A stretch of DNA of 64,000 nt from Xestospongia bergquistia. Taxonomy: Eukaryota > Porifera > Demospongiae > Haplosclerida > Petrosiidae. The translations under genes and the position numbers were made by a program. Location of the stretch: the NCBI GenBank assembly GCA_963965975.1, contig OZ014424.1, positions 4,278,001-4,342,000 of the forward strand, written 5' to 3'. Each line of letters opens with the position of its first letter. Within the stretch, counting starts at the first letter, position 1. Shown in pieces: positions 1 through 64,000 of the stretch. The notes under the pieces were generated by a model. It saw only the letters and a list, made by a program, of their open reading frames with translations. It was not told the DNA's origin and ran no database searches.

Positions 1-54
1 TTATATAGCATAATTATTATAGTTAGACTCTGGTTAATAAAACAGTAACTCAAA
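1..54 (+). promoter_or_regulatory. Proximal promoter module of the methyltransferase family
   Basis: A TATA-like TTATATAGC lies at the window start and is followed by TTATTATAGTTAG, then TTAATAAAACAGTAACTCAAA directly before the ATG at 55. The same module, with small changes, precedes many other copies (around 10690, 17240, 21590, 48568 and 52920; shortened forms before 8124, 9319, 15798, 39635, 40846 and 47055). Its conservation and fixed distance to the ATG suggest a core promoter and 5' UTR copied along with each gene. The functional role is inferred from position only. Confidence 0.5.
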
Positions 55-868
55 ATGGCTACTGACAAGAAAGAGGAGTACAATGACTATGATTGCTTTG
101 ATCCTCTTCTGTACATCAAGAATAAGTATGCAGTAGTCACTGATTGGAATTCTCAACCATTGAAACTATTACACAATATATTCCAGTCTTATGGTTCCAC
201 TCCTGCTGGATTGAAGGTGCTTGAATTTGGGTGTGGTCCTGTACCAATATATCAATGTAGTTCACCACTACATGCATCAGAGATAGTGTTTGCTGAATAT
301 ACTGAAAGAAATCGAAATACTCTACAAATGTGGCTCGACAATGACCCAAATGCACCAGATTTCATAGCACTATTCAAGTATGTTGTACAAAATTTAGAAG
401 GCAAAGGAGAAGAGGAAGTTGTAAAGAGGCAGGATGACTTAAGACGTCTAGTAAAAGGAGTTATACCTTGTGATATATTACGTGATCCTCCTCTTCTAGT
501 TCCTGGTTATGAGGGACCATATGACATTCATTATTTTCTCCAGTCTATGTATAATTAGTGCATGTACTACTCATGAAGAGTATAGTCAATCTATTGGTCG
601 ACTAACAAATTACCTTAAGCCAGGTGGAAAACTAATACTTCAGAGTCTCAAAGCACAGGGAAAGTACTATTACGTTGGATCAGAGACATTCTTTACTCTG
701 AGTGTGACTCCAGAGTTTCTTAATTCTACTTTGAGTGAAAAGGGATACAAAGACATTAGTATTACTGTTCAACCTTGTGAAGGTACTTCAGGTGCTGACA
801 TTGCTTTATCTATGTGTACACCAAGTTCAGTTGACGCTACACTTTTTGTAGTTGCCACTAAGAAGTGA
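55..868 (+). pseudogene. NNMT/PNMT-family methyltransferase, one frameshift
   Basis: Intronless class I SAM methyltransferase reading frame of the NNMT/PNMT/TEMT family. The N-terminal part (55-558) carries the SAM-binding motif VLEFGCGPVPIYQ, the post-I segment FAEYTERN and VIPCD. At about 527 the sequence reads GACATTCATTATTTTC where intact copies have GACATTATTTTC. This CATT duplication shifts the frame, and the rest of the protein continues in another frame to the family C-terminus VATKK at 868. The C-terminal class (KYYYVGSETFF, LSVTPEF) resembles the 22506 and 44672 copies. It is the last member of an array entering from the left. One 4 bp insertion is the only break I see, so a recent pseudogene or a base-call error are both possible. 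Confidence 0.85.
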
Positions 869-1639
869 TTTTTATTAGTAATGATGATTGGATAAGCTTT
901 ATTTTTATAAGACTAGACATAAAAAAGTTATTTACGTAGATTTCATGTACATTTATTGTAAAAGTAGCTATCACATTTATGTGGAAATTTTTAAATGTTC
1001 TCTGTAGTGTTTTGTTGTAACTTCTGTTGTTACTTGTTATGTATATTGTTAATTCTAGTTGGTGAGTATTGCCTTTTTATTTTTAATAACATAACTGTAG
1101 TAGCAACCCTGAATGAGCTTTGCTCACGTTTGTAACATCATGTTAGTAGATGTAGTTGATGGTTATGTACCTACATAATCAGTAGTACATTAGTAATGAA
1201 AATAGCATTATAATTACTTTTTTGACAAAAATAAGTTTGCAATTACAACCTATATAACCAAGTAATAGTTAAATCAACCAAACAATTTTTACAATTGCAG
1301 ATGCTCTAATTTAGAGTTGAATAATTCTTGAACATCACTTTGTAATACGGACACAGGCAGTCTGAACTAGCATGGACATGGCATTAGATTAGCTTGGAGG
1401 AATGAGAGATAGAGAAAGCTTGTCATCCATCGAAGATGGCAGAGAACAAAGAAGAAAAATAGATTGAGAGATAAGCAAGGTGTACAATGCTAAGTAAAGG
1501 AGCTCAAGAAAGAGAGGTAAATTTATAGTAGAGAAGAAAGACAGCAGATTTAAATATTCAAACTATGAGCATTATGAATTTATGGCTGACTGGTCAATGC
1601 TTTGAGCAGTCCATTGGTTATGGGAACCTTCTTTACTAG
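869..1639. other. Intergenic spacer, no gene seen
   Basis: AT-rich spacer. The first 150 bases match the 3' flank of other methyltransferase copies (TAGCTATCACATTTATG and similar). Bases about 1380-1560 resemble the purine-rich stretch upstream of the 19696 and 51026 genes (AGATGGCAGAG...GATTGAGAGATA). I see no convincing coding region. Confidence 0.5.
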
Positions 1640-2646
1640 CATCACATTCCTTTTATCTTCAATATCAACTAATATACTATAATAAGATCACTATTAAGAA
1701 AATATTAGGATGATTTTTTCTATTATATTCTTGTTGTGTATTTATCAACATAGCTCACTCAAGTATTATTATGATACATTTTATTGTATTTAATATTAAT
1801 AAGTCAACTTTCTCAGAGCACACTACAACATCTCAAATAAATAATATCAAAGGTTTGTGGAATATGAAATTTAATATTGACATTTGTTCTTTTAAACAAT
1901 TTGAACCAACCTTAAATATAATTATATGAACATACATAATACATCTATGTTTAATATCCATCTAGGATTTGATTGGTCAGGATATGTACCTGTTAGGTCC
2001 ACCTGGACCACTCTGTTGACATCTCTCTCTTGCCTTTGCTGAGCTAGTAGGGAGAGAAGTTGAGTATGTCACTCTGTCACGAGATACTACAGAAGTGGAT
2101 TTAAAACAAAGGAGGGAAATCATCAATAATACTGTCCATTATATGGATCAGGTATGTCAATGAGAATGGACCAACAGTGGTTTGATAGTAGTTTAATAAT
2201 GGATAGACTGACACAATAATGATACAAGAATTGGTTTTTATTCTTAGACATTATAATAATAGTTCAATATAAAAAGATTTGTAAGGAGTTATAATTATTT
2301 TTGTAGGCTGTTGTATGTGCAGCTGTAGAAGGTCGCGTGTTAATACTGGAGGATTAGAGAAAGCAGAACATAATGTTCTGCCTATCTTGAACAATTTGTT
2401 AGAGAACAGAGAAGCTCAGTTAGACAATGGACAGTTTATCATGTCTCATGAAAGATAAAATAAATTAGCATCAGTAAATCCTTGCAACAAGCAATCTATT
2501 TTATCTCTAACTATCATACCTACAAAAAGATGATATCATGTGTGATTACTAAATGGATGACTTGCTTTTACCTTTTAATAATTATGTTTATCTGTAGGAA
2601 TATTCTCAGGAACAACTGGACTCATGGCATCTTGTTAGAGCTAGTG

Positions 2647-2669
2647 AGAAGTTTAGACTCTAAACTTCT
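2647..2669. repeat. Perfect short palindrome inserted in VWA8 exon 6 copy
   Basis: AGAAGTTTAGA, a single C, then TCTAAACTTCT form 11-base perfect inverted arms. The other VWA8 copies read AGAAGTTTAGAGTG here. The 16 extra bases therefore look like a templated inverted copy of the adjacent sequence, as left by strand switching during replication or end repair. It disrupts the reading frame of this exon. Confidence 0.75.
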
Positions 2670-4689
2670 AAGAGTGATAGCTCTTGGACTCCCTGTCCCT
2701 CCATATCATGGTAATACACTGGACCCTCCACTAAGATCAAGATTTCAGGTATAAACTATATTAGTTCAGCTTAACAATGCGAGAGTATTTTTATAATTAT
2801 GCAGCTAGTAGTTAGTGTTAACAATGACGTTAGTTATATAGGGATTGAAATATTTAGTTTTTGTCATGTTTCCAGAATTATCATAAAACTTAATGTTATA
2901 TTATTAAGTAGTTCTATCCTATCTAATATCACTTCAGTGTTGATACTGTTCTTCCATTTATCTGTTGTTATATATACTTCCTCCTCCATTTCCTGAAGCT
3001 CTACAAGACTTCCTGTACACTTATCCTAACATCCCACAAGACAAGTTATTATAGAGCAATAGCTATTAACAACTATTTAATAAATGAACATTAGATTAGT
3101 TTCCTCTATAGTTTTGATAAATTATTAATATACACAGTTTAACTAGTACTATACTATCATTAAATCATGTATATATGTGAATATGAAGTAAATATTGTTC
3201 ATTTATAGTATATAGGTTAACTACTTTACTGTCTGTTACTTATACAATACACTCACTAACTGGAGGTTACTCTGGAGGACCTATCAATCGTAGTGGACAA
3301 CTAAATAATCTAGTTGATATTTTGGTGAGTTGACTTAGATTTCTTTGTTCAAATAAAAGCATGTTTGATTTAATATAATTTCTATGACATTGTTTCTTGA
3401 CCTATGTGGTACATTACTAAATGTGTACATGTGATTTTAGCTTACTTATGAATGTCATTGTTATCATTATTATAGGCACAAAATCCAGCAGCTGATTTAT
3501 CTGACTCGATACATTCTATGTTTCCAGCTGAACTACTTGGTATGAAACAGACATTGGAAATACATTAGAGGTAAAATGTTGTGATATTAAAGTCCTATGG
3601 ATAGAGGTTCTAACAGAAATAATAGTGAAGTTTTAAATTTGGTGATTTTTAGCAATTTGATGCCTCACTCATGATTATTATCTTCCTTTTACTTCATAAT
3701 TCCCAAACTTTTAACCACCAAATATCATATTTCAAGCAATTTGCCATTCAACAGTATAATAAAACAATAGGAATAACTGACATTTCTATTGGAGAAGAAT
3801 TAATGATGTGCTATTACACTGTGTTTTCTTTATTGCTAGAAATTTGGTATTTCCTCTCAAGGGTCTAGTTTATTTTTAACTGATGATTGATTGACATGTG
3901 CTCCTAATTCAAAAGATCTAATACAAGTCTCGTATCATCAAACTAACTCATCTCAAAATACATCATTATCTGTACCTGGTTATCAAACTGATATCAATGA
4001 TCATACCAATAGTAGGGGTTATGTCAGCCTACCTCATCATCAGTTATTGTTAAGTCAAATGTTACAGAGTCATCTTGTAGGGGATATGTGTCTCATAGGA
4101 CCTAAGGTAATGTAATGATGTATAGTCTGTGTATAGTACATGCACTTCAATATGAATATAGTCATAAGTTCGTATGTCTGCCTACACTAGCTGTTCATTT
4201 TCAAACATTCAAAGTTTAATTCTGCTTGGGAATGGGCGAGAACTACATGTCTATCTTGTGACTTTAATGTTGAGCTCATTATGTAGATTACTGTGTCTAT
4301 AAATAATAGCTTAGCAATTTTGACTATTGATAATCACTTATTTAATATGTGAATAGTTTATAAGCATATATTATACTTATCTTCTCTATTTTTGAGGAAA
4401 CATTACATCTCTACATGTGATACTGGATGGATTTCTTGTCTAGTGTAAAAACTAATGACTAGACTTTCAATTCTCATTTTATATTTATAATCTTTTACTA
4501 TAGGGTAGTGGAAAGTCCACATTAGTCAACCAACTAGCTAATATATTAGGTTATAATACAGAATCAGTTGTTCTTTATCAAGATATGACATCAAGGGATT
4601 TATTACAACAAAGAACTACCCATTCTAATGGAGACACAGGTTGGAGACTAACACCATTTATTACTGCAGCTCTTAATGGACATATAGCA

Positions 4690-5110
4690 GTATTAGATGG
4701 TATTCATAGACTAGATCCTAGTACTATTACCACTCTTAAAAGGTACAGTCTATTACAAAGTAACACTATAGTATTATATAAATGATATTCATAGATTAGA
4801 TCCTTTACCACTGTTTATAGTCCATTATGCTAACATTACCAGATACATGGATTCATAGACTAGATCCTAGTACTATTACCACTCTTAAGAGGTACAGTCT
4901 ATTACAATGTAACACTATATGTATGACAGTATTATATAAATAATATTCATAGATTAGATCCTTTACCACTGTTTATAGTCCATTATACTAACATTACCAG
5001 ATACATGGATTCATAGACTAGACGTCCATTTTACTAATAATACTAGATAATATTTTATAGACTAGATCCTAGCACTATTACCACTCTTAAGAGGTACAGT
5101 TTATAATATA
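4690..5110 (+). repeat. Tandem repeats of VWA8 exon 11 3' end and intron start
   Basis: The segment ATTCATAGACTAGATCCTAG...CTCTTAARAGGTACAGT, the last part of exon 11 plus its splice donor, is repeated three times here (near 4700, 4850 and 5055) with intervening intron sequence. Only the first repeat belongs to a full exon. Equivalent repeats occur in the other copies at 35815-36190 and 60225-60490, so the duplication predates the segmental copies. The extra copies retain splice-donor-like AG|GTACAG. Confidence 0.8.
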
Positions 5111-8059
5111 GTAACCTTATCCATATAACACTATTAGATGGTATACCATACCGCTCTTAAAGTCACTAGTCCAATATTTTAAGACTAATATAGCTGATAT
5201 ATGTTCTTTCCTACTATGCAATAAATGCTTTATGTCACTGTAATGTACTGCCATGATGTTCCTACTAAATACAATAACAAAATGATCAGAGATCAAATAC
5301 CATATAATGAGGATGTTCCAGATAACATAGTATGAATTATTTTTGTTATTACTTTTTAGGTTGATTCAAGATCGTGAGCTTAATCTCACTGATGGTACAC
5401 GATTGTTGAGAGAAGATCGTTATAATGCTTCAATGAAAACTGCCAAATTGACTAACAAAGAAATGACAGAAAGGTATTTGCACAAGTCATACACCAAATA
5501 TCAATTACTTAGTATTTTATTAATGGCTGTGAATTGATGTGAGTTTAATATATAACATAGATTTCATTATATATTACAGTAGATACCTTGTATCACTGTT
5601 CAATAGTTGTTATTGTATCTTGTATCTCTTCTTAGGTCAATCTATCCTATTCATTCTAAGTTTCGTATTGTTGCTATTGGTGAACGTATAGCACAACAGA
5701 TCAATAATACCAAAGGAGATTGGCTAAATCCTGAAGTACTATCTATGTTCCAGTATATTCATGTCACTCCATTACCTCAACATGAAGAGAGACAACTACT
5801 ATTACAAAAAGTATATACAATAATGGTCACACTATATTATATGGTCTATTACTTTAGGTTCCAAAGTTGCCATCAGATATTCTTGATAAACTATTAGACT
5901 TTACTCAATCTCTTAGAATTTCTGATGATCCTATTATAAGTAATACACTTAATATATAAAAATACATTAATGGCTCTCTGTAATGAGTATATACTAGACA
6001 CTAATAGTGGTATAGAAAGAGGAATGGGAACAAGTTTTAAAAACATTTCTATGACTTGCTATTAATATCATTATTAGCTAAGAATGCTATATATTTTTTA
6101 TTATGTATTGTTTTGTCTAATTAATAGTAATGGTTAATTAATTAATTGTTTATATTGTTCTATCTAGATTCAGTCTTTGTCTTCATCACTGTCAACAAGA
6201 CGGCTACTTAGTATAGTTACTCAATTATCTCATTATCCTGAGAATACACACTGTATGATCCTATAATGATAGCATGTTTATCAAGGTATTGTAACATTAG
6301 TAAATTATCATCTTATGACTGAAATGAAATGAATGGATTATCAACATTATTCATCAACATCACAAACATATGTTTTTAGCCCACATCCTATTTTGTATAT
6401 TGACTTAACGAGCTATTTCGAAAGACTCATTTTAGTGATTACATATTCCAAGCCATACCTAATCCATTTTATAATCATTCATGATAACTAATTATAACAA
6501 TAGCACATAGTAATGATAATTATTAAGACTAATACATCCTATGTTCTACCAATTGTCAATTTGTAATAGTTAATCTATTCATAAACATAGATTCTTACCT
6601 TCTATTGCTAAAGCTACTTTATCAAGAGCTTTGTCAAGCCATCATATTTATCCTTCATTACCTACTAGTACTGTACCATCAAATGATACTACATGTAAGT
6701 TATAATTATAAAACTATTTTCCTTATAAGGATAGTAAATAGACTATCTAAACTCTATAGATTCATGATCAAATGATGTATTGTGTATTGGAGCTACTAAA
6801 GTCCCATTATATTCTGATCACAATGATGTTGCTATGGTACCAGATGTGATTTTTTACGATAATCCACTGGTTAGTGAGAAGAGATAGATAGATATATAAA
6901 TATGATCTTAACAAGTCTATAAATGAAAAATCATCTAATGGTTTTGAAATTAAAGATACTGACTTCAAAGTGAAACACTACAAAGATTGTATAGTTAGCA
7001 GCAATGTCAGTGGAAGACTAATAACTATAGAATGACAGAAATATAGAAGGGCAAGCTAGTGAGAATTTTAAGCATTGTTAAATTGAATGAAATTCATTTA
7101 GTTGCTATATACATCAGCAGTTAAAGATGCAATTTAATTTCAAATGCATAATATGGTTAGAGTATCATCCAGTGACATTTTTCTTTTATAAGCTTATCTT
7201 AAAGCCTTGTTGTGAACTAGAAACAACCATGGAACTTAAAGCATAGAAAACCTTATAGGGGTTATTGAGTATAATACCCCAAACTCCTTGGAGTATGGCC
7301 CTATGTACTATTAAATTTATGATTGATTGTTACTCTCCCCAAGAAAAAATTCTACATGAAACTCTGAAATAAAATTTAATTTTTTTGTTTACCGATATTG
7401 TAATATAATGTCTTTGTTTTCTTTTCTATAACATCTTCATTTGTTAGAGGAACTACTAAAAGATTACTCTTTAGGAGAACACCTTATCTTGATAAGAAAT
7501 CAAGGAGTAGGCAAGAACAAACTGGTTGATCGATTACTCCATCTTCCTTGTGAATATCTACAATTACATAGGTATACTGCAATGCAATATATGAATGATA
7601 GATACATGAGCTGACCATGTGATTTGACAACTATTATAATAAGTTATTATTGGACCTCTCTCTAAGCACACCTAACTATTAAACAATTCTCTGAATTAAA
7701 GAGGACATATAGCATTGCATTAGTTAAAAATTAAACTGTTTAAGTTAGTACTCAGATATGAGAGGTTCCTATTGTATCCCATTCATATTTCATTAACTGT
7801 ATGTAGGGATTCAACTGTTCAAACATTGACAACTCAGCCATCTGTGGTTGATGGAAGGATCACTTATCAAGACTCTCCATTGGTTAGATAATAAATACAT
7901 CTAAATGTAATTAAAGTTATAAAAGGAATACCATTTGTACAGTAAAAAGATACTTAGCTGCTCAAACACATGAGGTTTAATATGCATATACTTCCAAATC
8001 AATACAAAATAATTATTAAGTACAACTTATGATTATGTTTCAAGCTGTTACAACTCCTG

Positions 8060-8123
8060 TTTCTGACCATTGCCCCGCCCATGTTTTTATAGCATTTAAT
8101 AATTAATAAAACAGAAACTCAAG
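8060..8123 (+). promoter_or_regulatory. Promoter module with CCCCGCCC box
   Basis: Just upstream of the ATG at 8124 lie CCCCGCCCATG, a TTTTTATAGCATT element and TTAATAAAACAGAAACTCAAG. The matching gene in unit 2 has the same arrangement at about 39582-39634. The GC-rich box stands out in otherwise AT-rich DNA. The regulatory role is inferred. Confidence 0.4.
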
Positions 8124-8933
8124 ATGGCTACCGACAAAAAAGAGGACTACATGGACTATGATCATTTTGATCCTTTTGTGTACATCAAGAATAGGTATAC
8201 AATAGTCAATGATTGGAACTCTCAGCCATTGAAGCTATTACACAATATATTCCAGTCTTATAGTTCCACTCCTGCTGGATTGAAGGTGCTCGATTTTGGC
8301 TGTGGCCCTGTACCAATATATCAATGTAGTTCACCACTACATGCGTCAGAGATAGTGTTTGCTGAATATACTGAAAGAAATCGAAATACTCTCCAAATGT
8401 GGCTTGACAATGATCCCAAGGCACCAGATTTTACAGCACTATTCAAGTATGTTGTACAAGATTTGGAAGGCAAAGGAGAAGAGGAAGTTGTAAAGAGACA
8501 GGATGACTTAAGACGTCTTGTAAAAGGAGTTATACCTTGTGATGCATTACATGATCCTCCTCTTCTAGTTCCTGGTTATGAGGGACCATATGACATTATT
8601 TTCTCCAGTCTATGTTTAACTGCTGCTTGTACTACTCATGAAGAGTATAGTCAAGCTATTGGTCGACTAACAAAGTACCTTAAACCAGGTGGAAAACTAA
8701 TTCTTCAGGGTCTCCGGCCAAAGGAAGACTCAGAGTATCTCTATTATTATGTTGGATCAGAGAAATTCTTAGGTCTATGTGTGACTCCCGAGTTTCGTAA
8801 ATCTGCTTTGATTGAAAATGGATATACAGATATTAGTGTTACTGTTCAACCTCGTGAAGGTATTTCAGGTGCTGACACTGCTATATCTAGCTCTGTTGAT
8901 GCTACAGTTTTTACGGTTGCGACTAAGAAGTGA
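8124..8933 (+). CDS. NNMT/PNMT-family SAM-dependent methyltransferase, copy a
   Basis: Whole, intronless 269-residue protein, close to the roughly 264 residues of human NNMT. Visible parts: FDPFVYIKNRY near residue 15 (region of the SAM/substrate-contacting Tyr of NNMT); motif I VLDFGCGPVPIYQ (55-67); the acidic post-I end FAEYTERN (79-86); PCD at 138-140; SSLCLTAAC (161-169), aligned with STLCLDAAC of NNMT; LKPGG at 186-190. The family transfers a methyl group from SAM to small amines or N-heterocycles in the cytosol. The nicotinamide-contacting Asp of NNMT (its MDAL segment) is replaced here by LQGL (194-197), so the substrate is probably not nicotinamide. The start is the conserved ATGGCTAC context after the family promoter. 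Its unit 2 partner is at 39635. Confidence 0.9.
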   Translation: MATDKKEDYMDYDHFDPFVYIKNRYTIVNDWNSQPLKLLHNIFQSYSSTPAGLKVLDFGCGPVPIYQCSSPLHASEIVFAEYTERNRNTLQMWLDNDPKAPDFTALFKYVVQDLEGKGEEEVVKRQDDLRRLVKGVIPCDALHDPPLLVPGYEGPYDIIFSSLCLTAACTTHEEYSQAIGRLTKYLKPGGKLILQGLRPKEDSEYLYYYVGSEKFLGLCVTPEFRKSALIENGYTDISVTVQPREGISGADTAISSSVDATVFTVATKK

Positions 8934-9318
8934 TCTTTATTAGAATGATTGTATGTTTTAAGCTTCAAATTTATTAGAACTATAAATAATGTCAGTTTAA
9001 TTTCATATATAATTATTTCAAGTGTAGCTATCACATTTATGACAGCCTCTGAAAAAAAAATTTAAAAAGTCATTTTTTCTTGTAATGCTAGTATTGTGTA
9101 ACCAGACAACATCACTGAATGAACACTGACCATTTAAGTAGATAGTAGATACTAGCTGCTTAAACATGTGAAGTTTGATATCGGTATATTTCCAAAGCAA
9201 TTAAAATAGTTATCAAAAGTGCAACTTGTTATTTTCAAGACCTGCTGCTGCATCTTGATTATTACCTGATAACAGTTATTATAGTTAGTATTAATAGTTA
9301 ATAAAACATTAACTCAAA

Positions 9319-10124
9319 ATGGCTACTGACAAAAAAGATGACTACAATAAGCGTTTTGATCCTTTTGTGTACATCAAGAATAAGTATACAGTAGTCACTG
9401 ATTGGAACTCTCAACCATTGAAACTATTACACAATATATTCCAGTCTTATGGTTCTACTCCTGCTGGATTGAAGGTGCTTGAATTTGGCTGTGGCCCTGT
9501 ACCAATATATCAATGTAGTTCACCACTACATGCATCAGAGATAGTGTTTGCTGAATATACTGAAAAAATCGACACACTCTACAAATGTGGCTCGACAATG
9601 ACCCAAATGCACCAGATTTCACACCACTATTCAAGTATGTTGTTCAAGATTTGGAAGACAAAGGAGAAGAGGAAGTTGTAAAGAGACAGGATGACTTAAG
9701 GCGTCTTGTAAAAGGAGTTATACCTTGTGATATAGTATGTGATCCTCCTCTTCTAGTTCCTGGTTATGAGGGACCATATGACATTATTTTGTCCAGTTTA
9801 TGCATACCTAATGGTTGTACAAGTTGTGAAGAGTATAGTCAAGCTATTGGTCGGCTAACAAAGTACCTTAAACCAGGCGGAAAAATAATACTTCAAAGTT
9901 TCCGTCCACTGGGAGACTCAGAATTCATCCATTATTCTATTGGGTCAGGAAAATTTGTTGCTTTGAGTGTGACACCAGAGTTTCAGAATTCTGTTTTGAG
10001 TGAAAATGGATACAAGGATATTACTATTACTATTCAACCTTTTGAAGGTATTTCTGGTATTGACACAGCTGTAATCTGTGACTCAGTTGATGCTACAGTT
10101 TTTACAGTTGCAACTAAGAAGTAA
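9319..10124 (+). pseudogene. NNMT/PNMT-family methyltransferase, copy b, one frameshift
   Basis: Member of the NKRFDPF subgroup. Frame 1 runs from the ATG at 9319 through motif I (VLEFGCGP) to about 9568, where ACTGAAAAAATCGAC stands for the usual ACTGAAAGAAATCGAC. The 1-base loss shifts the frame, and the remaining 180 codons continue to the normal VATKK end at 10124. The C-terminal half has the subgroup features SLCIPNGCTSCEEY and FRPLGDSEFIHYSIGSGKF. No other lesion is seen. The collinear unit 2 gene (40846-41652) is open, so this is a one-lesion pseudogene or a sequence error. Confidence 0.87.
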
Positions 10125-10157
10125 TCTTCACTAGGATAATTGTATGCTTTAAGCTTC

Positions 10158-10205
10158 AAATTTATAGGACTAAACTAAAATTATTTAGTTTAGTCCTATA
10201 AATTT
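10158..10205. repeat. Perfect 22-bp-arm hairpin in a 3' flank
   Basis: AAATTTATAGGACTAAAC (plus TAAA) at 10158-10179 is exactly reverse-complemented at 10184-10205, with a 4-base loop ATTA. The related genes at 15798, 40846 and 47055 have only one arm in their 3' flanks (ACTAAACTAAA or a close variant), so the second arm is specific to this copy. It begins 34 bases after the stop codon and could fold in the transcript. Confidence 0.85.
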
Positions 10206-10331
10206 GTTAAGTTAAATCTCATGTACAATTTTTTAAGGGTAGCTATGACATTTATAATGGACTTTGAAAATTTTTTAGTTTTTTGTAGTATTAATATTGT
10301 GTAACCAGACAATGCAACTGTATTCACTGAA

Positions 10332-10498
10332 AACAATAATTATGTCATTTACTTTGTATCTGACATAGATGGAGTACTATGGAATCTAGAATTCTTGTGA
10401 ATTACTCATTGTATAATTTGTTGGAATATTATACTTTTACATACCAACAAATTATATGGTGAGTAATTTACATGTAAGGTACAAATTAGTAGTTAAAA
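10332..10498. mobile_element. Foldback MITE-like element
   Basis: An inverted-repeat element with inner arms AATTACTCATTGTATAATTT and AAATTATATGGTGAGTAATT. The outer arm on the right ends in TTAGTAGTTAAAA. It has no coding capacity. Relatives lie at 16790, 28354, 41832, 48041 and 54914. This copy holds one 85-bp-type repeat unit on its left side, where other copies have two or three. The ends are approximate. Confidence 0.6.
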
Positions 10499-10746
10499 TA
10501 ACATATTATTTTTTACAGTGTGAACACTGACCATTTGAACATTTAGTAGCTGCTCAAACACACAAGATTTTATATGCATTTACTTCCAATACAATACAAA
10601 ATAATCGTTTTAAGTACAACTTGTGATTAAGATTTCAAGTTCTGTTATAGCTCCTGCTAATAGTTCCTGACTATTGCCCTGCTCCCATGTTTATATAGCG
10701 TAATTGTTATAGCTAGAATCTAGTATTAATAAAAAAGTGACTCAAA

Positions 10747-11262
10747 ATGGCTACTGACAAGAAAGAGGACTACATGGTCTATGATTGTTTTGATCATTTT
10801 GTGTTCATCAAGAATAAGTATGCAGTAGTCAATGATTGGAACTCAGTCATTGAAACTATTACACAATATACCCTATACCAGTCTTATGGTTCCACTCCTG
10901 CTGGATTGAAGGTGCTTGATTGGGGCCCTGTATTAATATATATCAATGTAGTTCACCACTACTAGTGTCAGTGATAGTGTTTGCTGAATATAGTGAAAGA
11001 AATCAAAATACTCTACAAATATGACTTGATAATGACCCAAATGCACTAGATTTCACAGCACTATTCAAGTATGTTGTACAAGATTTTGAAAGGAAAGAAA
11101 TAGTTGAAGTTGTAAAGAGGCAGGATGACTTACGATATCATGTAAAAGGAGTTATACCTTGTGATATATTACGTAATTCTCCTCCTTTAGTTCCTGGTTA
11201 TGAGAGACCATATGACATTATTTTTCTCTAGTCTATGTTTAATTATCACTTGTACTACCAAT
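10747..11262 (+). pseudogene. Decayed methyltransferase copy c
   Basis: Starts with the normal ATGGCTACTGACAAG and keeps FDHFVFIKNKYAVVNDW. It then has an indel near codon 33, lacks the FGCG part of motif I (VLDWGPV), and has Trp to stop at the QMWLDN position (ATATGACTTG). Further frameshifts follow. Similarity ends at about 11262, where the sequence switches into VWA8 intron 2 DNA. It is an old, multiply broken copy. Partners are 17301 (same array) and 42138 and 48637 (unit 2). Confidence 0.85.
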
Positions 11263-12270
11263 GTATCTGGCTATGACCTTCTACTTAAATTTAATCCATG
11301 CATGGTGACTGCTGATGTGCATGATAATTAACAGATTTAAGTATTTAAACCATGAACATTATGAATTTAAGGCTGACTGGTTAATGCTTTGAGCAGTCCA
11401 TAGGTTATGGAAACCTTCTAAATTAGTATCACATTCCTTTTGACTCTCTAATCTTCAATATCAGTGAATACAGTTACAATAAAACCACTATTAAGGAAAT
11501 ATTGGAGTGATTTTTTTCTAATATATTCTTGTAGTGTTTGTAGTTATCAATATAGCTCATTCAAGTATTATTATGATACATTTTATTGTATTTAAACATT
11601 TCTTTAGTAAAAGTCGACTTTCTCAGAGCACACTACAGCATCTCAAATAAATACTATCAAAGGTTTATGGAATATGAAATTAACATTGACATTTGTTCTT
11701 TTAAATAGCTTAAATCAATCAATGAACACACATATTACATGTATGCTTTAATATCCATCTAGGGTTTGATTGGTCAGGACACGTACCTGTTGGGTTCATC
11801 TGGACCACTCTTTCAACATCTCTCTCTCTTGCCTCTGCTGAGCTAGTAGGGTGAGAAGTTGAGAGTTGGAAGACATATCAATCTTAGTAGAAAACTAAAT
11901 AATCTAGTTGGTATATTGGTGAGTTGACTGTGATTCGTTTTGTTCAAATAAAAGCATGGTTGATTTAATATAATTTATATGACATTGTTTCTTTGTACAT
12001 TACTATATATATACATGTGATCTTAGCTTACTTATGAATATTATTATTATTATTACCATAGACACAAAATCCAGCAGCTGATTTATCTGCTTTGATACAT
12101 TCTGTGTTTCCAGCTGAACTACTTGGTATGAAAGAGACATTGGACAATATATTAGAGGTAATGTGTTGTGATATTAAAGTGGTGTGGATAAAGTTTCTAT
12201 TAGAAATAATAGTGAAGTTTTAAATTTGGTGATTTTTAGCAAATTTGATGTCTTACTCATGATTATTAAA
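11263..12270 (+). pseudogene. VWA8 fragment: intron 2 to intron 9 with exon 4/exon 8 deletion
   Basis: Begins with TATCTGGCTATGACCTTC, found in VWA8 intron 2 (29854 on). It contains exon 3 (Trp codon changed to TAA) and the first half of exon 4, then jumps at GAAGTTGAG to the second half of exon 8 (GGA...ACATATCAATCTTAG), followed by exon 9 and the start of intron 9. Exons 5 to 7 are missing. The same internal junction occurs in the fragments at 17821, 42366 and 49149, so all four descend from one deleted ancestor. This copy has also lost about 150 bases of intron 9. Confidence 0.85.
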
Positions 12271-12420
12271 TCTTTTCACATTTCTACTTTCCAATTTCCT
12301 TCGCGTATTTAAAAATGCCAATTATAGTGAACCAATGGATGAGTATGGAAGCTGAGGACATATAGAAGCTTAAATAATCAAAATATTCTCCAAATGTAGC
12401 TTGACAACTATCCCAATGCT

Positions 12421-13125
12421 CCAGGTCTTTTGGCAAATCCAGTGCAAAGCTCTCCGAAGTACTCATCCTGTTTGGACTCTAGAGGTAATATTTACACTTC
12501 AATAACTTAATTCAGTTACATTCAGGATATGGTCATTGGGTGACTATCTCCACATATGGATGTGACCTTGGATTTGTTAATATTTATGACAGCTTACTAC
12601 CTGCAATGAGTTCATCACTTCAAAGACAAATTGCAGCAATTGTTTGTTTGCCACCCACTCATAGAGAAATCAACATCAGGTATGTCAGTCTTATCTGTTT
12701 TTACTCACTAAGTTTCATTTTATCTTTAAAGGTATAGGTATTGCCAGTCACAAGTTGGCTCATCAGATTGTGGTCTCTTTGCTCTGACTTTTGCCTCAGT
12801 GATTGCTATGGGAGATGATCCAAGTAAATATACATTTGAACAACAAAAGTTGAGAGACCACTTACACAGCTGCTTAAATAAAGGAACTTTTTCTACATTT
12901 CCTACAAGACGTGTTGGTCGAAAAGTCCATAAAATCACCAATATTGTAAAGATACCAGTATTTTGCAAATGTTGGATGCCAGAGATCAAAGATTTAAAGA
13001 TGATTCAATGAAGCACTTGTTCTGAATGGTACCATATTGATGTTTGTGTGCAAGTCTCAGAAGAGGTCATTAAAAAGAGATCTTCCATTTGGTTATGCGA
13101 CAACTGTTATAAAATTTCTGTATAA
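12421..13125 (+). pseudogene. Ulp1-like protease-PHD gene fragment, decayed
   Basis: Two exons can be followed: about 12421-12679 and about 12738-13125. The first holds GHWVTISTYGCD and VNIYDSL; the second holds VGSSDCGLFAL and a PHD finger. An in-frame gap and a stop precede the His motif (ACTTAATTCAG), and the first Cys of the CSTC pair is TGA. The collinear copy at 43694-44393 lacks these lesions. A Ulp1-family (C48) cysteine protease joined to a PHD finger is typical of transposon-derived genes. This locus probably began as part of a mobile element, but I see no ends. Confidence 0.75.
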
Positions 13126-13219
13126 TTCAAAAGTTTATTACAGTAAAATGAAAATTAATGTTAACCTTAAATATTATTAGTATAGAATGAAATATAACAA
13201 GTTATATTTTTATAGATCT

Positions 13220-13440
13220 TATGATAAAATATTGCAAGCATGCAATTTATTATCCTAGGATAAAATAATGCAAGCAATTTATTATTCTAGGATAAAATAT
13301 TGCAAGTCAAAATTTTTTGTCCTAGGATAAATTTTGTGCGGGTAGGACAAAATTGTGCAGCAACATTTTATCCTAGGATAAAATAATTCTGCAGTATTAT
13401 ATCCGGTCGGACAAATTATAGGTAGGATAATAATTGTCAT
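13220..13440. repeat. Cluster of ATCCTAGGAT-type palindromes
   Basis: Four copies of the palindrome NTYCTAGGATAAAWT (near 13252, 13292, 13319 and 13370) occur within about 150 bases, interleaved with ATTGCAAG and GGTAGGACAAAATTG stretches. It lies directly upstream of the methyltransferase at 13452. The unit 2 counterpart (44485-44640) has three. The position suggests a promoter-proximal array or a MITE remnant. Confidence 0.6.
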
Positions 13441-13451
13441 GACAACCCAAA

Positions 13452-14208
13452 ATGGCTACTGAGAAAAAAGAAGACTACATGGACTATAATCGTTTTGATC
13501 CTTTTCTGTACATCAACAATAAATATACAGTAGTGAATGATTGGAACTCTCAGCCATCGAAACTATTGCACAATATATACCAGTCTTACGGTTCCACATC
13601 TGCTGGATTGAAAGTGCTCGATTTTGGCTGTGGCCCTGTACCACTATATCAATGTAGTTCACCACTACATGCATCAGAGATAGTGTTTGCTGAATATACT
13701 GAAAGAAATCGAAATACTCTACAATGTGGCTCAACAATGACCCGAATGCACCAGATTTCACAGCACTATTCAAGTATGTTGTAGAAGATTTAGAAGGCAA
13801 AGGAGAAGATGAAGTTGTAAAGAGACAGGATGACTTAAGGCATCTTGTAAAAGGAGTTATACCTTGTGATATATTACGTGATCCTCCTCTTTTAATTCCT
13901 GGATATGAAGGACCATATGACATTATTTTCTCCAGTCTATGTTTAGTTTGTGCTAGTACCTTAAACCAGGGGGAAAACTAATCCTTCAGAGTGTCCAATC
14001 ATCAGCAGGACACCACTATTATTACATTGGATCAGAGAAATTTTTTTTTCTGAGTGACACTCCAGAGTTTCTTAATTATGCTTTGAGTGAAAATGGATAC
14101 AAAGATATTAGTATTACTGTTCAACCTCGTGAAGGTACTTCAGGTGCTGACAAAGCTTTTTGTAATTCGGTTGATGCTATACTTTTCGTAGTTGCCACTA
14201 AGAAGTGA
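13452..14208 (+). pseudogene. Methyltransferase copy d, frameshift plus internal deletion
   Basis: Starts MATEKKEDYMDYNRFDPFLY and is open to about 13722, where CTACAATGTGG replaces CTACAAATGTGG (1 base lost). A second lesion near 13955 removes about 55-60 bases: the sequence jumps from TTTGTGCTAG to TACCTTAAACCAGG, losing the THEEYSQAIGRLTK segment. The 3' end to VATKK at 14208 is otherwise kept. The intact partner is 44672-45475. Confidence 0.88.
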
Positions 14209-14586
14209 TTTAATAAGGGGATTTGTTTGTTAAAACTTCAATTTTACAAGACTAGACTTAAAAAGTGTTAATTTAGACCACATATACGTATACAATTATT
14301 GTAAGAGTATTTATTATGGACTTAAAAATTTAAAAAATAGCATTTTTTATAGTGTTACATGTAGGTGAACAACCTCAATGATGTCTTATTTGAACTCCAA
14401 GAATAATCACTTTCTTGTTCCAGGACTGGATATGGCCTGTAACATTTACTGTAAGCGTAGATGTAATATAAACTACGGCACACGTCTTTATATCCTTGCA
14501 TAACAAGGCTCCTCCCACCAAAATCAATGGTATACTAGTTATTATAATTAATTAGTATTAAATTATAAATAAAACAGTAAGTAATA

Positions 14587-15388
14587 ATATCTACACACAA
14601 GGAAGAGGAGTACAATGCCTACGATCGTTTTGATCCTTTTGTATAAATCAAAGATAAATATACAGTAGTCACTGATTGTAATTCTCAGTCATTGAAACTA
14701 TTACACAATATATTCCAGTCTTATGGTTCCACTCCTGCTGGATTGAAGGTGCTTGAATTTGGCTGTGGCCCCGTACCAATATATCAATGTAGTTCACCAC
14801 TACATGCATCGGAGATAGTGTTTGCTGAATATACTCAAAAAAAATCGAAATACTCTCCAAATGTGGCTTGACAATGATCCCAATGCACCAAATTTCACAG
14901 CACTATTCAAGTATGTTGTACAAGATTTAGAAGGCAAAGGAGAAGAGGAAATTGTAAAGAGACAGGATGACTTAAGACATCTTGTAGAAGGAGTTATACC
15001 TTGTGATATATTACGTGATCCTCCTCTTTTAGTTCCTGATTATGAGGGACCATATGACATTATTTTCTCCAGTCTATGTTTAACTGCTGCTTGTACTACT
15101 CATGAAGAGTATAGTCAAGCTATTGGTCAACTAACAAAGTATCTTAAACCAGGTGGAAAGCTAATACTTCAGGGTCTCCGGCCAAAGGAAGACTCAGAGT
15201 ATATCTATTATTATGTTGGATCAGAGAAATTCTTTAGTCTATGTGTGACTCCGGAGTTTCGTAAATCTGCTTTGATTGAAAATGGATATACAGATATTAG
15301 TGTTACTGTTCAACCTCTTGATGGTGCTCCAGGTGCTGACACTGGCTCAGTTGATGCTACAGTTTTTACGGTTGCGACTAAGAAGTGA
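14587..15388 (+). pseudogene. Methyltransferase copy e, start lost, stop and frameshift
   Basis: Homologous to 45845-46645. The start codon is ATA (14587-14589) where the partner has ATG, codon 20 is TAA (14644), and an extra A in the A-run near 14837 shifts the frame. From there to 15388 the frame is open and ends in the family C-terminus (LQGLRPKEDSEYIYYYVGS, VATKK). The C-terminal class matches copy a (8124). Confidence 0.87.
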
Positions 15389-15797
15389 TCTTTATTAATA
15401 TGATTGTATGTTTTTTAAGCTTCAAATTTGTAGGACTATAAATAATGTCAGTTTAATTTCATATATAATTATTTCAAGTGTAGCTATCACATTTATGACA
15501 GCCTCTGAAAAAAAATAAAAAAAGACATTTTTCTTGTAATACTAATATTGTGTAGCCAGACAATATCACTGAATGAACACTGACCATTTAAAAAGATAGT
15601 AGATACTAGCTGCTTAAACATATGAAGTTTGATATCGGTATATTTCCAAAGCAATTAAAATAATTATCAAAAGTGCAACTTGTTATTTTCAAGACCTGCT
15701 GCTGCATCTTCAATTCTTGCTGCTGTTGATTATTACCTGCATTAAAATAATAGTTATAATAGTTAGTATTTAATAGTTAATAAAATATTAACTCATA

Positions 15798-16595
15798 ATG
15801 GCTACTGAGGACTACAATAAGCGTTTTGATCCTTTTGTGTACATCAAGAATAAGTATGCAGTAGTCACTGATTGGAACTCTCAGCCATTGAAACTATTAC
15901 ACAATATATTCCAATCTTATGGTTCAACTCCTGCTGGATTGAAGGTGCTTGAATTTGGTTGTGGTCCTGTACCAATATATCAATGTAGTTCACCACTACA
16001 TGCATCAGAGATAGTGTTTGCTGAATATACTGAAAGAAATCGACACACTCTACAAATGTGGGTCGACAATGACCCGAATGCACCAGATTTCACAGCACTA
16101 TTCAAGTATGTTGTTCAAGATTTAGAAGGCAAAGACGAAGAGGAAGTTGTAAAGAGACAGGATGACTTAAGGCGTCTTGTAAAAGGAGTTATACCTTGTG
16201 ATATAGTATGTGATCCTCCTCTTCTAGTTCCTGGTTATGAGGGACCATATGACATTATTTTCTCCAGTTTTTGCATATGTAATGGTTGTACAAGTTGTGA
16301 AGAATATAGTCAAGCTATTGGTCGGCTAACAAAGTACCTTAAACCAGGTGGAAAAATGATACTTCAAAGTTTTCGTCCACTGGGAGACTCAGAATTCATC
16401 CATTATTCTATTGGGTCAGGAAAATTTGTCGCTTTGAGTGTGACGCCAGAGTTTCAGATTTCTGCTTTGAGTGAAAATGGATACAAGGATATTAGTGTTA
16501 CTATTCAACCTTTTGAAGGTATTTCTGGTATTGACACAGCTGTAATCTGTGACTCACTTGATGCTACAGTTTTTACAGTTGCAACTAAGAAGTAA
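15798..16595 (+). CDS. NNMT/PNMT-family methyltransferase, copy f
   Basis: Whole 265-residue intronless protein. It lacks the DKK of the usual MATDKK start (MATEDYNKRFDPF). It keeps motif I VLEFGCGPVPIYQ, FAEYTERNRH and VIPCDIVCDPP. It belongs to the NKRFDPF subgroup, whose substrate-side segments differ from copy a: FCICNGCTSCEEY in place of LCLTAACTTHEEY, and LQSFRPLGDSEFIHYSIGSGKF after LKPGGK. It probably binds SAM as in the family, with a different or shifted acceptor pocket. Paralogues of the same subgroup are 9319 (broken), 40846 and 47055. Confidence 0.9.
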   Translation: MATEDYNKRFDPFVYIKNKYAVVTDWNSQPLKLLHNIFQSYGSTPAGLKVLEFGCGPVPIYQCSSPLHASEIVFAEYTERNRHTLQMWVDNDPNAPDFTALFKYVVQDLEGKDEEEVVKRQDDLRRLVKGVIPCDIVCDPPLLVPGYEGPYDIIFSSFCICNGCTSCEEYSQAIGRLTKYLKPGGKMILQSFRPLGDSEFIHYSIGSGKFVALSVTPEFQISALSENGYKDISVTIQPFEGISGIDTAVICDSLDATVFTVATKK

Positions 16596-16789
16596 TCTTC
16601 ACTAGGATAACTGTATGCTTTAAGCTTCAAACTTATATGACTGAACTAAATATTGTCAAGTTAAATCTCATGTACAATTTTTTAAGGGTAGCTATGACAT
16701 TTATAATGGACTTTGAAAATATTTTAGTTTTTTGTAGTACTAATATTGTGTAACCAGACAATGCCACTATATTCACTAAAAACAATAAT

Positions 16790-17038
16790 ATGTATTTTAT
16801 CAACTACTTGTATCTGACATAGATGGAGTACTATGGAATCTAGAATTCTTGTGAATTACTCACTGTATAATTATGTCATTTTATCAACTACTTTCTATCT
16901 GACATAGATGGATTACTATGGAATCTAGAATTCTTGTGAATTACTCACTGTATAATTTGTTGGTATATTATACTTTACATGCCAACAAATTATATGGTGA
17001 GTAATTTACATGTAAGGTACAAATTAGTTGTTAAAATA
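16790..17038. mobile_element. Foldback MITE with two 85-bp repeat units
   Basis: Same family as 10332. The left part carries the unit ATCTGACATAGATGGAGTAC...GAATTACTCACTGTAT twice in tandem, followed by the hairpin arms TATAATTTGTTGG and CCAACAAATTATA, and it ends at TTAGTTGTTAAAA. Confidence 0.6.
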
Positions 17039-17300
17039 ACATATTATTTTTTACAGTGTGAACACTGACCATTTGAACATTTAGTAGATAATTAGCTGCT
17101 CAAACACACAAGATTTTATATGCATTTACTTCCAATACAATACAAAATAATCGTTTTAAGTACAACTTGTGATTAAGATTTCAAGTTCTGTTATAGCTAC
17201 TGCTAATAGTTCCTGATTATTGCCCTGCTCCCATGTTTATATAGCGTAATTATTATAGCTAGAATCTAATATTTAATAGTTAATAAAACAATGACTCAAA

Positions 17301-17820
17301 GTGGCTACTGAAAAGAAAGAGGACTACATGGTCTATGATTGTTTTGATCATTTTGTGTACATCAAGAATAAGTATGCAGTAGTTAATAATTGGAACTCTC
17401 AGTCATTGAGACTATTACACAATATATTCCAGTCTTATGGTTCCACTCCTTCTGGATTGAAGGTGCTTGATTTTGGTTGTGACTCTGTACCAATATATCA
17501 ATGTAGTTCACCACTACATGTGTCAGTGATAGTGTTTGCTGAATATAGTGAAAGAAATCAAAATACTCTACAAATGTGACTTGATAATGACCCAAATGCA
17601 CCAGATTTCACAGCACTATTCAGGTATGTTGTACAAGATTTGCAAAGGAAAAGGAAATAGTTGAAGTTGTAAAGAGGCTGGATGACTTAAGATATCATGT
17701 AAAAGGAGTTATAACTTGTGATATATTACGTAATTCTCCTCCTTTAGTTCCTGGTTATGAGAGACCATATGACATTATTTTTCTCTAGTCTATGTTTAAT
17801 TATCACTTGTACTACCAATG
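17301..17820 (+). pseudogene. Decayed methyltransferase copy g
   Basis: The family start ATGGCTACTG is GTGGCTACTG here, so the initiator is lost. The frame stays open for 92 codons (FDHFVYIKNKYAVVNNW, VLDFGCDSVPIYQ, with the motif I Gly-Pro replaced by Asp-Ser). It stops at TGA in place of the Trp of QMWLDN. Downstream frameshifts follow, and similarity ends at the same VWA8 junction as copy c. Partner 48637. Confidence 0.85.
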
Positions 17821-18988
17821 TATCTGGCTATGACCTTCTACTTAAATTTAATCCATGCATAGTGATTGCTGATGTGCATGATAATTAACAGATTTAAGTA
17901 TTCAAACCATGAACATTATGAATTTAAGGCTGACTGGTTAATGCTTTGAGCAGTCCATAGGTTATGGAAACCTTCCATATTAGTATCACATTCCCTTTTG
18001 ACTCTCTAATCTTCAATATCAGTGAATACAGTTACAATAAAACCACTATTAAGGAAATATTGGAGTGATTTTTTCTAATATATTCTTGTAGTGTTTGTAT
18101 TTATCAATATAGCTCATTCAAGTATTATTATGATACATTTTATTGTATTTAAACATTTCTTTAGTAAAAAGTCGACTTTCTCAGAGCACACTGCAGCATC
18201 TCAAATAAATACTATCAAAGGTTTGTGGAATAAGAAAATTAACATTGACATTTGTTCTTTTAAATAGCTTAAATCAATCAATGAACACACATATTACATG
18301 TATGCTTTAATATCCATCTAGGGTTTGATTGGTCAGGACATGTACCTGTTGGGTTCACCTGGACCACTCTTTCAACATCTCTTTCTCTTGCCTTTGCTGA
18401 GCTAGTAGGGAGAGAAGTTGAGAGTTGGAAGACATATCAATTTTAGTGGACAACTAATTAATCTAGTTGGTATATTGGTGAGTTGACTGTGATTCATTTT
18501 GTTCAAATAAAAGCATGGTTGATTTAATATACTTTCTATGACATTGTTTCTTTGTACATTACTATATATATACATGTGATCTTAGCTTACTTATGAATAT
18601 TATTATTATTATTACCATAGACACAAAATCCAGCAGCTGATTTATCTGCTTTGATTACATTCTGTGTTTCCAGCTGAACTACTTGGTATGAAAGAGACAT
18701 TGGACAATATATTAGAGGTAATGTGTTGTGATATTAAAGTGGTGTGGATAGAGTTCCTATTAGAAATAGTAGTGAAGTTTTAAATTTGGTGATTTTTAGC
18801 AAATTTGATGTCTTACTCATGATTATTATCTTCTTTTTACTTCATAATTCCCAAACGTTTAACCACCAAATACCAGATTTCAAGCAATTTGCCATCCAGT
18901 AGTACAATAAAACAATAGGAATAACTGACATTTCTATTGGAGAAGAATTATTGATATGCTATTACACTATATTTTCTTTATTGCTAGA
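17821..18988 (+). pseudogene. VWA8 fragment with exon 4/exon 8 deletion
   Basis: Same structure as 11263-12270: intron 2 tail, exon 3 with TAA, 5' half of exon 4 joined to the 3' half of exon 8, exon 9, and intron 9 up to the acceptor GCTAG|AAA of exon 10. It then switches to an unrelated sequence (TCTTTTCACATTTCTAC). Intron 9 is complete here, unlike in the first fragment. Confidence 0.85.
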
Positions 18989-19659
18989 AATCTTTTCACA
19001 TTTCTACTTTCCAATTTCCTTCACGTATTTAAAATGCCAATTAGTGAACCAATGGATGAGTATGGAAGCTGAGGACATATAGAAGCTGAAATAATCAAAA
19101 TATTCTTCAAATGTGGCTTGACAATGATCCCAATGCTCCAGGTCTTTTGGCAAATCCAGTGCAAAGCTCTCCGAAGTAATCATACTGTTTGGACTCTAGA
19201 GATAATATTTACACTTCAATAACTTCAATAAATAAGTTAGCAGTGAAAGAGATAGTAATGTATATGTTGGTTTAGTGTATTACTGTTTATTATCAAAATT
19301 AAACAGTGATTTTAATCATTTCTCCATTGTTACAGTGTAATATAAGTATTGTTAATTCTAGGACAAGGAGTGTAATGGAAGTGCACCTAATTAAGATGGC
19401 AGAGGACAAAAAAATGATAGAGAAAGAGAAGATTGAGAGATAGGGTAATGTGTGCAATGTGAAGTACAGAAGAAAGAGATGCAAGTTTTAAGTGGACAGA
19501 GACAGTTATTGAGTCATAAACCACGGGACATCATATGTAAAGTTGAAAGATTTTAATAATATTGAATTCTCTATTTTGATATCTGTAAACTAATGTATAC
19601 ATTAGGTTGAATTTAGGTTTTTCAATATTGTACTGTTTATAATTATAATTATAGTTTTA
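18989..19659. other. Intergenic module with Ulp1-gene 5' fragment
   Basis: Contains the TCTTTTCACATTTCTAC module, a short methyltransferase-like remnant (ATCAAAATATTCTTCAAATG and GACAATGATCCCAATG), and then CAAATCCAGTGCAAAGCTCTCCGAAG..., the 5' part of the Ulp1-PHD gene (compare 43694). The rest, including AAGATGGCAGAGGAC, is AT-rich upstream sequence of the gene at 19696. No intact gene is seen. Confidence 0.55.
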
Positions 19660-19667
19660 TGACGTCA
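19660..19667. promoter_or_regulatory. CRE-type palindrome TGACGTCA
   Basis: A perfect CREB/ATF consensus (within ATGACGTCAT) lies 29 bases upstream of the ATG at 19696. The same site sits upstream of the genes at 22506, 51026 and 53847, and I did not notice it before the other copies. Function is inferred from the consensus and position. Confidence 0.55.
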
Positions 19668-19695
19668 TAAAGATTTAATCAGGCAATAACTCAAA

Positions 19696-20502
19696 ATGGC
19701 TACTGACAATAAGGAGGACTACATGAACTACGATCGTTTTGATCCTATTCTGTTCATCAAGAATAAATATGCAATAGTCACTGATTGGAACTCTCAGCCA
19801 TTGAAACTATTACACAATATATTCCAGTCTTATGGTTCCACTCCTGCTGGATTGAAGGTGCTTGATTTTGGCTGTGGCCCTGTACCAATATATCAATGTA
19901 GTTCACCACTACATGCATCAGAGATAGTGTTTGCTGAATATACTGAAAGAAATCGAAATACTCTACAAATGTGGCTTGACAATGACCCGAATGCACCAGA
20001 TTTCACAGCACTATTTAAGTATGTTGTACAAGATTTAGAAGGCAAAGGAGAAGAGGAAGTTGTAAAGAGACAGGATGACTTAAGGCGTCTTGTAAAAGGA
20101 GTTATACCTTGTGATATAGTATGTGATCCTCCTCTTCTAGTTCCTGGTTATGAGGGACCATATGACATTATTTTCTCCAGTCTGTGTTTAGTTTGTGCTT
20201 GTACTACTCATGAAGAGTATAGTCAAGCTATTGGTCGACTAACAAAGTACCTTAAACCAGGTGGAAAACTAATTCTTCAGAGTTTCTAATCATCAGAAGC
20301 GTACTGCTATTATCATGTTGGATCAGAGAAATTCTTTTCTCTGAGTGTGACTCCGGAGTTTCGGAATTCTGCTTTGAATGAAAATGGATACAAGGATATT
20401 AGTAATACTGTTCAACCTTTAGAAGGTATTTCTCATGGTAATGCTGCTGTAATCTGTCCTTCAGTTCAAGCTACAGTTTTTACAGTTGCGACTAAGAAGT
20501 GA
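19696..20502 (+). pseudogene. Methyltransferase copy h, single premature stop
   Basis: Open from ATG for 197 codons (MATDNKEDYMNYDRFDPILF, VLDFGCGPVPIYQ, LCLVCACTTHEEY, LKPGGKLILQSF). Then TAA at 20287-20289 stands where the partner at 51026 has CAA. The frame after the stop is intact to VATKK at 20502, so this one C-to-T change is the only lesion. The truncated product would lack the last 70 residues, including the C-terminal strands of the fold. Confidence 0.87.
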
Positions 20503-20607
20503 TCTTTACTAGGATAATTGTATGTTTTATGCTTCAAAATTGATAGGACTAAACTAAATAATGTCATGTTAAATCTTGTGTACAATTATTGTAAGAGTAC
20601 TGGACAC

Positions 20608-21345
20608 ACATCTTGTAAAAGGAGTTATACCTTGTGATATATTACGTGATCCTCCTCTTCTAGTTCCTGGTTATGAAGGACCATATGACATTATTTTCTA
20701 CAGTCTGTGTTTTGTTTGCGCCTTTACTACTCACAAAGAGTATAGTCAAGCTCATAGGCGGCTGCAGGATTTTAATACAACCAGGGCTAATTAACTAATA
20801 ATTATTATTCATAGACATAGGGGAGTGGCGTGGTACATGGTACGGTTAATAATAATGAATTAATAATATAATTATAATATTTACAATGACTATCTAACAA
20901 CTCTGGAATTGGAATGTTTTCTGCAAATTTAATTACATTGTCATCTAAGCAGTCCCAGAGTTGATTGGACACCTCTCTCTTTATATAGAGAAGTGCCAAG
21001 TTGGAGAGATGGTCTTGAGTCATTGTTGACCTGAGATACGTCTTCACCCTACGTAACGAAGAAAAGGACCGCTCAGCTGTAGCACTAGTTACACCAATGG
21101 TCATAGAAATCTGGACACACTTATTAATGTCGGAAAGCACTCTTTAGCTGTCATAAGTTCGGAGTAGATATTGGATGGCTATTTGTAATATTCATAGCAA
21201 CTAATTAACACACCCATTTCAATTAAATAAATATTAATTAACTGAAAATCTACCCCGGCCTATGGTCAAGCTATTGGTCGACTAACAAAGTACAGGTGGA
21301 AAATTATAATTCTTCAGAGTTTCCAATCATGACATTTATGATGGA
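20608..21345 (+). pseudogene. Methyltransferase fragment k, split by a hAT element
   Basis: A 3'-half fragment beginning at LVKGVIPCDILRDPPLL and reaching EYSQA at 20752. There it is interrupted by the hAT element (20753-21264). It resumes at 21265 with GTCAAGCTATTGGTCGACTA and TTCTTCAGAGTTTCC, then fades into 3' flank sequence (CATGACATTTATGATGG). The LKP codons are lost (AAGTACAGGTGG). No start codon or motif I is present, so it is not functional. Confidence 0.85.
20753..21264 (-). mobile_element. hAT transposon remnant with 8-bp target duplication
   Basis: A 512 bp insertion flanked by GTCAAGCT on both sides (20745-20752 and 21265-21272), the 8 bp target duplication expected of hAT elements. 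Ends: CATAGGCGGCTGCAGGATTTT on the left; the right end read inversely is CATAGGCCGGGGTAGATTTTC. The minus strand (about 20880-21140) encodes part of the hAT C-terminal dimerisation domain (TSATAERSFSSLRRVKTYLR, LSNLALLYI). The rest of the transposase, including the RNase H-like core, is missing, so the copy is internally deleted and non-autonomous. The same insertion at the same site occurs in unit 2 at 52082. Confidence 0.9.
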
Positions 21346-21643
21346 CTTTGAAATAGTTTTAGTTTTTTGTAGTGCTGATATTGTGTAACCAGACAATGCA
21401 ACTATATGAACACTGACAATTTAAACAGATAGTAGATACTTAGCTGCTTAAACACATGAGGTTTGATATGCATATATGCTTCCAAAGTTCTACAAAATGA
21501 TTATTTTAAGTACAGCTTGTGATTGCGCTTTCAAGCTCTGTTATAGCTCCTGCTAATAGTTTCTGATTATTGCCCTGCTATATATAGCATAATTATCATA
21601 GTTAGAATCTAGTATTCAATAGTTAATAAAACAGCAACTCAAA

Positions 21644-21893
21644 ATGGCTACTGAACAGGGCCACAGCCAAAATCAAGCACCTTCAATCCAGCAGGAGTAG
21701 AACCATAAGACTGGAATATATTGCACAAAAGGTTCAATTGCTGAGAGTTCCAATCAATCACTATACTACATATTTATCTTTGATAAACACAAAAGGATCA
21801 AAACAATCATAGACTGTGTGTTGATTATACTGAAAAAGAATCAAAATATTCTACAAATGTGGCTTGACAATGATCCCAATGCTCCAGGTCTTT
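21644..21893 (+). pseudogene. Methyltransferase copy l with internal inversion
   Basis: After the promoter module and ATGGCTACTGA, bases 21654-21819 are the reverse complement of the gene's own codons of about 11 to 64. Read inversely they give ...TATGATTGTTTTGATCC... up to GGCTGTGGCCCTGT. At about 21823 the sense orientation resumes (TATACTGAAAAAGAATC...CTACAAATGTGGCTTGAC) and stops at the Ulp1-fragment junction near 21893. The segment between motif I and the post-I strand was lost. This copy has TAG in the hybrid frame (GGAGTAGAACC); the unit 2 copy does not. Confidence 0.88.
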
Positions 21894-22423
21894 TCATATT
21901 ATGACAAATCCAGTGCAAAGCTCTCCGAAGCACTCATACTGTTGGGACTCTAGAGGCAATATTTACACTTCAATAACGTCAATAATTCAGTTAGCAATGA
22001 AAGAGATGGTAATAATGTGTACATTGGTTTAGCGTATTCTGTTTACTATAATAACTTTATTATTTTATTAATCAGAATTAAACATAGTGATTTCTCCATT
22101 ACTACTGTGTAATATAAGTATTGTTCATTCTAGGATAAGGAGTGTAATGGAAGTGTATCTACTTTAGATGGCAGAGGACAAAAAAGAATGATAGAGAAAG
22201 AGAGATAGGGTAATGTGTGCAGTGTGAAGTACAGAAGAAAGAGATGCAAGTTTTAAGTGGACAGAGACAGTTATCGAGTTATAAACCACAGGGACATCAT
22301 AAGTAAAGTTGAAATATTTTAATAATATTGAATTCTCTATTTTAATATCTGTAACTAATGTATACATTAGGTTGAATTTAGATTTTTCAATATTGTAATT
22401 TAATACTGTTTAATTAGTGTTTA
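21894..22423. other. Ulp1-gene 5' fragment and upstream flank
   Basis: Starts with GACAAATCCAGTGCAAAGCTCTCC, matching the 5' region of the Ulp1-PHD locus (43694-43790), including AATATTTACACTTCAATAACGTC. It diverges after AATAATTCAGTTA. The remainder is the purine-rich flank shared with 19390-19650 and 50700-50980. No gene is seen. Confidence 0.5.
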
Positions 22424-22431
22424 TGACGTCA
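22424..22431. promoter_or_regulatory. CRE-type palindrome TGACGTCA
   Basis: Perfect CREB/ATF consensus 75 bases upstream of the ATG at 22506, in the context TTTATGACGTCATAAA shared with 19660, 50989 and 53766. Confidence 0.5.
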
Positions 22432-22505
22432 TAAATAAATCAGGCTGGCCCCACCAAATGGTTATTATAGTTAGTATTGAATAGTTTATAGAACAATAAC
22501 TCAAA

Positions 22506-23309
22506 ATGGCTACTGACAAAAAAATGGACTACATGGACTATGATCGTTTTGATCCTTTTGTCTACATCAAGAATAAGTATACAGTAGTCAATGATTGGAC
22601 CTCTCAGCCATTGAAGCTATTACACAATGTATTCCAGTCTTATGGTTCCACTCCTGCTGGATTGAAGGTGCTCGATTTTGGCTGTGGCCCTGTACCAATA
22701 TATCAATGTAGTTCACCACTACATGCATCAGAGATAGTGTTTGCTGAATATACTGAAAGAAATCGAAATACTCTCCAAATGTGGCTTGACAATAACCCTG
22801 ATGCACCAGATTTCACAGCACTATTCAAATATGTTGTTCAAGACTTGGAAGACAAAGGAGAAGATGAAGTTGTAAAGAGACAGGATGACTTAAAACATCT
22901 TGTAAAAGGAGTTATACCTTGTGATGCATTACATGATCCTCCTCTTCTAGTTCCTGGATATGAGGGACCATATGACATTATTTTATCCAGTCTGTGTTTA
23001 ACTGCTGCTTGTACTACTCATGAAGAATTTAGTCAAGCTATTGGTCGACTAACAAAATACCTTAAACCAGGTGGAAAGCTAATTATTCTGACTGTGCAAT
23101 CGTCAGAAAGGTCCCACTATTATTACGTTGGATCAGAGAAATTCTTCTCTCTGAGTGTGACTTCCGAGTTTCTTAATTCTACTTTGAGTGAAAATGGATA
23201 CAAAGATATTAGTATTACTGTTCAACCTCGTGATGGTAATTCACCTGCTGACATTGCTATTCCTAAGTCACTTGATGCTACACTTTTTATAGTTGCCACT
23301 AAGAAGTGA
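22506..23309 (+). CDS. NNMT/PNMT-family methyltransferase, copy i
   Basis: Whole 267-residue protein starting MATDKKMDYMDYDRFDPF. It has motif I VLDFGCGPVPIYQ, FAEYTERNRN, VIPCDALHDPP, LCLTAACTTHEEF and LKPGGK, then the class-specific ILTVQSSERSHYYYVGSEKFFSL. The Trp-Asn of NDWNSQ is Trp-Thr (NDWTSQ), a mark of this subgroup (also 27438 and 53847). The NNMT nicotinamide Asp position is in LTV, so the substrate is unknown. Its promoter belongs to the CRE-containing type. It lies directly upstream of the MULE insertion. Confidence 0.9.
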   Translation: MATDKKMDYMDYDRFDPFVYIKNKYTVVNDWTSQPLKLLHNVFQSYGSTPAGLKVLDFGCGPVPIYQCSSPLHASEIVFAEYTERNRNTLQMWLDNNPDAPDFTALFKYVVQDLEDKGEDEVVKRQDDLKHLVKGVIPCDALHDPPLLVPGYEGPYDIILSSLCLTAACTTHEEFSQAIGRLTKYLKPGGKLIILTVQSSERSHYYYVGSEKFFSLSVTSEFLNSTLSENGYKDISITVQPRDGNSPADIAIPKSLDATLFIVATKK

Positions 23310-23851
23310 TTTTATAAGTGGAATTGTTTAAATTTGTTTAAAAACTTCAATTTTATAAGTCTAAACTTGTTCATTTGTACTAAAAACTGTTAATGACAGT
23401 TGGGACTCTTGATTCTAGGTTTTAGAGCAACATTACTAAAAAATAAATTATAATTAATAAATATAACTATATTGGTTTAAGCTGAAAAAGAATCTTCGTA
23501 GTTTATTATCAATTATTGAAGCCATTAGATATATTTTCTTATAGTGTTGTGTAGTCACCAGACAACCTCAATGAATGAATACTGACCATTTGAACAGATA
23601 GTAGTTACTCAAATACATGAGGTTTGATATGTGTATACTTCCAAAGTAATATATAATAATCAAGAAGAAGAAATTGCAATTTTCAAGACTTGCTGATTGA
23701 TACCTGTTGTGTACATCTACAATTCTAGTCTCTGGCTAGTATCTCTTTTTAAAGAACTGTTATTATATTTAGTATTTAATAGTTAACTTAATTAGATATC
23801 TGTTAATGAAGGAAGGCATAGTGCTTTAGTGAGTTTCATGGTAGAATAGTT
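23310..23851. other. 3' flank of copy i
   Basis: Homologous to the flank after 54650 and, with a gap, after 28223 (AATTTGTTTAAAAACTTC, then GTGCTTTAGTGAGTTTCATGG). Similarity to 55340-55370 ends at about 23851, which I take as the left edge of the inserted MULE. No gene is seen. Confidence 0.5.
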
Positions 23852-23989
23852 TGAAATGCAACAGATTACCAATAAAAACATTTAAATAACATTCCAGATA
23901 GTCAATGGTTATATCCTCATAATATGTAATATATTAAGAAGAAAACTGTAAGTAAAGACATAAGAAGAGCTGACATTAACTCTTTATAG

Positions 23990-24775
23990 GGAGTGAACAT
24001 ACTACCCATTAGTTCTTTTTTTTGGAGGCTTTAAAAGACAAAGGAATTGACAATATGCTTGAAAAGTGGTATAAAAATGTAGAACTTAATTATCCATTAC
24101 TACCAATTGTCTCACTTGAACAGATCAAAATGTTTTCAGAATTTGACATGTGGATTATACCTGTCAACAGATCTGCTCATTGAACAATGATGGTATACCA
24201 CACAGTCCTCACTTTTAGTGTTACTGTATATGTATTCTAAACAGATCATTGACTTCAAGAGAAGGATCATACATTACACAGACTCCTATGTCTGTCCTAC
24301 CAATATAACATGGGCCAAAAAAGCAATAACGTGAGACAAAAATAATACCATGTTCATTACACCTTCCTGTTATGTAACAAATAGGAAATTTATAGATGAA
24401 AGATATATGCAGGAAACAGGAAATAACTTTGACTGGACAAAATGGGACAGAAATGTTCATCCTGTAAGTAAAAATACAATATATCACAATTAATGTTTGA
24501 AGGAAAACTTTATTACAATAGCATGCACCACTTCAACAAAACTCAATTGATTGTGGGATATTTGCAATAAAAGTATGTAGTGGTATTGTGATGGTTTCCT
24601 TTCAATACTAAAAATATAGATGGCACTATGTATTGCTAGTGCAACTGATGCAGACTTTACCCAGGTATAAGTTTTATAAATCATGAAAGCTATGTTCATT
24701 TACCAGTACAGAATGATGTACCAAGATTTAGTTATGAGGTCATGTATGAAATTCTCAATCAACACCTTTTGTAAG
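23990..24775 (+). pseudogene. Ulp1-like (C48) cysteine protease of the MULE
   Basis: Several exons. The first (from 23990, after an AG acceptor) reads FLEALKDKGIDNMLEKW and then DMWIIPVNRSAH followed by TGA; Ulp1 proteases have His-Trp here, so TGG became TGA. It continues TMMVY. Near 24237 the next exon has IIDFKRRIIHYTDSYVC, with the catalytic Asp in the usual Y-D-S setting, and runs on to TKWDRNVHP with a GTAAGT donor. Near 24530 QQNSIDCGIFAIK gives the catalytic Gln and Cys. C-terminal pieces end at about 24775. The His-Asp-Gln-Cys order is that of Ulp1/SENP enzymes, which cut SUMO-like tags. One clear stop is visible; exon limits are approximate. Confidence 0.75.
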
Positions 24776-24829
24776 TTGCTAATAACTTAACCACGACACA
24801 TGTACTATGTATTACATCAGGGAAGACAA

Positions 24830-25080
24830 TGAAGATCGATTAAATCCGCAGAAAAATTCAGCTCTTGCCTGTGCAATTAAAAGTAATCCAATCAGAGGAA
24901 GTGCTAGCAATGGTGGCCTACAGCCCTCAAAGTGTAAGTCTCAATTAATGGGCATCTTATTTTGCCATATGATAGTAAATAATGCAATACAACCAACAAC
25001 TACCAAAGTCACATCACAAGTCAGTAATCTAACCATAGGAAGTGGTACTAAAGGTGGTCTACAGCTCTTAAAGAGTAAGT
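24830..25080 (+). other. Linker exons of the MULE with an internal exon-like duplication
   Basis: An AG|GGAAGACAATGAAG acceptor is followed by EDNEDRLNPQKNSALACAIK and GSASNGGLQPSK before TGTAAGT. The next stretch repeats the pattern (GSGTKGGLQLLK before GTAAGT), and a third begins near 25115 (AATGCAACACAACAAACAAC). These short Thr/Gln/Gly-rich segments look like tandemly duplicated exons linking the protease and transposase regions. I recognise no function. Confidence 0.45.
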
Positions 25081-25234
25081 TTTAACTCATGAGCAACTTT
25101 CTTTGTGTATGATAGCAACCAATGCAACACAACAAACAACTATTAAAGTCACAGGAACCAAACAAAAGACACAATTACAAAAGGTTCAAATTGGGACAAC
25201 AATGCTAAAGAAATTAGTAGCTTTATATATGTAG

Positions 25235-26649
25235 GTTGATAACAAATACCAATGCTTGGATTATGGAAAGGTATACCAAAGCAGAAGTGGTCATATACGT
25301 CTACCTGATAATGTTAGACTCTCTGTTGCTGGACAATTGCTTCAGGGAGTCTCATTTCAACACATTTTGGACAAGGTACGCGACAGTGCTGGGACAGATC
25401 TGAAACGAGTTCATCTAATAAGTAGAAAAGACATTGGAAATATTGAAAAATCATATCACCTAAATAGTAAACAAAGACATAAGAATGATGCAACAAGTAT
25501 TGACTGTTGGGTAAAAGAAATGATGGAAAAGGAAGAGAGGAATCCAGTTATTGTGTATAAACCTCAAGGCTGTCCTCAGTCAGATAAATCCAACAACATG
25601 CGTGATGATGACTTCCTGATATGTCTACAAACACCAATGCAAGCATCCATGATGAAGAAGTTTGGGCATCAGAGAATATTATGCATTGATTCCACCCATG
25701 GCACTAATAGCTATAACTTCTCCTTGGTCACATTGGTAGTAGTAGATGAATTTGGTGAAGGCTATCCTGTTGGTTGGTGTTTGTCAAATCGTGAAGATCA
25801 ATTTGTGCTTCACAATTTTCTCACAGCAGTTAAGAAGAGGGTCAGTTCCATAACACCACAATAATTCATGTCTGATGACGCTGAGCAGTTTTATAATGCC
25901 TGGAGGTCAGTGTTTGGTGAAGTCAACAACAAACTGTTATGCACCTGGCATGTGGATAGGGCATGGCGTGAGAAACTCTCGTTGATAAAAGACAAACAGA
26001 CACAGGTAGCAGTGTATCACAACTTCCGTGTTTTACTGGAAGAGAACAACATACAGAAATTTCAAATACTTCTAACAAAAACTATTCAACAACTTCAGAT
26101 GAATGATGAAACATCTCCATTTGTGCAGAATATTTTATCAGAACCTACGTAGATAGAAAACAACAATGGGCACAATGCTATAGACAGGGATCATTTATTA
26201 ATACGAACATGTATGTTGAGGCTTTCCATCGTGTATTAAAGTATATATACATGAATGGTAGGATCAATAAAAAAGTGGATGATTGTATCAATACATTAAT
26301 GAAAATTACAAGGGACAAAGCATTCGAATGACTTATAAAACTAACCAAGGGAAAGAAGACAAAGAGATTGATTGATATACACAAAAGACATTTAACCAGC
26401 AAGGACATGACAATAGATTCAGTTGAACAAGTTAAAGATGGAGTATGGGATGTGACATCACCATGTGGTAATGATAAATATAGAGTGACTATAGAGAATG
26501 AGGTATGCTCAGTGAATTGTAGACTAAGATGTAATGACTGCAACATATGTGTCCACTCCTACTCCTGTACATGTCAAGACTATACAACAATAGGAAACAT
26601 ATGCAAACACATTCATTTAATGGTACAATTTCAACAACACAACAGTTAA
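25235..26649 (+). pseudogene. MULE transposase with SWIM zinc finger
   Basis: From an AG|GTTGATAAC acceptor the frame reads an N-terminal DNA-binding-like region (SRSGHIRLPDNVRLSVAGQLL). The MULE catalytic core follows: ILCIDSTHGTN (first Asp) near 25680, YPVGWCLSNRED near 25765, FMSDDAEQFYNAW (second Asp) near 25866, LLCTWHVDRAW near 25936, then QQWAQCYRQGSFINTNMYVEAF (near 26165). A SWIM finger CTCQDY...ICKHIH lies near 26567. Lesions: in-frame TAA at 25862, a frameshift near 26148 and TGA near 26330 (where the family has Arg). The next open segment (26660 on) is in another frame. It is a dead copy that preserves most of a canonical MULE protein. Confidence 0.88.
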
Positions 26650-26659
26650 GAACAACTAA

Positions 26660-27218
26660 ATGAAAACAACTCAACTAATGATTGAAACCAGACAACACGT
26701 TTTTAACAAAATTCAGACTATTACAACATTAGTAGAACAATGTACCGATAAACAGACATTACAAACGATAAACACACAGCTTGGTACCACAATAGGACTA
26801 ATAAAATGTCATTTAGAGCAGACGAAACCAGTACTTCCACTGACACAACATGAAGCAGTAAATAAAACTATAGCTCCACAACGACCATTCTTCAGCACTT
26901 GAAAAAGACCAAATAAACCATCAGTTAGACTAGCAAAGCCAAAGAACACTGAAAAAGAAGAAATTGAAAAACAATTAAACAATGACTCAAGATTGTATAT
27001 GACAAAGAAAGCCACATATGGTATGACTAAATCTAACATTAAACAATAAAATAACAATTACAGACTAAAATTAACATAAGAATAATATACAGACTAAGAT
27101 TAACATATAATATTACCATCTATTTTGTAGGACATGTGTGAATATTGAAAATCCACCAACTGCTTCATGGATCTGCTCAAGTTGCATTAAGATAAAGTCA
27201 ATTAAAATAGAAGAATGA
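26660..27218 (+). pseudogene. MULE C-terminal tail with half PHD finger
   Basis: A Gln/Thr-rich coiled segment (TRQHVFNKIQTITTLVEQC) and a basic stretch (KRPNKPSVRLAKPKN) run to about 27048, broken by one in-frame TGA. A following exon after TTTTGTAG| at 27131 reads TCVNIENPPTASWICSSC to a stop at 27218. The W-x-C-x2-C ending matches the last part of a PHD finger, like WLCNNC at the end of the Ulp1-PHD gene at 43694. The first Cys pairs of the finger are not found. Confidence 0.6.
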
Positions 27219-27437
27219 CTACACTAGATCTAATCACTTACTTTTGAGTTTGTTTACTACACAAGACATCACTTGCTTTTTACTTTTACTTCCTTTTTAC
27301 TTTTAAGTTTGTTACAGTATAATTATTAGTTGTTACTCCGCCTACTGTTTATTTAGTTGCTATGAACATATAATATACCCATTCCTGTAGAAACATTCCT
27401 ATTGAAACATTCCTGTCTTTAGCCGCTTCTCAAAAAA

Positions 27438-28223
27438 ATGGATTACATGGACTATGATCGTTTTGATCCTTTTGTCTACATCAAGAATAAGTTTACAGTA
27501 GTCAATGATTGGACCTCTCAGCCATTGAAGCTATTACACAATATATTCCAGTCTTATGGTTCCACTCCTGCTGGATTGAAGGTGCTTGATTTTGGATGTG
27601 GCCCTGTACCAATATATCAATGTAGTTCACCACTACATGCATCAGAGATAGTGTTTGCTGAATATACTGAAAGAAATCGAAATACTCTCCAAATGTGGCT
27701 CGACAATGTCCCCAATGCACCAGATTTCACAGCACTATTCAAGTATGTTGTACAAGACTTGGAAGGCAAAGGAGAAGACGAAGTTGTAAAGAGGCAGGAT
27801 GACTTAAGATGTCTTGTAAAAGGAGTTATACCTTGTGATATATTACATGATCCTCCTCTTCTAGTTCCTGGTTATGAGGGACCATATGACATTATTTTCT
27901 CCAGTCTATGTTTAACTGCTGCTTGTACTACTCATGAGGAATATAGTCAAGCTATTGGTCGACTAACAAAATATGTTAAACCCGGTGGAAAGCTAATTCT
28001 TCTGACTGTGCAATCGTCAGGAAGGTCCCACTATTATTACGTTGGATCAGAGAAATTCTTCTCTCTGAGTGTGACTCCAGAGTTTCTTAATTCTACTTTG
28101 AGTGAAAATGGATACAAAGATGTTAGTATTACTGTTCAACCTCGTGATGGTACTTCAGCTGCTGACACTGCTCTTCATAAGTCACTTGATGCTACACTTT
28201 TTGTAGTTGCCACTAAGAAGTGA
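27438..28223 (+). CDS. NNMT/PNMT-family methyltransferase, copy j, displaced start
   Basis: 261-residue protein starting MDYMDYDRFDPF. Relatives start MATDKKMDYMDYD, so this gene begins at their seventh codon. The bases before it (CCGCTTCTCAAAAAA) are MULE-side sequence, not the family promoter. Everything from CAAAAAAATGGATTAC on is intact: motif I VLDFGCGPVPIYQ, VIPCDILHDPP, LCLTAACTTHEEY, VKPGGKLILLTVQSSGRSHYYY and VATKK. Only a few poorly conserved N-terminal residues are lost, so the enzyme could still work if a promoter from the element serves it. Closest relative 53847. Confidence 0.85.
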   Translation: MDYMDYDRFDPFVYIKNKFTVVNDWTSQPLKLLHNIFQSYGSTPAGLKVLDFGCGPVPIYQCSSPLHASEIVFAEYTERNRNTLQMWLDNVPNAPDFTALFKYVVQDLEGKGEDEVVKRQDDLRCLVKGVIPCDILHDPPLLVPGYEGPYDIIFSSLCLTAACTTHEEYSQAIGRLTKYVKPGGKLILLTVQSSGRSHYYYVGSEKFFSLSVTPEFLNSTLSENGYKDVSITVQPRDGTSAADTALHKSLDATLFVVATKK

Positions 28224-28353
28224 TTTTATAAGTGTAATTGTTTAAATTTGTTTAAAAACTTCAATTTTATAAGTCTAGACTTGTTCATTTGTACGAAAAA
28301 TGATATATTTTGACCATTTGAACAGTTAGTACACTGTAAAAATTAATATTTTA

Positions 28354-28529
28354 TTTTAACAATTACTTTGTGCTTTACATGGTGGATTACTATGGAATTT
28401 AAAATTTATGTGAATTACTCATTGTATAATATGTTGGTATATAAAAGTACAACATTCTGATAAATTACATAGTGAGTAATTCGCAAGAATTGTAATTCAT
28501 CCATGTAAACTACAAATCAGTTGTTAAAA
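28354..28529. mobile_element. Foldback MITE with clear terminal inverted repeats
   Basis: Left end TTTTAACAATTACTTTGTGC..TTACATGG; right end read inversely TTTTAACAACTGATTTGTAG..TTACATGG. Inner arms are GTGAATTACTCATTGTA and its partner TACATAGTGAGTAATTCGC. It has no coding capacity. The best-preserved ends of the family are seen here and at 54914. Confidence 0.7.
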
Positions 28530-29314
28530 TGAGGTATTAATTAGTGTAGATGCTTAGTTACCCAAATACATGAGGTTTGATATGTATATACTTCTAAAAC
28601 AATATATAATTATCAAGAAGAACAAATTGCAATTTTCAAGACTTGCTAATTGATTCCTGTTGTGTACATCTTCAATTCTTGTCCTTGACTAGTATCTCTT
28701 TTTAAATAATAACTGTTATTATAGTTAGTATTTAATAGTTAAATTGGTTTGTTAATTACTGTCAATGAAGGAGACATATAGTGCTTTAGTGAGTTTCATG
28801 GTAGTATAGTTTCATCACTACTGTTCAGTTAGAAATATTTATCAAAAGTACAGTATATCATCATTAATAGTATTGCTGAAACACTATGACATCAAAGGAA
28901 GAGTCACAACATTCCAGATGTTCCCATGAAGGAGATCAGCTTGGAGCATACCAAAGGTATCTTATGCTACAGATTTTGTTCTAACACAAGTATATGACCT
29001 TTAATCTGTTCTGTATAGTTTTTTCTTCTATTGTTCACTACAAGCTACAATACGCTCTCCTGAACTTTGAGGAAATAATGCAGATAATATCTTCAAAATT
29101 ATTTCTATCTGGCCCTAATTATATCATCATTAGTATGCTGAGAAGAAGGTGTCAAGTGCTGGGTTTCGCTCAAGTTATGTCATTGAACAACTTGAGTTGT
29201 TAAACAGCAGATAAAAAGGAGAAAGACCTACAATGATCAGTCATAATTAATTATTGCGTTATAAATAATAAATTTCAGTCTGTTATTAACTATTCATGAG
29301 GGGTGTGTCCAGTG
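28530..29314 (+). other. Spacer upstream of VWA8 with a possible short reading frame
   Basis: Contains methyltransferase-type flank, then a segment conserved at 55443-55740. ATGACATCAAAGGAAGAGTC at 28887 opens MTSKEESQHSRCSHEGDQLG, and after a possible intron a frame with LQYALLNFEEIMQIISSK follows to about 29203. I do not recognise it. It could be 5' UTR or promoter of VWA8, or a small unknown gene. VWA8 exon 1 begins at 29315. Confidence 0.3.
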
Positions 29315-32300
29315 ATGTTCAGGTTGTCTATAGAAAGAATCATGGCTAAAAATGCTCCAGAAAGACGTTTATTACAACTTCGAGGAGTATTAAGTCCTAA
29401 GATTGAGATAAGAATGTGTAGTAATAAGGACAATGGAAAGAATGGTGAGCCTGTACTACTGATACATGATGTTCTGAATATATCATTTGTTGTATGAAGT
29501 GCTGATTAAATAGCCAAAATTTATAATGTTGTTGTTCAAGGTCAAATAACCACTTTCTTCATTTTTAACCAGAGAAGCACCATTTTGAAAGTTATAACAA
29601 TTAAATATAATAAATCTAATGTTGTTGTTGTTATAGGAGGTGACTCCATTAATATTGGTGGAGTAAGTGTTCCTATTAATATCCCATCAAGTCCAGAACT
29701 TGTTCCTAAATTATATAGTAAGTTAAGAGATTTGTCCACTATATCATATGACTCGACAATATGCATGTAAGGAACATGGCCTGTATTACATATGAAAACA
29801 TTCATAATTGTACTCAAATTTTGTCTTATATATTTTAAATGCCACATGGTCCTATCTGGCTATGACCTTCTACTTAAATTTAATCCATGCATGCTGACTG
29901 ATGACGTGCATGATAATTAACAGATTTAAGTACTCAAAGTGTGAACATTATGAATTTAGGGTTGACTGGTCAATGCTTTGAGCAGTCCATAGGTTATGGA
30001 GACCTTCTTTACCAGCATCACATTCTTTTGACTCTCTAATCTTCAATATCAATGAATATAGCTATAATAAAATCACTATTAAGGAAATATTGGAGTGATT
30101 TTTTCTAATATATTCTTGTAGTGTTTGTATTTATCAATATAGCTCATTCAAGTATTATTATGATACATTTTATTGTATTTAAACATTTCTTTAGTAAAAA
30201 GTCAACTTTCTCAGAGCACACTACAGCATCTCAAATGGATGATATCAAAGGTTTATGGAATATGAAATTAACATTGACACTTGTTCTTTTAAATAATTTG
30301 ATCTAATCATTCTTTTATTATCAAATAGATTAGTATGAACATACTTATTACATGTATGTTTTAATATCCATCTAGGATTTGATTGGTCAGGACATGTACC
30401 TGTTAGGTCCACCTGGACCACTCTGTCGACATCTCTCTCTTGCCTTTGCTGAGCTAGTAGGGAGAGAAGTTGAGTATATCACTCTGTCACGAGATACTAC
30501 AGAAGTGGATTTAAAACAAAGGAGAGAGATCATCAATAATACTGTCCATTATATGGATCAGGTATGTCAATGAGAATGGACCAACGACTGACACAATGAT
30601 GATACAATAATTGTTTTCTATTTTCATAAATTATAATAATAATCCAATATAAAAATATTTGTAAGGAGTTATAATTATTTTTATAGGCTGTTGTACGTGC
30701 AGCTGTAGAAGGTCGCGTGTTAATACTGGAAGGATTAGAGAAAGCAGAACGTAATGTTCTACCTATCTTGAACAATTTGTTAGAGAACAGAGAAGCTCAG
30801 TTAGATGATGGACGGTTTATCATGTCTCATGAAAGATATGATAAATTAGCATCAGTAAGTCCTTGCAACAAGTAATATATTTTATCTCTAACTATTATAC
30901 CTACATAAAGATGATACCATGTGTGAGTACTAAACAAATGACTTGCTTTTATCTTTTAATAATTTTGTTTATCTGTAGGAATATTCTCAGGAACAATTGG
31001 ACTCATGGCATCTTGTTAGAGCAAGTGAGAAGTTTAGAGTGATAGCTCTTGGACTCCCTGTTCCTCCATATCATGGTAACACACTGGACCCTCCACTAAG
31101 ATCAAGATTTCAGGTATAAACTATATTAGTTCAGCTTAACAATGCAAAAGTATTGTTATATTGAGCAACTAATTGGCTTATAGTTAGCGATAATAATAAC
31201 ATTAGTTATATAAGGTTGAAATATTTAGTTTTTGTCATGTTTCCATAATTATCATAAAACTTAATGTTATATTATTAGGTAGTTCTATCTCCTATCTAAT
31301 ATCACTTCAGTGTTGATACTGTTCTTTCCATTTATCTGTTGTTAGGCTAGACATATACTTCCTCCTCCATTTCCTGAAGCTCTACAAGACTTCCAGTACA
31401 CTTATCCTAACATCCCACAAGACAAGTAATTATAGAACAATAGCTATTAACAACTATTTAATAAATGAACATTAGATTAGTTTCCTCTATAGTTTTGATA
31501 AATTATTATTAATATACACAGTTTAACTAGTACTATCATTAAATCATGTATATAGTGAATATGAAGTAAATATTGTTCATTTATAGTATATATATATATA
31601 TTATATATATATATTAGGTTAACTACTTTACTATCTGTTGCTTATACAATACACTCACTAACTGGAGGTTACTCTGGAGGACCTATCAATCTTAATGGAC
31701 AACTAAATAATTTAGTTGGTATATTGGTGAGTTGACTGTGATTCATTTTGTTCAAATAAAAGCATGGTTGATTTAATATAATTTCTATGACATTGTTTCT
31801 TGACCTATGTTGTACATTACTATACATATTAGCTTACTTATGAATATCATTGTTATTATTATCATAGGCACAAAATCCAGCAGCTGATTTATCTGACTTG
31901 ATACATTCTGTGTTTCCAGCTGAACTACTTGGTATGAAACAGACATTGGAAAATACATTAGAGGTAATATGTTGTGATATTAAAGTGGTATGGATAGAGT
32001 TTCTATTAGAAATAATAGTGAAGTTTTAAATTTAGTGATTTTTTAACAATTTGATGTCTCACTAGTACTCATGATTATTATCTTCCTTTTCCCAAATAAT
32101 TCCCAAACTTTTAACCACCAAATACCATATTTCAAACAAATTGCCATTCAATAGTAGAATAAAACAACAAGAATAACTGACATTTCCAGTGGAGAATTAT
32201 TGATATGCTATTACACTGTATTTTCTTTATTGCTAGAAATTTGGTATTTCCTCTCAAGGGCGTAGTTCATTTTTAACTGATGATCGATTGACATGTGCTC

Positions 32301-32501
32301 CTAATTCAAAAGATCTAATACAAGTCTCGTATCATCAAACTAACTCATCTCAAAATACATCATTATCTGTACCTGGTTATCAAACTGATATCGATGATCA
32401 TACCAATAGTAGGGTTATGTCAGCCTACCTCATCATCAGTTATTGTTAAGTCAATGTTACAGAGTCATCTTGTAGGGGATATATGTCTCATAGGACCTAA
32501 G
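29315..32501 (+). pseudogene. VWA8: VWA8 copy 1a, exons 1-10 then broken off
   Basis: Exons: 29315-29444, 29637-29717, 30195-30250, 30376-30561, 30687-30854, 30979-31113, 31346-31425, 31618-31726, 31868-31963, 32237-32501. Exons 1 to 9 are open, in phase and bounded by GT..AG. Exon 1 gives MFRLSIERIMAKNAPERRLL, a basic, Ser/Arg-rich start consistent with a mitochondrial presequence. Exon 3 gives SQLSQSTLQHLKWMISK and exon 4 GQDMYLLGPPGPL. Exon 10 has lost two single bases (AGTAGGGTT and GTCAATGTT against AGTAGGGGY and GTCAAATGTT or GTCACATGTT elsewhere). At about 32768, in intron 10, the sequence jumps back to intron 2 material, so exons 11 onward do not follow in order. It could still yield a truncated N-terminal product. 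Confidence 0.88.
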
Positions 32502-32768
32502 GTAATGTAATGATGTATAGTTTGTGTATAGTACATGCACTTCAATATGAATATAGTCATAAGTTCGTATGTCTGCCTACACTAGCTGTTCATTTTCAAA
32601 CATTCAAAGTTTAATTCTGCTTGGGAATGGGCAAGAACTACATGTCTATCTTGTGACTTTAATGTTTAGCTGATTATGTGGATTACTGTGTCCATAAATA
32701 ATAGCTTAGCTATCTTGACTATTGATAATCACTTATTTAATATGTGAATAGTTTATAAGCATATATTA

Positions 32769-35700
32769 GCATCACATTCCTTTTAACTCCAATATCAACT
32801 AATATACTATAATAAGATCAATATTAAGAAAATATTAGGATGATTTTTTCTATTATATTCTTGTTGTGTATTTATCAACATAGCTCATTCAAGTATTATT
32901 ACGATACATTTTATTGTATTTAATATTTCTTTAGTAATAAGTCAACTTTCTCAGAGCATGCTACAACATCTCAAATAATTAATATCAAAGGTTTGTGGAA
33001 TATGAAATTTAATATTGACATTTGTTCTTTTAAACAATTTGAACCAATCTTTAATATCAAATATATTTATATGAGCATACATATTACATCTATGTTTAAT
33101 ATCCATTTAGGATTTAATTGGTCGGGATATGTACCTGTTAGGTCCACCTGGACCACTCTGTCGACATCTCTCTCTTGCCTTTGCTGAGCTAGTAGGGAGA
33201 GAAGTTGAGTATGTCACTCTGTCACAAGATACTACAGAAGTGGATTTAAAACAAAGGAGGGAAATCATCAATAATACTGTCCATTATATGGATCAGGTAT
33301 GTCAATGAGAATGGATCAACAGTGGATTGACAGTAGTTTAACATTGGATAGAGTGACACAATAATGATTGGTTTTTATTCTTAGACATTATAATAATAGT
33401 TCAATATGAAAAGATTTGTAAGGAGTTATAATTATTTTTGTAGGCTGTTGTATGTGCAGCTATAGAAGGTCGCGTGTTAATACTGGAAGGATTAGAGAAA
33501 GCAGAACGTAATGTTCTGCCTATCTTGAACAATTTGTTAGAGAACAGAAAAGCTCGGTTAGATGATGGACAGTTTATCATGTCTCATGAAAGATACAATA
33601 AATTAGCATCAGTAAGTCCTTGCAACAAGTAATATATTTTATCTCTAACCTATTTTATCTTATACCTACAAAAAGATGATATCATGTGTGATTACTAAAC
33701 AAATAACTTACTTTTACCTTTTAATAATTATGTTTATCTGTAGGAATATTCTCAGGAACAACTGGACTCATGGCATCTTGTTAGAGCTAGTGAGAAGTTT
33801 AGAGTGATAGCTCTTGGACTCCCTGTCCCTCCATATCATGGTAATACACTGGACCCTCCACTAAGATCAAGATTTCAGGTATAAACTATATTAGTTCAGC
33901 TTAACAATGCGAGAGTATTTTTATAATTATGCAGCTAGTAGTTAGTGTTAACAATGACGTTAGTTATATAGGGATTGAAATATTTAGTTTTTGTCATGTT
34001 TCCAGAATTATCATAAAACTTAATGTTATATTATTAAGTAGTTCTATCCTATCTAATATCACTTCAGTGTTGATACTGTTCTTCCATTTATCTGTTGTTA
34101 CATATACTTCCTCCTCCATTTCCTGAAGCTCTACAAGACTTCCTGTACACTTATCCTAACATCCCACAAGACAAGTTATTATAGAGCAATAGCTATTAAC
34201 AACTATTTAATAAAATTAGTTTCCTCTATAGTTTTGATAAATTTTTAATATACACAGTTTAACTAGTACTATACTATCATTAAATCATGTATATAGTGAA
34301 TATGAAGTAAATATTGTTCATTTATAGTATATATATATATATATATTAGGTTAACTATTTTACTGTCTGTTGCTTATACAATACACTCACTAACTGGAGG
34401 TTACTCTGGAGGACATATCAAATCTTAGTGGACAACTAAATAATTTAATTGGTATATTGGTGAGTTGACTGTGATTCTTTTTGTTCAAATAAAAGCATGG
34501 TTGATTTAATATACTTTCTATGACATTGTTCTTTGTACATTACTATATATATACATGTGATCTTAGCTTACTTATGAATATCATTGTTATTATTACCGTA
34601 GACACAAAATCCAGCAGCTGATTTATCTGACTTGATACATTCTGTGTTTCCAGCTGAACTACTTGGTATGAAACAGACATTGGACAATATATTAGAGGTA
34701 ATGTGTTGTGATATTAAAGTGGTATGGATAGAGTTTCTATTAGAAATAATAGTGAAGTTTTAAATTTGGTGATTTTTTTAGCAATTTGATGCCTCACTAG
34801 TACTCATGATTATTATCTTCCTTTTACTTCATAATTCCCAAACTTTTAACCACCAAATACCATATTTCAAACAAATTGCCATTCAATAGTAGAATAAAAC
34901 AACAAGAATAACTGACATTTCCAGTGGAGAATTATTGATATGCTATTACACTGTATTTTCTTTATTGCTAGAAATTTGGTATTTCCTCTCAAGGGCGTAG
35001 TTCATTTTTAACTGATGATCGATTGACATGTGCTCCTAATTCAAAAGATCTAATACAAGTCTCGTATCATCAAACTAACTCATCTCAAAATACATCATTA
35101 TCTGTACCTGGTTATCAAACTGATATCGATGATCATACCAATAGTAGGGTTATGTCAGCCTACCTCATCATCAGTTATTGTTAAGTCAATGTTACAGAGT
35201 CATCTTGTAGGGGATATATGTCTCATAGGACCTAAGGTAATGTAATGATGTATAGTTTGTGTATAGTACATGCACTTCAATATGAATATAGTCATAAGTT
35301 CATATGTCTGCCTACACTAGCTGTTCATTTTCAAACATTCAAAGTTTAATTCTGCTTGGGAATGGGCAAGAACTACATGTCTATCTTGTGACTTTAATGT
35401 TTAGCTCATTATGTGGATTACTGTGTCCATAAATAATAGCTTAGCTATCTTGACTATTGATAATCACTTATTTAATATGTGAATAGTTTATAAGCATATA
35501 TTATACTTATCTTCTCTATTTTTGAGGAAACATTACATCTCTACATGTGATACTGGATGGATTTCTTGTCTAGTGTAAAAACTAATGACTAGACTTTCAA
35601 TTCTCATTCTATAGTTATAATCTTTTACTATAGGGTAGTGGAAAGTCCACATTAGTCAACCAACTAGCTAATGTATTAGGTTATAATACAGAATCAGTTG

Positions 35701-38700
35701 TTCTTTATCAAGATATGACATGAAGAGATTTATTACAACAATGAACTACCCATTCTAATGGAGACACAGGTTGGAGACTAACACCATTTATTACTACAGC
35801 TCTTAATGGACATATGGCAGTATTAGATAGTATTCATAGACTAGATCCTAGTACTATTACCACTCTTAAAAGGTACAGTCTATTACAAAGTAACACTATA
35901 CATATGACAGCATTATATAAATAATATTCATAGATTAGATCCTTTACCACTGTCATTATACTAACATTACCAGATACATGGATTCATAGACTAGATCCTA
36001 GTACTATTACCACTCTTAAGAGGTACAGTCTATTACAAAGTAACACTATACGTATGACAGTATTATATAAATGATATTCATAGATTAGATCCTTTACCAC
36101 TGTTTATAGTCCATTATACTAACATTACCAGATACATGGATTCATAGACTAGATCCTAGTACTATTACCACTCTTAAGAGGTACAATTTATAACAGAGTA
36201 ACCTTATCCATATAACAATATTAGATGGTATACCATACCACTCTTAAAGTCACTAGTCCAATATTAAGACTATATTAGCTGATACATGTTCTTTCCTACT
36301 ACTAATAAATGCTTTATGTCACTGTAATGTACTACCATGATGTTCTTACTAAATAAAATAACAAAATGATCAGAGATCAAATACCATATTGAGGATGTAC
36401 CAGATAACATAGTATGATTTATTTTGTCATTACTTTTCAGACTTATTCAAGATCATGAACTTAACCTCACTGATGGTACATAGTTGTTGAGAGAAGATCG
36501 TTATAATGCTTCAATGAAAACTGCCAATTTGACTAACAAAGAAATGACAGAAAGGTATTTGCACAAGTCATACACCAGATATCAATTACTTAGTTTTTTT
36601 TATTAATGGTTGTGAATTGATGTAAGTTTAATATATAACATAGATTTCATTATATATTACAGTAGATACCTTGTATCACTGTTCAATAGTTGTTATTGTA
36701 TCTTGTATCTCTTTTTAGGTCAATCTATCCTATTCATTCTAAGTTTCGTATTGTTGCTATTGGTGAACGTATAGCACAACAGATCAATAATACCAAAGGA
36801 GATTGGCTAAATCCTGAAGTACTATCTATGTTCCAGTATATTCATGTTACTCCATTACCTCAACATGAAGAGAGACAACTACTATTACAAAAGGTATATA
36901 CAACAATGGTCACACTATATTATATGGTCTATTACTTTAGGTTCCAAAGTTGCCATCAGATATTCTTGATAAACTATTAGACTTTACTCAATCTCTTAGA
37001 ATTTCTGATGATCCTATTGTAAGTAATACACTTAATATATAAAAGATACTTAATGGCTCTCTGTCATGAGTATATACTAGACACTAATAGTGGTATAGAA
37101 AGAGGAATGGGAACAAGTTTAAAAAAGTTTCTATGACTTCCTATTAATATCATTATTAGCTAAGAATGCTATATATTTTTACTATGTATTGTTTTGTCTA
37201 ATTAATAGTAATGGTTAATTACTTTTGCTTATTTTGTTTTATCTAGATTCAGTCTTTGTCTTCATCACTGTCAACAAGACAGCTACTTCATATAGTTACT
37301 CGATTATCTCATTATCCTGAAGACACACTGTATGATGCTATAATGAGAGCATGTTTATCAAGGTATCATTATAAATTATCATCTCATGACTGAAATGAAA
37401 TGAATGGATTATCAACATTATTCATCAACATCACAAACATAGGTTTTTAGCCCACATCCTATTTTGTATATTGACTTAACGAGCTATTTAGAAAGACTCA
37501 TTTTAGTGATTACATATTCCAAGCCATACCTAATCCATTTTATAATCATTCATGAAAATTAATTATAACAATAGCACATAGTAATGATAATCATTAAGAC
37601 TAATACATCCTATGCTGTTGCAATTGTCAATTTGTAATAGTTAATCTATTCATATACTTAGATTCTTACCTTCTATTGCTAAAGCTACTTTATCAAGAGC
37701 TTTGTCAAGCCATCATATTTATCCTTCATCACCTACTAGTACTGTACCATCAAGTGATACTACATGTAAGTTATAATTATAAAGCTATTTTCCTTATAAG
37801 GATAGTAAATGTGACATAGATTATCTAAACTCTATAGATTCAAGATCAAGTAGTGTATTATGTATTAGAGCTACCAAAGTCCCATTACATTCTGATCACA
37901 ATGGTGTTGCTATGGTACCAGATGTAATATTTTATGATAATCCACTGGTTAGTGAGAGCAGATAGATAGATAGATGAATATGATCTTAACAAGTCTATAA
38001 TTGAAAAATCATCTAATAGTTTTGAAATTAAAGGTACTGACTTCAAAGTGAAACACTACAAAGATTGTATAGTTATCAGCAATGTCAGTGGAAGACTAAT
38101 AACTATAGAATGACAGAAATATAGAAGGGCAAGCTAGTGAGAATTTTAAGCATTGTTAAATTGAATGAAATTCATTTAGTTGCTATATACATCAATGGTT
38201 AAAGATGCAATTTAATTTCAAATGCATAATATAGTTACAGTATCATCCAATGACATTTTTCTTTATAAGCTTATCTTAAAGCCTTGTTGTGAACTAGAAA
38301 CAACCATGGAACTTAAAGCATAGAAACCTTATAGGGGTTATTGAGTATAATACCCCAGACTCCTTGGAGTATGGCCCTATGTAATATTAAATTTATGATT
38401 GATTGTTACTCTCCCCAAGAAAAAATTCTACATGAAACTCTGAAATAAAATTTAATTTTTTTTGTTTACTGATATTGTAATATAATGTCTTTGTTTTCTT
38501 TTCTATAACATCTTCATTTGTTAGAGGAACTACTAAAAGATTACTCTTTAGGAGAACACCTTCTCTCGATAGGAAATCAAGGAATAGGCAAGAACAAACT
38601 GGTTGATCGATTACTCCATCTTCCTTGTGAATATCTACAATTACATAGGTATATTGCAATACAATATATGAATGATAGATACATGAACTGACCATGTGAT

Positions 38701-38959
38701 TTGACAACTATTATAATAAGTTATAATGGGACCTCTCTCTAAGGACAACTAACTATTAAACCATTCTCTGAATTAAAGGGGACACATAGCATTGCATTAG
38801 TTAAAAGTTAGACTGATTAAGTTAGTACTCAGATATGAGAGGTTCCTATTGTATCCTACACTTAATTTATTAACTGTATGTAGGGATTCAACTGTTCAAA
38901 CATTGACAACTCAACCATCTGTGGTTGATGGAAGGATCACTTATCAAGATTCTCCATTG
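32769..38959 (+). pseudogene. VWA8: VWA8 copy 1b, exons 3-19, decayed
   Basis: A second VWA8 segment directly after copy 1a. It begins in intron 2 at GCATCACATTCCTTTTAAC, the same kind of start as the unit 0 copy (1640). Exon 4 (about 33112-33297) is open. Lesions include Trp to TAA in exon 3, loss of the exon 7 acceptor (shared with unit 0), an inserted base in exon 8 (ATCAAATCTTAG), the same two single-base losses in exon 10 as copy 1a, TCA to TGA in exon 11 (35720) and CGA to TAG in exon 12 (36481). Exons 13-19 are largely preserved (exon 13 from 36719; exon 18 near 38516; exon 19 to 38959). It ends in the intron after exon 19. Confidence 0.88.
35815..36190 (+). repeat. Tandem repeats of VWA8 exon 11 3' end
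   Basis: Three copies of the exon 11 end (ATTCATAGACTAGATCCTAG...CTCTTAARAGGTAC) near 35835, 35985 and 36145, with period about 150 bases. The structure is homologous to 4690-5110. Confidence 0.8.
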
Positions 38960-39011
38960 GTTAGATAATAAATACATCTAAATGTAATTAAAGTTATAAA
39001 AGGAATACCAT

Positions 39012-39634
39012 AGTTTATAGAATGATTAATACTCTAGTGCTAGACATTTGATATGCGTTTCCTTCCAAAAAAAATTCATATAGTTTTTGAGGAATCAAAA
39101 ATTACAACTTGTGAGCAATAATTATTTCAAGCTGTTGATTATTGCCTCTATTTAAATAGCATGGTTATTATAGTTAGTATTTAATAGCTAATAAAACAGT
39201 AACTCAAAATAGTTACTGATAATGTTGTATCCTGTAGTTCAGTTGATACTATAGCTTTTACAGTTGTGATTGTATGTTTTAAGTTTCAATTTTTTAGGAC
39301 TGAACTAAGTAACATCATGTTAAATCTCATGTACAATTAAAGTAGCTATCACATTTATGATGGACTTTAAAAAAATTTAAATTCTTTCTTGTAGTACTAG
39401 TGTCTTGTAGCCAGACAACCTCACTGAATAAACAGTAACCATTTGTACAGTAAAAAAATACTTAGCTGCTATAACACACAAGGTTTAATATACATATACT
39501 TCCAAAGCAATACAAAATAATTATTTAAAGTACAACTTATGATTATGTTTCAAGCTCTGTTATAACTCCTGTTTCTGGCCATTGCCCCGCCCATGTTTTT
39601 ATAGCATTAATAGTTAATAAAACAGAAACTCAAG
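39012..39634 (+). other. Spacer between VWA8 copy 1b and array 2
   Basis: Holds a tiny methyltransferase remnant (39209-39270), generic methyltransferase 3' and 5' flanks, and the promoter of copy a' at its end. Bases 39012-39442 are absent from the equivalent place in unit 0, where a junction with ACCAT microhomology is seen (7930-7934). Confidence 0.6.
39209..39270 (+). pseudogene. Methyltransferase micro-remnant
   Basis: After a normal promoter module (TAATAAAACAGTAACTCAAA) the sequence reads ATAGTTACTGATAATG, the mutated gene start. It then passes directly to TGTATCCTGTAGTTCAGTTGATAC...TTTTACAGTTGTGA, the last codons of the gene. Nearly all of the coding region is deleted. Confidence 0.75.
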
Positions 39635-40435
39635 ATGGCTACCGACAAAAAAGAGGACTACATGGACTATGATCGTTTTGATCCTTTTGTGTACATCAAG
39701 AATAGGTATACAATAGTCAATGATTGGAACTCTCAGCCATTGAAACTGTTACACAATATATTCCAGTCTTATAGTTCCACTCCTGCTGGATTGAAGGTGC
39801 TCGATTTTGGCTGTGGTCCTGTACCAATATATCAATGTAGTTCACCACTACATGCGTCAGAGATAGTGTTTGCTGAATATACTGAAAAAAATCGAAATAT
39901 TCTCCAAATGTGGATTGACAATGACCCGAATGCACCAGATTTCACAGCACTATTCAAGTATGTTGTACAAGATTTGGAAGGCAAAGGAGAAGAGGAAGTT
40001 GTAAAGAGACAGGATGACTTAAGACGTCTTGTAAAAGGAGTTATACCTTGTGATGCATTACATGATCCTCCTCTTCTAGTTCCTGGATATGAAGGACCAT
40101 ATGACATTATTTTCTCCAGTCTATGTTTAACTGCTGCTTGTACTACTCATGAAGAGTATAGTCAAGCTATTGGTCGACTAACAAAGTACCTTAAACCAGG
40201 TGGAAAACTAATTCTTCAGGGTCTCCGGCCAAAGGAAGACTCAGAGTATCTCTATTATTATGTTGGATCAGAGAAATTCTTAGGTCTATGTGTGACTCCG
40301 GAGTTTCGTAAATCTGCTTTGATTGAAAATGGATATACAGATATTAGTGTTACTGTTCAACCTCGTGAAGGTATTTCAGGTGCTGACACTGGCTCAGTTG
40401 ATGCTACAGTTTTTACAGTTGCGACTAAGAAGTGA
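39635..40435 (+). CDS. NNMT/PNMT-family methyltransferase, copy a'
   Basis: Whole 266-residue protein, the unit 2 partner of 8124. It has MATDKKEDYMDYDRFDPFVY, motif I VLDFGCGPVPIYQ, VIPCDALHDPP, LCLTAACTTHEEY, LKPGGKLILQGLRPKEDSEY and YVGSEKFLGL. It differs from its partner by a few substitutions (for example ERNRNTLQMWL to EKNRNILQMWI) and by a shorter tail (GADTGSVDA versus GADTAISSSVDA). Promoter with CCCCGCCC as in the partner. SAM-binding residues are present; the NNMT nicotinamide-binding Asp is not. Confidence 0.9.
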   Translation: MATDKKEDYMDYDRFDPFVYIKNRYTIVNDWNSQPLKLLHNIFQSYSSTPAGLKVLDFGCGPVPIYQCSSPLHASEIVFAEYTEKNRNILQMWIDNDPNAPDFTALFKYVVQDLEGKGEEEVVKRQDDLRRLVKGVIPCDALHDPPLLVPGYEGPYDIIFSSLCLTAACTTHEEYSQAIGRLTKYLKPGGKLILQGLRPKEDSEYLYYYVGSEKFLGLCVTPEFRKSALIENGYTDISVTVQPREGISGADTGSVDATVFTVATKK

Positions 40436-40845
40436 TCTTTATTAGGATGATTGTATTTTTTTAAGCTTCAAATTTGTAGGACTATAAAAAATGTCAGTTT
40501 AATTTCATATATAATTATTTTGAGTGTAGCTATCACATTTATGACAGCCTCTGAAAAAAAATTTTAAAAAAGACATTTTTCTTGTAATACTTATATTGTA
40601 TAGTCAGACAACATCACTGAATGAACACGAACGATTTAAAGAGATAGTAGATACTAGCTGCTTAAACATGTGAAGTTTGATATCGGTATATTTCCAAAGC
40701 AATTAAAATAATTATCAAAAGTACAACTTGTTATTTTCAAGACTTGCTGCTGCATCTTCAATTCTTGCTGCTGTTGATTATTACCTGCATTAAAATAATA
40801 GTTATTATAGTTAGTGTTTAATAGTTAATAAAATATTAACTCATA

Positions 40846-41652
40846 ATGGCTACTGACAAAAAAGAGGACTACAATAAGCGTTTTGATCCTTTTGTGTACA
40901 TCAAGAATAAGTATGCAGTAGTCAATGATTGGAACTCTCAGCCATTGAAACTATTACACAATATATTCCAATCTTATGGCTCAAATCCTGCTGGATTGAA
41001 GGTGCTTGAATTTGGTTGTGGCCCTGTACCAATATATCAATGTAGTTCACCACTACATGCATCAGAGATAGTGTTTGCTGAATTTACTGAAAGAAATCGA
41101 CACACTCTACAAATGTGGGTCGACAATGACCCGAATGCACCAGATTTCACTCCACTATTCAAGTATGTTGTTCAAGATTTAGAAGGCAAAGATGAAGACG
41201 AAGTTTTAAAGAGGCAGGATGACTTAAGGCGTCTTGTAAAAGGAGTTATACCTTGTGATATAGTATGTGATCCTCCTCTTCTAGTTCCTGGTTATGAGGG
41301 ACCATATGACATTATTTTCTCCAGTTTTTGCATATGTAATGGTTGTACAAGTTGTGAAGAGTATAGTCAAGCTATTGGTCGGCTAACAAAGTACCTTAAA
41401 CCAGGTGGAAAAATGATACTTCAAAGTTTCCGTCCACTGGGAGACTCGGAATTCATCCATTATTCTATTGGGTCAGGAAAATTTGTTGCTTTGAGTGTGA
41501 CGCCAGAGTTTCAGATTTCTGCTTTGAGTGAAAATGGATACAAGGATATTAGTGTTACTATTCAACCTTTTGAAGGTATTTCTGGTATTGACACAGCTGT
41601 AATCTGTGACTCACTTGATGCTACAGTTTTTACAGTTGCAACTAAGAAGTAA
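40846..41652 (+). CDS. NNMT/PNMT-family methyltransferase, copy b'
   Basis: Whole 268-residue member of the NKRFDPF subgroup (MATDKKEDYNKRFDPF). It has motif I VLEFGCGPVPIYQ, FAEFTERNRH (Tyr to Phe in the post-I strand), VIPCDIVCDPP, FCICNGCTSCEEY, LKPGGKMILQSFRPLGDSEF and HYSIGSGKFVAL. It is the open counterpart of the frameshifted 9319 copy, and nearly identical in its 3' half to 15798 and 47055. Confidence 0.9.
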   Translation: MATDKKEDYNKRFDPFVYIKNKYAVVNDWNSQPLKLLHNIFQSYGSNPAGLKVLEFGCGPVPIYQCSSPLHASEIVFAEFTERNRHTLQMWVDNDPNAPDFTPLFKYVVQDLEGKDEDEVLKRQDDLRRLVKGVIPCDIVCDPPLLVPGYEGPYDIIFSSFCICNGCTSCEEYSQAIGRLTKYLKPGGKMILQSFRPLGDSEFIHYSIGSGKFVALSVTPEFQISALSENGYKDISVTIQPFEGISGIDTAVICDSLDATVFTVATKK

Positions 41653-41831
41653 TCTTCACTAGGATAACTGTATGCTTTAAGCTTCTAAACTTATATGACT
41701 AAACTAAATATTGTCAAGTTAAATCTCATGTACAATTTTTAAGGGTAGCTATGACATTTATATGAAAAAAATTTAGTTTTTTGTAGTACTAATATTGTGT
41801 AACCAGACAATGCCACTGTATTCACTGAAAA

Positions 41832-42086
41832 CAATAATATGTCATTTTATCAACTACTTGTATCTGACATAGATGGAGTACTATGGAATCTAGAACTCTT
41901 GTAAATTACTCACTGTATGATTATGTCATTTTATCAACTACTTTCTATCTGACATAAATGGATTACTATGGAATCTAGAATTCTTGTGAATTACTCACTG
42001 TATAATTTGTTGGTATATTATACTTTACATACCAACAAATTATATGATGAGTAATTTACATGTAAGGTACAAATTAGTTGTTAAAT
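41832..42086. mobile_element. Foldback MITE with two 85-bp repeat units
   Basis: Same family and position (3' of an NKRFDPF gene) as 16790. Two tandem units (TATCTGACATAGATGG... and TATCTGACATAAATGG...) precede the hairpin arms TATAATTTGTTGG and CCAACAAATTATA. Confidence 0.6.
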
Positions 42087-42137
42087 AACATATTATTTTT
42101 TACAGTGTGAACACTGACCATTTAAACATTTAGTAGA

Positions 42138-42365
42138 CCTGAATGCACCAGATTTCACAGCACTATTCAAGTATGTTGTTCAAGATTTGCAAAGAAAAGG
42201 AAATACTTGAAGTTGTAAAGAGGCAGGATGACTTGAGATATCATGTAAAAGGAGTTATACCTTGTGATATATTATGTAATTCTTCTCCTTTAGTTCTGGC
42301 TATGAGCGACCATATGACATTATTTTTCTCTAGTCTATGTTTAATTATCACTTGTACTACCAATG
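42138..42365 (+). pseudogene. Methyltransferase fragment c', 5' half missing
   Basis: Begins abruptly at GAATGCACCAGATTTCACAGC (the NAPDFTALF region). It continues through a frameshifted KRQDDL and GVIPCDIL to the same VWA8 junction as copies c, g and g'. Promoter and motif I are gone. Confidence 0.8.
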
Positions 42366-43534
42366 TATCTGGCTATGACCTTCTACTTAAATTTAATCCA
42401 TGCATGGTGACTGTTGATGTGCATGATAATTAACAGATTTAAGTCTTCAAACCATGAACATTATGAATTTAGGGCTGACTGGTTAATGCTTTGAGCAGTC
42501 CATAGGTTATGGAAACCTTCTATATTAGTATCACATTCCTTTTGACTCTCTAATCTTCAATATCAGTGAATACAGTTACAATAAAACCACTATTAAGGAA
42601 ATATTGGAGTGATTTTTTCTAATATATTCTTGTAGTGTTTGTAGTTATCAATATAGCTCATTCAAGTATTATTATGATACATTTTATTGTATTTAAACAT
42701 TTCTTTAGTAAAAAGTCGACTTTCTCAGAGCACACTGCAGCATCACAAATGGATGATATCAAAGGTTTGTGGAATATGAAATTAACATCGACATTTGTTC
42801 TTTTAAATAGCTTAAATCAATCAATGAACACACATATTACATGTATGCTTTAATATCCATCTAGGGTTTGATTGGTCAGGACACGTACCTGTTGGGTTCA
42901 CCTGGACCACTCTTTCAACATCTCTCTCTCTCTTGCCTTTGCTGAGCTAGTAGGGAGAGAAGTTGAGAGTTGGAGGACATATCAATCTTAGTGGAAAACT
43001 AAATAATCTAGTTGGTATATTGGTTAGTTGACTGTGATTCTTTTTGTTCAAATAAAAGCATGGTTGATTTAATATACTTTCTATGACATTGTTTCTTTGT
43101 ACATTACTATATATATACATGTGATCTTAGCTTACTTATGAATATTATTATTATTTTTACCATAGACACAAAATCCAGCAGCTGATTTATCTGCTTTGAT
43201 ACATTCTGTGTTTCCAGCTGAACTATTTGGTATGAAACAGACATTGGACAATATATTAGAGGTAATATTGTTGTGATATTAAAGTGGTATGGATAGAGTT
43301 TCTATTAGAAATAATAGTGAAGTTTTAAATTTGGTGATTATTTAGCAATTTGATGCCTCACTCATGATTATTATCTTCCTTTTACTTCATAATTGCCAAA
43401 CTTTTAAACCACCAAATACCATATTTCAAGCAATTTACCATTCAACAGTATAATAAAACAATAGGAATAACTGACATTTCTATTGGAAAAAAATTATTGA
43501 TATGCTATTACACTATATTTTCTTTATTGCTAGA
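42366..43534 (+). pseudogene. VWA8 fragment with exon 4/exon 8 deletion
   Basis: Same structure as 17821-18988, ending at the exon 10 acceptor GCTAG|AAA. Here exon 3 still has the Trp codon (CAAATGGATGAT), unlike the three sister fragments, which suggests this copy is the least decayed. The exon 4/8 junction (GAAGTTGAGAGTTGGAGG) is present. Confidence 0.85.
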
Positions 43535-43693
43535 AATCTTTTCACATTTCTACTTTCCAATTTCCTTCGCGTATTTAAAAATGCCAATTAGCAAACTAAT
43601 GGATGAGTATGGAAGCTGAGGACATATAGAAGCTGAAATAATCAAAATATTCTCCAAATGTAACTTGACAATGATCCCAATGCTCCAGGTCTT

Positions 43694-44393
43694 TTGGCAA
43701 ATCCAGTGCAAAGCTCTCCGAAGTACTCATACTGTTTGGACTCTAAAGGTAATATTTACACTTCAATAACTTCAATAATTCAGTTACATACAGGATATGG
43801 TCATTGGGTGACTCTCTCCACATATGGATGTGACCTTGGATTTGTTAATATTTATGACAGCTTACTACCTGCAATGAGTTCATCACTTCAAAGACAAATT
43901 GCAGCAATTGTTTGTTTGCCACCCACTCATAGAGAAATCAACATCAGGTATGTCAGTCTTATCTGTTTTTACTCACTAAGTTTCATTTTATCTTTAAAGG
44001 TATAGGTATTGCCAGTCACAAGTTGGCTCGTCAGATTGTGGTCTCTTTGCTCTGACTTTTGCATCAGTGATTGCTATGGGAGATGATCCAGGTAAATATA
44101 CATTTGAACAACGAAAGATGAGAGACCACTTACACAGCTGCTTAAATAAAGGAACTTTTTCTACATTTCCTACAAGACGTGTTGGTCGAAAAGTCCATAA
44201 AATCACCAATATTGTAAAGATACCAGTATATTGCAAATGTTGGATGCCAGAGATCAAAGATTTAAAGATGATTCAATGCAGCACTTGTTCTGAACGGTAC
44301 CATATTGATGTTTGTTTGCAAGTCTCAGAAGAGGTCATTAAAAAGAGATCATCCATTTGGTTATGCAACAACTGTGATAAAATTTCTGTATAA
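43694..44393 (+). CDS. Ulp1-like cysteine protease-PHD protein, C-terminal exons
   Basis: Two exons, about 43694-43947 and 44000 (or 44006)-44393, with a GT..AG intron. Exon 1 has IIQLHTGYGHWVTLSTYGCD and VNIYDSLLP, giving the catalytic His (followed by Trp) and Asp. Exon 2 has CQSQVGSSDCGLFAL, giving Gln and the catalytic Cys. The C-terminus is a PHD finger: CKC, CSTC, YHIDVC, WLCNNC (C4HC3 pattern). Ulp1/SENP enzymes cleave SUMO-like modifiers; PHD fingers bind chromatin or act in protein contacts. I cannot place an initiator ATG, so the 5' end is uncertain or missing. The decayed counterpart is 12421-13125. Probably derived from a transposable element; whether the host uses it is unknown. 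Confidence 0.7.
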
Positions 44394-44484
44394 TTCAAAA
44401 GTTTATTACAGTAAAATGAAAATTAATGTTAACCTTAAATATTATTAGTATAGAATGAAATATAACAAGTTATATTTTTATAGA

Positions 44485-44640
44485 TCTTAGGATAAATATT
44501 GCATGCAATTTATTATCCTAGGATAAAATATTGCAAGAAATATTTTGTCCTAGGATAAATTTTGTGCGGGTAGGACAAAATTGTGCAGCAACATTTTATC
44601 CTAGGATAAAATAATTCTGCAGTATTATATCCGGTCGGAC
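44485..44640. repeat. Cluster of TCCTAGGATAAA palindromes upstream of copy d'
   Basis: Three TCCTAGGATAAAWT palindromic units (near 44517, 44549, 44600) plus GGTAGGACAAAATTG. It is homologous to 13220-13440, which has one extra unit. It ends about 30 bases before the ATG at 44672. Confidence 0.6.
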
Positions 44641-44671
44641 AAATAATAGGTAGGTGTCATGACAACCCAAA

Positions 44672-45475
44672 ATGGCTACTGAGAAAAAAGAGGACTACAT
44701 GGACTATAATCGTTTTGATCCTTTTCTGTACATCAACAATAAATATACAGTAGTGAATGATTGGAACTCTCAGCCGTTGAAACTATTGCACAATATATAC
44801 CAGTCTTACGGTTCCACATCTGCTGGATTGAAAGTGCTTGATTTTGGTTGTGGCCCTGTACCATTATATCAATGTAGTTCACCACTACATGCATCAGAGA
44901 TAGTGTTTGCTGAATATACTGAAAGAAATCGAAATACTCTACAAATGTGGCTCGACAATGACCCGAATGCACCAGATTTCACAGCACTATTCAAGTATGT
45001 TGTAGAAGATTTAGAAGGCAAAGGAGAAGATGAAGTTTTAAAGAGACAGGATGACTTAAGACGTCTTGTAAAAGAAGTTATACCTTGTGATATATTACGT
45101 GATCCTCCTCTTTTAATTCCTGGATATGAAGGACCATATGACATTATTTTCTCCAGTCTATGTTTAGTTTGTGCTTGTACTACTCATGAAGAGTATAGTC
45201 AAGCTATTGGTCGACTAACAAAATACCTTAAACCAGGTGGAAAACTAATCCTTCAGAGTGTCCAATCACCAGCAGGACACCACTATTATTACATTGGATC
45301 GGAGAAATTTTTTTTTCTGAGTGACACTCCAGAGTTTCTTAATTCTACTTTGAGTGAAAATGGATACAAAGATATTAGTATTACTGTTCAACCTCGTGAA
45401 GGTACTTCAGGTGCTGACAAAGCTTTTTGTAATTCGGTTGATGCTATACTTTTCGTAGTTGCCACTAAGAAGTGA
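44672..45475 (+). CDS. NNMT/PNMT-family methyltransferase, copy d'
   Basis: Whole 267-residue protein, the open partner of the broken 13452 copy. Distinctive N-terminus MATEKKEDYMDYNRFDPFLY, INNKYTVV and NIYQSYGSTSAGLK. Motif I is VLDFGCGPVPLYQ (Leu for Ile). Then VVEDLEGKGEDEVLKRQDD, LCLVCACTTHEEY, LKPGGKLILQSVQSPAGHHYYYIGSEKFFFLSDTPEF. Its promoter region carries the TCCTAGGATAAA cluster instead of the usual TATA-like module, so its regulation may differ from the rest of the array. Confidence 0.9.
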   Translation: MATEKKEDYMDYNRFDPFLYINNKYTVVNDWNSQPLKLLHNIYQSYGSTSAGLKVLDFGCGPVPLYQCSSPLHASEIVFAEYTERNRNTLQMWLDNDPNAPDFTALFKYVVEDLEGKGEDEVLKRQDDLRRLVKEVIPCDILRDPPLLIPGYEGPYDIIFSSLCLVCACTTHEEYSQAIGRLTKYLKPGGKLILQSVQSPAGHHYYYIGSEKFFFLSDTPEFLNSTLSENGYKDISITVQPREGTSGADKAFCNSVDAILFVVATKK

Positions 45476-45844
45476 TTTAATAAGTGGATTTGTTTGTTAA
45501 AACTTCAATTTTACAAGACTAGACTTAAAAAGTGTTAATTTAGACCACATATACAATTTTTGTAAGAGTATTTATTATGGACTTAAAATTTTAAAAAATA
45601 GCATTTTTTATAGTGTTGTGTAGCTGAACGACCTCACTGATGTCCTATTTGAACTCCAAGAATAATCACTTTCCTGTTCCAGGACTGGATATGGCCTGTA
45701 ACATTTACCGTAAGCGTAGATGTAATATAAACTAACGGCACACGTCTTGCATAACAAGGCTCCTCCCACTAAAATCAATGGTTTATATTATACTAGTTAT
45801 TATAATTAATTAGTATTAAATTATAAATAAAACAGTAAGTAATA

Positions 45845-46645
45845 ATGTCTACACACAAGGAAGAGGAGTACAATGCCTACGATCGTTTTGATCCTTTTGT
45901 ATACATCAAAGATAAATATACAGTAGTCACTGATTAGAACTCTCAACCATTGAAGCTATTACACAATACATTCCAGTCTTATGGTTCCACTCCTGCTGGA
46001 TTGAAGGTGCTTGATTTTGGTTGTGACCTTGTACCAATATATCAATGTAGTTCACCACTACATGCATCGGAGATAGTGTTTGCTGAATATTCTGAAAAAA
46101 ATCGAAATACTCTCCAAATGTGGCTTGACAATGATCCCAATGCACCAAATTTCACAGCACCATTCAAGTATGTTGTACAAGATTTAGAAGGCAAAGGAGA
46201 AGAGGAAGTTGTAAAGAGACAGGATGACTTAAGACGTCTTGTAAAAGAAGTTATACCTTATGATATATTACGTGATCCTCCTCTTCTAGTTCCTGGTTAT
46301 GAGGGACCATATGACATTATTTTCTCCAGTCTATGTTTAACTGCTGCTTGTACTACTCATGAAGAGTATAGTCAAGCTATTGGTCGACTAACAAAGTACC
46401 TTAAACCAGGTGGAAAACTAATACTTCAGGGTCTCCGGCCAAAGGAAGACTCAAAGTATCTCTATTATTATGTTGGAACAGAGAAATTCTTTAGTCTATG
46501 TGTGACTCTGGAGTTTCGTAAATCTGCTTTGATTGAAAAAGGATATACAGATATTAGTGTTACTGTTCAACCTCTTGATGGTACTTCAGGTGCTGACACT
46601 GGCTCAGTTGATGCTACAGTTTTTACGGTTGCGACTAAGAAGTGA
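45845..46645 (+). pseudogene. Methyltransferase copy e', single premature stop
   Basis: ATG at 45845 opens MSTHKEEEYNAYDRFDPFVY. Codon 31 is TAG (45935-45937) where the family has TGG (the Trp of TDWNSQ). The frame is otherwise open for 266 codons to VATKK, including VLDFGCDLVPIYQ (motif I Gly-Pro changed to Asp-Leu), LCLTAACTTHEEY and LQGLRPKEDSKY. An internal start downstream of the stop would lack the N-terminal helix that closes the SAM site. The motif I change suggests function was relaxed even before or apart from the stop. Confidence 0.87.
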
Positions 46646-47054
46646 TCTTTATTAGGATGATTGTATGTTTTTTAAGCTTCAAATTTGTAGGACTATAAAT
46701 AATGTCAGTTTAATATTTCATATATAATTATTTCAAGTGTAGCTATCACATTTATGACGGCCTCTGAAAAAAAAATTTTAAAAAAGACATTTTTCTTGTA
46801 ATACTAATATTGTGTAGTCAGACAATATCACTGAATGAACACTGACCATTTAAAAAGATAGTAGATACTAGCTGCTTAAACATGTGAAGTTTGATATCGG
46901 TATATTTCCAAAGCAATTAAAATAATTATCAAAAGTACAACTTGTTATTTTCAAGACCTGCTGCTGCATCTTCAATTCTTGCTACTGTTGATTATTACCT
47001 GCATTAAAATAATAGTTATTACAGTTAGTATTAATAGTTAATAAAAAAATCATA

Positions 47055-47861
47055 ATGGCTACCGACAAAAAAGAGGACTACAATAAGCGTTTTGATCCTT
47101 TTGTGTACATCAAGAATAAGTATGCAGTAGTCACTGATTGGAACTCTCAGCCATTGAAACTATTACACAATATATTCCAGTCTTATGGTTCAACTCCTGC
47201 TGGATTGAAGGTGCTTGAATTTGGTTGTGGCCCTGTACCAATATATCAATGTAGTTCACCACTACATGCATCAGAGATAGTGTTTGCTGAATTTACTGAA
47301 AGAAATCGACACACTCTACAAATGTGGGTCAACAATGACCCGAATGCACCAGATTTCACAGCACTATTCAAGTATGTTGTTCAAGATTTAGAAGGCAAAG
47401 ACGAAGACGAAGTTTTAAAGAGACAGGATGACTTAAGGCGTCTTGTAAAAGGAGTTATACCTTGTGATATAGTATGTGATCCTCCTCTTCTAGTTCCTGG
47501 TTATGAGGGACCATATGACATTATTTTCTCCAGTTTTTGCATATGTAATGGTTGTACAAGTTGTGAAGAGTATAGTCAAGCTATTGGTCGGCTAACAAAG
47601 TACCTTAAACCAGGTGGAAAAATGGTACTTCAAAGTTTCCGTCCACTGGGAGACTCAGAATTCATCCATTATTCTATTGGGTCAGGAAAATTTGTCGCTT
47701 TGAGTGTGACGCCAGAGTTTCAGATTTCTGCTTTGAGTGAAAATGGATACAAGGATATTAGTGTTACTATTCAACCTTTTGAAGGTATTTCTGGTATTGA
47801 CACAGCTGTAGTCTGTGACTCACTTGATGCTACAGTTTTTACAGTTGCAACTAAGAAGTAA
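47055..47861 (+). CDS. NNMT/PNMT-family methyltransferase, copy f'
   Basis: Whole 268-residue NKRFDPF-subgroup protein. It has MATDKKEDYNKRFDPF, VLEFGCGPVPIYQ, FAEFTERNRH, VNNDPNAPDF, FCICNGCTSCEEY, KMVLQSFRPLGDSEF and HYSIGSGKF. Its promoter lacks part of the usual leader (TTAATAAAAAAATCATAATGG). It is collinear with 15798 in unit 1 but shares FAEFTERNRH with 40846, which suggests exchange within unit 2. Confidence 0.9.
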   Translation: MATDKKEDYNKRFDPFVYIKNKYAVVTDWNSQPLKLLHNIFQSYGSTPAGLKVLEFGCGPVPIYQCSSPLHASEIVFAEFTERNRHTLQMWVNNDPNAPDFTALFKYVVQDLEGKDEDEVLKRQDDLRRLVKGVIPCDIVCDPPLLVPGYEGPYDIIFSSFCICNGCTSCEEYSQAIGRLTKYLKPGGKMVLQSFRPLGDSEFIHYSIGSGKFVALSVTPEFQISALSENGYKDISVTIQPFEGISGIDTAVVCDSLDATVFTVATKK

Positions 47862-48040
47862 TCTTCACTAGGATAACTGTATGCTTTAAGCTTCAAACTT
47901 ATATGACTAAACTAAATATTGTCAAGTTAAATCTCATGTACAATTTTTTAAGGGTAGCTATGACATTTATATGAAAAAATTTTAGTTTTTTGTAGTACTA
48001 ATATTGTGTAACCAGACAATGCCACTGTATTCACTGTAAA

Positions 48041-48380
48041 CAATAATATGTCATTTTATCAACTACTTGTATCTGACATAGATGGAGTACTATGGAATCT
48101 AGAATTCTTGTGAATTACTCACTGTATAATTATGTCATTTTATCAACTACTTTCTATCTGACATAAATGGATTACTATGGAATCTAGAATTCTTGTGAAT
48201 TACTCACTGTATAATTATGTCATTTTATCAACTACTTTCTATCTGACATAAATGGATTACTATGGAATCTAGAATTCTTGTGAATTACTCACTGTATAAT
48301 TTGTTGGTATATTATACTTTACATGCCAACAAATTATATGGTGAGTAATTTGTATGTAAGGTACAAATTAGTTGTTAAAA
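48041..48380. mobile_element. Foldback MITE with three 85-bp tandem units
   Basis: The left half carries three tandem units. The boundaries of the last two are 85 bases apart (TATGTCATTTTATCAACTAC at 48131 and 48216). The hairpin arms follow, and the element ends in TTAGTTGTTAAAA. The same locus has one, two, two and three units at 10332, 16790, 41832 and here. Confidence 0.65.
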
Positions 48381-48636
48381 TAACATATTATTTTTTACAG
48401 TGTGAACACTGACCATTTGAACATTTAGTAGCTGCTCAAACACACAAGATTTTATATGCATTTACTTCCAATACAATACAAAATAATCGTTTTAAGTACA
48501 ACTTGTGATTAAGATTTCAAGTTCTGTTATAGGTCCTGGTAATAGTTCCTGATTATTGCCCTGCTCCCATGTTTATATAGCGTAATTATTATAGCTAGAA
48601 TCTAATATTTAATAGTTAATAAAACAGTGACTCAAA

Positions 48637-49148
48637 GTGGCTACTGACAAGAAGAGGACTACATGGTCTATGATTGTTTTGATCCTTTTGTGTACATCAA
48701 GGATAAGTATGCAGTAGTCAATAATTGGAACTCTCAGTCATTGAAACTATTACACAATATATTCCAGTCTTATGGTTCCACTCCTGCTGGATTGAAGGTG
48801 CTTGATTTTGGTTGTGACCAATATATCAATGTAGTTCACCACTACATGTGTCAGTGATAGTGTTTGCTGAATATAGTGAAAGAAATCAAAATACTCTACA
48901 AATGTGACTTGATAATGACCCAAATGCACCAGATTTCACAGCACTATTCAAGTATGTTGTTCAAGATTTGCAAAGGAAAAGGAAATAGTTGAAGTTGTAA
49001 AGAGGCTGGATGACTTAAGATATCATGTAAAAGGAGTTATACCTTGTGATATATTATGTAATTCTCCTCCTTTAGTTCCTGGTTATGAGAGACCATATAA
49101 CATTATTTTTCTCTAGTCTATGTTTAATTATCACTTGTACTACCAATG
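48637..49148 (+). pseudogene. Decayed methyltransferase copy g'
   Basis: The initiator is GTG (48637), as in 17301. A 1-base loss (GACAAGAAGAGGAC) shifts the frame at once. VLDFGCD is followed by a deletion (GACCAATATATC), and Trp to TGA occurs at QMWLDN. Similarity runs to the shared VWA8 junction. Confidence 0.85.
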
Positions 49149-50300
49149 TATCTGGCTATGACCCTCTACTTAAATTTAATCCATGTATAGTGATTGGTGA
49201 TGTGCATGATAATTAACAGATTTAAATACTCAAACCATGAACATTATGAATTTAGGGCTGACTGGTTAATGCTTTGAGCAGTCCATAGGTTATGGAAACC
49301 TTCCACATTAGTATCACATTCCTTTTGACTCTCTAATCTTCAATATCAGTGAATACAGTTACAATAAAACCACTATTAATGAAATATTGGAGTGAGTTTT
49401 TCTAATATATTCTTGTAGTGTTTGTAGTTATCAATATAGCTCATTCAAGTATTATTATGATACATTTTATTGTATTTAAACATTTCTTTAGTAAAAAGTC
49501 AACTTTCTCAGAGCACACTGCAGCATCTCAAATAAATACTATCGAAGGTTTGTGGAATATGAAATTTGTTCTTTTAAATAGCTTAAATTAATCAATGAAC
49601 ATACATATTACATGTATGCTTTAATATCCATCTAGGGTTTGATTGGTCAGGACACGTACCTGTTGGGTTCACCTGGACCACTCTTTCAACATCTCTTTCT
49701 CTTGCCTTTGCTGAGCTAGTAGGGAGAGAAGTTGAGAGTTGGAGGACATATCAATCTTAGTGGACAACTAATTAATCTAGTTGGTATATTGGTGAGTTGA
49801 CTGTGATTCTTTTTGTTCAAATAAAAGCATGGTTGATTTAATATACTTTCTATGACATTGTTTCTTTGTACATTACTATATATACATGTGATCTTAGCTT
49901 ACTTATGAATATTATTATTATTATTACCATAGACACAAAATCCAGCTGCTGATTTATCTGCTTTGATACATTCTGTGTTTCCAGCTGAACTACTTGGTAT
50001 GAAACAGACATTGGTCAATATATTAGAGGTAATATGTTGTGATATTAAAGTGGTATGGATAGAGTTTCTATTAGAAATAATAGTGAAGTTTTAAATTTTG
50101 GTGACTTTTAGCAAATTTGATGTCTTACTCATGATTATTATCTTTTTTTACTTCATAATTCCCAAACTTTTAACCACCAAATACCATATTTCAAGCAATT
50201 TGCCATCCAGTAGTACAATAAAACAATAGGAATAACTTACATTTCTATTGGAGAAGAATTATTGCTATGCTATTACACTATATTTTCTTTATTGCTAGAA
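49149..50300 (+). pseudogene. VWA8 fragment with exon 4/exon 8 deletion
   Basis: Fourth copy of the deleted fragment (intron 2 tail, exon 3 with TAA, joined exons 4/8, exon 9, intron 9). It has a further small loss after exon 3 (GAAATTTGTTC lacks the ATTGACA stretch). Confidence 0.85.
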
Positions 50301-50988
50301 ATCTTTTCACATTTCTACTTTCCAATTTCCTTTGCGTATTTAAAAATGCCAATTGGTGAACCAATGGATGAGTATGGAAGCTGAGGACATATAGAAGCTT
50401 AAATAATCAAAATATTTTCCAAATGTAGCTTGACAATGATCCCAATGCTCCAGGTCTTTTGGCAAATCCAGTGCAAAGCTCTCCGAAGTACTCATACTGT
50501 TTGGACTCTAGAGGTAATATTTACACTTCAATAACTTCAATAATTCAGTTAGCAATGAAAGAGATGGTAATAATGTGTACATTGGTTTAGCGTATTACTG
50601 TTTACTATAATAATTTTATTATTTTATTAATCAGAATTAAACATAGTGATTTCTCCATTACTACTGTGTAATATAAGTATTGTTCATTCTAGGATAAGGA
50701 GTGTAATGGAAGTGTATCTAATTAAGATGGCAGAGGACAAAAAAGAATGAAAGAGAAAGAGAGATAGGGTAATGTGTGCAATGTGAAGTACAGAAGAAAG
50801 AGATGCAAGTTTTAAGTGGACAGAGACAGTTATCGAGTTATAAACCACAGGGACATCATAAGTAAAGTTGAAAGAATTTAATAATATTGAATTCTCTATT
50901 TTAACATTTGTAAACTAATGTATACATTATTTTTAGGTTTTTCAATATTCTAATTTAATACTGTTTATAATATATAATTATAGTTTTA
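50301..50988. other. Intergenic module upstream of copy h'
   Basis: Contains TCTTTTCACATTTC, the Ulp1-gene 5' fragment (GCAAATCCAGTGCAAAGCTC near 50461), and the purine-rich stretch with AAGATGGCAGAGGAC. It is collinear with 18989-19659. No intact gene is seen. Confidence 0.5.
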
Positions 50989-50996
50989 TGACGTCA
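50989..50996. promoter_or_regulatory. CRE-type palindrome TGACGTCA
   Basis: Perfect CREB/ATF consensus 30 bases upstream of the ATG at 51026, conserved with 19660 in position and flanks. Confidence 0.55.
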
Positions 50997-51025
50997 TAAA
51001 GATTTAATCAGGCTCGTCCAACAAT

Positions 51026-51832
51026 ATGGCTACTGACAATAAGGAGGACTACATGGACTATGATCGTTTTGATCCTATTCTGTTCATCAAGAATAAGTAT
51101 GCTATAGTCACTGATTGGAACTCTCAACCATTGAAACTATTACACAATATATTCCAGTCTTATGGTTCCAATCCTGCTGGATTGAAAGTGCTTGATTTTG
51201 GCTGTGGCCCTGTACCAATATATCAATGTAGTTCACCACTACATGCATCAGAGATAGTGTTTGCTGAATATACTGAAAGAAATCGGAATACTCTCCAAAT
51301 GTGGCTTGACAATGACCCCAATGCACCAGATTTTACAGCACTATTCAAGTATGTTGTACAAGATTTGGAAGGCAAAGGAGAAGAGGAAGTTGTAAAGAGA
51401 CAAGATGACTTAAGGCGTCTTGTAAAAGGAGTTATACCTTGTGATGCATTACATGATCCTCCTCTTCTAGTTCCTGGATTTGAGGGACCATATGACATTA
51501 TTTTCTCCAGTCTATGTTTAGTTTGTGCTTGTACTACTTATGAAGAGTATAGTCAAGCTATTGGTCGACTAACAAAGTACCTTAAACAAGGTGGAAAACT
51601 AATACTTCAGAGTTTCCAATCATCAGGAGCGTACTGCTATTATCATGTTGGATCAGAGAAATTCTTTTCTCTGAGTGTGACTCCAGAGTTTCGGAATTCT
51701 GCTTTGAATGAAAATGGATACAAGGATATTAGTAATACTGTTCAACCTTTAGAAGGTATTTCTCGTAGTAACGCTGCTGTAACCTGTCCTTCAGTTCAAG
51801 CTACAGTTTTTACAGTTGCAACTAAGAAGTGA
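51026..51832 (+). CDS. NNMT/PNMT-family methyltransferase, copy h'
   Basis: Whole 268-residue protein, the open partner of 19696. It starts MATDNKEDYMDYDRFDPILF; motif I is VLDFGCGPVPIYQ, then VIPCDALHDPP, LCLVCACTTYEEY, LKQGGKLILQSF (Pro of LKPGG changed to Gln), YCYYHVGSEKFFSLSV and a Gln-containing tail SVQATVFTVATKK. It carries Gln where its partner has the stop. CRE-type promoter. The SAM site is intact; the acceptor is unknown. Confidence 0.9.
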   Translation: MATDNKEDYMDYDRFDPILFIKNKYAIVTDWNSQPLKLLHNIFQSYGSNPAGLKVLDFGCGPVPIYQCSSPLHASEIVFAEYTERNRNTLQMWLDNDPNAPDFTALFKYVVQDLEGKGEEEVVKRQDDLRRLVKGVIPCDALHDPPLLVPGFEGPYDIIFSSLCLVCACTTYEEYSQAIGRLTKYLKQGGKLILQSFQSSGAYCYYHVGSEKFFSLSVTPEFRNSALNENGYKDISNTVQPLEGISRSNAAVTCPSVQATVFTVATKK

Positions 51833-51929
51833 TCTTTACTAGGATAATTGTATGTTTTAAGCTTCAAATTGATAGGACTAAACTAAATAATGTCAAGTTA
51901 AATCTTGTTTACAATTATTGTAAGAGTAC

Positions 51930-52690
51930 TGGACACACATCATGTAAAAGGAGTTATACCTTGTGATATATTACGTGATCCTCCTCTTCTAGTTCCTGGT
52001 TATGAAGGACCATATAACATTATTTTCTCCAGTCTGTGTTTAGTTTGCGCATGTACTACTCACAAAGAGTATAGTCAAACTCATAGGTGGCTGCAGGATT
52101 TTAATACAACCAGGGCTAATTAACTAATAATTGTTATTCATAGACAGAGGGGAGTGGCGTGGTACATGGTACGGTTAATAATAATGAATTAATAATATAA
52201 TTATAATATTTACAATGACTATCTAACAACTCTGGAATTGGAGTGTTTTCTGCAAATTTAATTACAATGTCATCTAAGCAGTCCCAGAGTCGATTGGACA
52301 CCTCTCTCTATATATAGAGAAGTGCCAACTTGGAGAGACGGTCTTGAGTCATTGTTGACCTGAGATATGTCTTCACCCTACGTAACGAAGAAAAGGACCA
52401 CTCAGCTGTAGCACTAGTTACACCAATGGTCATAGAAATCTGGACACACTTATTAATGTTGGAAAGCACTCTTTAGCTGTCATAAGTTCGGAGTATATAT
52501 TGTGTATAAACTTATTTGTAATATTCATAGACAACTAATTAACACACCCATTTCAATTAAATAAATATTAATTAACTGAAAATCTACCCCGGCCTATGGT
52601 CAAGCTATTGGTCGACTAACAAAGTACAGGACCACAGGTGGAAAATTATAATTCTTCAGAGTTTCCAATCATGACATTTATGATGGACTT
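51930..52690 (+). pseudogene. Methyltransferase fragment k', split by a hAT element
   Basis: Collinear with 20608-21345: HVKGVIPCDILRDPPLL to EYSQT, then the hAT element, then GTCAAGCTATTGGTCGAC and TTCTTCAGAGTTTCCAATC. It keeps a few more bases after the element (ACAGGACCACAGGTGG). Confidence 0.85.
52082..52598 (-). mobile_element. hAT transposon remnant, second copy
   Basis: A 517 bp element at the same site as 20753. Target duplications are GTCAAACT (52074-52081) and GTCAAGCT (52599-52606), with one difference. Ends are CATAGGTGGCTGCAGGATTTT and, inversely, CATAGGCCGGGGTAGATTTTC. The minus strand keeps hAT dimerisation-domain codons, but small changes (for example CTCTATATATAGAG) break the frame that is open in the first copy. 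Confidence 0.9.
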
Positions 52691-52984
52691 TGAAAAGTTT
52701 TTGTTTTTTGTAGTGCTGATATTGTGTAACCAGACAATGCAACTATATGAACACTGACAATTTAAACAGATAGTAGATACTTAGCTGCTTAAACACATGA
52801 GGTTTGATATGCATATATGCTTCCAAAGTTCTACAAAATGATTATTTTAAGTACAGCTTGTGATTGCGCTTTCAAGCTCTGTTATAGCTCCTGCTAATAG
52901 TTTCTGACTATTGCCCTGCTATATATAGCATAATTATTATAGTTAGAATCTAGTATTCAATAGTTAATAAAACAGCAACTCAAA

Positions 52985-53245
52985 ATGGCTACTGAACAGG
53001 GCCACAGCCAAAATCAATCACCTTCAATACAGCAGGAGTGGAACCATAAGACTGGAACATATTGTGCAAAAGGTTCAATTGCTGAGAGTTCCAATCAATC
53101 ACTATACTACATATTTATCGTTGATAAACACAAAAGGATCAAAACAATCATAGACTGTGTGCTGATTATACTGAAAAAGAATCAAAATATTCTACAAATG
53201 TGGCTTGACAATGATCCCAATGCTCCAGGTCTTTTCATATTATGA
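52985..53245 (+). pseudogene. Methyltransferase copy l' with internal inversion, open hybrid frame
   Basis: Same inversion as 21644. Here the frame from ATG is open for 86 codons. It reads MATE from the sense start, then about 55 residues from the antisense strand (GHSQNQSPSIQQEWNHKTG, SIAESSNQ), then returns to sense with NQNILQMWLDNDPNAPG before ending LFIL. Promoter module and start context are those of the family. No known domain; motif I is inverted, so it cannot be a methyltransferase. It is either a decaying copy that is open by chance or a young chimeric peptide gene. Confidence 0.75.
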
Positions 53246-53765
53246 CAAATCCAGTGCAAAGCTCTCCGAAGCACTCATACTGTTGGGACTCTAGAGGTAA
53301 TCTTTACACTTCAATAACTTCAATAATTCAGTTAGCAATGAAAGAGATGGTAATAATGTGTACATTGGTTTAGCATATTACTGTTTACTATAATAATTTT
53401 ATTATTTTATTAATCAGAATTAAACATAGTGATTTCTCCATTACTACTGTGTAATATAGGTATTGTTCATTCTAGGATAAGGAGTGTAATGGAAGTGTAT
53501 CTAATTAAGATGGCAGAGGACAAAAAAGAATGATAGAGAAAGAGAGATAGGGTAATGTGTGTAATGTGAAGTACAGAAGAAAGAGATGCAAGTTTTAAGT
53601 GGACAGAGACAGTTATCGAGTTATAAACCACAGGGACATCATAAGTAAAGTTGAAATATTTTAATAATATTGAATTCTCTATTTTAATATCTGTAACTAA
53701 TGTATACATTAGGTTGAATTTAGGTTTTTCAATATTGTAATTTAATACTGTTTAATTATTGTTTA
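53246..53765. other. Ulp1-gene 5' fragment and upstream flank of copy i'
   Basis: Collinear with 21894-22423: CAAATCCAGTGCAAAGCTC fragment, then AT-rich and purine-rich flank. No gene is seen. Confidence 0.5.
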
Positions 53766-53773
53766 TGACGTCA
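53766..53773. promoter_or_regulatory. CRE-type palindrome TGACGTCA
   Basis: Perfect CREB/ATF consensus 74 bases upstream of the ATG at 53847, matching 22424. Confidence 0.5.
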
Positions 53774-53846
53774 TAAAGAATCAGGCTGGCCCCACCAAAT
53801 AGTTATTATAGTTAGTATTGAATAGATTATAGAACAATAACTCAAA

Positions 53847-54650
53847 ATGGCTACTGACAAAAAAATGGATTACATGGACTATGATCGTTTTGATCCTTTT
53901 GTCTACATCAAGAATAAGTTTACAGTAGTCAATGATTGGACCTCTCAGCCATTGAAGCTATTACACAATATATTCCAGTCTTACGGTTCCACTCCTGCTG
54001 GATTGAAGGTGCTTGATTTTGGATGTGGCCCTGTACCAATATATCAATGTAGTTCACCACTACATGCATCGGAGATAGTGTTTGCTGAATATAGTGAAAG
54101 AAATCGAAATACTCTCCAAATGTGGCTTGACAATGATCCCAATGCACCAGATTTTACAGCACTATTCAAGTATGTTGTTCAAGACTTGGAAGGCAAAGGA
54201 GAAGATGAAGTTGTAAAGAGACAGGACGACTTAAAACATCTTGTAAAAGGAGTTATACCTTGTGATATATTACATGATCCTCCTCTTCTAGTTCCTGGTT
54301 ATGAGGGACCATATGACATTATTTTCTCCAGTCTATGTATAACTGCTGCTTGTACTACTCATGAAGAATTTAGTCAAGCTATTGGTCGACTAACAAAGTA
54401 TGTTAAACCCGATGGAAAGCTAATTCTTCTGACTGTGCAATCGCCAGGAAGGCACCACTATTATTACGTTGGATCAGAGAAATTCTTCTCTCTGAGTGTG
54501 ACTCCAGAGTTCCTTAATTCTACTTTGAGTGAAAATGGATACAAAGATATTAGTATTACTGTTCAACCTCGTGATGGTACTTCAGGTGCTGACATTGCTC
54601 TTCCTAAGTCACTTGATGCTATACTTTTTGTAGTTGCCACTAAGAAGTGA
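53847..54650 (+). CDS. NNMT/PNMT-family methyltransferase, copy i'
   Basis: Whole 267-residue protein of the NDWTSQ subgroup. It starts MATDKKMDYMDYDRFDPF, with VLDFGCGPVPIYQ, FAEYSERNRN, VIPCDILHDPP, LCITAACTTHEEF, VKPDGK (the usual PGG changed to PDG) and LLTVQSPGRHHYYYVGSEKF. It mixes traits of 22506 (HEEF, full N-terminus) and 27438 (VKP, ILH), which fits a single ancestor of both. Unit 2 has no MULE or second copy here. Confidence 0.9.
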   Translation: MATDKKMDYMDYDRFDPFVYIKNKFTVVNDWTSQPLKLLHNIFQSYGSTPAGLKVLDFGCGPVPIYQCSSPLHASEIVFAEYSERNRNTLQMWLDNDPNAPDFTALFKYVVQDLEGKGEDEVVKRQDDLKHLVKGVIPCDILHDPPLLVPGYEGPYDIIFSSLCITAACTTHEEFSQAIGRLTKYVKPDGKLILLTVQSPGRHHYYYVGSEKFFSLSVTPEFLNSTLSENGYKDISITVQPRDGTSGADIALPKSLDAILFVVATKK

Positions 54651-54913
54651 TTTTATAAGTGGAATTGTTTAAATTTGTTTAAAAACTTCAATTTTATAAG
54701 TCTAAACTTGTTCATTTGTATTAAAAACTGTTAAATGACAGTTTTGGGACTCTTGCTTCTAGATTTTAGAGCAACATTACTAAAAAATAAATTATAATTA
54801 ATAAATATAACTAAGCTGAAAAAGAATCTTTGTAGTTTATTGTCAATTGTTGAAGACATTAGATATATTTTGACCATTTGAACAGTTAGTACACTGTAAA
54901 AATTAATATGTTA

Positions 54914-55090
54914 TTTTTAAAATTACTTTGTACTTTACATGGGTGGATTACTATGGAATTTAAAATTTATGTGAATTACTCATTGTATAATATGTTGGTA
55001 TATAAAAGTACAACATTCTGATAAATTACATAGTGAGTAATTCGCTAGAATTCTAATTCATCCATGTAAACTACAAATCAGTTGTTAAAA
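54914..55090. mobile_element. Foldback MITE
   Basis: Collinear with 28354-28529: left end TTTTAAAATTACTTTGTAC, right end CAGTTGTTAAAA, inner arms around GAATTACTCATTGTA and TACATAGTGAGTAATTCGC. No coding capacity. Confidence 0.65.
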
Positions 55091-55865
55091 TGAGGTATTA
55101 ATTAGTGTAGATGCTTAGTTACCCAAATACATGAGGTTTGATATGTATATACTTCTAAAACAATATATAATTATCAAGAAGAACAAATTGCAATTTTCAA
55201 GACTTGCTAATTGATACCTGTTGTGCACATCTTCAATTCTTGTCCTTGACTAGTATCTCTTTTTAAATAGCTGTTATTATAGTTAGTATTTAATAGTTAA
55301 ATTGGTTTGTTAATTAGTGTCAGTGAAGGAAGACATAGTGCTTTAGTGAGTTTCATGGTAGTATAGTTTCATCACTACTGTTCAGTTAGATATATTTATC
55401 AAAAGTACAGTATATCATCATCAACAGTATTGCTGAAACACTATGACATCAAAGGAAGAGTCACAACATTGCAGATGTTCCCATGAAGGAGATCAGCTTG
55501 GAGGGTATCTTATGCTACAGATTTTGTTCTCAACACAAGTATATGACCTTTAATCTGTTCTGTATAGTTTTTTCTTCCATTGTTCACTACAAGCTACAAT
55601 ACGCTCTCCTGAACTTTGAGGAAATAATGCAGATAATATCTTCAAAATTATTTCTATCTGGCCCTAATTATATCATCATTAGTATGCTGAGAAGAAGGTG
55701 TCACAAGTGTTGGGTTTCGCTCAAGTTATGTCATTGAACAACTTGAGTTGTTAAACAGCAGATAAAAAGGAGAAAGACCTACAATGATCACGAGTGACAG
55801 TCATAATTAATTATTGCGTTATAAATAATAAATTTATTAACTATTCATGAGGGGTGTGTCCAGTG
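55091..55865 (+). other. Spacer and likely VWA8 promoter region
   Basis: Conserved with 28530-29314, including ATGACATCAAAGGAAGAGTC (55443) and the frame with LQYALLNFEEIMQIISSK. VWA8 exon 1 starts at 55866. No recognisable gene; the conserved part may be VWA8 5' UTR or promoter, or a small unknown gene. Confidence 0.35.
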
Positions 55866-58800
55866 ATGTTCAGGTTGTCTATAGAAAGAATCATGGCTAA
55901 AAATGCTCCAGAAAGACGTTTATTACAACTTCGAGGAGTATTAAGTCCTAAGATTGAGATAAGAATGTGTAGTAATAAGGACAATGGAAAGAATGGTGAG
56001 CCTGTACTACTGATACATGATGTTCTGAATATATCATTTGTTGTAACATTCCAAGTCAGTTGTTTATTATTAAAACATTGAGTAAAACAAGCCAGTAGAA
56101 GAAGACTAGGAGGTGTGGCAGCTGTTGCCAGACTATATATACTGTATAGCAGAAAAACTATCCCAATTTTCAAATCAGGAAATTTTGACAAATCTGCAAA
56201 ATTTTGCTACCATATTCATAATTATTGCATTCATTTTTGGCAGTGGTTATTTGAACGTGACTAGCATCTTATAAATTTTTCTAACTTAGTTCAGAATTTA
56301 AGAAAAAGATTCCTAGACTTTAAACCGTAAACTCTTGACTGTGCGATTAACAGACAGTAGTCTCCCCTAACATGCTTTTACATATTCTATAGAGTAACCT
56401 TTAATGATAATTTCAATTTAAAAGAACAACAATTAACAATGTTTAGAGAATGGGACGAAAAAATTAGATAAAAAGGTGAAAGTGTAATCAAATCTGCTTC
56501 TGCCATCCCGAAGCTCATATTTAACTACTCAACTAACCAGGACCACATTGAATAAATTGCTTTCAAAGTAAGTTTTTAAGTGAAAGTGAGAAACTTATGA
56601 ATATTAATTATAACCATGCTTGTTGATTGTATCATGTGGATTGACCAATCAGAATGAAGTGCTGGTTAAATAGCCAAAATTTATAATGTTGTTGTTCATG
56701 GTCAAATAACGACTTTCTTCATTTTTTAACCAGAGAAGCACCATTTTGAAAGTTGAAACAATTAAATATAATAAATTTAATATTGTTGTTGTTATAGGAG
56801 GTGACTCCATTAATATCGGTGGAGTAAGTGTTCCTATTAATATCCCATCAAGTCCAGAACTTGTTCCTAAATTATATAGTAAGTTAAGAGATTTGTCCAC
56901 TATATCATATGACTCGACAATATACATGTAAGGAACATGGCCTGTATTACATATGAAAACATTCATAATTGCACTCAAATTTTGTCTTGTATATTTTAAA
57001 TGCCACATGGTCCTATCTGGCTATGACCTACTTAAATTTAATCCATGCATGCTGACTGATGACGTGCATGATAATTAACAGATTTAAGTACTCAAAGTGT
57101 GAGCATTATGAATTTAGGGTTGACTGGTCAATGCTTTGAGCAGTCCATAGGTTATGGAGACCTTCTTTACCAGTATCACATTCCTTTTGACTCTCTAATC
57201 TTCAATATCAGTGAATACAGTTACAATAAAATCACTATTAAGGAAATCTTGGGGTGATTTTTTCTAATATATTCTTGTAGTGTTTGTATTTATCAATATA
57301 GCTCATTCAAGTATTATTATGATACATTTTATTGTATTTAAACATTTCTTTAGTAAAAAGTCGACTTTCTCAGAGCACACTGCAGCATCTCAAATGGATG
57401 ATATCAAAGGTTTGTGGAATATGAAACTAACATTGACACTTGTTCTTTTAAATAATTTGATCTAATCATTCTTTTATTATCAAATAGATTAATATGAACA
57501 TACTTATTACATGTATGCTTTAATATCCATCTAGGATTTGATTGGTCAGGACATGTACCTGTTAGGTCCACCTGGACCACTCTGTCGACATCTCTCTCTT
57601 GCCTTTGCTGAGCTAGTAGGGAGAGAAGTTGAGTATGTCACTCTGTCACGAGATACTACAGAAGTGGATTTAAAACAAAGGAGAGAGATCATCAATAATA
57701 CTGTCCATTATATGGATCAGGTATGTCAATGAGAATGGATCAACAGCGTTTGATAGTAGTTTAACAATGGATAGTGACACAATGATGATACAATAATTGT
57801 TTTCTATTTTCATACATTATAATAACAATAATCCAATATGAAAATATTTGTAAGGAGTTATAATTATTTTTGTAGGCTGTTGTACGTGCAGCTGTAGAAG
57901 GTCGCGTGTTAATACTGGAAGGATTAGAGAAAGCAGAACGTAATGTTCTACCTATCTTGAACAATTTGTTAGAGAACAGAGAAGCTCAGTTAGATGATGG
58001 ACGGTTTATCATGTCTCATGAAAGATATGATAAATTAGCATCAGTAAGTCCTTGCAACAAGTAATATATTTTATCTCTAACTATCATACCTATAAAAAGA
58101 TGATACCATGTGTGAGTACTAAACAGATGACTTGCTTTTACCTTTTAATAATTATGTTTATCTGTAGGAATATTCTCAGGAACAACTGGACTCATGGCAA
58201 CTTGTTAGAGCTAGTGAGAAGTTTAGAGTGATAGCTCTTGGACTCCCTGTTCCTCCATATCATGGTAACACACTGGATCCTCCACTAAGATCAAGATTTC
58301 AGGTATAAACTATATTAGTTCAGCTTAACAATGCAAAAGTATTGTTATATTGAGCAACTAATTGGCTTATAGTTAGCGATAATAATAACATTAGTTATAT
58401 AAGGTTGAAATATTTAGTTTTTGTCATGTTTTCAGAATTATCATAAACTTAATGTTATATTATTAGGTAGTTCTATCTCCTATCTAATATCACTTCAGTG
58501 TTGATACTGTTCTTTCCATTTATCTGTTGTTAGGCTAGACATATACTTCCTCCTCCATTTCCTGAAGCTCTACAAGACTTCCAGTACACTTATCCTAACA
58601 TCCCACAAGACAAGTAATTATAGAACAATAGCAATTAACTACTATTTAATAAATGAACATTACATTAGTTTCCTCTATAGTTTTGATAAATTATTATTAA
58701 TATACACAGTTTAACTAGTATTATCATTAAATCATATATGTACTGAATATGAAGTAAATGTTGTTCATTTATAGTATATATATATATATATATATTAGGT

Positions 58801-61800
58801 TAACTACTTTATTGTCTGTTGCTTATACAATACACTCACTAACTGGAGGTTACTCTGGAGGACCTATCAATCTTAGTGGACAACTAAATAATTTAGTTGA
58901 TATTTTGGTGAGTTGACTTAGATTTCTTTTGTTCAAATAAAAGTGTGGTTGATTTAATATAATTTCTATGACATTGTTTCTTTGTACATTACTATATATA
59001 TACATGTGATCTTAGCTTACTTATGAATATCATTGTTATTATTACCATAGACACAAAATCCAGCAGCTGATTTATCTGACTTGATACATTCTGTGTTTCC
59101 AGCTGAACTACTTGGTATGAAACAGACATTGGACAATATATTAGAGGTAATATGTTGTGATATTAAAGTGGTATGGATAGAGTTTCTATTAGAAATAATA
59201 GTGAAGTTTTAAATTTAGTGATTTTTTAGCAATTTGATGCCTCACTCATGATTATTATCTTCCTTTTACTTCATAATTCCCAAACTTTTAACCACCAAAT
59301 ACCATATTTCAAGCAATTTGCCATTCAACAGTATAATAAAACAACAAGAATAACTGACACTTCTATTGGAGAATTAATGATGTGCTATTACACTGTGTTT
59401 TCTTTATTGCTAGAAATTTGGTATTTCCTCTCAAGGCTCTAGTTCATTTTTAACTGACAATCAATTGACATGTGTTCCTAATTCTAAAGATCTATTACAA
59501 GTCTCGTATCATCAAGCTAACTCATCTCAAAATATATCATTCTCTGTACCTGGTTATCAAACTGAAATCAATGATGATATCAATAGTAGGGGCTATGTCA
59601 GTCTGCCTCATCATCAGTTACTGTTAAGTCACATGTTACAGAGTCATCTTGTAGGAGATATATGTCTCATAGGACCTAAGGTAATGTAATGATATATAGT
59701 TTGTATGTAGTACATGTACTTAAATGATGAATGTGCCATCCTATTTCATTCTGCTTGGGAATTAGCCAGAACTACATGTCTATCATTATCTTGTGACTTT
59801 AATGTTGAACTGACTATGTGGATTACTGTGTCCATAAATAATAGCTTAGCTATCTTGACTATAGATAATCACTTATTTAATATGTGAATAGTTTATAAGC
59901 GTATATTATACTTATCTTCTCTATTTTTGAAGAAACATTACATCTCTACATGTGATACTGGATGGATTTCTTGTCTAGTGTAAAAACTAATGACTAGACT
60001 TTCAATTCTCATTCTATAGTTATAATCTTTTACTATATAGGGTAGTGGAAAGTCCACATTAGTCAACCAACTAGCTAATGTGTTAGGTTATAATACAGAA
60101 TCAGTTGTTCTTTATCAAGATATGACATCAAGGGATTTATTACAACAAAGAACTACCCATTCTAATGAAGACACTGGTTGGAGACTAACACCACTTATTA
60201 CTGCAGCTCTTAATGGACATATGGCAGTATTAGATGGTATTCATAGACTAGATCCTAGTACTATTACCACTCTTAAAAGGTACAGCCTATTACAAAGTAA
60301 CACTATACATATGACAGTATTATATAAATGATATTCATAGATTAGATCCTTTACCACTGTTTATAGTCCATTATACTAACATTACCAGATACATGTATTC
60401 ATAGACTAGACATCCATTTTACTAATAATACTAGATAATATTTTATAGACTAGATCCTAGCACTATTACCACTCTTAAGAGGTACAGTTTATAATATAGT
60501 AACCTTATCCATATAACATTATTAGATGGTATACCATACCACTCTTAAAGTCACTAGTCCAATATTTTAAGACTATATTAGCTGATATATGTTCTTTCGT
60601 ACTATGCAATAAATGCTTTATGTCACTGTAATGTACTGCCATGATGTTCCTACTAAATACAATAATAAAATGATCAGAGATCAAATACCATATAATGAGG
60701 ATGTACCAGATAACATAGTATGAATTATTTTTGTTATTACTTTTTAGGTTGATTCAAGATCGTGAGCTTAATCTCACTGATGGTACACGATTGTTGAGAG
60801 AAGATCGTTATAATGCTTCAATGAAAACTGCCAAATTGACTAACAAAGAAATGACAGAAAGGTATTTGCACAAGTCATACACCAAATATCAATTACTTAG
60901 TTTTTTTATTAATGGTTGTGAATTGATGTGAGTTTAATATATAACATAGATTTCATTATATATTACAGTAGATACCTTGTATCACTGTTCAATAGTTGTT
61001 ATTGTATCTTGTATCTCTTTTTAGGTCAATCTATCCTATTCATTCTAAGTTTCGTATTGTTGCTATTGGTGAACGTATAGCACAACAGATCAATAATACC
61101 AAAGGAGATTGGCTAAATCCTGAAGTACTATCTATGTTCCAGTATATTCATGTTACTCCATTACCTCAACATGAAGAGAGACAACTACTATTACAAAAAG
61201 TATATATAATAATGGTCACATTATATTATATGGTCTATTACTTTAGGTTCCAAAGTTGCCATCAGATATTCTTGATAAACTATTAGACTTTACTCAATCT
61301 CTTAGAATTTCTGATGATCCTATTGTAAGTAATACACTTAATATATAAAAAGACACTTAATGGCTCTCTGTCATGAGTATATACTAGACACTAATAGTGG
61401 TATAGAAGGAGGAACCGGGATAAGTTTAAAAACAGTTTCTATGACTTGCTATTAATATCATTATTAGCTAAGAATGCTATATATTTTTTATTATGTATTG
61501 TTTTTTCCAATTAATAGTAATAGTTAATTAATTAATTGTTTATATTGTTCTATCTAGATGCAATCTTTGTCTTCATCACTGTCAACAAGACAGCTACTTC
61601 GTATAGTTACTCGATTATCTCATTATCCTGAAGACACACTGTATGATGCTATAATGAGAGCATGTTTATCAAGGTATCATTACAAATATCATTTTATGAC
61701 TGAAATGAAATAAATGGATATATCAACATTATTTCCATGTTTATGGCTCATCACAAACATAAGTTTTTAGCCCACATCTTTTTGTGTATATTGACTTAAT

Positions 61801-62514
61801 TAACTATTTAAAAAAACCTCAGATTTAGTGATTACATATTCCAAGTCATGCTTAATTTATTTTATAATCATTCATGATAACTAATTATAACAATAGCACA
61901 TAGTAATGATAATTATTAAGACTAATACATCCTTTACTATTGCAATTATCAATTTGTAATAGTTAATCTTTTCATATACATAGATTCTTACCTTCTATTG
62001 CTAAAGCTACTTTATCAAGAGCTTTGTCAAGCCATCATATTTATCCTTCATCACATATCAATACTGTACCATCAAATGATACTACATGTAAGTTATAATT
62101 ATAAATCTATATTCCTTATAAGGATAGTAAATGTGACATAGATTATCTAAACTCTATAGATTCAAGAGCAAGTGGTGTATTGCATATTGGAGCTACCAAA
62201 GTCCCATTACATTCTGATCACAATGATGTTGCTATGGTACCAGATGTGATATTTTATGATAATCCACTGGTTAGTGAGAGGAGATAGATAGATAAATTTG
62301 ATCTTAACAAGTCTATAATTGAAAAATAATCTTCTAATTGTTTTGAACAGAAGTATAAAAGGGTAAGCTAGTGAGAAGTTTTAAGCATTGTTAGATTAAA
62401 TGAAATTCATTTAGTTGCTATATACATCAGAAGTTAAAGGATGCAATTTAATTTCATTCGAACCTCTCAAAAGTTACATATATATATATATATATATATA
62501 TACAATATATACAA

Positions 62515-62565
<51 letters not shown>

Positions 62566-63944
62566 ATATATATTATATATTAAATTATGAAGACAAACAT
62601 ACCAATATATATAGTTAACATGTGGTCCAAAATGATTATAGGGCCATCTGGCACACACAGCATGCCAGTCAGAGAAAGTAGTTGTTTATCTAAGCCACTA
62701 GCAATTTAATGTTGATGCTGACATGAAACTACCTTCCATCTGTATCAAGAAATAGGACTGATGCCAATTTAGTTAAATGCAGAGTTTCATGCTGAGAGTG
62801 AATGGTCTTGGAACCATCCTCTCTCTCTTTAAGGTTGTAATATCAAGTAGATAACAAGCACATGTGTGATTATGAGATTTTAATAATGCATAATATGGTT
62901 AGAATAAGCCTTGTTGTACACTAGAAACAACCACGGAACTTAAAGCATAGAAAACCTTATAGGGGCTATGGAGTATATACCCCAGACTCCTTGGAGTACG
63001 GCCCGATGTACTGTTATCTTTATGATTGAATGTTCCTCACCTCCCCTCCCCCCCCCCCCCCAAAAAAAAATCCTACATGAAACTCTGGAATGAGATAATG
63101 CCAATTTAGAGTTTCATATAGAGAGGGAATTGAAGATTGTAATACCAAGTTGATCATAACAAGCACATGTGTATTATGACATTTAGTAATGCATAACACA
63201 GTATCATCCAATGACATTTTTCTTTTAAAAGCTTATCTTAAAAGCCTTGTTGTGCACTAGAAACAATCATAGAACTGAAAGCATAGAAAAGCTTATAGGG
63301 GCTATTGAATATAATACTCCAGATTCCTTGGAGTGGTGTGTGGCCTTATATACTCAAATTTATGATTGATTGTTCCTCTCCACCCTCCCCACCCCCTACC
63401 CCCCACCCCCAAGAAAAGCCCTATGTGAAACTCTGAAATGAGATTTTGTTTACTAATATTATAATATAGTGTATTTGTTTTCTATAGCATCTTCATTTGT
63501 TAGAGGAACTACTAAAAGATTACTCTTTAGGAGAACACCTTCTCTTGATAGGAAATCAAGGAGTAGGCAAGAACAAACTGGCTGATCGATTACTCCATCT
63601 TCTTCATGCTCCTCGTGAATATCTACAATTACATAGGTATACTGCAATACAATATATGAATGATAGATGAACTGACTGTACTGATTTGACAATTATTATA
63701 ATAAGTTATAATGGGACCTCTCTCTAAGGACACCTAATTATTAAACTATTCTCTGAATTAAAGAGGACACATAGCATTGCATTAGTTAAAAGTTAGACTG
63801 ATTAAGTTAGTACTCAGATATGAGAGGTTCCTATTGTATCCTATTCATATTTCATTAACTGTATGTAGGGATTCAACTGTTCAAACATTGACAACTCAGC
63901 CATCTGTGGTTGATGGAAGGATCACTTATCAAGATTCTCCATTG
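55866..63944 (+). CDS. VWA8: VWA8, mitochondrial AAA+ ATPase, exons 1-19 (runs off right edge)
   Basis: Exons: 55866-55995, 56798-56878, 57354-57409, 57535-57720, 57876-58043, 58168-58302, 58534-58613, 58799-58907, 59051-59146, 59414-59680, 60041-60279, 60748-60861, 61025-61199, 61247-61324, 61558-61673, 61984-62087, 62160-62269, 63488-63636, 63869-63944. They sum to 2469 bases, 823 codons, in phase, with GT..AG borders. Collinear with human VWA8 from its N-terminus to DSPLV. Exon 1 has a basic presequence-like start (MFRLSIERIMAKNAPERRLL). Exon 4 holds a degenerate loop LGPPGPL; exons 10/11 a full Walker A (GPKGSGKST) followed by VLYQDMTSRDLLQQR and AVLDGIHRLD; exon 18 a third loop GNQGVGKNK. 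VWA8 is a dynein-like AAA protein of the mitochondrial matrix side, with a C-terminal VWA domain expected beyond the window. The start is the first ATG in frame with exon 2. This is the only copy here without lesions. Confidence 0.92.
56045..56653. other. About 610-bp extra segment in VWA8 intron 1 of unit 2
   Basis: Unit 1 passes directly from CATTTGTTGTATGAAGTGCTG (29485 on) while unit 2 has about 610 bases between CATTTGTTGTAACATTCC and CAGAATGAAGTGCTG. I see no coding region or clear terminal repeats in the insert. It is either an insertion in unit 2 or a deletion in unit 1. Confidence 0.6.
60225..60490 (+). repeat. Tandem repeats of VWA8 exon 11 3' end
   Basis: The exon 11 end (60232-60279) is repeated in the following intron near 60450 (GACTAGATCCTAGCAC...CTCTTAAGAGGTACAG), with a partial piece near 60395. 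It has fewer repeats than the units at 4690 and 35815. A duplicate donor AG|GTACAG is kept. Confidence 0.75.
62476..62582. repeat. (TA)n microsatellite in VWA8 intron 17
   Basis: A long run of TA dinucleotides with short CAATATA interruptions. Shorter TA runs occur in intron 7 of the VWA8 copies (near 31589, 34326 and 58776). Not present at this position in the other copies. Confidence 0.9.
62880..63440. repeat. Tandem duplication within VWA8 intron 17
   Basis: The block AAGCCTTGTTGT...CTAGAAACAA, ATAGGGG..., ACTCCTTGGAGT, TCATGAAACTCTGRAATGAGAT occurs once in the copies at 7200-7380 and 38280-38450 but twice here (about 62908-63095 and 63240-63445). Each repeat carries a cytosine-rich tract (a long C run at 63047-63060 and a CCCCAC-rich stretch at 63385-63412), absent from the other copies. 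Confidence 0.7.
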
Positions 63945-64000
63945 GTTAGATAATAAATACATCTAAATGTAATTAAAGTTATAAAAGGAATACCATAGTT

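What the first reader, a model, noticed from the sequence alone, without database searches (positions are those of the whole stretch)
1..64000. Nested segmental duplication: [methyltransferase array + VWA8 5' half] repeated, with a smaller duplication inside each array
Copies occur in the same order in two arrays (8124-28223 and 39635-54650): a, b, c, VWA8 fragment, Ulp1-PHD, d, e, f, g, VWA8 fragment, h, k with hAT, inverted l, i. Each array is followed by VWA8 5' exons. Within each array the block 'NKRFDPF gene, decayed gene, VWA8 fragment' recurs at about 6.2-6.5 kb spacing. This is a growing gene factory seeded next to a single-copy mitochondrial ATPase. An allelic-haplotype tandem misassembly is a caveat, but the truncated VWA8 copies argue for true duplication.
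Basis: seen in the sequence. Interest (0 to 1): 0.75.

Follow-up and report, generated by a model that had tools for sequence, protein, structure and literature searches.

The report
Methyltransferase array grown from VWA8 intron
In an animal chromosome, a small-molecule methyltransferase gene that sits inside an intron of the VWA8 gene appears to have been copied again and again together with the front half of VWA8, leaving broken VWA8 fragments and a row of enzymes that differ most in the pocket that holds their substrate.

Summary
The nested duplication is real and part of a larger structure. In the host genome (146 Mb, unnamed) the array spans about 115 kb of C14, 49 kb past the window's left edge, with 52 methyltransferase (PF01234) stretches, 17 intact.

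VWA8 is complete once (window 55866 to about 75342). Exons 1-17 recur in broken copies; exons 18 onward were found once. The complete gene holds two decayed methyltransferases inside intron 17. Six of six copies that keep exon 17 run into that intron and then a same-strand methyltransferase, so the array most likely grew from a nested gene.

Two alleles cannot give six copies with shared lesions. None of seven unit pairs exceeds a 98% median identity, so "growing" is unsupported.

Not in the finding: among the 17 intact enzymes, variation concentrates at the substrate pocket (entropy 1.39 vs 0.38 bits; 0 of 200,000 permutations), while cofactor residues hold. The acid at position 167, needed in vertebrate INMT, is absent from all 17. 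Best reading: diversifying N-methyltransferases; substrates unknown, positive selection unproven.

The parts
55..865 (+). decayed methyltransferase, end of the left pair of arrays (167-aa ORF)
1545..7934 (+). VWA8 partial copy D (exons 3-17), pseudogene; ends in intron 17
   Evidence: exon map; 4 stops and 4 frameshifts; homology to 32764-39011 93.2%
8124..8933 (+). intact methyltransferase a (269 aa), directly after VWA8 exon 17 plus 241 bp of intron
9319..10121 (+). decayed methyltransferase b
10747..11262 (+). methyltransferase c, cut at 172 aa and joined to VWA8 intron 2
11264..12268 (+). VWA8 fragment E (intron 2/exon 3 joined to exons 6-7)
13452..14205 (+). decayed methyltransferase d
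14587..15385 (+). decayed methyltransferase e
15798..16595 (+). intact methyltransferase f (265 aa)
17301..17819 (+). truncated methyltransferase g
17821..18991 (+). VWA8 fragment F, same fusion as E
19696..20499 (+). methyltransferase h, interrupted (197-aa ORF)
20808..21143 (-). hAT transposase dimerisation-domain remnant
   Evidence: Pfam PF05699
21654..21811 (-). inverted methyltransferase piece l (copy at 52995-53152)
22506..23309 (+). intact methyltransferase i (267 aa)
25235..25861 (+). ZSWIM/MULE-type transposase ORF between the two i-type genes of the first array
   Evidence: PF21056 above cut-off, PF10551 below cut-off
27438..28223 (+). intact methyltransferase i' (261 aa)
28302..32768 (+). 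VWA8 partial copy G: upstream region plus exons 1-8; frameshifts in exon 8
32768..32769 (.). junction of the about 31-kb tandem duplication: VWA8 intron 8 joined to intron 2 with 2-bp TA microhomology
32769..39011 (+). VWA8 partial copy H (exons 3-17), pseudogene
39635..40435 (+). intact methyltransferase a (266 aa), after exon 17 and 675 bp of intron
40846..41652 (+). intact methyltransferase b (268 aa)
42136..42364 (+). methyltransferase c fragment beside VWA8 fragment I
42366..43537 (+). VWA8 fragment I, same fusion as E
44672..45475 (+). intact methyltransferase d (267 aa)
45845..46642 (+). decayed methyltransferase e
47055..47861 (+). intact methyltransferase f (268 aa); structure modelled
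48648..49147 (+). truncated methyltransferase g
49149..50302 (+). VWA8 fragment J, same fusion as E
51026..51832 (+). intact methyltransferase h (268 aa)
52995..53152 (-). inverted methyltransferase piece l
53847..54650 (+). intact methyltransferase i (267 aa), about 1.2 kb upstream of VWA8 exon 1
55866..64000 (+). complete VWA8 gene (copy K), exons 1-17 and start of intron 17; continues outside the window to about 75342 (C14:4353342)

Best explanation
An NNMT-type methyltransferase gene without introns came to lie inside intron 17 of VWA8. Repeated tandem duplications with breakpoints in that intron or in the copied 5' part amplified [front half of VWA8 + methyltransferase] upstream of the gene and left the last VWA8 copy complete. 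The VWA8 halves are passengers that decayed. The methyltransferases went through birth, death and re-duplication in blocks; about a third of the stretches are still intact and under purifying selection overall, while their substrate-pocket positions diversified. Shown: the map, the nesting in the complete gene, the shared lesions, the junction, the pocket concentration. Inferred: that nesting came first, the order of events, that selection rather than relaxation drives the pocket, and that the enzymes methylate different small molecules.
For: VWA8 exons 1-17 recur, exons 18 onward occur once in the fetched 204 kb and once among the 26 scored of 68 candidates genome-wide. Intron 17 of the complete gene is 63945-67307 (GT..AG, phase 0) and holds methyltransferase pieces 64239-64484 and 64893-65693; 63945-66017 is array-like and 66018-67307 had no hit in the 204 kb. 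Six of six copies that keep exon 17 continue into 241-678 bp of that intron and then a + strand methyltransferase. Six of six larger partial VWA8 copies have stops or frameshifts, with lesions shared in pairs B/D, G/H, A/C. The junction at 32768 is non-homologous. 17 of 52 methyltransferase stretches are intact; maximum-likelihood omega 0.46 overall, 0.29 in 142 N-terminal codons, 1.14 at nine pocket codons. Pocket entropy 1.386 vs 0.379 bits, 0 of 200,000 permutations. The model is NNMT-like, pLDDT 90.3, best PDB hit NNMT 7nbq, TM 0.83.
Against: No other species' VWA8 locus could be examined, so nesting as the starting state rests on the six copies alone. Related copies on C4 and C3 carry no VWA8 exon, so the family's first home may be elsewhere. 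Both methyltransferases now inside the complete gene are dead, and one groups with the array's h genes, so it may be a later arrival. Omega between broken VWA8 copies is 0.37-0.75, not 1. Pairwise omega at the nine pocket codons is 0.87 with bootstrap 0.38-2.13, and synonymous difference is raised there too (0.34 vs 0.19), so positive selection is not demonstrated. No expression data.
Confidence: 0.68

Rival explanations
1. Allelic haplotypes were laid end to end by the assembler; the two arrays are two alleles.
For: No read data could be seen.
Against: Exon 17 is present in six copies and exon 9 in four, more than two alleles allow. Shared lesions show that already broken copies were copied. 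The 32768 junction joins non-allelic positions, and the 204 kb has no N. Protein clusters whose longest contig is listed as 1,169,527 bases, not C14, include genes at -10613, 55, 39635, 47055 and 53847; whether that version is independent is unknown.
Confidence: 0.07
2. The array arose upstream of VWA8 by itself; VWA8 pieces and the intronic copies came in later by rearrangement.
For: An i-type gene sits about 1.2 kb upstream of VWA8 exon 1; C4 and C3 copies exist without VWA8 exons; the intronic copy 64893 groups with h genes.
Against: Six of six exon-17 copies share the same exon 17-intron-methyltransferase order and strand, which is simplest with one ancestral arrangement.
Confidence: 0.2
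3. Pocket variation is relaxed constraint on redundant copies, not functional diversification.
For: Pocket omega near 1 with a wide bootstrap; many decayed siblings; the acid at 167 is absent in 17 of 17.
Against: Cofactor positions 85 and 90 are invariant and 142 is kept in 16 of 17 of the same genes; omega 0.29 in 142 N-terminal codons; pocket positions 20 and 204 stay Tyr or Phe; 12 different pocket signatures in 17 intact genes.
Confidence: 0.3

Closest known systems
NNMT/PNMT/TEMT (INMT) family, PF01234
   Same: Pfam match of the two array proteins tested, fold, cofactor-site residues, single-domain enzymes of 261-272 aa
   Different: Best structural match is only 27% identical; acid 167 absent in 17 of 17; Asp197, which binds the nicotinamide amide (PMC7918612, passages), present in 4 of 17; single open frames in a dense array
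VWA8 (von Willebrand factor A domain-containing protein 8)
   Same: Listed database proteins named VWA8 match the joined exon peptides of copy K at 44-53% identity (120 of 1504 hits listed)
   Different: One complete copy with nested enzyme genes and several broken 5' copies upstream
RCCX-type modular duplication (C4-CYP21-TNX; recalled, not from a call)
   Same: Tandem modules that carry truncated copies of a neighbouring gene, with the complete gene at one end
   Different: Here the amplified gene lies inside the truncated gene's intron, and modules are nested and unequal
Detoxification-type enzyme expansions (GST, UGT, P450; recalled)
   Same: Tandem birth and death with variable substrate sites
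   Different: NNMT family; none of the listed papers describes such an array, by title and abstract start

Membership tests
PF01234 NNMT/PNMT/TEMT methyltransferases | Match above Pfam cut-off | tested here: met
   130.3 and 121.8 bits vs cut-off 25 for the two array proteins tested; 59 of 60 genome matches over cut-off, many on C14
PF01234 NNMT/PNMT/TEMT methyltransferases | NNMT-like fold | tested here: met
   Model pLDDT 90.3; the 50 listed PDB hits are NNMT entries (3rod titled only Methyltransferase), query TM 0.78-0.84
PF01234 NNMT/PNMT/TEMT methyltransferases | Cofactor-site residues (85 acidic, 90 Asn, 142 Asp; positions recalled) | tested here: met
   17/17, 17/17 and 16/17
NNMT/INMT/PNMT as vertebrate enzymes | Acidic residue at 167, needed for activity of INMT (PMC10844679, passages) | tested here: not met
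   0 of 17 array genes; 4 of 35 sequences of A1, seven of which are array genes
NNMT/INMT/PNMT as vertebrate enzymes | Methylates nicotinamide or an arylalkylamine | not testable with these tools
   no assay
VWA8 | Long match to VWA8 including AAA and VWA parts | tested here: met
   P0042 residues 79-1804, with gaps, along 57535-75342; listed relatives of the joined exon peptides are named VWA8. Exons 1-2 were read by eye; 5 of 31 splice junctions were not resolved
Functional VWA8 gene | Open frame in partial copies | tested here: not met
   6 of 6 larger partial copies broken; the four small fragments E, F, I, J were not scored
Allelic misassembly | At most two versions of each segment | tested here: not met
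   six copies of exon 17
Allelic misassembly | Half read depth | not testable with these tools
   no reads

The most novel reading that the evidence does not exclude
The locus is a chromosomally anchored, natural library of small-molecule N-methyltransferases. The cofactor-binding front part is kept alike among copies (by selection and perhaps gene conversion), while six pocket positions (167, 168, 197, 198, 201, 213), five of them among those that protein engineers mutate in human NNMT, are varied to make 12 different pockets in 17 genes. The nested position in a housekeeping gene's intron lets duplication proceed without harming the host gene, because the last copy stays whole. It would serve chemical defence or signalling chemistry of the animal.
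Probability: 0.25. Interest if true: 0.75.

Novelty: new variant of a known kind. Interest (0 to 1): 0.5.

Why it matters
It shows how a gene nested in an intron can seed a large tandem array while sparing its host: a duplication ending in the intron leaves the last host copy whole, and the discarded 5' halves record the events. If the pocket result holds at the bench, one locus offers a ready panel of natural N-methyltransferases that vary at positions engineers change in human NNMT (PMC12402838, passages), and a lead to animal-made methylated small molecules.

Tried and rejected
NAHR between methyltransferases as the only mechanism was my first model. It was dropped for the duplication that made the window's two arrays, because the 32768 junction has only 2 bp of contiguous microhomology. 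It remains possible for the inner blocks and for the hybrid methyltransferase 64239-64484.

Treating copies G and H as independent VWA8 copies was rejected: they are the two ends of one duplicated unit.

Finding the VWA8 C-terminus with Pfam VWA models listed no match in this gene; exon reading and P0042 found it.

Naming the organism failed. Sponge genome notes (14 listed of 16, titles and abstract starts) gave no match to 146.46 Mb, and one search found no paper. A sponge is my guess only. The search for a mitochondrial COX1 gene did not complete.

A first pocket list of ten positions was recalled (omega 0.95, bootstrap 0.30-2.50). It was replaced by the published list of PMC7918612, 9 of whose 11 residues fall in the aligned span (omega 0.87, bootstrap 0.38-2.13); I had already seen the variable columns before reading that list. 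The 10-codon pocket-plus-loop set (omega 1.40) and the six-position signature were chosen after seeing the data and carry no statistical weight.

Rfam and tRNA scans of the window gave no match.
Full report
Setting. The window is C14:4278001-4342000 of an unnamed eukaryote genome of 146.46 Mb in 21 contigs. Window position x is C14 position 4278000 + x; zero and negative numbers are left of the window. I fetched 80 kb to the left and 60 kb to the right; the joined 204 kb has no N.

Self-comparison shows two arrays in the same order, 8124-28223 and 39635-54650, each followed by VWA8 5' exons, and the inner block [b, c, VWA8 fragment] = [f, g, VWA8 fragment] within each. The structure is larger than the window: methyltransferase matches run from about -49.2 kb to 65.7 kb. 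A second pair of arrays lies to the left (-47581..-40841 vs -15960..-9241 at 96.3%; -28083..-22454 vs -4721..939 at 94.7%; -22457..-18731 vs 1182..4865 at 94.6%). The gene tree (32 of the 52 array stretches plus 5 sequences from C3 and C4; 20 stretches left out, two of them over 500 bp) pairs the genes accordingly; several deeper nodes have bootstrap support below 50.

What the genes are. The methyltransferases belong to PF01234, NNMT/PNMT/TEMT. A model of one (35-sequence alignment, mean pLDDT 90.3) matches NNMT structures best (TM 0.83, 27% identity). I count 52 methyltransferase stretches in the 204 kb, 49 on the + strand; 17 have an ATG-to-stop frame of at least 261 aa, 10 of them in the window. 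The large gene is VWA8: listed proteins named VWA8 match its joined exon peptides, and P0042, an unnamed 1804-aa relative, can be followed with gaps from 57535 to 75342. Exons 1-2 upstream were read by eye and recur in copies A and G. Five of 31 introns were not resolved by my simple splice search.

The nesting. Exons 1-17 recur in partial copies; exons 18 to the end occur once in the 204 kb and once among the 26 scored of 68 genome-wide candidates. Intron 17 of the complete gene runs 63945-67307 in phase 0 with GT and AG ends. It contains an internally deleted methyltransferase (64239-64484) and a longer one (64893-65693) that has lost its start and has an early stop. From 63945 to 66017 it resembles the array; 66018-67307 had no hit in the 204 kb at the settings. 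In six of six copies that keep exon 17, whole or in part (A, B, C, D, H and the complete K), 241-678 bp of the same intron follow and then a + strand methyltransferase. I infer that a methyltransferase was already in intron 17 when the first VWA8 half was copied.

How the units formed. The unit 1634-32768 is repeated from 32768 to about 59908. The junction joins VWA8 intron 8 to intron 2 of another VWA8 copy with a 2-bp overlap, TA. One tandem duplication therefore made both arrays of the window and the two VWA8 pieces that touch at 32768. The seven large pairs compared show gap-free median identity of 96.4-98.0%; single 250-bp windows range from 84.8 to 100%. Six of six larger partial VWA8 copies (A, B, C, D, G, H) have stops or frameshifts, and pairs share lesions: B and D, G and H, A and C. 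Broken copies were copied again. The four small VWA8 fragments share one fusion (exon 3 region joined to exons 6-7, beside a cut methyltransferase c or g), so they too stem from one rearrangement. Omega between partial copies and the complete gene is 0.39-0.60, and among B, D, G and H 0.37-0.75. Values below 1 between broken copies mean that part of their difference arose under constraint, or that conversion with the complete gene went on; they do not date the deaths.

Alleles or duplicates. Six copies of exon 17, shared lesions and a gapless non-allelic junction cannot come from two alleles alone. Protein clusters whose longest contig is listed as 1,169,527 bases include sequences identical to genes at -10613, 55 (a 167-aa piece), 39635, 47055 and 53847, while proteins identical to those at -48468 and -34879 are listed with a 533,465-base contig. 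So another version of the sequence exists; I cannot tell whether it is independent. Read depth was not available, so a minority of units being allelic is not excluded.

Selection. Pairwise omega over the 17 intact genes is 0.455; the maximum-likelihood single omega is 0.46 for all 267 codons, 0.29 for 142 N-terminal codons, 0.46 for 71 C-terminal non-pocket codons and 1.14 for nine pocket codons. The pocket list is that of human NNMT in PMC7918612 (passages read): Tyr20, Tyr24, Leu164, Ala168, Asp197, Ala198, Ser201, Tyr204, Ser213, Tyr242, Ala247; nine fall within the aligned span. Their mean entropy is 1.386 bits against 0.379 for all 221 aligned columns (0 of 200,000 permutations), and 1.64 (seven positions) against 0.64 within the C-terminal 79 columns (15 of 200,000). 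With 11 non-redundant genes the counts are 0 and 30 of 200,000. A set of 12 cofactor-site columns (recalled) shows 0.255, no excess. Against this: I had seen the variable columns before reading the list; the alignment has an insertion between 198 and 201; Tyr24 is Lys or Arg in all 17; synonymous difference is also raised at the nine pocket codons (0.34 against 0.19) and in the C-terminal part (0.256 against 0.145); pairwise omega at the nine codons is 0.87 with bootstrap 0.38-2.13. Gene conversion in the front part would give the synonymous pattern too. So diversification is shown, adaptive diversification is not.

What the pocket says. The 17 genes carry 12 different signatures at positions 167, 168, 197, 198, 201 and 213, a set I chose after seeing the data. 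Position 167 is Glu in INMT and PNMT and Asp in NNMT, and the E167A mutant of INMT was deficient in methylation (PMC10844679, passages); it is acidic in 0 of 17 array genes, in 0 of the 4 related genes checked on C4 and in 4 of the 35 sequences of alignment A1, seven of which are array genes. Asp197, which binds the nicotinamide amide (PMC7918612), is present in 4 of 17. So nicotinamide is an unlikely common substrate. [quoted passage not shown] here it is the reverse. Engineers of human NNMT saturated Y20, Y24, L164, 167, D197, 198, 201, Y204, S213, 242, 247 and 249 (PMC12402838, passages), a set that contains five of the six variable positions (not 168).

Literature. Searches for sponge or invertebrate NNMT arrays and for nested-gene tandem arrays (10 listed of 27, 5 of 5, 9 of 9) listed nothing that describes such a locus, by titles and abstract starts. 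PMC12833800 (passages) reports a sponge alkaloid gene bundle; NNMT does not occur in its main text.

Verdict. The finding is real, larger than described and better explained as an array seeded from within VWA8 intron 17. The most interesting part was not in the finding: a set of enzymes whose differences sit in the substrate pocket.

Noticed in passing
64239-64484 (outside the window, C14:4342239-4342484): A short methyltransferase whose first about 140 bp are joined to its last about 100 bp through 8 bp, still an open frame of 82 aa; looks like a recombination or deletion product.
   Followed up: partly
25235-26646: ZSWIM/MULE-type transposase ORF and further open pieces between the two i-type methyltransferases of the first array; no counterpart in the second array among the unit alignments.
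   Followed up: partly
C4:8561370-8567791: A second, more distant cluster of NNMT-like genes on C4 with three open frames about 54% identical to the array; also lacks the acid at 167.
   Followed up: partly
C4:6693909-6697161 and C3:7451074-7451896: Array-like methyltransferases with shared flanks but no VWA8 exon; one open frame intact on C4. Source or offshoot of the array is undecided.
   Followed up: partly
C14:4377060-4382912 and 4394433-4400274 (window 99060-104912, 116433-122274): A 5.9-kb duplication at 91% identity to the right of VWA8, content not examined.
   Followed up: no
C6 1.15-1.19 Mb, C7 3.19-3.28 Mb, C12 6.81-6.85 Mb, C2 10.6-11.3 Mb: Groups of VWA-domain matches elsewhere in the genome, not part of this gene.
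   Followed up: no
whole array: Synonymous difference among intact genes is lower in the N-terminal part (0.145) than in the C-terminal part (0.256), as gene conversion of the front part would give.
   Followed up: partly
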